A stretch of DNA of 64,000 bases from Diplocarpon mali (taxonomy: Eukaryota > Ascomycota > Leotiomycetes > Helotiales > Drepanopezizaceae). Shown piece after piece: positions 1-64,000 of the stretch. Within the stretch, counting starts at the first letter, position 1. The number at the start of each line of letters is the position of its first letter. The notes beneath the pieces are model-generated. The model saw only the letters and a program-made list of their open reading frames with translations. It was not told where the DNA came from and ran no database searches. Location of the stretch: positions 119,326-183,325 of the forward strand of contig JAENRP010000065.1 of the NCBI GenBank assembly GCA_024741835.1, written 5' to 3'. The position numbers were made by a program, and so were the translations under genes.

Positions 1-280
1 TACTAACTATTAACAACTTTATATCATTCTATAGCAAAGGCTTTTTAAATATACCTAAGTTATTTAGCTGCGCCTTTTTAAGCGCTATACGTATATATAG
101 TTATGGTAATTGTAGAAAGAATTCATTTTTAATATTAGTATAAGAAGAACTAGAAATGTACTAATACCACTTCTGGACCTTAGATAAGAAGCTAAACCCC
201 CCCTCTGCCTTCCTTTATAATATGACTTATAGCTTGATATAACAGATACTAAGAATGCATTATAGATTGTACTTAAGTGC

Positions 281-365
281 TGTTGTGTATAATACCGCTC
301 GGCCAAAATGTGAATCCATACCTTAGGGCGCGTACTAGCATATTTAGCCTATTTTCTATATAATA
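281..365. repeat. TRIM left terminal repeat
   Basis: 85-bp direct repeat of 712-796. The visible differences are mostly C/T or G/A transitions (for example GTGTATA versus GTATATA), as expected from RIP or methylated-C decay. Confidence 0.85.
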
Positions 366-373
366 TACTCCCT

Positions 374-406
374 AGGTCGTCGGAAGAATAGTTTTTCCGG
401 CGGCCT
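374..406. other. Hairpin inside TRIM
   Basis: AGGTCGTCGGAA and TTCCGGCGGCCT face each other across 9 bases. The 12-bp stem has two mismatches, both explained by C-to-T changes. It lies just inside the left terminal repeat, where a leader or packaging structure would sit; that role is only a guess. Confidence 0.6.
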
Positions 407-711
407 AAGTACTAGCCTAGTTTATAATAGTGTAGATATAGCGCATAGACCGCTAAGCTAGTAGAAAATAGGTAGTCGAAAGGGCCGGAAGACCGCAATT
501 TCTCCTTCGGCCATACGTCGGACGGCTATCGGACGTCTTTTTACTCAAACCTATCGAAACTTCTATTAATATAGTTGAAACTGAGAATAATTATTGCTAA
601 GAATTTAGGAAATCGGCGACCGGTAGAACTTCGAAGCAAAAGAAACGTCGGCTAAACCTTGCGCAAGAGGAATGCGAAAAGAATTATCGCTGCGCTTATA
701 GGGCTTATAAC

Positions 712-796
712 TGTTGTATATAATACCGCTTGGCCAAAATGTGAATCTATACCTTAGGGCGCGTACTAGCATATTTAGCCTATTTTCTGCACAATA
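712..796. repeat. TRIM right terminal repeat
   Basis: 85-bp partner of 281-365, ending CACAATA and followed directly by the target duplicate GGTGC. Confidence 0.85.
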
Positions 797-931
797 GGTG
801 CTCTGCTGACTCGATATAAGTCTTTATACAAACTAGTGACATATCCTAAGCCTATATAGTTTATTGGAATTGACTACCACTTAAGAGTTATTGCTACTAA
901 GATTAATGCTAATATAAGATTTGTAAGATTA

Positions 932-954
932 ACTCCTAGGCTTAGCTTGCGGGT
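932..954. repeat. PAL palindrome in ORF-A (GEL-a)
   Basis: 23-bp PAL unit, decayed arms (ACTCCTAGG / TGCGGGT). Same site as 62491 in GEL-e and 42159 in GEL-d. Confidence 0.8.
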
Positions 955-1753
955 TAATCTATTTAATAATAGAACTATTGACTACTATATGATTCCGGTA
1001 GCTAAACAATCGACTAGAGAATTCGCTATTAGGGAAAAATCCTATAAATTATTAAATCTTATACCCTAACGCCTTAAGAATGCTTAATAGATCTTACTGA
1101 ATCTGGCTTAAAATGCAGTACAATAGAAAGAATTAAATACTAGAGAGAAGACACTTCTAAAGGAGTATATCTTTAATAAGATAACTCTATTCTTTATATT
1201 TACTAGATAAGGCACGTTTATTAATATAGAATCTGCTAAAGAACTAGGAAAAGGTGGCTTTCTTACTATTAGCAATAACTATACAAAAGTTGTTAGTAAT
1301 AACTCATTAGAGAATGGCATAGACTTAGAAGATTTTCTTATCAATTCTATTAGTATAAAGAGACCTAGCATTGCAAAATGGAGTATTGCTAGAGAATCGT
1401 TAGCTAAATTTTATATAACGCTTAGTATGATAAAAGGAGGCCTACTATTAGAGGCACTTATAGGAAAACGGCTATAGAATGATCTATTAGTAGTAATGAT
1501 AGTAAAGGAGTTATTCTCCAAAGATATAGCTTAGTTAATAATATATTTGAAGAAGTATAAGTAGGAACTTTTTAATAATTTCACTTACACTTAGAAGCTG
1601 ATTTAATAGTTAGAGCTATAACTATATAGGGATAAGTCCTAGACTAAGATAAAAGGCACTAATGATAATATTAAGGCTAATAATATGATTAATAAGACGA
1701 TCCTTCTCGAAAAGTATAGCATTAAGAAACCTTATGCTAAACCTTCCGATATA

Positions 1754-1776
1754 ACTCCTAGGCCTAGCCTGCAACT
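1754..1776. repeat. PAL palindrome in ORF-A (GEL-a)
   Basis: 23-bp PAL unit in the open C-terminal frame, read T-P-R-P-S-L-Q-L. Same site as 63313 (GEL-e) and 41337 (GEL-d). Confidence 0.85.
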
Positions 1777-2101
1777 TATATCAACTAAAGGTAAAGAAAA
1801 GGAAGTATTATCTATTAAATTGCCTATCTTATCCTCCCTTGCGATAGAAGAATCTCTAAAGGATGATAATGATAATAAAGAGGATGATAATAAGGATGCT
1901 ATAACGCAAGTTTCTATCCCTATCGGCCGAAGTCGTTATACCATACTAGCATTAGCAAAAAGCACTAAGACTCCTGCCACACTAAGACCTATCTTATCAG
2001 ACACTAATAGCGATGCTATAAAAAGAAGTAGTTGTTTAGCAAAAAGAGTATTATCTAGTAATAGTTCTCCCTATCCTTTAAAGAGAATTAAGGAAAACTG
2101 A

Positions 2102-2400
2102 TACTTAAGTTAGTTCTATTTTAATTGTTTTTACAATTCTATAGCCTATTTATTTGTTTTGCTAATTTCGTTTTCTAACTCCTAGGCCTGGCTTATAAGT
2201 GAAAAGTGTATAAAAAAAAAAACTCTTCTTTTTTTCTTTTACCTTTATTAATAATATAGCCTTAGTTAAGGCCTTTTAATATATTAGTTTTCTTATACTT
2301 AGGATTTGCTAATAATTGATATACTATTGCCTTAACTTGTATTATTTTATATTCTTTGCTAAAAGTAGTAAGGGCCACTACTTTTATTATTTAAGATATA
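2102..2400 (+). other. GEL-a 3' trailer, non-coding
   Basis: Between the ORF-A stop and the 3' LTR. It holds one PAL, an A-tract (about 2210-2222) followed by T-rich sequence, and no frame. The same layout is present in GEL-d (40703-41020) and GEL-e (63661-63964). Confidence 0.7.
2178..2200. repeat. PAL palindrome in GEL-a trailer
   Basis: 23-bp PAL outside the coding region, just before the A-tract. Same site as 63738 and 40925. Confidence 0.8.
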
Positions 2401-2647
2401 TATAAAGACCTAGGTATAGATGAATCATATGATAAAAGTCATATAATAGGGCAGGGCCGATAGGAGGATAAAAAGGGCCTCTTCTGTATATAAAGACAAG
2501 CGCGTATCGCCATAGTACTAAATATACCCTATACTTAGGACTTATTCCCAATATCTTATCTAAAAGAGCCCGCTTGTAGTGCTTCCTCCTCTTGTTTTTG
2601 GGTCTTCCCTTAGGCCTATTCTTATGTTATCTCCCCTTTGTTTTATA
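2401..2647 (+). repeat. GEL-a 3' LTR
   Basis: 247-bp LTR starting TATAAAGACC and ending TTTTATA (ancestrally probably TGTA...TACA). The family has further copies at 14897, 24008, 39197, 40458, 48485 and 63965. The antisense strand carries a conserved Lys/Arg/Gly/Pro-coding stretch (see findings). Confidence 0.85.
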
Positions 2648-2648
2648 A

Positions 2649-2666
2649 TAGTCCTGGCTTAGGAGT
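2649..2666. repeat. Partial PAL in CopE-L, split by GEL-a
   Basis: Only the inner part and one arm remain (GTCCTGGCTTAGGAGT), because the GEL-a 3' LTR ends inside the palindrome. Read on the minus strand as T-P-K-P-G-L. Confidence 0.65.
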
Positions 2667-2682
2667 CATTTTCGCAAATTTC

Positions 2683-2705
2683 ACTTATAATCTTAGCTTA
2701 GAAGT
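2683..2705. repeat. PAL palindrome in CopE-L
   Basis: 23-bp PAL, heavily decayed (ACTTATAATC...GAAGT); minus-strand reading T-S-K-L-R-L-x-V. Confidence 0.65.
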
Positions 2706-2772
2706 CTATCTATTCTCCTTATCCTCGCTCAATTGTATTAGGGTAGAGAGTGCACTTTCCTTAAAGGAATCT

Positions 2773-2795
2773 ACTTATAGGTTTAGCTTAGGAGT
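2773..2795. repeat. PAL palindrome in CopE-L
   Basis: 23-bp PAL (ACTTATAGG...TTAGGAGT); minus-strand reading T-P-K-L-N-L-x-V, same frame as the two neighbours. Confidence 0.7.
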
Positions 2796-4472
2796 TAATT
2801 TCTATAATATCACCTTTAAGATAATATAAAGTCTATCTTTGATTTTTACTTTAAAGATCACTTTATAGTTATTATTTATAAACTATATGAATTGATTATT
2901 AAAAACTCTTATATAATTCAACTTTATATAGATCTTGCGGCTAGATAAAAGATTAATACTTAAGCTAGGTATAAGGAGAACATTTTGCAAAAGGAAAGAA
3001 ATGCTAGCGATATTCATTTCTACTATACCTATTAAGTCTATATATAACCTTTTACTATTAACTTTAATAGAGCGCCTTTTTATTTTAATAAGCGGGCCTT
3101 TAAATAGGTAGGGTTTGTCAATTATATATACTATATAACTAGTATCACTATACTAATCGGATTTAAGGATCTTATAAAGATCGGCTTTTAAGATGTAGGC
3201 ATCTTTATTATAATTATTATTTGAATTATCAGAAGTGGATTTAAGTTTAAATGATCTACTATTATTATTAGAAGTATCTGCTAAAGTTCTGGCTAAATAG
3301 CCTTTTCCTTTACCTTTCTTTAATAGTTGCGGCCTTCGGTAGGATAAGGGCAGTTTGCTTCTTGACTTCTGCTTCGATTGCTTCTTAATATTAAAGCTAG
3401 CGATTATATCGATTAGTTGCCTTTTAACTTTATAATTAGTAATATTATAAGTACTATTATAGAAGTAGTATCTCCGATAAGCTTAATGGCTTATCCTGCG
3501 CTCCTTCCTCTTCTTAAGCTTATCGTTGCTTTATAATACGGCATTTGCTATTTTAGAGCGTCCTTTAAGGTCTTGCTTAATAGTTCGAAGGAGGTCGATC
3601 TTCTTATAGATCTTAAGGTTGGGTTAGATAAGAAGAGATTGTTTTATAATAGCAAACTTAAGAAGGAGGCTATTAAGTAGGAAACTAAAAAGTTGAATTT
3701 CCTTAAAAGTTATAGCTATCCTAGGATCTATAGCTCTTATTCTCCTTCTCACTTTATATAGTATAGACTAGGCAGAGTCTATATTTATATCTATATCCTT
3801 ATTATCTTTATCTTTTTTATATTAAAATAAAGTGATCTACTATAGTAGATATTAGGTATTAAAGGCAGTTGTTTAAAAGTATTTTACCTTTAAAGTATCC
3901 TATCTTATCTTTATATTATTATAAATTTGAATAAAATCTCGGTCTTTATTGCTTAAACCTCTATTGATCTTAAGCTTGCATTTAGCTAAGGCTAATCTAT
4001 ACTCCTTCTCCTTTTTTATATTTAAAATCTGCCTTTAGGATTCTCGATTATTATCTATTAAAGCTCTTAGGCTAAGCTTATTTAATATATTTAGCAAATC
4101 CTTAACAGTTATATTAGCTATTAAAGTAAAAGTAGACGAATTAGTAAAGGGAGTATAAGGGGCTATTCTTGCGTATTTAATAAGTATCTTTTAAATCGCT
4201 GTTTCAATACCTTTACTTTTAAAGTAAAGCTTTAAATCGTCGAACTATTATTGCTAGTTCTTTCGAAAGAGTAAGAGGTCTTTAGGCCTAGTGTTTCGAT
4301 CGGAATCGGAAGCTATTGCCGTTTTAAATAGAATTGCATTTAAAATCAAATAAATTAAATGGTTAAAGGCACTCCTCTTATCGAAAAGTCGAAATGATTA
4401 AATAGTAGGTATTATAGAAGTATTAAATAGGAAGGAAGTCCTCTTATCGAAAAGGGTTTTTAGGCTATAACG

Positions 4473-4600
4473 CAAGGAATTATACCTCTTATAAAATATA
4501 GTAAAGTAAGGAATCATACCTTTTGCAATACTAAAGGGTTATAAAGCAAGGAATCACACCTTTTACAATATAGGTTAGCTAAATAGGGAATCATACTTCC
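4473..4600. repeat. Degenerate tandem repeat in CopE leader
   Basis: Four imperfect copies of AAGGAATCAYACC, starting near 4473, 4508, 4548 and 4584 and followed by TTTTRCAATA in two. The matching array in CopE-R is at about 39740-39835, so the array is an old part of the element. Confidence 0.65.
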
Positions 4601-4708
4601 TATTCGCCAATTGCTCGCCTTTTACTATAAGTCTTATTCAACTTCCTACTAATAGTTGCAATATAAGTGCTTTCTAAAGGAAGTCAATAATCTATTATCG
4701 GTCTAGCT

Positions 4709-4720
4709 GGGCTTATAACC
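4709..4720 (-). other. CopE-L primer-binding site
   Basis: Directly inside the LTR the minus strand reads GGTTATAAGCCC. This resembles the GGTTATCAGC-type primer site common in fungal and plant copia elements, with one probable C-to-A or RIP-linked change. CopD has a similar site. Confidence 0.5.
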
Positions 4721-4922
4721 TATTAAGCTTAAGTAAGTCGGCGCAGTAGGTAAGAGAAGCTTTTAAAGGTTGATAGTCGATATATTAGTAAGAGTTAGGG
4801 AAGGAAGGTTACCCCTTTCTTCCCTATAGCTATATACGTATTAATATCTTACTAACTAAGCAGTAGGGTTATATGATAATACATCAGAGTGATGGCTATA
4901 TCACCTATCTTAATAGATTATA
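4721..4922 (-). repeat. CopE-L 5' LTR
   Basis: About 202 bp. On the minus strand it starts TATAATCTATTAAG and ends GCTTAATA. The inner 175 bp match 39443-39617 in CopE-R. Its outer edge abuts GEL-b sequence matching 52366 of GEL-e. Only one LTR is in the window, so the ends are inferred from that junction and from the primer site. Confidence 0.6.
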
Positions 4923-4946
4923 CTATTTTTCAAAATTCCAGATTTA

Positions 4947-4969
4947 ACTCTTAAGCTAGGCTCGCAGGT
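4947..4969. repeat. PAL palindrome in GEL-b
   Basis: 23-bp PAL (ACTCTTAAGC...CGCAGGT), same site as 52326 in GEL-e. Confidence 0.75.
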
Positions 4970-6861
4970 CAAATCACTATTATTCAAAATTAGTAAACTC
5001 ACCTTCCTTTCGCTATAACTCCTTATTAAGTGCCTTCCTTTACTAGTATTAAGCCTAGCCCTTATACTAGCTAATCGTTTCCTAAAACCTTATTTTAGAA
5101 TTCGGCTATATCTCTTGCGATAACCATTTGTCCTTCTAAAGATCGATTTATATTTTAAAGACTAGTTTTTATAAGACTATCTTTAGGATAATTAAATATT
5201 AGCTGAGATTCAAAAAAAAGGGCATTCTTAAAAGAATATTATTTAAAGAATTCTTTATTATTAGAAAGTCAGTATAATTAATAATTCCTTTAACTTTAAC
5301 CTTTACGTTTTTCACTTATTTATTAAAATTGTATTTCGATCTAGAGATAGTCGAATAAATAAGGAGTCGATCGCTAACGATTATTAATTAAGATATTTCT
5401 ACCACTTTTCTAATTATTGTATTAACTTCTGAACTATAATCGATTAAAGCCTTTACTTTAACTGATTCTTTTATAGAATAAATAACTATAGGGCTTTTTA
5501 TTATAACTGCTAAATAATTTCAATTAATATTTTAAGATATTAAAGCTATTGCTATAATATTATAGTACCTTTAGGTTCTTTTATCTTTTATAATCTAAAG
5601 ACATTTGATTAAGGCTAAGTGCTTCTTAAAGTTCTTTTACATTATAATTTCCATTTCCTTATTATTATTCAAATCTTTAGATATAATTAGGATATGCTTT
5701 CCTAGCACTTTATTAAACTATTTAATTAAATTAAATAGGTCTTTAAACGTAAGGTTTATTTACTAAGCTATAACATTCTCTATAGCTTTTTCTATTGCGG
5801 TTAAACTAGCGTATTTATCGACGAATTTTTCCTATTTTAATATTTGTCTCTTTTACTTAAGGTTAAAGGTCTGCGTAATAACTTTAACTTCTTAATCTTT
5901 AAGCTTAAAGCTATCTTTATCTATTATATCCCTAATTAATTCGTCTACTATATCGGCTTTATCCTCGTCTATTGCGATTCTAGATTATTAAGTATCTTTT
6001 AGCATTTAAACTCTATATTAAGATTCCTAAGTTATACGCATTGACTTTTGGACTTTAGCTAGTTTTATTAGTATTAAAGGAGTAGTAGATCTAAAAGGAC
6101 GCTGAGTATTCTAAGGGTTTCTAGATATAGAAGTAGCATTAATATTAGTAGATACGTTATTATTAACCTACTTTAAAATAGAGATACCTTTGACTTTAAT
6201 AGTAGTCTGGTTCGAAGTTTAGTTAGTAAGCACTCCTTTAGGTAGATTACTAGCTAGACCTATATATATATAAGTTAGGACCTTAGAGTTTATTTCGATA
6301 ATGCGCTTTTGTTTAGTTAAATCCTTATCCTACTTTGTATTATATATTATTATTTAAATAGTCTATAGTTATAAACGATTCTAATGTTTTTTAATAGGGA
6401 TAGCCTTTAGCTTAGGATCTTTAATATAAAGCATCTTATACTTATTAGTATATATAATCCTAGTGTTAATAAAACGATAGAAAAGAGGATATTTATTATA
6501 ATACTTATATAGAAGGCAATTAGGTTCCTTATTATTGCAAAAGTTGCAAGTTAGTCTTCTTCTATTGCCATTCCCTTAGTACCCTATAGCATTAATATTA
6601 GTAAAGTGCTAGTTAGGATCAATTTCTCCTTCTTTAATCAACTGTTAAGTTCTTATATTAGCTAGTTATTCCAAATAATAAGAAGTAAGAGTCTGGTAAT
6701 AGGAACTACTAGGTTGGCTTATAGTGGCCGAGTTTTGCCTATTACTAAATTAGGGAATATGCTATTTTTCTTATAAGAGATTATTAATCCTAGTTTCTAA
6801 GCTTTAGATTCGGAGTTCTATAAATTAGGTCTTAAGTTCCTTAATTCTAAGGTTGGATCTT

Positions 6862-6884
6862 ACTCCTAGGCCGGGCCTGCAAGT
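6862..6884. repeat. PAL palindrome in GEL-b gag
   Basis: 23-bp PAL with well-kept core (AGGCCGGGCCTGCAAGT). Same gag site as 50410 (GEL-e) and 15925 (GEL-c). Confidence 0.85.
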
Positions 6885-6923
6885 GAAAGGTATAACTACT
6901 AGGTTCTTCTTTGCCTCCTTTAT

Positions 6924-7237
6924 TATGACGGATTGTCACCATATGTGGAATGACCCCCGGTTCGGCCCTGATAGGGCCCCGGTTCGGCTACGGCTTGGCG
7001 CATACTTAGTGTAGGCTATAAACCAGGTTACCCCTTAATCGGCCCTGGTTAGCATCCAGTTCGACTCCTCCTAAGCGGGTAACCCTCTTTTCTTTATATA
7101 TATATACTATGCCCTTCCACTCCTTTAAGGCTCTGTAGTTATTAATTCTAAGTCATTACTAAAACGTTCTATTAGCATTGCTATATAACTTATATATATA
7201 CCAGTGCTAAGCAGAGGTTATACTCTTAATTATCATA
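6924..7237 (+). repeat. Gyp1 5' LTR
   Basis: 314 bp, starting TATGACGGATTGTCAC (intact form TGTGACGG..., as in Gyp2) and ending TATCATA. A TATATATATACTATGCCC stretch near 7098 could be the promoter TATA region. Confidence 0.9.
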
Positions 7238-7399
7238 TTATTAATAACTCTTTCGCTTCGCTAGAGATAGCGTTATAATATCTATTTAGTTTATTCCTAG
7301 TAGTCGACCGTAACCCTAATAAGTATGATAATATATTAGAAGGCCTATACTAAGCTCCTGCTATAAGCTTAAAGAATAGCTCCCTATATCACCAGGTCT
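7238..7399 (+). other. Gyp1 leader
   Basis: Starts TTATTAATAACTCTTTCGC after the LTR, as in Gyp2. A tRNA complement is not obvious after RIP. Confidence 0.45.
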
Positions 7400-9290
7400 T
7401 TAAAGACCCTTCGCTCTCCTCCTTAGGGAGGTGCCAGTATTACCCTTAGTACCTTTCCTGCTAACTCCCTACCGGCCGACGATAACGGCCTTAAAGTCAC
7501 TATATCATAAGCCGAATTAGACTCCTTATAGGCACGCCTTACGTTTGTAGCAGATAAGCGCGATAGGTATAGCTATAAGCTAAGTTCTATATACTAATAA
7601 TTGATTAATTGGGAAAGAGATTTGGATGACCTTTGAAATGCCTTTAAAGGTATCCTTAGGTCAATTGAGAAAACCCTAGTATTAGAACGATACCCTTCTG
7701 TGAAATATGAGGGCTGGCCGATATGGTAAAGAGAGTATAAGGTAGTATTAAGTAGTAAGTAATAGTAGTAGTTGAAGAACTTGGAGACTTAGGAGGCTTG
7801 ATTCCTAACTACAGGAGCAAAGCAATCTATATATACAAAATATCTTGAGCTTCTAGAACCTTCTAGTATATTGGANTTATACTAGATTATAAATCAATAT
7901 AGGTATACGTAATGCAATACGTAATCCTTTGATTTGTAATATAGTTTTAGCTAAACTTAGTACTATAAGTCATAGCTAAATATAGAACTATGACTCATAG
8001 CTAGGATATAGAATTCATAGCTAAATTTAGTATAGTTATGATTTCTAATCCAACTTAGCTAGTATAGCTACTCCACCTTAGCTACTCCACCTTAGATATT
8101 CCTACTTAGCTAGTATAGCTATGATTCTATATTCAACACCTTCCGGTTTACCTACGCGCCCTTAGCGCTTTATGGACTTCGACTTACCTCCTTTTATTTC
8201 CTTTACTACGCATAGTAAGCGATGCGATAATTAAGACGATCCTTCTTTTGCTTCCCTTAACTAATATACTACTAGTTTACCTTTAGCTTAATAGCTAAAC
8301 CTTTCCTATATTTATAATATACTAAACCTTACTTAGAAACTGTCCAATAGCTGTAATTACTATACTAAATACTAAAAGGCCTATATACTTAATAATTTAA
8401 AGCTTTACTACCCTTACTTTCATAAGGAACAGGCCTGGCTCAACTACGTTTTAAATCAAATTAAGAGTATAGCTAAGGACTAGCTAACCCCTTAGGTACT
8501 TAATAAGGACGCCTATATTACTGCCGAAACCCTAGTGAGTCAACTTGCTAAGTTTTTAGCTAACCTAGTAGAATGCGAAAAAGCCGAGATCGAGTTTACT
8601 ACCCTTTATATAAAGGCTAATAAGTCATTTTAAGAATTTTACCCTAAGTTCTCTCGACTAGCTGCTATAGTAAAGATCGACGATAATAGTCGACTTTATA
8701 GCGCTCTTAAGGAGAAGATCCTAAAACGCCTTTATACCCCTTTTATATAAAAGTGATATAAGATTAGAACATTAGATAAGTAGGTTATTACTATCTAATA
8801 AAAAGACGCCAGATAGCGTACCGAAAGGATGCTATATAATTAAATATAATATAAAGAGAGATTAGGCATTAAAGCTAAAGCTAATTTTAGTAAAAATGCC
8901 TAATAAAGAGATATTGATAAATCAAATCCCTTATCTAAAAGCCGATTTGAATCCTATTCGAATCGACCTTAGTATAGTACTCCTAGCCCTAGTTTCGCTA
9001 AGTCCAGAACCCCCTCTTTTCCTTTATACTAGACCGAAACCCCTAGCGCTTCCTTTCCTATAGCTGATTAAAAAAATCAGTTTAATAAACGGCCGAAATC
9101 CCCTTCTATTACTTTTAAGTATTATAGCTCTTGCATTAATAAGCTTAAGTATAATAATGGCTAAGGATAAAGTAGCGATAAAGAGGAGGACCCTAAGGCC
9201 GAATAAAATAATAGTAGCGCTCTCCTTCCCCCTCCGACTCTTAGGAGAAACGCCTTCGCCTAAGTAAAGCCTCCTTCTTAAGCGTTCTTT
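7400..9290 (+). pseudogene. Gyp1 gag, interrupted by solo LTR
   Basis: Decayed Gag. After the solo LTR (7699-8138) the translation gives a capsid-like region (about 8430-8760: WLNYVLNQIKSIAKD, LVSQLAKFLAN, then a YIKA..SF.EF motif with stops read as Gln). A basic, Ser/Pro-rich tail with one or two remaining Cys near 9115-9140 follows, where a zinc knuckle would be expected. The start codon is not identifiable. Gyp2 gives the uninterrupted counterpart. Confidence 0.6.
7699..8138 (+). repeat. Solo LTR, probably copia type, with target duplication
   Basis: 440-bp insertion absent from Gyp2. It starts TGTGAAATATGAGGG, ends TATATTCAACA and is flanked by CCTTC (7694-7698 and 8139-8143). TG...CA ends and the TGTTGAAATAT/TATTCAACA style are usual in Ty1/copia LTRs. 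A TATA-like TCTATATATACAAAATATC is at about 7830. It keeps CpA sites and ordinary codonless texture, unlike the RIP-ridden host. Short direct repeats (TTAGCTAGTATAGCTAC) lie at 8050-8125. An N is at 7876. No matching internal domain is in the window, so it is read as a solo LTR left by recombination. Confidence 0.8.
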
Positions 9291-9329
9291 AAAATATACA
9301 GTACCTTAACTTAAGAAACCTCCTTAATA

Positions 9330-9640
9330 GTAATTCGATAGCAAAACGGATCCTACTCTTAAAGAATAGTATTTCTTATAAGGTATTAGCATTAATTAAT
9401 ATAAGCGCTAATAAGTATACTTTAATTAATTTAATATTACTTAAATCTTTATCTTCTTTCCTTAAACCTTTGATTCGAATACTCCTTATACCCTTTCTAA
9501 TTAAAGGATACAACAGCTCTTAAGGTAGTACTATTACTTATTATATACTATTTAATCTTTATATTAACTAGCGAATTCAATCTTTTACTCCCTTTCTTAT
9601 TATTAACCTTAGTAACTATAAAGTGATTTTAAAATAAGCC
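9330..9640 (+). pseudogene. Gyp1 protease region
   Basis: Retropepsin-like stretch. L-I-N-I-S-A-N-K-Y-T near 9390-9420 occupies the place of the D-S-G-A active site (Asp to Asn and Gly to Ala or Ser changed), with the usual hydrophobic flanks. It is non-functional as read. Confidence 0.6.
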
Positions 9641-10329
9641 TAGCTTAAGGAGTATAAAGTTTCTATTAATTATACTTCTTATAAGCTTATTTGGCCCGAT
9701 TCCTACCTGCCTATTATTACCTTTGCTAAAAATATCGAAATCACTAATACTAAGCTATGCAATTTAAATCGATATTACTAGCAAGATACTATTCGATGTA
9801 ACGCAGTACTAGAACGCTCCCTCTTTAAATATAAGGCTTGGCGCTAAGAAGCCCTTTCCCAGCTTCCTCCTTTTAAATCACCTCCTATTCTGATTAAATA
9901 CTCTTTTACCTCCAATTCCATCCCGACTCTCCCTTAAGTTAAGGGTAATACCTTTTCTAAGGACTACACCTATAATATATTAATTATAAAGCGAGAGCTT
10001 AATACAACTAAGCCTAACTTGGCTCCCTTTCCTATTTCTACCTTAAAACGCACCTGCAAGTAGATAGCAAAGTGCAAAATTCCCCTTTCTTCTTTAAATA
10101 TATACGCAATTTTAGCTTATGCTTTTCGTATAATAGCTAAGAATTAGTAAGGCGCAGAGCTCTTTAATACCTTATTTTATAAAATTAATCGATTAATTTA
10201 AGATAATTAAGAAAGTTAGACTTAATAGTAAGAAACCGACGCCCTCTTAAACTGCTTCCTAAATAGAAAGGTATTAGTAGCTACTCTAACTGCCTCCTTT
10301 GAACTAGTCGAAAAACCGATTCCAGCCGC

Positions 10330-11700
10330 TTATAAGGAGTATTAATATATATTCTCAAAAGCCGCTTCTAATATACTGCTGCCCTATTGCCCCTACGATT
10401 ATAAAATTAAGCTTATAGCTAAAGGTGCTTAAAAGGCCCTCTAATACTCCCTCCTATATAAGATGTCTATACCCGAGCTTAAAATAGTAAAGGCATACCT
10501 TATTAACAACTTAAATAAGGGATTTATTAAGGCCTCCTTTGCCCTTTACGCTACGCCGGTGCTATTTATAAAAAAGGCCGATGGCTCCTTTCGATTCTAT
10601 ATTAACTACCATATGCTTAATAACCTCACTTGTAAAGACCGATACCCCCTACTACTAATCGATAAGACTTTTGCTTAATTAGCTAGTGCCTAAATCTTTA
10701 TAAAGCTTAATATACAGTAGGCTTTCTATCAAATCCGAATAGACCTTGAATCTAAGGAGCTTACTACTTTTAGAACTCAATATAGCGTATATAAGTGCAA
10801 AGTGCTTCCTTTTAGCCTTACAAACGGCCTCGCAACCTACTAAAGGTATATAAACGACATCCTTTTCAATTACCTTAATAATTTTTATATAGCCTACTTA
10901 GATAATATCCTCATTTACTTTACTAACCGACTTAATTATAAATCGCATATAAAACAGGTCTTTTAGCAATTATCAGATATAGGACTGCAGGCCGACTTAA
11001 AGAAGTATAAGTTTAATATTATAGAAACTAAGTACCTTAGCTTTATTATCACTACTAAAGGCGTTTAAGTTAACCCTAATAAGGTAGCAGTAGTAGAGAA
11101 TTGGACCTACCTCTTTACTATAAAGGGTATTTAGTCATTTCTTAGTTTTTACAACTTTTATCATTGTTTTATTTAAAACTATAGTCTTATTGCCGCCCCT
11201 TTAATGCATCTTACTAAGAATAACGTTTCCTTTCAGTTCACCCTTAAATGCGCTCAAAGCTTCCTCTAGCTATAAGAAGCTCTTATATATGCCCTAATCC
11301 TTTAGTACTATAGGCAAGACCTCCCTTATATGCTAGAAACCGATACCTTTAATAGTATAGTCGCCTTTATATTATTATAGCAATATAGGTCCGAATGGCG
11401 TCCGATTGCCTATTATAATAAGACTATAGTACCAGCCGAGCTAAATTATACTATATATAATAAGGAGATGCTAGCTATTATTCGATCATTTGGCTATTTT
11501 AGAGCCGAGCTTGTAAGAGCACCTTACCGAATCGTAGTATATACGGACTATAAAGCACTCGAGTACTTTATAACTATTAAAAACCTTAGTTCTCAATAGG
11601 CCTAATAGGCCGAGCTTCTCTTTAAATATGACTTTACAATTACCTACCGACCCGGCTTTAAAAACCCTCTTACTAACGCCCTAACTTACTATATCAATGA
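10330..11700 (+). pseudogene. Gyp1 reverse transcriptase and RNase H
   Basis: Clear chromovirus RT. The entry F-S-K-A-A-S and P-Y-D-Y-K-I is near 10345-10410. The stretch 10463-10675 is still open and carries MSIPELKIVKAYL, KGFI, PVLFIKKADGSFRF and KDRYPLLLI. The polymerase box at about 10896 reads Y-L-D-N, with the second Asp changed to Asn. RNase H follows with L-E-T-D near 11337, T-D-Y-K-A-L-E-Y-F near 11550 and the T-Y-R-P-G-F end at about 11643. Several TAG/TAA replace Gln or Trp. Confidence 0.9.
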
Positions 11701-11759
11701 GTTAGAGGATCAGAATATAATAAAACGCAATAACTGCCTTATAATATTATTGCGCTAGG

Positions 11760-13090
11760 ATTAGATTAACCCTTGAATCCTTTCCGAATAGCTTTATAAA
11801 TAGACTATAGCTAAGAGCTTAGTCTCTATTAAAGAAGTTTCGGCCTTCTCCCTTGCTTTCTATATTATTAATTAAGTACTAGCTGCTAACCGATAATACA
11901 GGCCTTACTAGGTCTATCGCCAAGTAGCCCTTTAGAATAGGTCTAATATAGCCTTAATTAAGACTTCCCCTTAGACAATAGAAGGAGATTTGCTTCTCTT
12001 CTAAGGTAAGCTAATAGTACTTAATATAGACTACCTTTATATATTACTTATATAGGAGGTTTATAATCAAATTGCTACTGCGTATCTAAGCGCGCGTAAA
12101 ACCTATTAGCTTCTTTCCTTATAGTACTACTGGCCGAATCTACGCTGATACGTCTCTTAGTACTATAAGAACTGCTATACCTATAGATAAAGTAAAGTTC
12201 CTTAAGATAAGAGACCTAATCTCCTCTAACCTCTCTTAATACTAAGCCGACCTTAGGAGTATATAACTATAGATTATATGAGTTTTAATAAAGATAAGCA
12301 TAGCTATAATAACGTTCTTATAATTATCAATCGGTTTAATAAGTAGGCGATATCAATACCCTGCCGAAAGGCTACCAATTTATATTAGTTAGCCTAACTT
12401 TATATATACTATATATATTGCTACTTTGGTCTCCTATTAATAATTACCTTAGATTAGGGCCTTTAATTCATCTTAAGCTTTTAGAAAGCTTTTACCTCCG
12501 TTTTAGGTATAAAACTAACCCTTAGTTCGGCCTACTACCTGGAAACCGACGGCTAAACTAAGAATTATAATTAGTACTTCACCTAACGCCTTTATCCCTT
12601 TATTAGCTATTATTAAGACAATTGGAGCGAATTCTTACCTATAATGGACTTCGCTTAGCTAATACTCCCTTATAACTCCCTTAGTGGCTTATCGCTATTT
12701 AAAGTAGTGCATAGGTACGCCTTACGTACTAATTAGGACTGAAAGCGTAACGGACCCGATTCGGAGACCCCTTCTTAGAAACTCAATCGATAAGATGCCT
12801 TAAAGTACTTTGTAAGATATTATATAGTATAGACCTTTGCTAAATCTTATATCTTTAAGGCTTAGGAATGTATATGAAAAGCCTTTGATACCTATCGCCG
12901 ACTTGCCACTTTCGAAGTTAGAGATTAAGTATATTTAAATATGCGCCCTTTTCCTACTAATAGGCCTTTTAAAAAGCTTAGCTTCCTTAGAGCTAGCCTA
13001 TTTCAGATTGTAGAGAAAGTGTTTAGTTTATACTATTTAAAATTACCTAACTTTATAAAGGTATATAATATCTTCTATCCAAGTCGCCTC
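11760..13090 (+). pseudogene. Gyp1 integrase with GPY/F-like module
   Basis: The zinc-binding part is near 12090-12200 (Y-Y-W-P-N-L-R-R-Y and C-Y-T-Y-R; one ligand now Tyr). The catalytic Asp is in E-Y-I-T-I-D-Y-M (about 12255), the second in T-L-D-Q-G-L-Q-F (about 12448), and the third position in T-D-G-x-T-K-N-Y-N (about 12545). There Glu has become Lys, a single G-to-A change. A GPY/F-type module (L-R-A-S-L-F-Q-I-V-E-K-V) is at about 12985-13030. Confidence 0.85.
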
Positions 13091-13149
13091 TAGAAGGACC
13101 CTAAAACCCCTTTAAATAGCTAAGTGAATGATCTACCTCTTGCTATTAA

Positions 13150-13345
13150 TATTATAAGAGAATAAGAATATAAAGTAGAAAATCTACTTGCTATCCGAAA
13201 GCACTTTAGTACACTTACGTACTATGCTTCTTAAGTAGGCCGCGATATAGATTTAAAGTAGTACTTAGCCTTAAATTTCATATACGCGCTATTTAAACTT
13301 TATGATTTTCACTTAAAGAATCCAGACCTCCTTAGGCCTTTTAAA
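13150..13345 (+). pseudogene. Gyp1 C-terminal chromodomain
   Basis: E-Y-K-V-E-N-L-L-A-I-R followed by a Tyr/stop-for-Trp pattern and N-P-D-L-L-R-P. This fits the integrase chromodomain that targets chromoviruses to heterochromatin. Gyp2 has the same block at about 23110-23300. Confidence 0.75.
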
Positions 13346-13462
13346 AGGCTTCCTAATTAGATCTGGGCCTATACTAATAGTATAGATGATTATAATAAGT
13401 TAGGTAGTGATAAATCTATAATTAGACACTTAAAGATAAGCTTTTTTCAAAAGGGAAGGTAA
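13346..13462 (+). other. Gyp1 3' spacer and polypurine tract
   Basis: Ends with AAAAGGGAAGGTAA directly before the 3' LTR, a typical plus-strand priming tract. Confidence 0.7.
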
Positions 13463-13776
13463 TATAATAGATTATTACTATATATAGAATGACCCTTAGT
13501 TCGGCCTCGATAGGGCCCTAGTTTAGCTACGGCTTAGCGTATACTTAGTATAGGCTATAAACCGAGTTACCCCTTGATCGGCCCTAGTTAGCATCCGGTT
13601 CGGCTTCCCTTAAGAAGGTGACCCTCTTTTCTTTATATATATATACTATACCTTTCCATTCCTTTAAGGCTCTATAGTTGTTAATTCTAAGTCATTACTA
13701 AGACGTTCTATTAGCATTGCTATATGACTTATATATATACTAGTGCCAAGCAGAGGTTATACTCCCAGTCGTCACA
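13463..13776 (+). repeat. Gyp1 3' LTR
   Basis: 314 bp, from TATAATAGATTATTAC to AGTCGTCACA. It is more RIP-changed at its start than the 5' copy and better kept at its end. Confidence 0.9.
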
Positions 13777-13948
13777 TTTATAACTTCTAGCGCCTTCGAG
13801 TATTCTTAGACCAGGCTCTTAAGGTCTTTAGTATAAGAGGGAGTAAGGGCTTTTTCCTACTCTATAGCATCAATGGTTCTCTTACTAAGATCTGATTTTA
13901 AAGCAAAGGCCGAGAATTCCTCAAATCAGGCGAAGGTTATAGGGTCTT
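13777..13948 (-). pseudogene. GEL-b gag middle fragment between Gyp1 and CopD
   Basis: 172 bp of GEL gag left between two insertions, matching GEL-e about 50205-50376 (L-K-S-L-V-Q-E-H-S-K-A-L-E-V region). It begins with the TTTAT duplicate of Gyp1 and ends with the GTCTT duplicate of CopD. It keeps more CpA than the other GEL pieces. Confidence 0.8.
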
Positions 13949-14120
13949 TGTTGCGCCATGAGGAGCCTCAGGCGCTGAGGCCTCTGAGGACTGGCTTATG
14001 TAATGTACCCCTGAAGTGGCCACGGAGCACTTCTATAAAGGGAGCTCAGATATACAGTTAGAGTAGAATTTGACAAGCTTCTGCTACTACTAGGAATCTA
14101 CCTTTAAATATAGCATAATA
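13949..14120 (+). repeat. CopD 5' LTR
   Basis: 172 bp, starting TGTTGCGCCATGAGGAGCC and ending AGCATAATA. It is less mutated than the 3' copy (TGTTGCGCC versus TATTGCACT). The GC-rich CCTCAGGCGCTGAGG at 13966-13980 is a hairpin (CCTCAG-GCG-CTGAGG). Confidence 0.9.
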
Positions 14121-14199
14121 GTTATCAGCACTATTCGCGACTCTTAGGAGCAAACGATTAAAAATCTACTGTATTTAGAGACTTTTTAGAGAGGTTTTA
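14121..14199 (+). other. CopD primer-binding site and leader
   Basis: GTTATCAGCAC directly follows the LTR, a usual copia primer-site type. A short leader follows. No start codon is left at a credible position, perhaps ATG to ATA. Confidence 0.55.
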
Positions 14200-14896
14200 C
14201 TACTATTTTCATCCATTCTCCCTTACTTATACGTGTTATACGACCAGACTCGACGTTCTAACGCTTCTAGCTAACTAATAGAACCTATACTCCCTATTAT
14301 CCTAGTCAATATAAGCGAGTATTAGTAAAAAGAAGCTTAAGAGCTTAGCTCTAATGGAGTTATGCTCTAGGATAGGAAGTTATAGTGCATTTAGTATGCT
14401 AAGCTAGAGTTTTAGGCCGAATTTCTGCGGCTTTAGAAGCATATAGAGAAGCTAAGATAGGTTAATAACCTTAAATTGTATGCTATAAAGACGGGAAATC
14501 AAGCTCTGCTTTATAAGAATAAAGCTCTATACCTGCTGGATCTAGAAATAGAACCGCTGCAGCTTGAAAAAATAGTAGAAGGATAGGACTAGAGAATATT
14601 GCAAAGCTACTATAAGTTATACTAATAGTAGGAAGCTACTGATTAATAAACGCCAGCTCTAGCACTACCTGCGAAGATAATAGCTAAAGATATAGAGCTA
14701 GAGTATAAAATGGCAGTAATGTAATATAATCTTATAGTAGAAGCGTGGAAAAGGAATAGGAGCTCCTATACTTAGTTTTACCATTGGATTATTAAGACAG
14801 TATACCCTACGCTGCTTCGAGCAGTATAATATGACTGTAAGGAAGCGGGGAAACTATCAATTTAATAGATTGTAGAGCACTTGCGCAAGGAACTAG
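14200..14896 (+). pseudogene. CopD gag, N-terminal part
   Basis: Open apart from TAA/TAG (read as Gln). The frame gives a helical, charged Gag (EFLRLQKHIEKLRQVNN, then AKIIAKDIELEYKMAVMQ and VEAWKRNRSSYTQFYHW). It stops at GAACTAG where GEL-c is inserted, and the same frame continues at 24257 (L-A-P-S-K-V-S). Confidence 0.75.
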
Positions 14897-15145
14897 TATA
14901 AGAGGGAGTAGGAACAACACCTGAGAATAGGCCTAAGGGAAGACCAAAGACAAAGAGGGAGGAAGCACTATAAGCGGGCTCTTTAAAGACAAGAACTAGG
15001 ATAATTCACTAGTTAGGGGTAGAATAGGTAGTTAGTATTACGCGCTATCTTTAAGTATAATAGTAGTCTTATATATACCCCTTTCTTAGTCCTCATTTGA
15101 CTATATAACCTATATTATAAGATCCTCTACTTCTAGGTCTTTATA
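14897..15145 (-). repeat. GEL-c 3' LTR
   Basis: 249 bp, on the plus strand from TATAAGAGGGAGTAGG to AGGTCTTTATA. It is a diverged member of the GEL LTR family, closest to 24008-24256. Confidence 0.85.
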
Positions 15146-15314
15146 TATGCCTTAACTAACTTAAGTAGCAGCCCTTGCTACTATTAGTAAAGATATAAGA
15201 CTTTTGCAAGTTAAGAATACTATCCCTATTTGCAAGAACAATAAATGTAAGTAGAGTTAATACCTAAAGTTGTAAAGATAGGAAAGAGGAGAGAGGGTTT
15301 TTTTTTTTTTTTTT

Positions 15315-15376
15315 NNNNNNNNNNNNNNNNNNNNNNNNNNNNNNNNNNNNNNNNNNNNNNNNNNNNNNNNNNNNNN
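15315..15376. other. Assembly gap of 62 N
   Basis: It follows a run of T. True size and content are unknown. Confidence 0.95.
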
Positions 15377-15391
15377 GTTAGGCCTGCAAGT
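15377..15391. repeat. Partial PAL at gap edge
   Basis: GTTAGGCCTGCAAGT: the right half of a PAL, cut by the N run. Confidence 0.6.
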
Positions 15392-15492
15392 GGATTTTAA
15401 AGAAATATATAAAGGGAGAGAGGGAAGGGGGGAGGTGCGGTAGTAAATGAATAAAAATAATAAAAACTCCTTTTTCCTCCTTTAGTAATACG

Positions 15493-15515
15493 ACTCTTAA
15501 GCTAAGACTGCGAGT
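15493..15515. repeat. PAL palindrome in GEL-c tail
   Basis: 23-bp PAL (ACTCTTAAGC...TGCGAGT) in the non-coding part. Confidence 0.75.
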
Positions 15516-15924
15516 CAAAAGCTCGAAAATTATTAAAGCTATTAAATCGCAATTTTAAAGAAAATTCGAAGACAATTTCAAGTAATCTTAAGCATATATG
15601 CCTTAACCAACTTAAAAGGCGTCCTTGCTAAAGAAAATCCAGGCTTTATATAAAATTCGACTGATAATCTAAGAATTTCTTTAATATAATTATATATAAT
15701 TATTATACTTTTCTAAAGTAATAACTTACTAATTTAACTTAAGGGAAGCTGGATTTAGGTATTTAAGGTTCGTATGCTAGTTTTTGCCTTTTAAAGTCTA
15801 TTGATTATTAAACTAAGGGGCGTGATAATTTTCCTAAAGAAGGCCTTTAATTAAGGTTTCTAAATATTAAATATAGAGTTTAGAAAACTAGGCTTTAAGT
15901 TCCTTAATCTTTAAGGCAGATTTT

Positions 15925-15947
15925 ACTCTTAGGCCGGGACTGCGAGT
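15925..15947. repeat. PAL palindrome in GEL-c gag
   Basis: 23-bp PAL (ACTCTTAGGCC / GGACTGCGAGT), gag frame T-R-S-P-G-L-R-V. Same site as 50410 and 6862. Confidence 0.85.
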
Positions 15948-16900
15948 AAAGGGAATTACTACTGGATTTCTCTTTACCTCTTTAGTAATCTCTAAAGCCT
16001 TCGAATATTCTTATACTAGGCTTTTAAGATCTTTAGTAAAGGAGGAGGTAGGCTCTTTCTCCTTTTCTATTACCTTAATAGTCCTTTTGCTAAGGTCTAC
16101 TTTTAAAGCAAAGGTCGAGAAGTCTTTAAATTAAGCGTATATTATAGGATCACGCTTATTAATTCTAAAATGCTTAATAATCTTATTTTAAAAGCTAGTA
16201 GGCAATCTAAGTAAGAATAAGCGTCCTCTTTCAACTTTATTAAAAATCTTCTAATTAATTAAAGTATTCGATACTTAAGTAAAGGTCTAATAATAGTTTT
16301 TAAGTTCCTTAAGAGTATAAGTAATAAGAATAAACTCCTTTAGAAAGGCTAAAGTATTGCGAATCTACTATTTATCAAATTCTCGGAATTCAGACTTAAG
16401 AGCCTTAATAAGTAGTTCCTAAGACTTATAAAGCTTCTACTTAAGCAGAGATTTAATAATATCTTTACTAGATTGGTTATAGTAGTAAGGAAGTCGATTG
16501 ATCATCTTATTAGGTCTAATGCCGAAATTATAATAAGTCTCCTTATATTATTTAAAGAAATCAGTAATATTAGCTTTAGTAAAATAAGGAGCGCTAAGGG
16601 AACTAAGGAGGGGAAAATGATTAATAATAGCTTTGAAGGCAGCTATTATTGCTTTATTTATTTCAATAGAAGGAAAGCCAGGTCGAATATAAGACTTAAG
16701 GTATTTTAAAGAGTTTTCAGAATCTAAGTCAATCTTAGATTAATTAGGATAAGCTTGAAAAGATTTAGGTAAAAGGTTAGAAGGAGGTTCAAAATTGATA
16801 TTTTTAGTATTTTTAAGTATCGATATTAAAAAAGCAGGTATAGTTATTAAAGGGAAAGGTAAAGAACTCGAGTTGTATAAAATTGTATTTTTATATTCCT

Positions 16901-16923
16901 ACTTATAGGCCCGGCCTAAGAGT
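16901..16923. repeat. PAL palindrome in GEL-c gag
   Basis: 23-bp PAL (ACTTATAGGCC / GGCCTAAGAGT). Same gag site as 38489 and 49401. Confidence 0.8.
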
Positions 16924-17340
16924 GAAAATCCGGCTTCTGCGGAAAGTTTATTTATACTTTATTAAGACTTCTTTAGTAGGTGCAAAGTAATAAATAAGGG
17001 TATTGCGATTACTAATAGTAAGAAAAGGTTTATTAAGTCAAAGACTAATTTCTAAGATAAAGTTTCTAAGAAAGATTTATCTTAGCTTTTAGGATAATTC
17101 CTATTAGTTCTTAAAATCAATATATCCTAGGGGTTGTTTCTAAAGTAAAAAATAGAGTTCTATTAAGTTAAGGCGGCTGAATTATCAGATTCGGATTTCT
17201 AAGGATTCTAAGGAGACACTCCTAATTAGAGCTTTTATTTAATATTATATAAATACTCGAAACTGCTATTATTTAAAGTAGCTATTATAGCTAATCAAAC
17301 TTCTTTATATTAGAAAGGCTGGAAATCTAACAATCGTACT

Positions 17341-17632
17341 TGTGACGGATTGTCACTATGTATAGGTTCGTACCCGGTTTATACCCGGTTCGGCTACGGC
17401 TTGGCGCAATCTCGGTATAGGCTACGAACTGGGTTACCCTTGGTTAGCATCCGGTTCAGCTCCCCCTAAGCGGGTGACCCTCTTTTCTTTATATATATAT
17501 ACTATGCCCTTCCACTCCTTTAGGGCTCTATAGTTATTAATTCTAAGTTATTACTAAGACGTTCTATTAGCATTACTATATGATTTATATATATATTAGT
17601 GCTAAGCAGAGGTTATACTCTTAATTGTTATA
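17341..17632 (+). repeat. Gyp2 5' LTR
   Basis: Best-kept LTR start of the family: TGTGACGGATTGTCAC, near-complementary to the end AGTCGTCACA of the 3' copy. Confidence 0.9.
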
Positions 17633-17679
17633 TTATTAATAACTCTTTCGCTTCGCTAGAGATAGCGTTATAATATCTA

Positions 17680-19290
17680 TTTATATTATTCCTAGTAGTC
17701 GACCGAAACCTTAATAAGTATAATAATATACTAGAAGGCCTATACTAAGCTCCTACTATAAGCTTGAAGAATAGCTCCTCTTATCACTAGGTCTTTAAAG
17801 ACCCTTTGCTCTCCCTCCCTTTAAGGAGGTGCTAGTATTACCCTTAGTACCTTTCCTACCAACTCCCCTTTAGCTAACGACAACGGCCCTAAAGTCACTA
17901 TATTATAAGCCGAACTAGACTCCCTATAAGCACGCCTTACGTCTATAGTAGACAAGCGTGATAAGCATAACCGTAAGCTAAGTTTTATATACTAATAATT
18001 GATCAATTGAAAAAGGGATTTAAATAACCTTTAAAATACCTTTGAAGGTATCCTTAGATTAATTAAGAAAATACCTACACTTGAACTCTAAAACCCCTCT
18101 AGTTTACCTACGCGCTCCTAACGCTCTATAGACTTCGACTTACCTCCTTCTATTTCCTCTGCCGCGCGTAGTAAGCGATATGATAATTAAAACGATCCCT
18201 CTTTTGCTTCCCCTAACTAATATACTATTAGTTTACCTTTAGCTTAGCAGCTAAACCTTTCTTACATTTATAATATACTAAACCTTACCTAGAAACTGTC
18301 TAATAGCTATAATTACTATATTAAATACTAAGAGGCCTATATACTTAATAATTTAAAGCTTTACTACCCCTACTTCTATAGGAAATAGGCCTAGCTTAAC
18401 TACATTTTAAATTAGACTAAGGGTATAGCTAAGGACTGGCTAACCCCTTAGGTACTTAATAAGGATGCTTATATTACTGCCGAAACCCTAGTAAGTCAAC
18501 TTGCTAAGTTTTTAACTAACCCAGTAGAATATAAAGAAGCCGAGATCGAGTTTACTACCCTTTATATAAAGGCTAATAAGTCTTTTTAGGAATTCTACCT
18601 TAAGTTCTTAAGACTAGCTGCTATAGTAGAAATTGATAATAATAACCGACTCTATAAAGCCTTTTAAGAAAAGATACTAAAACGCTTCTATACCCTCCTT
18701 ATATAAAAGTAGTATAAGACTAAGACGCTAGATAAGTAGGTTACTGCTATCTAATAAGAAGATGCTAGATAGTACGCTAAAAGGATACTATATAATCAGA
18801 TATAATATAAAGAGAGATCGGGCACTAAGGCTTAGCCTAATCTTAGTAAGCCTACTTAATAAGGAGATAATAATAAATCAAACCCCTTATTAAGAAACTT
18901 TTCTAAATCGTATTTAAATCGACCTTAGTTCGGCACTCCTACCCTTGGACTCGCTAAGTCCAGAACCCCCTTGTTTCCTCTGCGCTAGACCGATACCCTT
19001 AGCGCTCCCCCTCTAGCTGATCGAAAAAATCAGTTTGATAAACGGCTGAAATCCCCTTCTATTACTCCTAGGTATTATAGCTCTTGCGTTAATAAGCTAA
19101 AGTATAATGGCTAAGAATAGAGTAGCAATAAAGAGGAGGACCCTAAGGCCGAATAAAACAATAGTAGCGCTCCCCTTCCTCCTCCGACTCCTAAAGGAAA
19201 CGCCCCCGCCTAAGTAAAGCCTCCTTCTTAAGCGCACTTTATAATATATAATACCTCGATTTAAGAAACCTCTTTAATAGTAATTTAATA
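17680..19290 (+). pseudogene. Gyp2 gag
   Basis: Uninterrupted counterpart of Gyp1 gag. It has the capsid-like block near 18410-18720 (KDWLTPQVLNKDAYITAE with stop read as Gln; SQLAKFLTN), a basic Ser/Pro tail and a degenerate Cys segment near 19075-19095 (YYSSCVNK). Many Gln codons are stops and the start is unclear. Confidence 0.65.
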
Positions 19291-19600
19291 ATAAAACGGA
19301 TCCTACTTTTAAAGAATGGTATTTCTTATAAGGTATTAGCATTAATTAATATAAGCGTTAATAAGTATACTCTAATTGATTTAGCATTACTTAAATCTTT
19401 ATCTTTTTTCCTTAAACCTTTAATTCAAATACTCCTTATACCCTTCTTAATTAAAGGATACAATAGCTTTTAAGGTAGTATTATTACTTATTATATATTA
19501 CTTAATCTATATATCAACTAGCGAATTTAATCTTTTACTTCCTTTCTTATTACTAACCTCAGCAACTATAGAGTGATTTTAAAAAGAGCCTAGCTTAAGG
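19290..19600 (+). pseudogene. Gyp2 protease region
   Basis: Retropepsin-like L-I-N-I-S-V-N-K-Y-T near 19345-19380 replaces the D-S-G-A site, as in Gyp1. Confidence 0.55.
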
Positions 19601-20269
19601 AATATAAAGTTTCTATTAATTATACTTCTCGCAAGCTAACCTAGCCTAATTCCTATCCCTTTACTATCTCTTTTATAAGGAATATTAAAATCACTAATAC
19701 TAAAAGATAAAACTTAGATTAATACTACTAGCAAAATGCAACTTAATGTAATATAGTACTAGAACGGTCCCTTTTTAAGTATAAAGCTTAATGCTAGGAA
19801 ACCCTCTCTTAGCTCCTTCCTTTTAAATTCCCTCCTATTTCAAACAAATACTCCTTTACCTCCGGTTCTACCCTAACTCTACCCTAAGTCAAGGGTAATA
19901 CCTTTTCTAAGGACTACTCTTGCAATATATTAACTATAAAGTAAGAGCTTAACGCGACTAAGCCTAACTCGGCCCTCTCCCTTATTTCGACCCTAAAACG
20001 TACTTATAAGCAGATAGCAAAGTGCAAAATTCCCCTTTCTTCTTTGAATATATACGCCATTTCAGCCTATGCTTTTTATATAATAGCTAGGAATTAGTAA
20101 GGCGTAAAGCTCTTTAGTACCTTATTTTATAAAATTGATCGATTAATTTAAGATAATTAAGAAAGTTAGACCTAATAATATAAAACCGATTCCCTTTTAA
20201 ACTAATACTATAATAGAAAGGTTTTAGTAGCTATTTTAACTGCCTCTCTTAAACCAATTGAGAAACCGA

Positions 20270-21650
20270 TTCCAGCCGCTTATAAAGAGTACTACTATAT
20301 ATTTTCAAAAGCCGCTTCTAATGCACTGCCGCCCTATCGACCCTATAATTATAAAATTGAGCTTATAGCCGAAGGTACTTAAAAGGCCCTCTAATACTCC
20401 CCCTTATATAAGATATCTATACTTAAGCTGGAAATAGTAAAGGCGTACCTTATTAATAACCTTAATAAAGGATTTATCAAGGCCTCCTCTGCCTCCTACG
20501 CTATGCTGGTACTATTTGTAAAAAAGGCCGATAGCTCCCTATAATTCTATATAAACTACTATATACTTAATAACCTCACTTGTAAAGATCGATACCCCTT
20601 ACCCTTAATCGATAAAACCCTAGCCCGATTAGCCGGCGCCTAGATTTTTATAAAGCTTAATATATAACAGGCCTTCTATCGAATCTAAATAGACCTTGAC
20701 TCTAAGGAGCTTACTACCTTTAGAACTTAATATAGTATATATAAGTGCAAAGTGCTTCCTTTTAGCCTTATTAATAGCCCTACTACCTATTAGAGGTATA
20801 TGAACGACGTCCTTTTCGATTACCTTAATGATTTTTATATAGCCTACTTAAACGATATCTTTATTTACTCTACTAACCGACTCAACTACAAATTATATAT
20901 AAAACGGATTCTTTAGCAATTATCAAATTCAGGACTATAGGCTGACCTAAAGAAGTATAAGTTTAATATTATAAAGATTAAGTACCTTAGCTTTATAATT
21001 ACTACTAAAGGCGTTTGGGTTAACCCTAATAAGGTAGCAGTAGTAGAGAATTGGACCTACCCCTCTACTATAAAGGGTATTTAATCATTCCTTAGTTTTT
21101 ACAACTTTTATTATTGTTTTATTTAAGACTATAGTCTTATTACCGCCCTTTTAATATACTTTACTAAGAATAATATTCCCTTCCGATTTACCCCCGAATG
21201 CGAGCAAAGCTTCCTATAGCTATAAGAAGCTCTTACGCATGCCCTAATCCTTTAGCACTATAGGCAAGACCTCTCTTATATACTGGAAACCGATGCCTCT
21301 AATATTATAGTCGCCTTTATATTATCGTAGCGATATAAGTCCGAATAGCGTCCAGTTGCCTACTATAGTAAGACTATAGTACCAGCTAAGCTAAATTATA
21401 CTATATATAATAAGGAGATACTAGCTATTATTCAATCATTTGGCCATTTTAGAGCCGAGCTCGCAAGAGCACCCTACCGAATTATAGTATATATAGACTA
21501 TAAAGTACTTAAGTACTTTATAACTATAAAAAACCTCAGTTCTTAATAAGCCCGCTAGGCCGAGCTTCTTTCCAAATATGACTTTACGATTACCTACCGA
21601 CCCGGCTTTAAAAACACTTTCGCTAATGCCCTAACTTACCGCATTAATAA
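20270..21650 (+). pseudogene. Gyp2 reverse transcriptase and RNase H
   Basis: FSKAASNALPPYRPYNYKIEL leads in near 20300, followed by KGFIKASS, VLFVKKAD and KDRYPLPLI. The polymerase box near 20848 reads Y-L-N-D, where Gyp1 reads Y-L-D-N: the two copies lost different Asp residues. RNase H has L-E-T-D near 21287, D-Y-K-V-L-K-Y-F near 21500 and T-Y-R-P-G-F near 21593. Confidence 0.9.
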
Positions 21651-21709
21651 GTTAGAAGATTAGAATATAATAAAATGCAATAACTGCCTTATAATATTAT
21701 TGCGCTAGG

Positions 21710-23060
21710 ATTAGATTAACCCTTGAATCCTCTTTAAATAGCTTCGTAAATAGACTATAGCTAAGAACCTAGTCTCTATTAAAGAAGTTTCGACCTTCTC
21801 CTTTGCTTTTCATATTATTAATTAAGTATTAGCCGCTAGTCGATAATATAGGCCTTACTAAGTCCATCGCCAAGTAGCCCTCTAGAACGGGTCCGATATA
21901 GCCCTAATTAAGGCTAACCCCTGGATAATAGAAGGAGATTTGCTTCTCTACTAAAGTAAGCTAGTAGTACTAGATATAGATCACTTTTATATGCTACTTA
22001 TATAGGAGGTTTATGATTAAATCGCTACTGCGCACCCTAGCGCGCGCAAAACCTACCAGCTTCTCTCCTTATAGTACTACTGGCCGAATCTACGCCGATA
22101 TATCTCCTAGTTCTGCGAGAACTGCTATACCTATAGATAAAGTAAAGTTCCTTAAGATAAGAAACCTAATTTACTCTAACCCCTCTTAATACTAAGCTAA
22201 CCCTAGGAGTATATAACTATAGATTATATAAGTTTTAATAAAGATAAATATAGCTATAATAACATTCTTATAATTATCAATCGGTTTAATAAGCAGGCAA
22301 TATTAATACCCTACTGAAAAACCACTAATTTATATCAGTTAGCCTAACTTTATATATACTATATATATCGCTACTTTAGTCCCCCTTTAACAATCACCTT
22401 AGACTAGGGCCCTTAATTCATTTCTAGCTTTTAGAAAGCTTTCACCTCTGTTTTAAGTACGAAACTGACCCTTAGGTCGGCCTATTACCCTTAAACCGAC
22501 GGCTAAATCGAAAACTATAATCAGTACTTTACGCAACGCCTTTGCCCCTTTATTAGCTACTACTAAGACGATTAGAGCAAATTCTTACTTATAATGGATT
22601 TCGCCTAGCTAACTCTCCCTTATAATTCCCTTAGTAGCTTATCACTATTTGAAGTAGTGCATAGGTATACCTTACGTACTAATTAGGACTAGAAGCTTAA
22701 TATACCTAATTCGGAGTCCCCTTTTTAAAAACTTAATTGATAAGACGCCCTTAAGTACTTTATAAGATATTATAAAGCTTAAACCCTTACTAAATCTTAT
22801 ATCCTTAAGGCCTAAGAACGTATGCAAAACGCTACTAATACCTCTTGCCGCCTTACTACTTTCGAAGTCGGCAATCAGATATACCTAGATATACGTCCCT
22901 ACCCTATAGATAGGCCTTTTAAAAAGCTTAGCTACCTTAAAGCTAGCCCGTTTGAGATAGTAGAGAAAGTATTTAATTTATATTAACTAAAGCTACTTAA
23001 CTCTATAAAGGTATATAATATCTTCTACTTAAGTCGCCTCTAAAGGGACCTTAGTACCCC
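21710..23060 (+). pseudogene. Gyp2 integrase
   Basis: Y-Y-W-P-N-L-R-R-Y near 22078; first Asp in the I-T-I-D-Y motif near 22215; second in T-L-D near 22398. In the third block (near 22497) the catalytic Glu survives (T-D-G-x-I-E-N-Y-N-Q), unlike in Gyp1. The GPY/F-like module is near 22930-22990. Confidence 0.85.
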
Positions 23061-23109
23061 TTTAAATAGTCAAGTGAATAAACCCCCTCTTACTATTAAT
23101 ATTATAAGA

Positions 23110-23310
23110 GAATAAGAATATAAAGTAGAGACCCTGCTTACTATATGAAAGCAGGCTAGTACGCTTATATACTACACCTTATAGGTTGGCTGCGATATTG
23201 ATTTAAAATAGTACCTAGCCTTTAATTTTATATATGCGCCTTTTAAGCTTTACGAATTTCATTTAGAAAATCCAGACCTCCTAGGCCTGCTTATAAGGCT
23301 TCTTAATTAG
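23110..23310 (+). pseudogene. Gyp2 chromodomain
   Basis: E-Y-K-V-E-T-L-L-T-I block followed by a G-C-D-I-D-L pattern and N-P-D-L-L-G. Trp positions are now stops. Confidence 0.75.
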
Positions 23311-23395
23311 ATACAGGCCTATATTAATAGTATAGATGATTATAATAAAATAGGTAATGATAAACCTATAGTTAAACGCTTAAGGATAAGCTTTT

Positions 23396-23412
23396 TTTAA
23401 AAGGGGAGGTAA
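23396..23412 (+). other. Gyp2 polypurine tract
   Basis: TTAAAAGGGGAGGTAA immediately upstream of the 3' LTR. Confidence 0.75.
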
Positions 23413-23704
23413 TATAATAGATTATCACTATATATAGGTTTATACCTAGTTCGTACCTAGTTCGGCTATAGCTTAGCGCAATCTCGGTATAGGCTATAAA
23501 CCGGGTTACCCCCGGTTGGCATCCGGTTCGGCTCCCTTTAAGCAAGTGACCCTCTTTTCTTTATATATATATACTATGCCCTTCTACTCCTTTAGGGCTC
23601 TATAGTTATTAATTCTAAGTCATTACTAAGACGTTTTATTAGCATTGCTATATGATTCGTATACGTATCGGTGCCGAGCAGAGGTTACACTCCCAGTCGT
23701 CACA
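23413..23704 (+). repeat. Gyp2 3' LTR
   Basis: 292 bp, from TATAATAGATTATCAC to AGTCGTCACA, then the target duplicate GTACT. Confidence 0.9.
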
Positions 23705-24007
23705 GTACTAATAAGCTGATAATTCAAGCTTTTTAGATCAAAGGTAGGAGAAGCGGAATAGGGGCCGAAATAGGAAAATCTGAGGTTATTGATAGTAGAG
23801 AGTGGCAATCGATAGTTCTAAATAACTAAGTGATTGCAAGGTCGATAATAGAGGAATAACAACTAATAGTTATAAATAATTGAATGAATATTATCTTTAA
23901 AAGGGGTTTTCGAAGGGTTGATCTCTTATCTGCGAACTAAGAGAATTAAGAAGAGAAGTTGTATAAAGACGAAATCTTAAAGGAATCGTCCCTGCGTAGG
24001 TCATTAA
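23705..24007 (-). other. GEL-c leader
   Basis: Leader between the 5' LTR and gag, matching GEL-e 48730-49000 (GCGAACTAAGAG and AATCGATAGTTCTAA blocks). Primer region on the minus strand: TTAATGACCTACGCAGGGAC, the least RIP-changed version in the window. Confidence 0.7.
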
Positions 24008-24256
24008 TATAAGAGGGAGTAGGAATAATACTTAAGAATAGGCCTAAGGGAAGACTAAAGACAAAGAGGGAGGAAGTACTATAAGCGGGCTCTCTAAAGA
24101 TAAGAACTAGGACAATTCATTAGTTAAGGGTAGAATAGGTAGTTGGTATTGCGCGCTGTCTTTAAGTATAATAGTAGTCCTATATATACCCCTTTCTTGG
24201 TCCTCATCTGACCATGTGACCTATGTCACGAGATCCTCCACTTCCAGGTCTCTATA
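24008..24256 (-). repeat. GEL-c 5' LTR
   Basis: 249 bp, best-kept outer end of the family (minus-strand start TATAGAGACCTGGAAGTGG). Followed by CTAG, matching the left flank. Confidence 0.85.
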
Positions 24257-27200
24257 CTAGCCCCCTCTAAGGTTAGTATAATAGAGTCAATTTAAGAAGA
24301 CTATAATAATAAGCTCTTTAAAATAAGGAGTAGCAAAGTGGACCTAAAGACCTGGCTTGCTAGCTTTAGGGAGATCTATTAGGAAGCTCGAATGTATAGA
24401 ATCCCAGAGGTTCAAGGCTCCCTTGCGATTATAAAGTTTCTATAGTCGGTTTACTACTAGGCTCTTACTTAGTCCTAGCAGACCTAGGCAGAGCTTATTA
24501 GAGATAATAAGCTAGGTCTAGAGTATAAAAAAGATATAGTCTATTATATCAATTAGTTTTTAAGCTTAATAGAGCGAAGCCTTATAAGCTCCTTATTAAA
24601 GGCAACCCTTGGAGTATACGCCTCGCTTAGAGGAGTAGGCGATTATACTAATCTAAAAGCATTAAGTAAAAGCAAAGCGAAGAAGACTCTTAAGGGGAGT
24701 ATTAAAAAGTGCCCTTGCCCTTAGGTTAAAAATCACTTCTAGAACCTAGAGGAGTGTAATAGGCTGAAATACGCCTTAACTAGCAGTAAGGAAGGTACGC
24801 TTCGAAATCTCCCTAGCTATAATGAGGTTAAAAGAATATATGAAAACCTTGCTTCCTCGGAATAGAAAGAGCTTTGAGCTAAGCTCTCTTATATTAAATA
24901 CGCTCCTATAGATCAATTTAAGGAAAGAATATCTATTAAAGCTTTAGGAAGCGGCAAATCCAAGATTATAGCTGCCCTTTTAAATCTAACTCTCTTTGAA
25001 GACTTTACCTTAGGAATATACTCTACCCTTAGAGCTTCTTACGCTCTTTTAAATATAACCTTACTTAATAACTGCGCTGCGACGTACCTTATTAATTAAG
25101 AGGAGCTTTTAATTCTTAGATTATTGAAAATCGCATATCCTTAGGATTATATAAAGGTAAGGAGCTCGAGTCTGCTAATAAAGGGGAGGGGTATACGTCT
25201 GATAAAAGGGGTTCTTACTAATAGAGGAGACTTAGAGCTTAGGAACGTAGCGCTTATAGATAGGTTTAATATTAATATTATCTTAGAGCCTCTTTTAAAG
25301 AAGGCTAGAGTATAGTATATAAGCTTAGATGCGACGCTTTAAAGGGGTATAGCAGATAATAATATAGTTATAAAGTAGCTAAAGCGTAGGTCGAATGTTA
25401 TAGTATTTAAATATAAGCTTATCAACTTTTATAACGCTTCTAACTTACTATACTATACTTAACTAACCTGCCTAGCCTTCCCTACTTTATAATAGCGTTT
25501 GCAAAGCTAATATAAACCCTTAAGGAGCAGCGTATTCCTAAGAGCTAGGAATGATTTAGTAGATATTTAATACCTTCGATCAGGCTATCTAAGAGCTAAG
25601 GCACTTGAAAAGCTTATATTAAATGTAAAGGGGGTAAAGATCAAAGGGAAGCTATAAATCAATTATAAAGCTTGCGCTTAGGCAAAAGTTAAGCAAAAGC
25701 CTTTTAAAAGAGAGTTAGATTTTAAGGCTTTAAGACCGTTCTTTAAATGCTCTTAGGACTTATTTAATTATAGTATATCAAGCCTCTCTTTAGAAAGCTG
25801 GCTTCTCTTAATTAAGGATAAATTTAGTAAGAAGTTATTTGGATTTACTTTACTTTATAAGTCCTTAATGCTAGTTTTAAGAGCTCTTTAATCTTTTAAA
25901 GCATAGGTAAAGCGCTATTATAGCCTTTCCTTATATATTTTAAAGAGCGATAATAATACCTTGGTATTCCTCTTATAGGAAGTATCGAAATATAGAAAGT
26001 AGTATAAAGCTAAAGGTATAGAGGTAGAAGTCACTCTATCTTATACTTATAAACCAAATGGAGCTTTCGAAAGAGTAGGAGTAAAGATTATTAAAAAGGC
26101 ACTTACTATGCTAATCTTTGCTAACCTCTTAAAGCACCTATGGCCTAAAGCCGTACTAGCTGCAATATACCTTTATAATATCGGCCTATTAAAGCGCAGG
26201 GGATAGAAGAGTCCAAATAAGGTGCTTTAGCTTTAGTTTAGATAATACTTTAAGTAGTATGATCTATAGATTACTATAAAGCTTATTACCGATTTAAGAC
26301 TAGAATAAAGGGGTATAAAAGTATATAAAGCGCGCGCGTACCTATTAGCAAAGGAGAGGGAAGCTCTAAAGAATAAGAGAGCTTTTAAAACTATACTATA
26401 AGGGTATATTAGATACCTAGTTGGTTACTACGCTACTAATATATATAGGATCGAGGTACTTAAGCTTTGAAAGGTTATAATCTCTTCAAATATCGAGTTC
26501 GATAAGTCTAAATTCTACTTTAAGGAGTATAAAAAGGTGGCTGGCTACCTGCTTTTAATTATTAAAGAGATTATACAAATGATCGAGAAGGAGGAGGAGG
26601 AAGCTTAAGATATTAAGTTAATTATCGAGAATATAAAGGAAGCTTTGGATAAGCAGCCTACGGATAACCTAATAAGGGGTAAGCCTATTAATCTTTTACT
26701 AATAGAAGCTTTAAGCTTAGATCTATTGAGGGCTATCGTCCCCTATGAGGCTACTTATAGCGTTTCTACTCTAGCTACTTAGGAGTAGCTGCCTAATAGC
26801 AAAGGGTTAGACGCTTTAAGATAACTATTAATAGTTAAGAGGAGCGTCGAAAGCGATATTATAAATGCTAGTTCTGCTAGGGAGCGTAATACCAGGCCTT
26901 TAGTTACTATATAAACTGAGCAATCGCAAGGGCAGGAGCAGGCCTTTTAATTATTAGAAGCTTTACTATAGGCAATTGGTAAAGAAGTATATTAGCTCTT
27001 ACTAGAAGTACCGATCGATCAGGAGCTATACTAGGATATGGAAGCTCTTAAGGATAATACTAAAGGAGGGAGTTCTTTGAAACTAATAGAAGCTTAGCCT
27101 AAAGTACTTAATATAAGGGCCTTTCGAAAATGCAAGAAGCCTAATAAAGAGTAGGAAATGGTACTTATACCGCTTTGCAAGTCGAAAAGGAGAAGAGGGA

Positions 27201-29023
27201 GTAGGAATACTATATATGCAATATGCGTTAAAGATCTCCTGCTAGCCCTTAAAGAACTTAAAATATATTAGTTAAAGTAGGTAAATAGCTTTATATCGAC
27301 TTTCTAATTAAATTAAAAGCTTGCGAGAACTAATAGAGAAGAGTATAAAGCGGTATACTGCGTTATTGCTGCAGCGACTCAATCTAAAAGCTCTAGAGGA
27401 AACTCTACCCTTTTAATTCTACCTTAAGATAAGCTTCCTAAAGCGCTAACTTATTGGAAGGAGCTTGCAAATCACCCTTTTAAAGAGCAATTTAAAAAGG
27501 GAGCCAGAACTAAGATTAGGAACCTAGAAGTGCGCAATTGCTAAAGAGTGATCAATAGAAGCGAGGCTACTATAAGGCCTATACTACTAAAGTGGGTCTT
27601 TAACTATAAGCTAAGCTCCTTTAAGGAGATTAGCCGCTTTAGGTCAAGAATAGTAGTAAGGGGAGATCTTTAAAAGGAAGCTTCTATTTTCTCTACCTAT
27701 ACTATAACGCTTGCATTAAGATCTTTTAAGGTTATAATAGCGATAGCCGCTAAATTTAATATAGAGCTCTAATAGTTCGACGTTATTAACGCTTTTATAA
27801 ATGCTAAGAGAGACCCTCGGAGCGCGCCAGTTATTTGCTTCTTACTAAATAGTTAGAAGTAGAAAGATAAGGTAATAGAGCTCGATCGCGCTTTATATAG
27901 CCTTCGAGACTCCCTAGCGCTCTAGTACAAGGATTTCACTAGTACTTTAAAGTCTCTAAAGCTTACCCCTCTTAGTAAGGAGCCTTGCATATTTATTAAT
28001 AAGGATAGGACTGTATTTATAGCCTTCTATATTAACGATATATAAGTAATATACTACTCCTCTTATATAAAAGAAGCTTAAAAGACTATAGAAGGACTGC
28101 GCGAAGCATACGAATTAATAGCTATAGGAGATGTTAAGTGGTTCTTAAGGGTGAGAGTCTCTTAAGATAAGAAGTAGGGTACAATTACTCTACTTTATAA
28201 CGCTTATATTAAGAAGATGGCAAAGAGGTTCGGCCTTAATATAAGGCGTTTCCCTAGTACGCCGCTCTCCTACTTCGAACTTAAAAAGAATTATAAAATA
28301 GCTCCTTACTTAAGAATTAAGAAGTTCTAGGAAAAAGTAGGCTCTGCCTTATATATAGCTATTATACTACGCTTAGATATAGCTTTTGCAATCGCTTAGC
28401 TATCTCATTTCTATATAAACCTAAGCTCTAAATACCTTAAAGCTATCAATTGGATAATACGCTACCTTTTTAATACACACTTCTTAGGAATTACTTATAA
28501 TCGATTTAATAGATCAAATAACCTAGTAGTATCGTCAGATGCTTCTTTTGCAAATGATCCAAAGATAAGGTGCTTCTCTTACGGTTTTATTATATTCCTA
28601 TTTGAAAGAGCAATCGTTTGAAAGGCCTCGAAGCAACCGATAGTCACTACTTCTACTATAGAGGCTGAGCTCTTAAGAGTAGCGCATATAGCGAAGGAGA
28701 TAATGGCTTTAAAGAGGTTCTTTAAGGAAATAGAGCTTGAGGTAGAAGCTCTATAGTCTATATTTTGCAATAATCAATAGATAATATAGCTTATTATAAA
28801 AGACTTTTAAAGGATTTTTACAAAGCTCTAACATATTAATATATATAATATATAGCTATAATAGAAGTATTAAAAAGGGAGCTTTCAAGTGGCCTATCTC
28901 CCTACTGAGGATATATACGCAGATGGCCTTACTAAAAATCTTCCTCGACAAAAGTTCGAGAGCTTTATTAAGCTTTTAAACCTTTAAAACGCAAGAGGTC
29001 TAGTCGAGAAGCTAGCATTTTAA
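24257..29023 (+). pseudogene. CopD gag C-terminus and pol
   Basis: Continues the frame broken at 14896. It holds a Gag zinc-knuckle remnant (K-C-P-C-P-x-x-x-N-H-F-x-x-L-E-E-C, about 24707-24757), a protease region near 25060 (N-N-C-A-A-T-Y for the D-S-G-A area), integrase (about 25650-26430), a long acidic/Gln-rich linker (about 26580-27200), RT (about 27430-28170) with the box F-Y-I-N-D near 28025 (canonical YVDD, one Asp to Asn), and RNase H (S-D-A-S-F-A-N-D near 28538; I-E-A-E-L near 28661; A-D-G-L-T-K near 28920). The stop at 29021-29023 (L-A-F then TAA) is at a natural place. Domain order PR-IN-RT-RH is diagnostic of Ty1/copia. Confidence 0.9.
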
Positions 29024-29062
29024 ATGCTCTATAATCCTTTTATATCTCCTTTATAATAGCAA

Positions 29063-29587
29063 ATGGGAAGGAAGCGTAAGATAGGGTTCAATTTTCCTTA
29101 TACTAATATATAAGAAGGCTTAAAACCAACTCCCTTAGATAATTAAAACCTCTAATAGCTTTGCGAATAATATAAGGGCGTGTCCCTACCGAGAAGCAAC
29201 TGACTCCTCTAGTGGCGCAGCCCTAGGAGCCGCTTAAGGAGCAACGCCAGGAATAACTATAGGTATGCCATAAGCTGCCGCAGGGGCAGGAGCCTCAAAA
29301 GCCTTTGCAAGGCAGGCGGCGAGGCCAAGAGGTGCCATAATCGGCGGCAGGAGCTCTTAAGCAACTAGTTCTAGGAAGCTATTAGCTATAGTATAAGAAA
29401 GCTTATAATTAACGTACCCTTTGATAATACTACCTCTTTTATCTCTTTATAGTATACCTTCCGAAGCTCTACTCTTACTTTCCTCTTAATAGCAGCGAGG
29501 CCTTCAACTGCTTATTAGTGGCAAACCACTTAGAGAGAGCTTAAGAATGTACCACAGCATTACTATTATTCTCCTTTAATAAGAATA
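29063..29587 (+). pseudogene. CopD ORF3, first part (unknown function)
   Basis: Extra sense-strand frame after pol. A candidate start is ATG 29063 (M-G-R-K-R-K-I-G-F-N). A one- or two-base frame change near 29190 leads into a long stretch open except for TAA/TAG and TGA: KQLTPLVAQPQEPLKEQRQE, then LPQGQEPQKPLQGRRRGQEVP, then YYLFYLFIVYLPKLYSYF. It is Gln/Pro/Arg-rich first and hydrophobic after. The part 29190-29370 is markedly G+C-rich for this window. GypH inserts within an Asn codon context (AAT AAG AAT A) and the same frame resumes at 36775. I recognise no family. Confidence 0.55.
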
Positions 29588-29833
29588 TGTTACGACTGGC
29601 TCTTGAGCGTATAGTAGGGCGAGAATCGAGTAATGCTAACTGTATTACCTCAAGAGGTACGCTATATAATAGAGAAGAAAAGATGAAGAAGAGAGAGTCT
29701 CTAGTAGAGCTCCTTTAAAATAAGTATAGGTACTTTACTAGTATGCATATGATCCAGCCACCTCGCTACCTTAGCGTGCACCTAACTTCAATACAATATA
29801 TAATATAACTGTGCATATGATATAGTTGTAATA
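29588..29833 (-). repeat. GypH 3' LTR
   Basis: 246 bp. The outer end TGTTACGACTGG is intact; the inner end is decayed (GTTGTAATA for GTCGTAACA). Confidence 0.9.
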
Positions 29834-29836
29834 CTA

Positions 29837-29870
29837 CCCCCCCCCTTTGAAAAACTGCGCCTGCGCAGTT
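29837..29870 (-). other. GypH polypurine tract with adjacent hairpin
   Basis: The minus strand reads AAAGGGGGGGGG next to the LTR, the plus-strand priming tract. It is preceded by a perfect 8-bp palindrome AACTGCGC-CT-GCGCAGTT (29853-29870). Confidence 0.75.
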
Positions 29871-29879
29871 GTATCTATA

Positions 29880-30200
29880 GGCGTATTGTCCTCTAGGTCC
29901 CTATAATCGTTAACTTTATTGTTATATGACCTAAGCCAGCTTAATAGTGCCCTCGGTAGCCCCTTAGCTTAAGCGTTCTTTAGATAGAAATCTCGAATAG
30001 CATACGGCGCCATTATAGCGTTAGAGCATAGGTACTATTCGAGGTCTTTATTAGCTCCTTTCTACTTAATCTAATATTCGAGCTTTCTAGCTCGAATATA
30101 AGATCCAATTATTTCTTCTATCTCCTACTCCTCCTATTCTAGTAGTACTTTAATTGCAGCAAGAGGTTCTTAAACTTATCCTAGCAAAGGGTTAGGAATA
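29880..30200 (-). pseudogene. GypH C-terminal chromodomain
   Basis: The minus-strand translation gives E-E-I-I-G-S-x-I-R-A-R-K-L-E-Y, then K-G-A-N-K-D-L-E, then N-A-I-M-A-P-Y-A-I-R-D-F-Y. This is the classic chromodomain series with Trp positions lost. The end of the polyprotein is close to the polypurine tract. Confidence 0.75.
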
Positions 30201-31600
30201 TATTTACATAATAAGTAGGAGTGGAAAATAGGGTAGATCGAATAGAGCGAATTAGGCAATTATAGCTTCTAGCTTTCTCCTAGCTTTTCTAGTACTTTTA
30301 TTAGGCTATACCACTTATTAGAGAGCTTCTAGCTCGGCCGATCAAGCTTCCAGTTTTTAGTACTAATTAATATATTATCTCCTATAGTCTAATCAACTAG
30401 CTGGCAATAGAGGTCTATAAGCTGTTTCATTTTAGCCTATTATACTTAGAAAGATAATTAAGTAAATTAAACTACTTTTTAAGCTCTAGTAGCTATATAG
30501 AGCGCCGTTTTATAATTTACTCTTTTAATTGCTATCCATAAAGGCTCTAGGTTAATTAAATTCCAAGAGGAGCGAGCTTTATAGCCGTTTAGCACTTAGA
30601 AAAGGGAAATTTGCCCTAGCGATTCGTAAGGTAAGGTTAATTAAGCAATATCTATCAAAGGCAAGAGACAACTCTAATTATCTTAATAGTATAAGTAGAA
30701 CGGTCTAAGGCGTTATTTTAAGTACTAGTTCATAATCTTAGTTTAGCTATCGATATTAAGGTTATAAGCTATAATTAGCTTAACCTTTATACTTAGTATT
30801 TAATAGAGCTCTTTCTAAAAGGTAGAGACGAATTAGGCGCCTCTATTTAATAGAATCGAGTTAGGCATACTAAAATAGCGTATCTAATGAATTAAAAATA
30901 ACTCTACAAGGCCTTTTGCGTCAACTGTCTTATAGCATAAGATCAATACTACTTTCTTTAACAATCGGTCTATTATTACTAGTGTAAAGTCGTAGCTAAG
31001 TTCGTTAAGCAAGAGCTTTATAAAATCTATAGTTAAGTGTTAGTATACTCGTTCGGGAATTAACAAGGGTTATAGGAAACCTAGGGTCTTATTATAATAA
31101 GCTTTTATTCTCGAATAATAATAGTTCTAGATGTAAGTGCTAATATTGCTACTAAGGCTTTTCTAATAGTATTTTCTTCTTATTAGAAGTCTTATTTTCC
31201 CAATTCTAGCGTATGAGACGCAAGGTTGCTTATTTATATAACGAATCAGGGCTATTCGCAGTTTAAGAGGTTAGGATAGTATAATAAGTCTACTTTAAAA
31301 GAAGAGTTTGCCTTAGCTAAGTTCATAATCGAGGCTATAGCTCTACGCCTTGTCTTAGAACTTCTATAGCTTAAGGGAGGTCTTATTAGCTTAAATGACC
31401 TTATTAATAATATAGTAGTTTGCTATATTATACTTAACCCTAGATGTTAGGTCAGCAGGTGCCTCTATTAGCGCGATTAGCACAATCGTTACTTATAGGC
31501 TAGGCCTAAAAGTAGAATCGCCTCTAGTAGCAAGTACTTTTATAAAGAGCTTATCGTTAGGTAAGAGCTGCTAATAGCGTAAAGCTCGTTTCCTAGCCTT
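30200..31600 (-). pseudogene. GypH integrase
   Basis: Lies between RNase H and chromodomain, in the same minus-strand frame as protease and RT. A PAL is at 31491-31513. Individual catalytic residues were not all verified by eye; the identity follows from position and patchy motif matches. Confidence 0.7.
31491..31513. repeat. PAL palindrome in GypH pol
   Basis: 23-bp PAL (ACTTATAGGC...GGCCTAAAAGT); minus-strand reading T-F-R-P-S-L-x-V, in the pol frame. Confidence 0.8.
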
Positions 31601-33000
31601 AAGAGGGGTCAGCTCCTAGTCTTAATATAAGAGTATATTAGCCAGCGTATTCATTATGCCTATTTAATATATAATAAGGAAGTTAAAGTCAGTAAAGAAC
31701 TCCGCCTAGCGAGCTTACTAGGCTATTAAGTCCTTAATTATTATAAAGTACTTAAGGACTTTATAATCTATATATATATATACTATTTTCTAAGCCCTAA
31801 GTAGCTCTACCTTATACTAGTAGAACGATTTAAAAATTGCTAAAAGCTCCTTATTATAAATAGGATAATTCAGCTTAGCGTTATTTATAATCTTTAAAAA
31901 GTACCCGATTAAGTGGTAGTTATCGTCTTCCTAGAGCTAAGAGAGTATACTAGCGACTATACTATTAGAGGCGTTAGTCTTAAGCCTTATCTACTTCTAA
32001 GGGTAATAGTAGCATAAAATCAAAGTCGTTTAAAGGCTTAAGCGCAGAGCTTCCTAAGCTTCCTTATAAGTATTATTAAAATCAAAAGGAACATTTCCTA
32101 TAAGAGCTATTAAGGGTCGGCAGATATAACTATAGCCTTAAATAAACCTTTAATAGAAATTACAAAACCTAAGGAAGCTTTATACGCCTTATACGTTCTT
32201 AGCGTATTTCTACTCCTAAATGACTAAGACCTTATTAAGGTCTACCTCAATTCTATAAACTCTAATAATAAACCCTAGGAACCTAATCTTAATAATCCTA
32301 AACTCGCTTTTTTTAATATCTACTTAAAGGCTATAGCATTAGAGAATTCCTAAGATCTTCTTAATATAAATCTCATAGTCAAGGGAGTTTTTTAAGTAGA
32401 TTAGAATATCATCTAAGTAGGTAAAGTAGAAATTGTTAAGGTAGTTAAGGAGAATATCATTAATAAACCTTTAAAAGGTAGTAGGCCCATTTATTAGCCC
32501 AAATAGTAAAACCTTATATTTATAGGTCCTATAACATATATAAAAGGTAGTTAGGTCCTTAGCGTCAACTAATATACGGATATAGTAGAAGGCTTATTAT
32601 ATATCGATTTTTATAAAAATATAAGCTTTTAATATATATACTATTATCTTATTAATAAGTAGAATCGAGTAGGGGTCTTTCTTTATTAGTGCGTTCAGTT
32701 TCTAATAATCGATATATAAACGTAAGGAGCTATAAGCTTTTTTAATAAAGAGGATTAAGGCTACTTAAGGGGAATTCAAAGCTTCGATAAATCCTTTATA
32801 TAAGTTCTTAAGAATATAGCTCTTAACCTCTAAGAGCTATTTATTAGTAAGGCAGTAAAGGGGTTCGATTATTAAGTTATTCTCGCCTATTAGCTCGATT
32901 TTATAATCTACCCCTAGCTTAGGTTTTAGCAGCTGATTAAAGGCCTAGCGATTGAAGACATTCTTGAACTTAGTATACTAAGGCAGGAGCTTCTAATCTA
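31600..33000 (-). pseudogene. GypH reverse transcriptase and RNase H
   Basis: Minus strand: ALILFIKKAYSSLRLYIDY near 32745-32690 and KKDPYSILLI next. The polymerase box F-T-Y-L-D-D-I-L-I-Y at about 32425-32395 has both catalytic Asp residues intact, unlike Gyp1, Gyp2, CopD and GEL-e. INDILLNYLNNFYF precedes it. RNase H follows to about 31600. Confidence 0.85.
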
Positions 33001-33392
33001 TTAGCTTATTATTGCTCTTATACTTAGCTTGCAGCGCCGAACTAAGGCTAAGGGAGCTAATTTCAGCTTACCTAACCGATTCTTAGCGATTGATTTCTTA
33101 GCGATTGATTTCTTAATCTAGATTGTAAATAGAGCTTACAAATATAAACTCTTTAAGCGCTAATTCCTAAGTTTATATAGCTTGCCTTACCTTAATTATA
33201 AAGCGGTAGTAAAGGGCGCTAATTGCTAAGGCTAAGATTAGGCTAATTTAGTAAGCTATCTTTAAAGGAGCGTTTCTCTTTATTAAGAAAGGGAGCAAAG
33301 GGTCTAGTACTTTTAATAAGGCCTTCTTTATATAGTTCAAATCTCTTTTTAAGTCTTTAAAGAAATTGCTATCCTTAAGTCTATAAGAGGCC

Positions 33393-33415
33393 ACTCGCAG
33401 GCTAGGCCTAGGAGT
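33393..33415. repeat. PAL palindrome, tandem unit 1 (GypH)
   Basis: ACTCGCAGGCT / GGCCTAGGAGT, close to the consensus; minus-strand reading T-P-R-P-S-L-R-V. Confidence 0.9.
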
Positions 33416-33437
33416 GGAATTCGAGTTTGCAGTTTTC

Positions 33438-33460
33438 ACTTATAGGCTAGGACTAAGAGT
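33438..33460. repeat. PAL palindrome, tandem unit 2 (GypH)
   Basis: ACTTATAGGCT / GGACTAAGAGT. Confidence 0.85.
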
Positions 33461-33482
33461 AGGATTTGAGTTTGCAGTTTTC

Positions 33483-33505
33483 ACTTGTAGGCTAGGACCA
33501 GGAGT
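33483..33505. repeat. PAL palindrome, tandem unit 3 (GypH)
   Basis: ACTTGTAGGCT / GGACCAGGAGT; minus-strand reading T-P-G-P-S-L-Q-V without a stop. Confidence 0.85.
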
Positions 33506-33527
33506 AGGATTCGAGTTTGCAGTTTTC

Positions 33528-33550
33528 ACTCGCAAGCTAGGACTAGGAGT
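33528..33550. repeat. PAL palindrome, tandem unit 4 (GypH)
   Basis: ACTCGCAAGCT / GGACTAGGAGT. Confidence 0.85.
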
Positions 33551-33589
33551 AGAATTCAAGGCGTTATTACTTGCTAGCACTAAGAGCTA

Positions 33590-33990
33590 GGCTTAGGCCA
33601 TTCTTAAGTCTTTATCCTTAGCGTCTATTATAGCTGCTTAATAATCAATATCTTACTAAGCTATTAAGGGTTTTATTAACTGCGAAAGATCGATTAATAC
33701 GCGTTAATTAAAGTAAGGGATAATAGGTATATTCTTAAGCTAAGAGATACGGTTTTTTCCTTTTCTATAGGACTATTTAAGGTTATAGTACTTTAGGAAC
33801 TTCCTATTGATTAAAACGTCAATTGCTCCTAAGCTTATGATTAAGAAAGGGAAGTTGATTCGTCGCCTATTAATTATAAGAGTAAGTAAAATAGCAAATC
33901 GAATAGTTTCTCCCTTAAGGCTATTATAGCTAATAAGGGTAATTGGTTTAGGCAATTTAATAAACTTCACCCTAAGTCTTTAAGAGAGCT
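33590..33990 (-). pseudogene. GypH protease
   Basis: The open stretch 33970-33773 translates to a retropepsin fold segment: V-L-I-N-R-K-F-L-K-Y-Y after S-L-G-A-I-D, the usual hydrophobic-Asp/Ser-Gly-Ala-F-I-D region with the catalytic D-S-G partly changed. Same frame as RT. Confidence 0.65.
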
Positions 33991-35317
33991 AGTATACTAG
34001 AGACGTCTTAATAATACTAAAAATATTAGCTCTACTATTAATATAGGCAACTGTTTTAATAAATGATCTATTTTAAGCTAGTTCTATAGGAACTAAGAAC
34101 TAGCAGCCGCCTATTAATAAGCGGGAATCAAAATCCAAGTCTTTTTACAAATTATAACCTATACTATAGTAAGAGTCTTTACTATAGCTTAGCAGTTTCT
34201 TAATAGCAGGTCGTTTTCTATCTTAACTTTAGCTATTATAAACTCGCCCTACTTCTTTAGCTTAAGGCAATCTATTATATAGTAACTAAGGGCTCTATAG
34301 TTATAGTAGAGACTAGATGATAGCTTTAGGCTATTAGACCTTTCTTAGTAGGCTGCTAGTAAAAGGGAATAAGTACAAGGAGCTAGGGAGGTAGCTATAG
34401 CTATAGGTCTCTATAACTCCCTTTTCAGTATGCTAAGGACGCAGTCCTTTAAAAGGGAGAATACGATAGTAGAGGCGACTTATCAAGCATTATAGGCTTC
34501 TTCTTATTTAATATTATAGGCCTTGCGATCTGCAATAGCTAAGAACTTATTTAAAGTAGTATAATTATTATTTATTTTATACTTCTCTATTCAAAGGTCG
34601 TTCTTTAAGGCTAAGGAGACCTTTTTACAAATGTTATTAAATTAGCAAGACTAATTGACTTTATTAACTATAGCAAGAGTAACAAACTTAGATCAGAACT
34701 TATTATATAATATTAAACCTATAGTTAGCCTACTATATTTAAGCTTAGCAAACTAAATATAGTTATAATTAAAGAAACTTTAATCTAAAACCTTAAGGAT
34801 ATTAATAGCGTATATAAACTTACTAGTAAAAATAGGATTTATATATTATAAGATCAAGTTTTAAGCTTTACCTATTATATACTTAAAGTAAGTAGTAATC
34901 TAATCCTTTCTTAAAGTGAAGTTACTTAAGTACTTTTAAATAAATACCTTTATAGCTATCTTCTAAGTATTATAAGTGATTTCGCTTTAATAGTTGCTAA
35001 AATAGGTTTAAGGGTACTTGATCTAATAAGGGTCGACGGCTAAGATTAAAGGTCAGATAATTAAGAGGTAGTAGTCTAAGGAAGGCAGTAAGTCGGCGGT
35101 AAGGGACCGAGTATTCTAAAGGCTAGCACTTAAAGAAGAAGGGGCGATAGTATTATTTTAAAGAGCAGCGGCTATAGTAGCGCTAATAAGGTTTGCGATT
35201 TCGGCCTATTAAGCAGCTGAAAAGAGAGGGGCCGATATAGTAAGGGTAGATATCTTTAAAGAGAGTATATCTTCTTCTTTAACTTTAATTAATAGCAATA
35301 AGGTATTTCGAGAATCC

Positions 35318-35340
35318 ACTTATAGGCTAAGCTTAGGAGT
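35318..35340. repeat. PAL palindrome in GypH gag
   Basis: ACTTATAGGCT / GCTTAGGAGT arms; minus-strand reading T-P-K-L-S-L-x-V, in phase with the pol frame. Confidence 0.8.
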
Positions 35341-35909
35341 GAAATCTATACTAAGGGAGGTTTCTTCTTAAATAGGCTTAAGAGGAGGAATATCTCTAGG
35401 ATTAGGGTTGGTAGTAAGGCCTATAGAACTAGTAGTAGTAAGGCCTATAAAACTAATAGTAGTAAGGCCCAGTAGTAGAGGTATAGTTAACCTTTTACTT
35501 CTCCTAAGTGGCATAAGATTAAAGGTCACGAGTACTAACTCTTCCTATATTATTTAGTTTAGTCTAAAGGGACTTAATACTAAATAGTGACCTATTTAAA
35601 AGGGGGAAGATCAATATAGGCAGAGCTATATATGTTCTTAAAGCCTTCTAGTAAAGTATATATTAAGGTATTATAGGTTTATAGATCTTAAGAGAGAAGG
35701 TTTTACTTTAGGATCACATCTCTTTACTAATTAGGAGTTGCAATAAGGTTATATAAGGAGGGGTGCAGTGCAAATCCAAGGAAGTAGGGTCTAAAGCTTA
35801 TCACTTTACTAAAGTTGACCTAGTCTTAAATAGTATAGTATAACCCACTAAGGCTGACTAAGTCTCTATATATATATATAGGTATAGGTCCCCCAGTTTG
35901 TACCTAAGT

Positions 35910-36135
35910 ATAAGAAGGAAGGAGTAAGGAGCTTTAAAGAGTATAAGGAAGAGTCGATAAGTATAAGTCAATAGGGAGTATAAAGAAGGTCGATAACTTA
36001 TTCGCAAAGAGGGGTCTTTAAAGAGTCGAGTTATATTCAAGGGTTTCGAAGGAAGGAGTAAGGAGAGCTTTAAAGAGTATAAGGAGAGTTATTAAAGAGT
36101 ATAAGAAGAGTTATCGACAAGTATAAGGTCGATAA
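35910..36135. repeat. Imperfect repeats in GypH 5' region
   Basis: GGAAGGAGTAAGGAG...CTTTAAAGAGTATAAGGA occurs near 35918 and 36050. Shorter AAAGAGTATAAG(A/G)AGAGT units near 36090-36115 and several GTCGATAA motifs follow. Purine-rich on the plus strand. Confidence 0.6.
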
Positions 36136-36300
36136 AAAAGAGTAGTATAGAGTGTTTATAAAAGAGGAAGAGAGTTAAGAAGAGAAAAGTTATTATATTA
36201 CTTTGGGTAGCAGCCTATGCTAGCGAAGCGAGGATATAGTGAATAAATTTTTTTTCAAATTGAAATTAAAAGTGAATTTCCATTTGTAAAATAGAATAGG

Positions 36301-36523
36301 TAAAAGGTCGAAAAAACGAGCTAATCTTATATTCGAAGGTCGTTTTTCAGCTTCCTTTGAAAACTAGATTAGTAAGATCTAGGCGCTATATATAAATTGC
36401 TTAAGGCAGTTTATAATAGAAGTTAAGATCAAAAGATTAAATTGCTTAAAGCAGTTCGAAATGACAATTCTAAAGGTAGTAGATATTAAGCTTTTTAGCA
36501 AAGGTTGAGTTGATCTTTTCTTA
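36301..36523 (-). other. GypH leader
   Basis: Non-coding stretch inside the 5' LTR. The minus strand after the LTR reads TAAGAAAAGATCAACTC; no clear tRNA match after RIP. Confidence 0.5.
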
Positions 36524-36769
36524 TATTATAACTAGCTCTTAAGCGTATAGTAAGGCGAGAATCGAGTAACGCTAACTGTATTACCTTAAAAGGTACGCTA
36601 TATAATAGAAAAGAAAAGATAAAGAAGAGAGAGTCTTTAGTAGAGCTCCTTTAAAATAAGTACAGGTGCTTTACTAGCGTGCACGTGATCCAGCCACCTC
36701 GCTACCTTAGCGTGCACCTGACTTTGATACAACATGTGATATAACTGTGCATGTAATGCGGTCGTAACA
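36524..36769 (-). repeat. GypH 5' LTR
   Basis: 246 bp, ending GCGGTCGTAACA. TAGCGTGCAC occurs twice inside it (about 36676 and 36709). Confidence 0.9.
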
Positions 36770-36774
36770 GAATA

Positions 36775-37531
36775 CGTAATCTTCCTATGCCTTTAAGGCG
36801 CTGATAGGAAGCTCTTAGTATACGTGGCCTCCCTTTGCATAATGGAAGCAATATACTCCTATTATGCTATTAAAGCATACCCTGGCAGATTTTCCTACTA
36901 GCGAGCTTCGAACGCACCTCTTATATAATATATTTCTTATCAACCCCTGCTTTAGCTTGTGGCAAGAGGAGGGAGCTGCAGAAGGGACCGCCGGTATTCT
37001 AGGAACTATAGCCTAGGGGGTAGTAGGGAGGGGAGAGAGCGCGCTTCCTCTTAGGGGTATTACTATATCGAACGTCTTAGGCGCATTATTATCTTACTAT
37101 CTGCTGCGCTAGGAAGCTCCAAGCTATATTTAAGTATAACGACTTTATTATAAGTCTATTAGTAGGAGTAAGGGAGTACGATTAGGAAGCGTATAGTAGT
37201 AGTCCTAGTAGGGCGCTCCTTAGAGTTATTATTACTATTCTCCATTTTAAAGTGATTATTTAAAGAAGTATAAGGAAGGAAAGCTTTATAGGGGAAAACG
37301 CGTACTTTTATAGGCGCGCTGCCTTTATTAACTTTCTTTTATCACCTGATTTAACTTCTATTCTATAGAGGAAGCACCTAGAACCGCGCTCCCTCTTTTA
37401 TTTATTACAGCTTTATTAAGCAATTTTTATTATTTTAAAAGCTAGAGAGCATAATAAAGGAGTCTTATATACTAGATCTAGCGCTATTTATAGCTAAGCC
37501 TAGCTAAGAGCTGCTTCTTACCTAAGGGGTG
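36775..37531 (+). pseudogene. CopD ORF3, second part (unknown function)
   Basis: Resumes the frame of 29063-29587 after GypH and stays open, TAA/TAG and one TGA apart, to the polypurine tract. Landmarks: YAFKALIGSS, LLKHTLADFPTSELRTHLLY, SLWQEEGAAEGTAGILGTIA, GRGESALPLRGITISNVLGA, then YLKKYKEGKLYRGKRVLL and APRTALPLLFITALLSNFYY. Codon decay is the same Gln/Trp-to-stop pattern as in known coding parts, which argues it was coding. ACCTAAGGGGTG before the LTR is the polypurine tract. Confidence 0.6.
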
Positions 37532-37703
37532 TATTGCACTATAAGAAGCCTCAGGCGCTAAGGCCTCTAAGGACTGGCTTATATAATATACCCCTAAAGT
37601 GGCCACGGAGCACTTCTATAAAGGGAGCTCAGATATACAGTTAGAGTAGAATTTGACAAGCTTCTGCCACCACTAGGAATCCACCTTTAAATACAGTACG
37701 ACA
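37532..37703 (+). repeat. CopD 3' LTR
   Basis: 172 bp, from TATTGCACTATAAGAAGCC to CAGTACGACA, then GTCTT. Confidence 0.9.
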
Positions 37704-38897
37704 GTCTTGCTTATCGATCCTAAAATGCTTGATAATCTTATTTCAAAGGCTAGTAGGTAATCCGAGCAAGAAAAGGCGGCCTTTTTCAACTTTGCTAAGT
37801 ATTTTCTAGCTAATTAAGGTATTTGATACGCAAGTAAAGGTCCGATAGTAGTTCTTGATTTCCTTAAAAGTATAAGTGATTAAAACAAATTCCTTTAAGA
37901 AAGCTAAGGTATTGCGAATCTGCTATCTATCAAATTCTTAGAATTCAGATTTAAGGGCCTTAATAAGGAGTTCCTATAAACTATAAGTTTTCCATTTAAG
38001 GAGGGATTTGATAATATCTTTACTTATATAATTATAGTAGTAAGGAAGTTAAGAAATCATATCCTTTTATATAATATTAAAATCGTAATAAGTTTCCTTA
38101 TATTGCTTAAGAAAATTAGTAATATTAGCTCCTATAAAGTAAGGAGCGCTAGGGGAACTAGGAAGGGGAAAGTGACTAGTAATAGCCCTAAATGCGGCTA
38201 TTATTATTTTAAACTAACTATCTAGGTTAATAGAATCTATAAAAGGCAAAGGGGAAGCTTTAATATTATAAGATTAATTGCTAAAAGGAGTACTTTGAAA
38301 TTCAAAAGGGCTTAAAGAACATTTAGAATCTAAGTCAATCTTAAAGTGATTAAGATAAGTTTAAAAAGATTTAAATAAAGGGTTAGTAAAAAGTTTAAAA
38401 TTGATATTATTTTTAGTATTTTCTAATATCGATATTAAAAAAGTAAGTAGCAGCCTTAAGTTATTTAAAGATATCTTTTTATCCTCTTACTTATAAGCTA
38501 GGCCTAAGAGTAGAATTCCAGATTCTATTAAAAGTTTAATCCGAGTTTGCTAAGAGATTCTAAATAGGTATTAAATAGCTATTAAAAGCGTTGCAACTAA
38601 TTGTAATAAGATAAGGTTTACCTAATTAAGGACTAATTTTTAAGATAAGATTTATATATAAGATTCTTCTTAGCCTTTAAGCTAATTCCTATTAATCCTT
38701 AGAATAAAGGAGTCTTTAAAGACAATTTTAAGGCAATTTTTAAAGTTCTATTGAGCTAAAGCGGCTGAATTATCAGATTCGGATTTCTAAGGATTTAAAG
38801 AAGATACTTCCGGTTAGAGTTTGCGCTTGGTATTACTTAAGTACTTAAAACTACTGCTATTTGAAATTGCTATTATAGGGTTTATTAAAATTTTCAT
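37704..38897 (-). pseudogene. GEL-b gag N-terminal part
   Basis: From the minus-strand ATG at 38897-38895 (M-K-I-L-I) to the CopD junction, matching GEL-e 49015-50205. The capsid-like block P-Y-F-I-G-A-N-I-T-D-F-L and R-L-P-Y-Y-Y-N has its counterpart near 38150-38030. Confidence 0.75.
38489..38511. repeat. PAL palindrome in GEL-b gag
   Basis: ACTTATAAGCT / GGCCTAAGAGT; same site as 49401 and 16901. Confidence 0.8.
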
Positions 38898-39196
38898 ACT
38901 AGAAAGCCGAAAATTCCAAGAATCTTAGAATTAAGAAGAAAAATAAAGGTTTTTTAATGTAGAGCCGAAAAGGGAAATTCTAAAGTTGTTAGTAATTGCT
39001 AAACGAAAATCGATAGTTCTAAGTAACTAGGCGATTAAGGATAAGGTTTTTAAAGTTGATTAAAATGCTATAAGTATTTCAAAGAGGTTTTTTTTTTTTT
39101 TTCAAAAAGGCCAGTCTCTTATCTACAAACTAAGAGATCGATAAGGTTGTATAAGGATGGAAATCTCAAGAAATCGGTCCTTATGTAGGTCACTAA
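38898..39196 (-). other. GEL-b leader
   Basis: Matches the GEL-e leader. It contains a T-tract (39088-39102) not seen in the other copies. Confidence 0.65.
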
Positions 39197-39442
39197 TATA
39201 AAATAGAAGGGAGATAATACAAGAATAGGCCTAAGGGAAGACCTAAAAACAAGAGGAGGAAGCACTATAAGCAGGCTCTCTTAGATAAGATATTAGGAAC
39301 AAATCCCAAGTATAGGGTATATTCAGTACTTATAGCGACGCGCGCTGTTTTTATATATAGAAGATGGCCCTTTTATCCTCCTACTGTCCTGCGCCGATCA
39401 TATGATATATATCACAAGACCTATCCATCTTAGGTCTCTATA
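39197..39442 (-). repeat. GEL-b 5' LTR
   Basis: 246 bp, plus strand TATAAAATAGAAGG...GGTCTCTATA. It sits inside the CopE-R LTR; CTAT follows (39443-39446). Confidence 0.85.
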
Positions 39443-40457
39443 CTATTACTCTAATATATTATCATATGATCCTATTGCTTAGTCAGTAGGATATTAATAC
39501 GTATATAGCTATAGAGAAGAAAGGGGTAACCTTCCTTCCTTAACTCTTATTAATATATCGACTATCGACCTCTAAAAGCCTCCTTTACCTACTGCGCCGA
39601 CTTACTTAAGCTTAATAGGTTATAAGCCTTAGATAAACCGATAATAGATTATTAACTTTCCTTAGAAAGCACTTGCGCCGCAAGTATTAATAGGAAGTTG
39701 AATAAGACTTATAGTAAGAGGTAAGCAATCGGCGAATAAGAGGTATGATTCCCTATTTAGCCAACCTGTACTATAAGAGGTGTGATTCCTTGCTTTACTA
39801 TGTTTTATAGGAGGTATGATTCCCTGCGTTATAGCCTAAAAACCCTTTTCAATAAGAGGACTTCCTCCTTATTTAATACTTTTATAATACCTGCTATTTA
39901 ATCATTTTAACCTTTCGATAGGAGGAGTGCTTTTAACTATTTAATTTATTTGATTTTAAACGCAATTCTATTTGAAACGGCAATAGCTTCCGATTCCGAT
40001 CGAAATACTAAGCCTAAAGACCTTTAACTCTTTTAAAAGAACTAGTAATAATAGTTCGACGATTTAGAGCTTTACTTTAAGAGCAAAGGCATTGAAATAG
40101 CGATTCAAAAGACACTTATTAAATACGTAAGAATAGCTCCTTATACTCCCTTTACCGATTTATCTACTTTCACTTTAATAGCTAATACAATTATTAAGGA
40201 TTTGCTAAATATATTAAATAAGCTTAGCCTAAGAGCTTTAGTAGATAATAACTAAGAATCCTAAAGGCAGATTTTAAATGTAAAAAAGGAGAAGGAGTAT
40301 AGGCTAGCCTTAGCCAAATGCAAGCTTAAGATCAATAGACGTTTAAGCAATAAAGACTGAGATTTTATTTAAATTTATAATAATGCGAAGATAAGATAAG
40401 ATACTTTAAAAGTAAAATACTCTTAAATAACTGCCCTTAATACTTAGCATCTACTAT
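39443..40457 (+). mobile_element. CopE-R: Ty1/copia 5' fragment
   Basis: Forward copy of CopE holding the inner 175 bp of its 5' LTR (39443-39617), primer site GGTTATAAGCC (39618-39628), leader with the triple GGTRTGATTCC repeat (about 39740-39835) and gag. It is cut by GEL-b on the left and by GEL-d on the right. CopE-L runs straight through the GEL-d target (TCTACTATAGTAG), which confirms the break. Confidence 0.75.
39980..40457 (+). pseudogene. CopE-R gag fragment
   Basis: The frame with stops read as Gln gives ETAIASDSDRNTKPKDL, then FDDLELYFKSKGIEIAIQKT, then IKYVRIAPYTPFTDLSTFTL and a Lys-rich helical end (KKEKEYRLALAKCKLKINRR). It fits a copia Gag head. Cut by the GEL-d LTR. Confidence 0.6.
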
Positions 40458-40702
40458 TATAAAAGGGGGCATAAACAATACAAGAATAGGCCTAAGGGAA
40501 GACCCAAAAATAAGAGGAGGAAGCACCACAAGCGGGCTCTCTTAGACAAGATATTAGGAATAAGTCCCAAGTATGGGGTATATTTAGTACTATAGTAATA
40601 CGCGCTATCTCTATATATAGAAGATGGCCCTTTTATCCTCCTACTATCCTGCGCCGATTATATAATATATATTATAAGACCTATCTATCTTAGGTCTTTA
40701 TA
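40458..40702 (-). repeat. GEL-d 3' LTR
   Basis: 245 bp, plus strand TATAAAAGGGGGC...GGTCTTTATA. CTAT (40454-40457) precedes it. Confidence 0.85.
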
Positions 40703-41020
40703 TATATCTTAAATAATAAAAGTAGTAGCCTCTACTACTATTAGTAAAGAATATAAAATAATATAGGTCAAGGTAATAGTATATCAATTACTAGCAAACC
40801 CTAAGTGCGAGAAAACTAATATATTAAAAGGTCTAAACTAGGGCTATATTATTATTAAAGGTAAAAGAAAAAAAAAGGAAGTTTNNNNNNNNNNNNNNNN
40901 NNNNNTTTTTTTATATGGCTTTTTACCTATAGGCCGGGCCCAGGAGTTAGAAAATGAAACCAGCAAAACAAACAAGCTATAGAATCGTAAAAATAATTAA
41001 AAATAGTACTAACTTAGATA
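40703..41020 (-). other. GEL-d trailer with assembly gap
   Basis: Non-coding, as in GEL-a and GEL-e. 21 N at 40885-40905 sit in the A/T tract. Confidence 0.75.
40925..40947. repeat. PAL palindrome in GEL-d trailer
   Basis: ACCTATAGGCC / GGCCCAGGAGT; same site as 2178 and 63738. Confidence 0.8.
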
Positions 41021-41336
41021 TCAATTTTCCTTAGTTCTCTTTAAAGGGTAGGGAGACCTATTATTAGATAATACTCTCTTTGCTAAACGACCACTTCTTC
41101 TTATAGTATCGCTATTAGTATCCGATGAGATAGGTCTTAGTATAGCAAAAGCTTCGGTAGTTTAGGCAGATGCTAGTATGCTTTAGCGGCTTCTACCGAT
41201 AGGGAGAGAGACTTATATAATAGTATTATTATTATTATTATTATTATTATTCTTAAGGGAATTATCGGTGATAGAAGAGAAAGAGGCAGGAGATTCTATA
41301 GATACTACTTCCTTAGCCTTACCCTTTGCTAAATCA

Positions 41337-41359
41337 AGTTGCGGGCTGGGCTTAAGAGT
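41337..41359. repeat. PAL palindrome in GEL-d ORF-A
   Basis: Minus strand ACTCTTAAGCC / AGCCCGCAACT; same site as 1754 and 63313. Confidence 0.8.
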
Positions 41360-42158
41360 TATATTAGGTGTCTTTACATAGGGTTTCTTAATGCTATACT
41401 TTTCGAATAGAATCGTCTTATCAATTATATTATTAGCTTCGATATTATTATTAGAGCCTCTTATCTTAGTCTACGACTTATCTTTATATAATTGCAGCTC
41501 TAGCTATTAAACTAGCTTTTAAGTATTAATAAAATCTTTAAAAAGTTCTTATTTATACTTCTTTAAATATACTATTAGCTAAGTCATATCTTTTGCAAAT
41601 AAATCCTTTATAGTTATCACTACTAATAGGTCGCTCTAGGGTCTCTTTCCTATAAGAGCCTCCGATAGAAGGCCACCTTTTATTATACTAAGGGTTGTAC
41701 GAAACTTAGCAGACGATTTACCTGCGATATTCCATCTTATAGGTTAAGATCGCTTTATATTAATAAAGTCAATGGCAAAATCCTTTAGGTTAATGCTATT
41801 CTTAAGTGCTCTATTTCTAACCACCTTAGTAAAATTATTACTAATTTTTAAAAAACCGCCTTTGCTAGGTTCCTATTTAAACTTAAGGTTAATAAATATG
41901 CCTTATCTTATAAATACCGAAAATAGGACGGTCTTATTAGAAATATATTCCTCTAAAGGCATTCTTTATTTAATGCTTAGTTCTTTTTATTAACTAGCAC
42001 TTTATGCCAGGTTTATTAAGACCTATTAAGCATTTTTAGGCCTAGGTAGTATAAGGATTAATAACTCGTGCGACTTTTCCTATATAGTAAATTATCTAAT
42101 AGACTGCTTAGCTATTAGAATCATATAGTAATCGATAGTCCTATTATTGGGCATAGTA

Positions 42159-42181
42159 ACCCGCGAACTAGGCCTAGGAGT
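42159..42181. repeat. PAL palindrome in GEL-d ORF-A
   Basis: ACCCGCGAACT / GGCCTAGGAGT; same site as 932 and 62491. Confidence 0.8.
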
Positions 42182-43388
42182 CAATTTGACAAATCTCGTA
42201 TTAGCGTTAATTCTAGTGGAAACTACTTTCGTATAGTAGTCAATTCCTATAAACTATACTGGCTTAGGGTACATTATTAGCTTATATAAAGAATTATAAT
42301 AAGTTAGCAAAGCACTTAAATATAATCTATAGTGCATTCTTAGCGTTTGTTGTATTAGATTATAAGTTATATTATAGAGAAATGCGGATAAAGGTACTGG
42401 TTTCTTATCAGATACTTGAAAATAATATCTATACATTTCCAGTTCTTCTTATACTAATGCTAAAAATGAAGTCTTTGCGTAAGAACTATAATTATATATG
42501 CGTATAGCACTTAGGAAAGCACAACTGAATAATTTAGATATATTTAAAAACCCTTTACTATAGAGTGATATTAGGTTATCGCTAGCTAGTATAGTACTAT
42601 ACTAGGCGGAAGTCTAAGCGATATTATAAAATAATTTCAAAGCTTTAAGCTCTACCTTAAACTTAGCGAAACCTAATAATATATCTTTCTTAACCTAGCT
42701 TACTATTCTATTGCTAGTAGCTATAATTGCATAATTCCTTAGGTGTAGTAAAAATAGCTTTAGGTTAGGGGTAGTGCAAAATTTATAGACGTTAGACGAT
42801 ATATCTTCATTATTAAGGCCTATTATTACCAGCTTATAATACTGCGCGTATTATCGTTTATAAAGGGCGCAGAATTTATTAAAATTAAAGTCCTCAAACA
42901 TTCCTACTATAAATTTGAAGAGTCTTGTTTTCATTTCTAGTATTACTATAATCTTAAACCTATTGCTATACTATAGTATTATCTTAATATTAAAGGGAAC
43001 TTAATAGCATTCTATAGAAACGATAGTTGTACTATCTTTTGACTTTTCCTTAAGAATATAATAGTTACTATTCAATTTCTTATGGTTGATAAAGAACTAT
43101 ATAATATTATCTATAGAGAATTCGTCTTGCTATAACTTTATAATCTATTTAATAGCCTTTGCCGTTTCCTCTTATATTAATAAAACTTCTCCCCGACCTT
43201 CTTTCTTTAAACGTTTTATTATTAACTTATAGAATTTTAAGACGAATTTTTACAGGTCCTTAGGGAAGGATTGCATAATATCAGTAATATCTTTCTTATT
43301 ATTATTAAAAATCTCTAGTACATTAAGGATAGTGTTATTTTCTTCATCTGATATTTTATTATTTAAGTCTATATTATTATATATATTA

Positions 43389-43411
43389 ACCTGCGGGCTA
43401 GGCTCGCGAGT
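43389..43411. repeat. PAL palindrome in GEL-d ORF-A
   Basis: ACCTGCGGGCT / GGCTCGCGAGT; same site as 61261, the one with no ORF-F counterpart. Confidence 0.85.
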
Positions 43412-43572
43412 CAATTTCTTTACTATTAGTATTTAAGGTATTTAGGGCATTTCTAGGGATAGCGATTCAAACTTATCTAAGTCTAATAAATAAGGGTTAT
43501 AACAGTTAGCAATTTGTATTCTTAGTATTATAGGCACCTTATGCTTAGGGACCTCCTCCTTATATAGTACTC

Positions 43573-43595
43573 TTACCTATAGGCTAGGCCTACGA
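43573..43595. repeat. PAL palindrome in GEL-d ORF-A
   Basis: ACCTATAGGCT / GGCCTACGAGT; same site as 61075. Confidence 0.85.
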
Positions 43596-44485
43596 GTCAA
43601 ATCTTCCTCGTTAGTCTATTCTGCTAAGGGTAGTAGCAGCTTTAGAGCAGCGGATATAACAAATTCCTATCTCTCCGACTTATTATCGAAGAGGTTTATT
43701 GTATACTTAGCTAGGTAAATCATCTTTTCTTTTATAATAAGTAGTCTATACTATAATTATTAAAGGCCGAGGGTGTTTAAAATAGTTTAATCAAGAAGTG
43801 CGAAATTGTTATACTATAAAGGATTATCTTTTATAGTTTGAATAGTAGAGTGTATAATAGTGCTTAAGAACCTTACGAACTTTCTGCTTCTTACGCTATT
43901 TCCTTAGAGTTTCTTTATACCCTTTTGTATTATAAAATAGTTTAATACTTATATAGCCTTTGCTATAGGTTAGTAGGTTTCAAAGATTTTACCAAGCCCC
44001 TGCAGGGCGTTATTAGCGGTAATATCATTTATAAAGTAACTTTGGAAAAGCATGCCTTAGGTGCCTTTAGTAAATTGTCTTAGCCTTTTTATATATTTAT
44101 CTTTCTTATCTTAGTTCTTTTAAAACAAATCTACTAAGTTAGTATACCTTTAGTACTTTTATAAAAATTTCTTATAGTCGATACCTTTAATCTTAAGTTT
44201 ATTATCGAGGAAGTTATCGAACTTTAGAAATCCTTCTTCTATAGCGGAAATCCTATAATTAAGCATATTAATAGATGAGTTTAAGAATACCTATTATTCT
44301 ATTTCGCCTAATGTTTTATAAGTAGTCACTATATCTTTTAATAATCTTAGAGCTTTTCCGTCCTAAGAAAATCCTCCTTTTAATATTAGTTTATTATTAG
44401 GAGTGCTTAGGGATTTGCTGCCTGAAGTAATAACCGCTATGCTCTTCTTAGGTATGGCTTTCTTAGATGAGTTCAGGGGCGCTAT

Positions 44486-45048
44486 AGTAAATTAGCTTAT
44501 TAAGAAATGTAGAGCTGAATGAGTGGATGATTATTAAGAAAGATTAATTGATATAGGAGGCTTATACTAAAAAAGATTAATAATAGAAGGATAATAGTAG
44601 TAGTGCTGGTATTATAGGTCTGATGGGGTTATAGAAAAAGTAAAAAAAAGTAAAATCGTAGTATAAGGAGAGGCTTATTTATAGAGTTTGGAATTATACT
44701 AGTGTATAAAGGAAAAGTGGGTATAATAAGCTTGGAAGTAGGAACAAAAGTAGGGTATGACGCATATAAGGACCTATAATTGGTAAATGATAATTTTTCA
44801 AAGGTAAGGATGATATTTCAAAGGTAAGCGTTAGAAAGTTGCATATAAAGGAAATAATCAAGGGATAGATTATATAAAGAACGAAGTAGAGTAAAGAATA
44901 TATATAGAATTTAATAATAAATGGAGAATAATAAGGTGCTAGTATATAAGAAGTAGATAATCTTAAAAAAAAGATTCAACTCGAATTTGTAAGTTCTTTA
45001 AATGGTATTCTCTAAGGGTAATAGGCTAGATTTTCCAGATTGCTTAAC
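44486..45048 (-). other. Spacer between ORF-F and ORF-A (GEL-d)
   Basis: About 560 bp, nearly as long in GEL-e (59625-60186) and alignable (GTAGGAACAAAAGTAGGGTA, GAGGCTTATTTATAGAG). AT-rich, no frame. A promoter or translation-restart region for ORF-A would have to lie here. Confidence 0.6.
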
Positions 45049-45226
45049 TTAATTATCGGTTCTATTATTACTTCGGAGTCTTCTTCTCTTGCGTTAGTTC
45101 TTACTTCTCGGCGAGTTTTCAGCTTTAGGGACCTCTTTTAAAGGATCTTCTATTAGTATCCCTAGATTTGGTAATTAAGGTTTATCTGAACTATCTTATA
45201 GGCTTAAGCTAGCTAAGTCCATCCTT

Positions 45227-45249
45227 ACTCGCGGGCCAGGCTCGCGGGT
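45227..45249. repeat. PAL palindrome in GEL-d ORF-F
   Basis: ACTCGCGGGCC / GGCTCGCGGGT, little decayed; same site as 59424. Confidence 0.85.
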
Positions 45250-46111
45250 TAGTCTTAGCATTTCTAAGCTTAAGGGTAAAAACAGGGGATTAGTTTCTAA
45301 ATTAGGATCTAATACTATACTAGCGTCTCGGTTCGTCCCTTTTTCGAATCTTCTTATAATAATGCCTTTATCAATTAGTATATTAGGCTCTTAGATAGCA
45401 TTTACTTTATCGCATTATCTTTAAGACTTGAGTCTATAAAGAAGCGACTTAGTATTTATAACGTTTGTCTAAGCCTTAATAAGGGTATTAAATAGCTTTT
45501 GATTATATTTTATAAGGTGGATTTTCAATTCGTCTTTATTAAAAAGAAATAACTCCTATACTTTGATTATAACCGATAGATCTATTTAAGAGTATCGACT
45601 AATAATAGCTTTAAAGAGGCTGCTACAGTTTTCAAAATGAAAAGCTGCCTTAAAAGGTGCAGTAGTTCTACTTATATTAATCTATTAAGGTACTAGAGGT
45701 TACTTTAAAGTAGAGATTGAAAAGATAAGATTAAAGATTCGAGTCTTATTTTCCAAGGTATTCTTATCGTAGATAGCTATATAGTTATTGCAAAAGGCTA
45801 TAAAACTACTAGTCCTATAAGAATTGTCTAAAAGCATTTTAAGAAAGTATTCCTATTTTATTATTACTATAATTGGATTGCTATTATTAGTAATAAGTCG
45901 TAAGATCTCCTTTTACTTTAATTTTATAATCATTTAAGCTAATTGAGATTTTGAACCAAGTGCTTAAAAAGTCTATTAACTTGTCTTTTTCGCAAATAGA
46001 GTGAGTTTTATATTTGATTAAGAGCTAACCTACTTATTAAGGCTTTTAAAAGCTGGCCCTTATTCAATCGGTAGGATCTGATAATTTAAGACTTGCTTTT
46101 TAATAAAATTA

Positions 46112-46134
46112 ACTTACGGGCTAAGACCGCAAGT
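46112..46134. repeat. PAL palindrome in GEL-d ORF-F
   Basis: ACTTACGGGCT / AGACCGCAAGT; same site as 58539. Confidence 0.8.
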
Positions 46135-47497
46135 GAAAATCGGAATTTCTTTATTAGTAGCATTTGCATTTCTCTTTATTAAAACGACTTAATTATAAAG
46201 ATTAAGGCCAATTAATTAAAGAGGTTTAAGGTAGGCTATAAGCTAATAGGTTCCTCTACTTCTTACTATTATAGCTAAGAGGTAGAGTCTATAATGCATT
46301 TAAAGGACTTATTAAGTAAGATTGAATATTATATTATAAAGAAAATAAGAAGGTATAGAGGTCGCACTATCTATAAAGTAGAAGTAATAAAGATATATCT
46401 TTACTTCTTATCTTATAATAGAAAGGAATATACTTATAAAAGTACTATTATTAGTAGTAAAATTATCGATTAGGAAGCGGCATCTAAAGGGTTTAGGTAT
46501 TATAATTGACCTTTCTTCTTCTATTTCCTTTTACTATTTATTACTTAATAATATCGATAAGAAGGAATTATTCTATTTAATTGACTCTAACGCTTTTAAG
46601 GCTTTAGGATTAGCCTTGAATTTTATAGCACTTAAAGATGCCTCTATTATTAATAGGTTAGATTTGCATATCTTTAAAGAGACGAAGAATTGATTATTAA
46701 AGTGGATTAGAAAAAGATTAATATCTTCTACTATATAAAGAAGTTCGAGGTATTTAATAGTTTCGTTAATATTAAATCCTTTATAATTAAGACTATAGTA
46801 AACCAAAAGAGAGCGAATATAAAGGTCGCAAAGTCTTCTCCTTTCGATTCCTACGCTAAGAAGATACTATCGAAAGCAAGTTTTCATTATAAAAGATACT
46901 TGAATATTATATCATTCTCTAAGCTCAAAGTTGAGAATAACTAATTAAAGCATATTACTATAATTACAAATGTCCTAATTAATAGATTCCTCTTTACGTT
47001 CTCTTTCTTATAAGATAAAATAGTCTCGCTTAGTATTTAAAAGACTAGGTTCTTAACTTTTATAATTATTAAAGAATTGAATAATATCTATAAAGTCGAA
47101 CTTATCTAAGATAAGCTATTAAATCTATCTAATAGCTCTCTTAATCGTCTTTAGAGTAATAGGAATAGGGTCTTCTCTTATATTATTGTTTTTAAAATAG
47201 TTATATATAGATATAAAGAAGTTAAGAACTAGCTCCTTTAAGTTATTAAAGAAGGAGTTTAAGTAAGTGCATAATCCTTTAGTTTTAAATTGCAAATTAG
47301 CTAAAGTAGCTATTAAACGATCTATCCTTTTTAAAGGTTAAGTTAAAATAGGTCGTTTAGCTAAAGGAAAGTCCTTTAAAGATTTTAAAAATTCTAAAGA
47401 GGCTGCGCTAAGCGTTTAGGCAGTTTATTCAATAGTAGTTTTTAAAATTATTTTAATAAGAGGCAGGTTAAGTCTAGTTTTAAAATTCTTATTTCTA

Positions 47498-47520
47498 ACT
47501 CTTAGTCTAGGACTATAAGT
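47498..47520. repeat. PAL palindrome in GEL-d ORF-F
   Basis: ACTCTTAGTCT / GGACTATAAGT; same site as 57153. Confidence 0.8.
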
Positions 47521-48484
47521 CAAATTATATAGTTTAATACTTATTATATCTTTAGATTAAGAAGCGAATTTTAAAGTAGGCTTAATTATAAATAACCAAT
47601 TCCCTTCTTTATTATTAAAGAAATCTTATCTAAACCTTAGTATAAGAGTCTAGTTCTCTTTTAAAATAAGCAAACTATAAGTAGAAGCGCAAAGCCTTAG
47701 TATATTAATAATAGTACTATTAAGTAGGGTAATATTTATAGCCTAATTTGATCTTTTTATAGCTCTATTAGCTATTATAAGTACTGCATTAGATAAGCTT
47801 ATAAATCTGCAATTGCGAATTCGATTGCCTTAGAATTTTGCTACTCCTTTTTAAATAATAAAGAAATTGAGAATCTAAATAGCTTTGGCTATAGGAGTAT
47901 TTTCCTTAAGAATTTTTAATAATACTCGCCTTCTATTATTAGAATCAATATTTATTAAAAAGCGCGAATAAAACAGGAGTCCTTTCTTATTAGTGGCTAA
48001 ATTATCCAATCGTCGAATAGATTCTTCCCTTTTATCTTAGTCTATTTTGAAAGTATCGGCCAAGGTTATATATTAATCTGCGTTAGCTAAGAATTCCTCT
48101 TTAGATATTCCCTTTAGTCTTAATTCTTTAGTTAGGAAGTTATTAAATTAGAGAATTCCAAGGGCTACTTAAGTTAAAAGGTTATTAATAGCATTTGCAT
48201 AAGCTAAAAGGAGTTTTTATTACTCTATATCTCCTAAGGCTACGTAGGTCGATTTAAAGCTCTCTAATGATATAATAGCTCTGCCGTCTTAAGAGAAGTT
48301 TGTAACTAGTGCTTATTCATTTCCTATTATAGTAGATAAAACCATTTATAAGTTCTTTAAAGGCATATTGCTTATGAAAGATAGGGAGTATAAATAAGAG
48401 AGTTCAATAGGGTATAAGAATTAAAAGGGCATATAAGCTATAATAGGTTTACTATATATATATTAAGGAAATTGGACTTTTTAT

Positions 48485-48729
48485 TATAAAGACCTGAGAT
48501 GGATAGGTCTTATGATATATATCATATGATCGGCGCAGGCCGGTAGGAGGATAAAAGGGCCACCTTCTATATATAGAGACAGCGCGTATTGCTATAGTAC
48601 TAAATATACCCTATACTTAGGACTTGTCCCTAATATCTTATCTAAGAGAGCCCGCTTATAGTGCTTCCTCCTTTTGTTTTTAGGTCTTCCCTTAGGCCTA
48701 TTCTTATATTATCTCTCCTCTATTTTATA
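48485..48729 (+). repeat. GEL-e 5' LTR
   Basis: 245 bp, TATAAAGACCTGAG...TATTTTATA. Confidence 0.85.
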
Positions 48730-49014
48730 TTAGTAACCTATATAGGGACCGATTTCTTAAGATTTCTATCCTTATACAACCTTATTGATCTCTTGGTTCG
48801 CAGATAAGAGACCGGCCTTTGAAATACGTCTTCGAAACACTTATAGCATTTTGATCAACTTTAAAACCTCATCCTTAATCGCCTAGTTACTTAGAACTAT
48901 CGATTTTCGTTTAGCAATTATCAACAACCTTAGATTTTCCCTTTTCGGCTCTGCTTTGAAAACCCCTATTTTCTTCCTTAACTCTAAGATTTTCGGAATT
49001 TTCGGCTTCTTAGT
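48730..49014 (+). other. GEL-e leader with primer region
   Basis: Starts TTAGTAACCTATATAGGGACCG. GEL-c suggests the older form TTAATGACCTACGCAGGGAC; the priming tRNA is not identified. The rest is non-coding and conserved with GEL-b. Confidence 0.6.
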
Positions 49015-49400
49015 ATGAAAAGTTTAGCAAACCTTATAATAGCAATCTTAAATAGCAGTAGTTTTAAGTACTTAAGTAATACTAAGCGTAAACTCCAATT
49101 GGAAGTGCCTCTTTAGAATCTTTAGAAATCCGAATCTAATAATTCAGCCGCCTTAGCTTAATAGAACTTTAAAAATTGCCCTAGAATCGTCTCTAAAGAC
49201 CCCTTTATTCTAAGGACTAATAGGAATTGGCCTAAAGGCTAATAAGAATCTTAGATATAAACCTTATCTTAGAAATTAGTCCTTAATTAAGTAAACCTTA
49301 TCTTATTGCAATTAGTTATAATGCTCTTATTAGTTATTTAGCACCTACTTAAAATCTTTTAATAAACTTAGATTAAACTTTTAATAGAATCCGGAATTCT

Positions 49401-49423
49401 ACTCTTAAGCTTAGCCTATAAGT
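49401..49423. repeat. PAL palindrome in GEL-e gag
   Basis: ACTCTTAAGCT / AGCCTATAAGT; one of the few not read in the T-x-x-P frame (reads L-L-S-L-A-Y). Confidence 0.8.
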
Positions 49424-50409
49424 AAAAGGATAAAAAGATATCTTTAAATAACTTAGGACTACTATTTACTTTTTCAATATTAATATTAGAAAATATTAAA
49501 AATAATAATAATTTTAAACTTTTTACTAACCCTTTATCTAAATCTTTTCAAACTCGTTTTAGTTACTCTAAGATTGACTTAGATTCTAAACGTTCTTTAA
49601 GCCCTTTTGAATTTTAAAGTACTCCTCTTAGCAATCAATCTTATAATATTAAAGCTTCTCCTTTGCCTCTTATAGATTCTATCAATTTAAACAGTTAATA
49701 TAAAACGATAATAGCCGCATTTAAGGCTATTACTAGTCACTTTCCCCTTCCTAGTTCCTCTGGCGCTCCTTACTTTATAGGCGCTAATATTACTGATTTC
49801 CTTAAGTAATATAAGGAAACTTATTACAATTTTAGTATTATATAAAAGGATATGATTTCTCGACTTCCTTACTATTATAATTATATAAGCAAGGATATTA
49901 TTAAGTCCCTCCTCAAATAGAAAACTCATAGTTTATAAAAAGTCCTTATTAAGGCCCTTAAATCTAAATTTCGTAAATTTAATAGATAGCAGATTCGCAA
50001 TACCCTAGCTTTCTTAAAGGAATTTATTCTAATCACTTATACTCCTAAGGAACTTAAGAACTACTATCGGACTTTTACTTATATATTAAATACCTTAATC
50101 AGTTAGAAAATACTTAGCAAAGTTAAAAGAGGCCGCCTTTTCTTACTTAAATTACCTACTAGACTTTAAAACAAGATTATTAAGTATTTTAAGATTAATA
50201 AGTAAGACCTTATAACCTTTGCCTTATTTAAGGAATTCGCAGCCTTTGCTTTAAAATCAGATCTTAATAAGAGAACTATTAATGCTATAGAGTAGGAAAA
50301 AGCCCTTACTCCCTCCTATACTAAAGACCTTAAGAGCCTGGTCCAAGAACACTCAAAGGCTTTAGAAGTCATAAAGGAGGTAAAGAAGAACCTAATAGTT
50401 ATACCTTTC

Positions 50410-50432
50410 ACTCGCAGTCCCGACTTAAAAGT
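50410..50432. repeat. PAL palindrome in GEL-e gag
   Basis: ACTCGCAGTCC / GACTTAAAAGT, read T-R-S-P-D-L-K-V within the Gag coiled-coil region. Confidence 0.85.
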
Positions 50433-52325
50433 AAGATCCAACCTTAAAATTAAAGAACTTAAGACCCAATTTACAGAACTCCGAATCTAAAGCTTAGAAA
50501 CTAGGATTAATAATCTCTTATAGGAAAAATAGCATATTATCTAATTTAATAATAAGCAAAACTCAGCTACTATAAGCCAATATAATAATTCCTATTACTA
50601 GACTCCTGCTTTTTATCATTTAAAAGAACCAGCTAATATAAGAACTTAATAGTTGATTAAAGAAGGAGAAATTAATCCTAACTAGCACTTTGCTAATATT
50701 AATGCTATAAAGTATTAAAGGAATGGCAATAGAAGACGATTAACCTACAACTTTTATAATAATAAAGAACCTAACTGCGCTTTATATAAGTATTATAACA
50801 ATTGCCCTCTTTTCTATCGTTTTATTAACACTAAGGTTATATATATTAATAAGTATAGGATGCTTTATATTAGAGATCCTAGGCTAAAAGCTATCCCTAT
50901 TAAAAAGCACTAGAATCGCTTATAGTTATAGACTATTTGAATAATAATATATAGTATAAAATGGGACGAGAATTTAGTCGAACGATAGCGTATTATAGAT
51001 ATAAATACTAAAATTCCAACTTATATATATACTAGTCCAATTAGCAACCTACTTAAGGGAGTTCTTAAGGACCTAGCTTTTGATCAAATAGCTATAGAAG
51101 TTAAAGGTATCTCCGTCTTAGGATGGATTAATAATAATATATCTACTAATATTAATACTGCTTCTATATCCAGAAACCCTTAGAATACTTAGCGTCCTTT
51201 TAGATCTACTACTCCCTTAATACTAATAAAACTAGCCAAAGTCTAGAAATCAATATATGCAACTTAGGAATCTCAATATAAAGTCCAAACGCTAAAAGAC
51301 ACTTAATAATCTAAAACTATAGTAGATAAGGATAAAGCCGATATAGTAGATAAATTGATTAGAGATATAATAGATAAAGATGGCTTTAAGCTTAAAGATT
51401 AAGAAATTAAAGTTATTGCGCGGACCCTTAACCTTAAGCGAAAGAGATAGATATTAAAATAGGAAAAATTTATTAATAAATACACTAGTTCAACCGTAAT
51501 AGAGAAAGCTATAGAGAATATCATAGCTTAGCAAATTAACCTTACGTTTAAAGACCTATTTGATTTGATTAGACGCTTTAATAAAGTGCTAAGAAAGCAT
51601 ATCCTAATAGCCTTTAAAGATTTGAATAATAATAAGGAAATAGAAATTGTAATATAAAAGAACTTTGAAAAGCACTTAGCCTTAATTAAATATCTTTAGA
51701 TTATAGAAAACGAAGGAACCTAGAGGTACTATAATATTATAGTAATAGCTTTAATATCTTAGAATATCAATCGAAATTGTTTAGCAATTGCAATAAAAAG
51801 CCCTATTATTATTTATTTAATAAAAGAATCAGTTAAAGCAAAGGCTTTAATCGATTATAATTTAGAAGTTAATGCAATAATTAGAAAAGTGGTAGAAATA
51901 GCTTAATTGATAATCGTTAGCGATCGACTCCTTATTTATTCGACTATCTTTAGATCGAAATACAATTTTAATAGATAGGTGAAAAATGTAAAGGTTAGAG
52001 TTAGAGAAATCGTTAATTATACTGACTTTCTAATAATAGAGAATTCTTTAAATGATATTCTTTTAAGAATGCCCTTTATTTTAGAATCTCAGCTAATATT
52101 TAACTATCCTAGAGATAGGCTTATAAAAGCTAGCCTTTAGAATATAGATCGATCCTTGAAAGGATAAATGGTTATTATAAGAGATATAGTCGAATTCTAG
52201 AATAAGGTTTTAGGAAACGATTAGCTAGTATAAGGGCTAGGCTTAATGCTAGTAAAGGAAGGCACCTAGCAAGGAGTTATAGTAAAAGAAAGGTGAGTTT
52301 ATCGATTTTAAATAATAGTAATTTG

Positions 52326-52348
52326 ACTTATAGTCTTAAACTAGGAGT
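52326..52348. repeat. PAL palindrome, protease-RT linker (GEL-e)
   Basis: ACTTATAGTCT / AACTAGGAGT arms; the T frame here equals the downstream RT frame, not the upstream protease frame. Confidence 0.7.
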
Positions 52349-52487
52349 TAAATCTGGAATTTTGAAAAATAGTGCAATTAGCATTTTATTAGCTTAACAA
52401 TTAAGAAAAAAGAAAAATAAGGTAAAGAAGAGAGTTTATTTTATAAATTTTAATAATTTACTAATTATTTTAAAAAACCTAAAAACC

Positions 52488-52510
52488 ACTTATAAGCCAG
52501 ACCCGCAAGT
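52488..52510. repeat. PAL palindrome in GEL-e pol
   Basis: ACTTATAAGCC / GACCCGCAAGT, read T-Y-K-P-D-P-Q-V in the RT frame. Confidence 0.85.
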
Positions 52511-54454
52511 GAAAAATAATAAAATTACTAATAATATTTCCATTTACGCACTTTAAATTAATAACTTAGAAAATCTTTTATTTATTTTTAAAAAGGAAAA
52601 TTCGGATCATTTTATAAGATTTGATAAAAAAGGAAAGAAGCAAAGAAGTATAGTATTAGCTAATATTCGAACTATATATAAAAGTAAGGCTAATAAAGTA
52701 CAACTAGTAGATTAGGGAATCTCTAATAGCTTAAAGCCTAAAGGACTAGATAATTAGTTTAAATAAGATAAGAAGCTTCGACCTTTAAAGCTAAGTAGTA
52801 AATTCGATAAGTTTATTATAAGTAGATTTTCTAATAAACCCATCGGATATCAATTAATAAAAGAACATTTTAATATACTGAAAATTAAAGAAGACTTAAT
52901 AGAATAAGAACGCGAACTACTTTATAAAACTTTAACAAATCGAAAGGACGCCTTAGCTTTTGATTAAATGGAACTTAGCTAGATTTAAAAAGAGGTCATA
53001 CCTTATATTAAGATTAAGATAATACCTTATGAAGCCTAGTAAAAGAAAACATTTAGGGTCCTTAAAGCTCTTTAAGAAAAGGTAATCGAAATATTAAAGG
53101 ATAGGCTAAAGCAAGGTGTTCTCGAGTTCTATAATAGCTTTTATAAGAACAAATAGTTCTTAGTTATTAAGAAGGAGAAGGGAACTTATAGACTAATAAT
53201 AGCGGTAGTAGAAATGAACCGAGTAACTGTTAGAGACGCTAATATTCCTCCGAATATAGATAAGTTCTTAAATGAATTCGTAGGATTAACCTGCAGCTCT
53301 TTTATTAACTTCTTCTTTAGATATAACTAATTTATTCTTAATGTTAAATCGAGAGATATAATAGTAATTCAAACCCTTCTTAAGCTACTTCAAATGATAA
53401 GATTACCTTAAGGAGCTATAAATTCGATCGCTTAATTTGTCTAAGTAATCTATAAAATACTAATAGATTATATACCTAATATTGCGCTCCCTTATATAGA
53501 TAATATAAGAGTAAAAGGATTAAGATCATTTTATAACTATAAAGAAGTTCTCCTTAGTATATAATAATTTATAATAGAATATATTTAGAACCTAGACTAA
53601 GTGCTTATATGATTTAAAAGGGTAAGAGCAATAGTTGGTCCGAAGTTATAATACTATCTCCTATTAATGGAAATTGTTAGTTTTATTACTAATTCTAATA
53701 GCTGAAGTCCTTAGAAGGCTAAAGTACTTAAAATCGATAAATAGAAGAAGTATGATAATATAGTAGAAGCTCGCGCGTTTATTAGAGTTATAGTATACTA
53801 TTGCATTTAGATTAAGGATTTTGCTAAAAAGGCAGCACCTATTTACTCCTTATTTTGGAAAGGGGCTGAGTTTCAATAGGAGAAATCCTAAATAGAGGTT
53901 ATAAAACAACTGAAGCAAGCGTTGCTTAAGGTGCCTTATCTGATTAAAATAGACTATAGAGCTAATGCTAGGCCAATTATACTAATAGTTAACGCAAGCT
54001 TAATCGGATAGGGTACTATCCTTTAATAAGCTAATAGCTAGTAGAAAAGACATCTAGCTCACTTTGAAAGTAGTCTTTAGAATCTAGTAAAGATAAAGTA
54101 TAATACTATTAAATAGGAATACAAAAGCGCCTTAAAGGCGATGAAAAAGATAAGAAGCAACCTTTATAATACTTACTTTATTCTTAAAACCAATGCTAAA
54201 GTACTAGTGGAATAACTAAATAGAGCTATAAGCGACCTATTAAGAGCCTTACTAATGAAATAGATTGCTTAAATAAGATTAATGGACTTTAAAGTCAAAC
54301 ACATTCTAAGAACGAAAAACACTGCCGCCGACAGCCTTTTAAAAAGAACTCGGCCCTACCCTTCTAATTTGATTGAAGAAGATAAAACAGATATTAATAA
54401 GTAGGTAAAAAACGAAGTTAGTTGTCTATTAATATATTGCCTTAAAGGGATTCG

Positions 54455-54477
54455 ACTCGCAAGCCTAGCCTATAAGT
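54455..54477. repeat. PAL palindrome between RNase H and integrase (GEL-e)
   Basis: ACTCGCAAGCC / AGCCTATAAGT; here the pol frame reads I-R-L-A-S-L-A-Y, one of the exceptions. Confidence 0.8.
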
Positions 54478-55889
54478 CAAATAAGAGAATTTTATCACCT
54501 AACTACTTAAGTGACTTTAAAGAAATCGCAAAGTTTTTAATCACATTTAAATAATTAAAGACAGTTGCTCTTAAGGATTTTTAGAAATTTAAAGCTAAAG
54601 CTCTAATTTATCTAATGCAAAGAAGACGATTATTCAAAAGGAGCAATAACTTATTCCTTATATAACTCTATTTAAATAATGAAAAACTAAGGGCTAAGGC
54701 TATCTAGGATATTTATAAGGAAATTGGCTATTAAAGAGCTAAGTCTACTTACTATTAACTCTTAAGAAAATTCTTTTAAAAAGGCTCTTTTAAGAATTAT
54801 AAAGCTTTTATAAAGAGTTGCATCCCCTATTAGAAACGAAAACCTAATTATAAGGAAAATCCCTTATTCCCAACCTGGCTATTAGGCCTTTTTTATAAAG
54901 TCAGCCTTAATATTATATAAATACTAACTACTAAGAATAGGATAATATATTTTATTTTAGCAAAGGAAGACCTATTAGGATGGCTTAAAGGATAACCTTT
55001 AAGATCTGCTAACTTTGAATCTATTGCAAAGTTCCTTTAAGAAGATATGGTCTATTATTATAGACTTTTTAATAGATTAACTATTAATAAAGGCCTTGAA
55101 AATAAAGGAATAGTTAAAGCTTTCTTATAAAAATATAACATTAAACGGGTTCAAATCTTAGCGTATAACTCGAAAGCTAATAGAGTAATAAAATAAGGAT
55201 ACTATAATATTCTTAATAGTCTATCTAAAGTTACTTGCAAAGGATTTAAGGATTAGATAAAACGCTTTTATAAAATACTCTTTGCTTATTGAATGATAAT
55301 CTATAAACCGACTAGAGTTATACTATTCTTCCTTATCTATAGTAGAAAGGCATAGCTCCTTTTTAAATCCTAATAGCCTATTTAAAGATTGTTTAACTAT
55401 AGTTAAATTCAGAACCGTTCCGATTTACTTATAATAAGATGCTAATAACTTAAGCTCTAAGATATAGATATAAAGGAAATTATTCTATAAAAGAAACGAT
55501 ATTAGGAAAAAGCTAAAGAAGCGTAGGCTGCTTCTAAAGTATTTAAAATGCACCCTATTTGAAAAGATGATCTTATCCTAGTCTATAATATTGCAAAAAG
55601 TATTAATATATTAGCAGATATTAAACTTAACTATTAATAGCTTAGTCTATTTAAGGTTAAATCTAAGTAGAAAGAAAAGGGATACTATTCTCTTTAGGAA
55701 CTTAATAGAATCGATATTAAGGGAACCTTTGCAGCTAATCGACTAAAGCGCTTTTATCAATGCAACTAGACCTTATTCCCTTTAGAAGACGAATTAGAAA
55801 TTGATATAACTTCTAAATCCTTTGCAAGAACCGATAGTAATATAAGCAATTTTAAACCCTTAGATAAAGACTAAGATTTTTCCAATTTG

Positions 55890-55912
55890 ACCTATAAGCC
55901 AGTCTTGCGAGT
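55890..55912. repeat. PAL palindrome near end of GEL-e pol
   Basis: ACCTATAAGCC / GTCTTGCGAGT, read T-Y-K-P-V-L-R-V. Confidence 0.8.
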
Positions 55913-56050
55913 AAAGAATATTAAAATACCTAACTAATCGCAACCTTAAGTTATTATTCTTAAAATATCCGAAAAACGCAAGTAGGAATACTAAACGATT
56001 TCCTAGCTTATTAATTGTCTTACCTTCCTTTAATCCTTATTTTTATATTT

Positions 56051-56306
56051 TTAATAAGGTCGCCTCCTTTATTATTTAAAATATAGATCTTTTAAGATCA
56101 CTTTAAATTCTTGCCTACTTTGACTTATTTTACATTCTTAATATTGGCCTTTAATTATAATATTCTTATTACTTTCCTTAAATAATAAATAAAAAGTCCA
56201 ATTTCCTTAATATATATATAGTAAACCTATTGCAGCTTATATGCCCTTTTAATTCTTATACCCTATTGAACTCTCTTATTTATACTACCTATCTTTTATA
56301 AGTAAT
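56051..56306 (+). other. Pol to ORF-F spacer (GEL-e)
   Basis: About 250 bp, AT-rich, no frame. The part from 56171 is shared with GEL-d (48367-48484). Confidence 0.6.
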
Positions 56307-57152
56307 ATGCTTTTAAAGAACTTATAAATGGTTTTGTCTGCTATAATAGGGGATAAATAAGTATTAGTTATAAACTTCTCTTAGGATAGTAGAGCTATTA
56401 TATTATTAGAGAGCTTTAAATCGACTTACGTAGCCTTAGGAGATATAAAGTAATAAAAACTCCTTTCAGCTTATGCGAATGCCATTAGTAACCTTTCAAC
56501 CTAAGTGGCCCTTGGAATTCTCTAATTTAATAACTTCTTAATTAAAGAATTAAAACTAAAGGGAATCTCTAGAAAGGAATTCTTAGTTAATGTAGATTAA
56601 TACATAACCTTGGCCGATACTTTTAAAACGGATTAAGATAAAAGAGAAGAATCTATTTGATAATTAGATAATTTAGCTATTAATAAGAGAGGACTCCTAT
56701 TTCGTTTGCGCTTTTTAATAAATATTGATTCTAATAATAGAAGATAAGTATTATTAAAAATTCTTAAGGAAAATACTCCTACTACTAGAGCTATTTAGAT
56801 TCTCAATTTCTTTATTATTTAAGAAGGAGTAGTAAAATTCTGAGGCAATCGAATTCGCAGTCGCAGATTTGTAGGCCTATTTAATATAGTATTTATAACA
56901 GCTAATAAGGCTATAAAAAGATCAAATTAGGCTATAGATATTACCTTACCTAATAGTACTATTATTAATATGCTAGGGCTTTGCGCTTCTACTTATAGTT
57001 TGCTTATTTTAAAAGAGAACTGGACTCTTATAATAGGGTTTAGATGAGATTTCTTTAATAATAAAGAAAGGAATTGGTTATTTATAGTTAAGCCTGCTTT
57101 AAAATTCGCTTCTTAATCTAAAGATATAATAAGTGCTAAACTATATGATTTA

Positions 57153-57175
57153 ACTCGCAGTCCTAGACTAAGAGT
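57153..57175. repeat. PAL palindrome in GEL-e ORF-F (codon 283)
   Basis: ACTCGCAGTCC / AGACTAAGAGT, read T-R-S-P-R-L-R-V; counterpart of ORF-A codon 297. Confidence 0.85.
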
Positions 57176-58538
57176 TAGAAATGAGAATTTTAAAACTAGA
57201 CCTAACTTGCCTTTTGCTAAAATGATTTTAAAAACCGCTGCTAAATAAACTGCTTAAACGCTTAGCGCAGCCTCTTTAGAATTTTCAGAATCTTTAAAGG
57301 ACTTTCCTTTAGCTAAACGACCTATTTTAGCTCGACCTTTAAAAAGGATAGATCGTTCGATAGCTACCTTAGCTAATTTGCAATTTAAAACCAAAGGATT
57401 ATGCGCTCGCTTAGACTCCTTCTCTAATAACTTAAAGGAGCTAATTCTTAACTTCTTTATATCTATATGCAACTATTTTAGAAATAATAATATAAGGGAA
57501 GACCCTATTCCTACTACTTTAAAGATAATTAAGAGAGCTATTAAATAGATTTAATAGCTTATCTTAAATAAGTTCGCCTTTATAAATATTATTTAATTCT
57601 TTAATAATTATAAAAGTTAAGAACCTAATCTCTCAAATACTAAGCGAGACTATTTTATCTTATAAGAAAGAGAATGCGAAAAGGAATCTATTAATTAAGA
57701 CATTTATAATTATAGCAATATGCTTCAATCGGTCATTCTTAACCTTGAGCTTAAAGAATAATATAATATTCAAGTGTCCTTTATAATAAAGACTCGCTTT
57801 TAATAGTATCTTCCTAGCGTAGGAATCGAAGGGAGAAGACTTTGCGACCTTTATATTTGCTCTCTTTCGGTTTACTATAGTCTTAATTATAAAGGATTTG
57901 ATATTAATAAAACTATTAAATACCTCGAACTTCTTTATATAATAGAAGATATTAATCTTTTTCTAATCTACCCTAATAATTAGTTCTTTATCTTTTTAAA
58001 GATATGCAAATCCAACCTATTAATAATAGAAGCATCTTTAAGTGCTATAAAATTTAAGGCTGATCCTAAAGCTTTAAAGGCGTTAAAGCCGATTGAATAA
58101 AACAATTCTTTCTTTTTAATATTATTAAGTAATAAATAGCAAGAGGAAATAGAGGAAGAAGGGTCAATTATAATGCCTGAACCCTTTAGATACCGCTTTC
58201 TAACTGACAATTTTACTATTGATAATAGTGCTTTTATAAGTATATTCCTCTCTATTATAAGATAAGAAGTAGAGATATACCTTTATTACTTCTATCCTAT
58301 AGATAATGCAACTTTTATACCTTCTTATTTTCTTTATAATATAATATTCAGCCTTACTTAATAAGTCCTTCGGATGCATTATAGACTCTACCTCTTAGCT
58401 ATAATAGCAAAAAGTAAAGGAGCCTATTAGCTTATAGCCTACCTTAAACCTCCTTAATTAATTGGCCTTAGTCTTTATAATTAAGTTATTTTAATAAAAA
58501 AAGATGCAAGTGCTACTAATAAAGAAATTCCGATTTTT

Positions 58539-58561
58539 ACTTGCAGTCCTAGCCTATAAGT
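58539..58561. repeat. PAL palindrome in GEL-e ORF-F (codon 745)
   Basis: ACTTGCAGTCC / AGCCTATAAGT, read T-C-S-P-S-L-x-V; counterpart of ORF-A codon 769. Confidence 0.85.
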
Positions 58562-59423
58562 CAATTTTATTAAAAAGCAAGTCTTAGATTATTAGATCTT
58601 ACCAATCAGATAAGGGCCAGCTTCTAGAAGCCTTAATAAGTAGGTCGGCTCTTAGTCGATTATAAAACTCACTCTATCTGCGAAGAAGATGAGTCGATGG
58701 ACTTCTTAAGCACTTAGTTTAAAATCTCAATTAGCTTAAATAATCGCAAAGTTGAAGCAAAAGGAGATCTTACAACCTATTACTAATAATAGCAATCTAA
58801 TTATAGTAATAATAAAATAGAAATACCTTTTTAAAATGCTTTCGGATAATTCTTATAGGACTAATAGTTTTATAGCCTTTTGCAATAACTATACGGCCGT
58901 TCTTAATAAGAATACCTTAGAAAATAAGACTTAAATCTTCGATTTTATCTTTTTAGTCTTTGCTTTAAAGCAACTTCTAGTACCTCGATAGATTAATATA
59001 AGTAGAACTATTGCACCTTTTAAGGTAGCTTTTCATCTTAAGAACTGCGGTAGCCTTTTTAAAGCTATTATTAGTTAATACTCTTAAATAGATCTATTAG
59101 TTATAATCAAAGTATAGGAGTTGTTTCTTTTTAATAAAGACGAATTGAAAATCCACCTTATAAAATATAATCAGAAGCTCTTTAATACCTTTATTAAAGC
59201 TTAGATAAACATTATAAATACTAAGTCGCTTCTTTATAGACTTAAGTCTTAAGGATAGCGCAATAAAGTAAATACTATTTAAGAGCCTAATATACTAATT
59301 AATAAAGGCATTATTATAAGAAAATTTAAAAAAGAGATAAACTAAGACTCTAGTATAGTATTAGACCTTGATTTAAGAACCAATCCCCTATTTTTACCCT
59401 TAAGCTTAGAAACGCTAAGACTG

Positions 59424-59446
59424 ACTCGCAAGCCTGGCCTGCGAGT
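59424..59446. repeat. PAL palindrome in GEL-e ORF-F (codon 1040)
   Basis: Best-kept copy: ACTCGCAAGCC, T, GGCCTGCGAGT, one mismatch between arms. Read T-R-K-P-G-L-R-V. Counterpart of ORF-A codon 1043. Confidence 0.9.
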
Positions 59447-59624
59447 GAGGTTAGACTTAGCTAGCTTAAGCCTATAAGATAATTCAAATGAACCTTAGTC
59501 ACCAAATCTAAGGGTACTAATAGAAGATCCTTTAAAAGAGGTCCTTAAAGCTAAGAAATCGCCGAGAAATAAGAACTAACGCAAGAGAAGAAGACTCTAA
59601 AGTAATAATAGAACTGACAATTGA

Positions 59625-60186
59625 GTCGACTTAAGCCTAGAGAATTAAGTCTACTACCTCCCCCTTTAAAAACTATTTAAAGAGATTGCGAATTAGAAGT
59701 TGAAATTTTTAAAGATTATCTACTTTTTATATACCTATACCTCTTTATTCTTAACCTATTGTTCTATTTTATATATATTCTTTATTTACTTTACTCTTTA
59801 TATAATTTATTCTTTAATTATTCCCTTTGTATATAACTTTCTAACGCTTACCTTTGAAATGTCTTCCTTACCTTTAACAATTGTCATTTACCAATTGTAG
59901 GTCCTTATATATATCATACCCTACTTTTGTTCCTACTTCTAAGCTTATTATACCTACTTTTCCTATGTGTACTAGCGCGATTTCAAACTCTATAAATAAG
60001 CCTCTCCTTGTACTACGATTTTACTTTTTTTACTTTTTCTATAACCCTACTAGACCTATAATACTAGTACTACTACTATTATCTTTTATTATTAATCTTT
60101 TCTAGTATAAGCCTCTTATATTATTAATCTTTCTTAAATAATCATCTCTTTGTTTAGAACTACTTCCCCTTATTAAATAATTCATT
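59625..60186 (+). other. Spacer between ORF-F and ORF-A (GEL-e)
   Basis: T-rich, non-coding. Short chance frames occur on both strands but differ from GEL-d. Confidence 0.65.
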
Positions 60187-61074
60187 ATAATACTATTGAG
60201 CTTAAGCAAGAGAGCCATACCTAAGAAGAACATATCAGTTGTAGCTTTAGGTAGCAAACCCTTAAACACTGCTAATAATAAACTAATATTAAAGGGTAAC
60301 TTTTTATAAGATAGAAAAGCTCTAAGATCATTAGAAGATGTGGTAAGCACCTATAAAACGTTAGGTGAAATAGAATAGCAAGTATTTTTAAACTTATTTA
60401 TAAAAGTATTAAACTATAGAATTTCTACTATAAAAGAAGGATTTTTAGGCTTTGATGATTTTCTTAAGAATAAGCTTAAAATAAAAGGGATCAATTGTGA
60501 AAAATTTCTATAGGAATATTAAAGGTATATTAATTCTATAGATTTGTTTTAGAAAAATCGAAATAAGAAGAATAAGTATATAAAAAGATTATTATAGTTT
60601 ATAAGTAGCACTTATAGTACACTTTTCCAGACCTACTTTATAACTGATATTACTATTAATAATGCCTTATAAGGGCTTGGTAAAATCTTTAAGATATACC
60701 AACTTATAGCAAAGGCTATATAAGTATTGAATTATTTCACTATTTAAGAAGGTATGAAAAAGCTGTAAGAAAATAGCATTAAAGGTAGAAAATTTATTAG
60801 GTTCTTAAGTACTATTATACACTCTACTATTTAGACTATAAAAGATGAACCCTTGTAGTATAATAATTTTGCACTTCCTAATTAAACTGTTTTAAATATA
60901 CTTAGCCTCTAATAGTCGCAATATAGTCTACTTATTATAAAAGAAAAGATGACTTATCTTATTGAGTATACTATAAATTACTTCGACAATAAGTTAGAGA
61001 GATAGGAGTTTATTATCCCTATTACTTTAAAAATGCTACTACCCTTAATAGGAATAACTGATAAGGAGAATTTA

Positions 61075-61097
61075 ACTCATAGGCCTGGCTTATAAGT
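61075..61097. repeat. PAL palindrome in GEL-e ORF-A (codon 297)
   Basis: ACTCATAGGCC / GGCTTATAAGT, read T-H-R-P-G-L-x-V. Confidence 0.85.
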
Positions 61098-61260
61098 GGA
61101 ATTAGCATATAAGGAGAATGTCCCTAAGCCAGAGGTGCCTATGATACTAGGAACTTAAGCAGCTAACCTGCTTAACTACTATTCCTTTAACTTAGACGAA
61201 TTTGAGTTACTATCTTTAGAAATACCTTAAATACTTTAAATACTAGTAGTAAAGAAAATG

Positions 61261-61283
61261 ACTCGCGGGCCTGGCCTATAGGT
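61261..61283. repeat. PAL palindrome in GEL-e ORF-A (codon 359)
   Basis: ACTCGCGGGCC / GGCCTATAGGT, read T-R-G-P-G-L-x-V. No PAL at the matching place in ORF-F. Confidence 0.85.
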
Positions 61284-62490
61284 TAATATACGTAATATTA
61301 TAGACTTAGAAGATGAATTATCTAATAAAGAAATAGGCATTATCACTAATATATTGGAAATTTTTAATAATATTAAAAAGGATACCGCCGATATTGTGCA
61401 ATCTTTCCCTAATAACTTGCAAAAATTTGTTCTTAAATTCTATAAGTTAATAATAAAGCGTTTAAGAAAAGAAGGTCAGGGAGAAGTCTTATTAGCATAA
61501 GAAGGGATAATAAGAGCCGTTAAGTAGATTATAAAATTACTATAAGACGAATTTTCTATAGATAATATTATACAGTTCTTTATTAAGTATAAGAAATTGA
61601 AGGGTGACTTTTATATTCTTAAGGAGAAATCCGAAGTTAATACGAATATCATCTTTATAGAATATTATTAGGTCCCCTTTAATATAAAGATAATACTATA
61701 GTATAGTAATAGTTTTAAGATAGTAGTAATATTGGAAATAAAGATAAGACTTGCAAAGTTTGTAATAGGAATGTTTAAGGACTTCAATTTTGAAAAGTTC
61801 TACGCCCTTTATAAACGCCAATATACGTAGTACTATAGATTGGCAATAATAGGCCTTACTAATAAAGATGTGTTGTCTAATATCTATAAATTTTGCACCG
61901 CTCTTAACCCAACCTTGTTTTTATTACATTTAGGAAATTATGCAATTATAGCTACTAGCAATAGAATAGTAAGCTAAGTTAAGAAGGATATATCGTTAGG
62001 CTTCTTTAAGTTCAGAGTAGCACCTAAAGCCCTTAAATTATTCTATAATATTATATAGACCCCTGTTTAGTATAACGCTATACTGACTATTGATAACTTT
62101 ATATTATTCTGCAGCAAAGGCTTTTTAAATATGCCTAAGTTGTTTAGCTGCGCCTTTTTAAGCGCTATGCGCACGTATAATTATAGTAATTGTAGAAAGA
62201 ATTCATTTTTAATATTAGTATAAGAAGAATTAGAAATATACTAATACTACTTCCGGACCTTAGATAAGAAGCTAAACCTCCCCTTTGCCTACCTCTATAA
62301 TATGACTTATAGCTTAATATAATAGATACTAAAGATATATTATAGATTGTACTTAGGTGCTTTACTAACTTAATATAAGTCTTTATATAAACTAATAATA
62401 TATCTTAAGCTTATATAGTTTATTAAAATTGACTACTACTTAAGAGTTATTACTATTAAGATTAATATTAATATAAGATTTATAAGATTG

Positions 62491-62513
62491 ACTCCTAGGC
62501 CCGGCTCGCGGGT
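62491..62513. repeat. PAL palindrome in GEL-e ORF-A (codon 769)
   Basis: ACTCCTAGGCC / GGCTCGCGGGT, read T-P-R-P-G-S-R-V. Confidence 0.85.
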
Positions 62514-63312
62514 CAATCCACCTGATAATAGAACTATTGACTACTATATGATTCTAGCAGCTAAACAATCGACTGGAGAATTCGCTATTTAGGAAAAATC
62601 TTATAAATTATCAAATCTTATACCTTAATGCCTTAAGAATGCTTAATAGATCTTATTAAATCTGGCTTAAAATATAGTATAATAGAAAGAATTGAACACT
62701 AAAGAGAAGATACTTCTAAAGGAGTATATCTCTAATAAGACGATTCTGTTCTCTATATTTATTAGATAAGGTACGTTTATTAATATAGAATCTGCTAAAG
62801 AACTAGGAAAAGGTGGCTTTCTTATTATTAATAATAATTATATAGAAGTTATTAGCAATAACTTATTAGAGAATGGCATAGACTTAAAAGATTTTCTTAT
62901 TGATTCTATTAGTATAAAGAGACCTAGCACTGTAAGATAGAGTATTACTAGAGAATCGTTAGCTAAATTTCGTATAATGCTTAGTATAATAAAAGGAGGC
63001 CTACTATTAAAGGCACTTGTAAGGAAACGGCTATAAAACGATCTATTAATAGTAATGATAGTAAAGGAGTTGTTTTCTAAAGATATGACTTAGTTGATAA
63101 TATATCTAAAGAAGTATAAGTAGGAACTTTTTAATAATTTCACCTACACTTAAAAGCTAATTCAATAGTTAGAGCTATAACTATATAGGAATAAGTCCTG
63201 GACTAAGACGAAAGGCATTAATAATAACATTAAGGCTAATAATATAATCGATAAGATAATCCTTCTTAAAAAGTATAGTACTAAGAAACCTTATACTAAA
63301 CCCTCTGATATA

Positions 63313-63335
63313 ACTCCTAGGCCTAGCCTGCAACT
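63313..63335. repeat. PAL palindrome in GEL-e ORF-A (codon 1043)
   Basis: ACTCCTAGGCC / AGCCTGCAACT, read T-P-R-P-S-L-Q-L. Confidence 0.85.
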
Positions 63336-63660
63336 TGTATTAACCAAAGGTAAAGAAAAGGAAGTATTATCTATTAAATTGCCCGCCTTATCTCCCTCTA
63401 TAGTAGAAGACTCTTTAAAGAATAATAATGATAATAAAGAGGATAATAATAATAATACTATAATATAAGTCTCCTTCCTTATTAGCAGAAGCTATTAAAC
63501 TATATTAGCATCTTTATAAAATACTAAAGCTCTTATAATACTAAGACCGGACTCTTCTAATATTAATAGTAAACTATTAAGAAGAAGTAGGCGCTTTATA
63601 AAGAGAGTATTATCTAATAATAGTTCTCCCTATCCTTTAAAGAGAACTAAGGAAAATTAA

Positions 63661-63964
63661 TATTTAGGTTAGTACTATTTTTAATTGTTTTTGCAACTCT
63701 ATAGCTTGTTTATTTGTTTTGCTAATTTCGTTTTCTAACTCCTAGGCCTGGCCTATAGGTGAAAAGTGTATAAAAAAAAAAAAAACTCTTTTTTTTTTCC
63801 TTTTACCTTTAATAATAATATAGCCCTAGTTTAGGCCTTTTAATATATTAGTTTTCTCGCACTTAGGGTTTGATAGTAATTGATATACTATTGCCTTGAC
63901 CTATATTGTTTTATATTCTTTACTAATAGTAGTAAGGGCTACTACTTTTATTATTTAGGATATA
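63661..63964 (+). other. GEL-e trailer
   Basis: Non-coding; PAL at 63738, A-tract at about 63771-63785, then AT-rich sequence to the LTR. Same layout as GEL-a and GEL-d. Confidence 0.7.
63738..63760. repeat. PAL palindrome in GEL-e trailer
   Basis: ACTCCTAGGCC / GGCCTATAGGT. Confidence 0.85.
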
Positions 63965-64000
63965 TATAAAGACCTAAGATAGATAGGTCTTATAATATAT
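63965..64000 (+). repeat. GEL-e 3' LTR, first 36 bp
   Basis: TATAAAGACCTAAGATAG..., same start as 48485; the rest is beyond the window. Confidence 0.8.

Follow-up and report, generated by a model that had tools for sequence, protein, structure and literature searches.

A 23-bp palindromic repeat in one preferred codon phase between the domains of LTR retroelements in Diplocarpon mali

Host elements and palindromes in the window

The window analyzed here, a stretch of 64,000 nucleotides from Diplocarpon mali, contains several LTR retroelements that carry a short palindromic repeat, hereafter PAL. The hosts of PAL are two Ty3-like families (GEL and GypH), two copia families, among them CopE, and one apparently non-coding element. 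The host copies in the window are the following:

1–2652, + strand: third GEL copy, 3′ part; 86% identity to 62354–63997
2653–3841, − strand: copia family CopE, PR-INT part bearing an array of PALs; protein 81% identical to L035
29586–36767, − strand: GypH, Ty3-like; Pfam RVT_1 and RNaseH, terminal repeats, phase
40453–48484, − strand: second GEL copy, truncated, antisense, 8 PALs; 82% identity to 56188–64000 over 7,858 bp
48485–64000, + strand: GEL, long Ty3-like LTR element, 14 PALs; LTR-start direct repeat, Pfam, stop counts

The 5′ LTR of the long GEL copy spans 48485–48735. Its second LTR begins at about 63965, where the LTR start is directly repeated (63965–64000), and runs past the window end. 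This copy matches RNaseH and integrase H2C2 in Pfam, and its stop counts give a sense on the + strand. The LTR end of the third GEL copy falls inside a CopE PAL, according to the alignment of LTR ends; L035 has RVT_2. The longest stop-free frame in the window is 152 aa, none reaching 200 aa; "ORF" refers here to the one of the three frames in which stops are by far the fewest. The decay of PAL is best read as RIP-type mutation affecting host elements and palindrome together.

We identified 39 full PAL copies and two half copies, listed here without strand:

932–954: PAL; site shared with 62491 and 42159
1754–1776: PAL; site shared with 63313 and 41337
2178–2200: PAL; site shared with 63738 and 40925
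2649–2666: half PAL, cut by GEL LTR end; uncut counterpart L035:3734, matched by eye
2683–2705: PAL in CopE, phase 0
2773–2795: PAL in CopE, phase 0
4947–4969: PAL in GEL fragment; site shared with 52326
6862–6884: PAL in GEL fragment; site shared with 50410
15377 (start): half PAL beside a run of N
15493–15515: PAL; no partner site found
15925–15947: PAL in diverged GEL fragment
16901–16923: PAL in diverged GEL fragment
31491–31513: PAL, GypH RH-INT linker, phase 0; 2–3 units of 45 bp in other copies
33393–33550: four PALs at 45-bp spacing (33393, 33438, 33483, 33528), GypH linker before RT, phase 0
35318–35340: PAL, GypH gag frame, phase 0
38489–38511: PAL in GEL fragment; site shared with 49401
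40925–40947: PAL
41337–41359: PAL
42159–42181: PAL
43389–43411: PAL
43575–43597: PAL
45227–45249: PAL
46112–46134: PAL
47498–47520: PAL
49401–49423: PAL, 5′ edge of GEL gag frame, off phase
50410–50432: PAL, GEL gag frame, phase 0
52326–52348: PAL, GEL linker before RT, phase 0
52488–52510: PAL, GEL linker before RT, phase 0; where other fungi have the palindrome-codable peptides
54455–54477: PAL, GEL RH-INT linker, phase 2 (exception)
55890–55912: PAL after GEL integrase, phase 0
57153–57175: PAL, phase 0; filled in 40/40 scored copies
58539–58561: PAL, phase 0
59424–59446: PAL, phase 0, CGCA type in both arms
61075–61097: PAL, phase 0
61261–61283: PAL, phase 0
62491–62513: PAL, phase 0
63313–63335: PAL, phase 0
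63738–63760: PAL, 3′ edge before GEL LTR, off phase

An earlier sequence-only reading of this DNA had listed about 41 copies. The two that it marked as partial (15377 and 2649) are indeed half-sites and the others are full PALs, one of which, placed at 43573, starts at 43575 in a weight matrix scan. The same scan of the window found no PAL in Gyp1, Gyp2 or CopD, as had been noted. The 11-bp arms given at the time are a RIP-type decayed form of PAL: no window copy is identical to them, the best differs by 1 mismatch and 13 copies lie within 5 mismatches.

Sequence, abundance and folding of the palindrome

The least-mutated PAL is ACTC[C]CGGGCC-N-GGCCCG[C]GAGT, a 23-bp word with one built-in mismatch (5/19) that is present in 21 of 22 exact copies. 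The weight matrix was trained on 38 copies of the earlier list, which score 20.5–36.7 bits, while three Markov-shuffled windows reach at most 12.9, with nothing at 14 or above. Because the matrix was trained on these same window copies, the genome counts serve as the independent test. A decay-tolerant pattern has 7,877 exact matches in the genome against 0 for the backwards control, and ACTCCTAGGCCTGGCCTGCGAGT with up to 3 mismatches gives 748 forward and 803 reverse matches (controls 0 and 0). The shuffled-window, backwards-pattern and exact-copy controls thus rule out a chance palindrome or an artefact, and the repeat as such is real. Other GC-richer palindromes in the window number only two, the same as in shuffles. 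No Rfam family reached the gathering threshold, and no tRNA was found. PAL is absent from all 13 gene-rich 10-kb samples and is, within this sample, confined to the AT-rich compartment.

The RNA folds in silico into a hairpin of −12.7 kcal/mol (z −2.3, undecayed word), the self-complementary form predicted of dimerisation or packaging palindromes. A palindrome broken by synonymous changes under a conserved peptide had been named beforehand as evidence against the idea. Here the palindrome is not strictly kept: of the 7,877 copies, 4,701 have a broken 9/15 pair, 2,597 have G-C there and 579 have T-A. T-A is rarer here than independence predicts, and compensatory change preserving this pair was not seen within this genome. 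Arm variants in 93 copies are symmetric CGC/CGC in 19, asymmetric in 74 and CCC/CCC in 0.

Reading phase, arrays and linker positions

Our results showed that 19 of 20 coding PAL sites, with arrays counted once, lie in codon phase 0 (binomial p 1e-8), or 19 of 22 when the two edge sites are included (p 4e-7). An automated choice of the lowest-stop frame supported this less strongly, with a clear winner in 17 of 93 copies (phase 0, 14; phase 1, 2; phase 2, 1). One preferred phase had been claimed, and the distribution, whose flatness had been named beforehand as evidence against the idea, is not flat. The undecayed word contains no stop in any of the three phases, and selection against stops alone therefore leaves the absence of phase 1 unexplained. 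In the preferred phase it encodes T-x-G-P-G-P-x-V. As PAL is a palindrome, both orientations give nearly the same peptide, and the copia copies L001/L026 have both orientations within one element in the same phase. All six GypH PALs read ACT-first, as first described. For CopE, three of three becomes two of two full copies, the third being a half-site. The long GEL copy (48485–64000) is ACT-first in 11 of 14: the exceptions 49401 and 54455 stand, and 63738, also off phase, joins them.

Arrays likewise keep the frame, with a length of 23+3k in 40/40, 39/40 and 37/39 copies at three sites (116/119 in total). GypH copies carry 1 to 3 PALs per site. In Pfam-anchored frames, every PAL lies between domains and none within a Pfam match, the joints being gag-PR, PR-RT, PR-INT, RH-INT, INT-RT and the pol end. 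GypH has PALs in gag, in the PR-RT linker (array of four) and in the RH-INT linker, and both linkers are occupied in both Ty3-like families. Copia-1 has no PAL at PR-INT and CopE none at INT-RT. The apparently non-coding host, which lacks a low-stop frame, carries two or three PALs spaced 61–66 bp apart.

The sites share an AT-rich flank pattern: position −2 is a pyrimidine in all 21 site clusters, and +2 is a purine in 20 of the 21. Off-phase sites 54455 and 49401 show this pattern as well, which fits a target preference at the DNA level. We also considered a mobile hairpin whose pairing extends into the flanks, and rejected it: left and right flank bases pair no more than composition predicts.

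That the hosts are unrelated is borne out by Pfam, which separates Ty3-like from copia elements, and by protein comparison: at E 1e-3, GEL showed no similarity to GypH, and Ty3-like hosts showed none to copia hosts. No GEL pol homologues were confirmed in viral contigs.

Origin, spread and known parallels

The explanation we favor, to which we give a nearly even chance, is that PAL is a hairpin module that found its way into the linkers of several LTR retroelements, rode along with them as a passenger and then decayed. A 23-bp hairpin-forming DNA module would have been placed, in either orientation, where these elements tolerate extra residues, mainly in inter-domain linkers and, within coding sequence, nearly always in one phase. 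It would then have multiplied as frame-keeping tandem units and been carried along with each transposition of its host, before RIP-type mutation eroded both. The physical route may have been insertion as a hairpin or as a single strand, or a template switch made by the reverse transcriptase. Since a single word, its odd mismatch included, recurs across hosts without protein similarity, PALs appear to be copies of one source rather than convergent, and this source may have seeded all host families. A joined-flank search at four sites found no empty site (filled in 40/40, 40/40, 40/40 and 39/39 scored copies), and it is for this reason that we only infer arrival by insertion and independent movement. 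A length of 23 does not divide by three, and any insertion must therefore have added further bases.

In other fungi, related elements carry peptides at the N-terminus of pol that, at the protein level, a palindrome with different letters but equal in size and register could encode. Across whole pol proteins, a general excess of such peptides is not clear: there are 27 runs of at least 4 pairs, while two mock codes give 34 and 17 and shuffles about 17. Only the register with its center at the third base of a codon stands above shuffles (19 versus about 8), and the excess is located in the N-terminal pol linker. It is conceivable, though we lean against it, that fungal Ty3-like elements generally carry an in-frame eight-codon (23 bp) palindrome near the pol start, with lineage-specific letters and constant size, register and symmetry, and that in some genomes, as here, one word spread to many linkers, to copia and to other elements. 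Such palindromes would form a eukaryotic class of protein-coding palindromes.

These peptides, which keep their place at the linker although the letters differ, would also suit a working RNA signal, maintained by selection for its part in dimerisation, packaging or priming and common to cross-packaging families. The predicted hairpin argues for such a role, as does published work in which yeast Ty1 and Ty3 dimerise via short palindromes (PMC5454406; PMC11381356) and the surroundings of a GalEa hairpin with a strictly conserved mismatch are common to different families of one species (PMC5445492). We nevertheless consider it unlikely, given the frequently broken 9/15 pair with its deficit of T-A, the fixed 5/19 mismatch, the variable copy number per GypH site and the presence of up to 14 copies per element, far from the 5′ end. 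Quasi-palindrome correction, in which arm-to-arm hairpin copying lets words drift while staying symmetric, could account for the symmetric CGC/CGC copies without any CCC/CCC and for other words in the same register in other fungi, but it predicts the opposite of a fixed mismatch and an excess of one-armed changes at 9/15, and seems very improbable.

The single phase, the frame-keeping arrays and the position at polyprotein joints would be expected if the peptide itself mattered, as a protease cleavage site or spacer, with the DNA palindrome secondary. We judge this rather improbable: RH-INT site 54455 has the DNA flanks of the other sites but a different phase, PAL occurs in an element that has no low-stop frame, copia-1 and CopE each lack it at one joint, and unrelated families use identical codons, down to the third positions. 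An immobile PAL inherited through shared ancestry or recombination between hosts would agree with its identical place in every scored copy of a family and with the two linkers occupied in both Ty3-like families. Yet the 23-bp word is identical letter for letter between hosts that are otherwise dissimilar at E 1e-3; common host ancestry, which the sequence-only reading had named as a possible refutation, is excluded for Ty3-like versus copia, and we regard this origin as decidedly improbable.

In-frame palindromes have until now been known chiefly from Rickettsia and other bacteria, and the fungal retroelement case comprises thousands of copies. In the open-licence literature we found no description of palindromes of this kind in fungal retroelements, and none of the 14 papers whose text contains one of four 11-mers looked related, as judged by titles and abstract starts. 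In a few bacteria such palindromes are known as selfish DNA; several host families, family-wide fixed sites, frame-keeping arrays and what seem to be other words in related elements of other fungi make the way they spread testable by comparison, as insertion, replacement and arm-to-arm correction each leave different traces. Annotators should treat such words in transposon proteins as DNA features, not protein motifs.

Rickettsia palindromic elements (RPE) measure about 100–150 bp, whereas PAL has 23 bp, resides in nuclear fungal LTR retroelements rather than host genes and often forms tandem arrays. The parallel, drawn earlier and borne out here, is one of description: PAL too is dispersed in unrelated hosts (Ty3-like, copia, non-coding element) and keeps frame and a preferred phase. 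RPE and their Wolbachia relatives are described as in-frame palindromic repeats at loosely structured places of unrelated coding sequences (PMC2996958). PARCEL repeats are coding sequence with dyad symmetry, tandem and linked to mobile elements (PMC2996958); they differ from PAL as longer amphipathic protein repeats of other sequence in membrane proteins. REPs, including GTAG- and CGTC-tagged palindromes, share with PAL a short palindrome (20–40 bp) in high copy (PMC3733652). In fungal LTR elements, the Conserved Hairpin Site of GalEa copia has a mismatch that is strictly conserved, and different families of a species have this hairpin in common (PMC5445492); it is one non-coding site just after the 5′ LTR. 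PALs occupy many in-frame sites, in and between coding domains. The palindromes of yeast LTR-element RNA, Ty1 PAL (PMC5454406) and the GC-rich Ty3 PAL6 in gag (PMC11381356), are 6 nt long, few, near the 5′ end and element-specific in sequence, unlike PAL. As for REPs, they are mostly extragenic, a location that sets them apart from PAL, and have a known transposase, RAYT.

Abundance and decay of PAL copies

The sequence-only reading had listed 41 starts of the 23-bp palindromic repeat (PAL) in the window. Each was located in the sequence and given a score: 39 stood as good copies, 2649 and 15377 proved to be half-sites only, and start 43573 was corrected to 43575. The PAL copies in the window are degraded. 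G+C content of the window is 31.6% (20,222 of 64,000 bases), CpA and TpG are down to roughly 0.4 times the expected level, and TpA/ApT is up at 1.5. Depletion of CpA and TpG with raised TpA/ApT is the signature of RIP. A strong signature of this type covers 1-64000, and the window holds no stop-free frame of at least 200 aa; the same genome also contains a distinct gene-rich compartment of about 50% G+C.

The assembly holding the window comprises 49.4 Mb in 676 contigs, from which we took 20 stretches of 10 kb, chosen by contig number before inspection. PAL was absent from the 13 stretches with 48-59% G+C; among the other seven, five contained 35 PALs in total and two (L019, 44% G+C; L023, 39% G+C and RIP-like) contained 0. 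A decay-tolerant pattern (C/T and G/A allowed) matched exactly at 7,877 genome sites, its backwards control at 0. Because this pattern catches 25 of the 39 window copies, the true genome number is perhaps near 12,000.

Host elements, position and codon phase of PAL

Host domains were searched with Pfam on frames with stops written as X. The positions below refer to the Ty3-like GEL and GypH and to the copia families copia-1 (L001/L026) and CopE.

PAL positions and Pfam domains of the host elements
GEL: PAL at PR-RT, at RH-INT and after integrase; RNaseH and integrase zinc-binding domains
GypH: PAL at PR-RT and RH-INT; RVT_1 and RNaseH
copia-1: PAL at gag-PR and INT-RT; RVT_2 in L026
CopE: PAL at PR-INT; RVT_2 in its relative L035
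Both copia families: PAL after RNaseH, where it may lie beyond the stop

L001 and L026 form a single copia family (79% protein identity), and CopE and L035 another (81%); the two are 27% alike in RT. No similarity between GEL and GypH was found at E 1e-3. A fifth host, sited within other elements (bounds at L026:8864, L028:2197 and L034:727), has 2-3 PALs spaced 61-66 bp and no low-stop frame. As the earlier reading had said, PAL is absent from the retroelements Gyp1, Gyp2 and CopD.

Reading frames were set by Pfam or by stop counts, those of GEL gag, the GEL 3' ORFs and GypH gag by stop counts alone. The preference for the ACT-first phase, also noticed earlier, held at 19/20 coding sites (GEL inner sites 11/12, GypH 3/3, copia-1 3/3, CopE 2/2), or 19/22 with two GEL edge sites added. 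One element can hold PAL in both orientations with the phase unchanged, and in 0 cases did PAL lie inside a Pfam match. In 21 site clusters, made by BLAST linkage (one large cluster merges array sites), the flanks carried a pyrimidine at -2 in 21/21 and a purine at +2 in 20/21.

Further features were observed in these elements:
48485-64000 (+): GEL, unusually long at about 15.7 kb
56283-59760 and 60103-63660: two more long GEL frames beyond pol, 29% alike across ~1,000 aa (E 2e-60); Pfam found no match in 60103-63960 and, on the frame through 56283-59760, none except RNaseH/integrase
14894-15145 and 24005-24256: LTR-like repeats beside Gyp1 and Gyp2, related to the GEL LTR and sharing AAGAATAGGCCTAAGGGAAGAC
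2640-2705: end of a GEL LTR within a PAL of the CopE array (uncut site at L035:3734); this GEL copy has its opposite end beyond the window
L035:347-3885: relative of CopE that carries six PALs at 30-90 bp spacing in the PR-INT interval plus a single PAL behind RNaseH; several contigs have comparable arrays stepped by 39/48 bp, in one case where C1 starts

Filled sites, arm pairing and proposed origin

Searching the genome with joined flanks, we scored the best 40 of 175-247 candidates per search, and none of these was an empty site at GEL 57153, GypH RH-INT, copia-1 INT-RT or copia-1 gag-PR. Among these best 40, all 40 copies of GEL 57153 were filled (39 with 23 bp, 1 with 24 bp). The GypH RH-INT inserts measured 23 bp in 9 copies, 68 in 26, 113 in 4 and 77 in 1, corresponding to one to three PALs in 45-bp steps. 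Lengths fitted 23+3k in 39/40 copies at copia-1 INT-RT (20-170 bp) and in 37/39 paired copies at gag-PR (71-89 bp; one further copy has one half only). Since lengths shift in threes, the arrays changed at a time when the frame was still important.

The undecayed pattern, ACTCSCGGGCCNGGCCCGSGAGT, gave 863 genome sites at ≤3 mismatches (control 0), including 22 exact sites. Of the exact sites, 21/22 combine a CCC arm with a CGC arm, which implies a fixed mismatch at positions 5/19, and 1/22 has CCC in both arms. This search also identified the CGCA arm form of the sequence-only reading as a decay product, likewise the frequent CCTA. Of 93 copies, 74 were asymmetric; both arms were of CGC type in the other 19 and of CCC type in 0. 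Positions 9/15 among the 7,877 copies were G-C in 2,597 (by subtraction), T-A in 579 and mismatched in 4,701. As T-A is rarer than the ~1,090 expected if the arms varied independently, this pair shows no compensatory change, which counts against strict selection on pairing. PAL may have an RNA role; its RNA folds well, and there are precedents in yeast Ty1/Ty3 (PMC11381356, PMC5454406) and in fungal GalEa elements (PMC5445492).

Most likely, a hairpin module entered linkers that tolerate it and was then carried along with its host element, the frame being kept by selection on the polyprotein. Such a course would leave the dominance of one phase unexplained, because before decay none of the word's three phases contains a stop. 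The Rickettsia elements are described as in-frame codon insertions within non-structured segments (PMC2996958).

Related pol proteins of other fungi

The protein collection contains intact relatives of GEL pol with identities reaching 49%, and further searches added more. In the N-terminal linker matching GEL 52326/52488, many relatives carry peptides like FLEPGSRN, LPEPGSGR, LREPGSRR, FRGPGPRN, FNRPGLLN, FPSPGLGN and FRNSELRN. The boldest lead is that these may be encoded by palindromes of PAL's size (eight codons) and register with other letters, as we infer at the peptide level.

Compatibility was judged by taking the middle codon's third base as the centre of the palindrome, so that a residue on the left fixes the first two bases of its right-hand partner. 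We used 144/164 proteins (20 distant ones dropped) and, among these, only those with an anchor motif. Four-pair-compatible centres numbered 16/1,131 in the N-terminal part vs 10/12,522 elsewhere (Fisher p 1e-11, a value that ignores kinship and is too small because the proteins are related). The 16 comprise about nine different words, and at least 4 look like chance. For 15 peptides selected with the pattern F-x-x-[PS][GE]-x-x-[NK], the inner pair was compatible in 11/15 and both inner pairs in 7/15. A further fungal pol, P0038, has a palindrome-codable FPHPGLGN close to its C-terminus (residue 1150), comparable in place to the GEL site after integrase.
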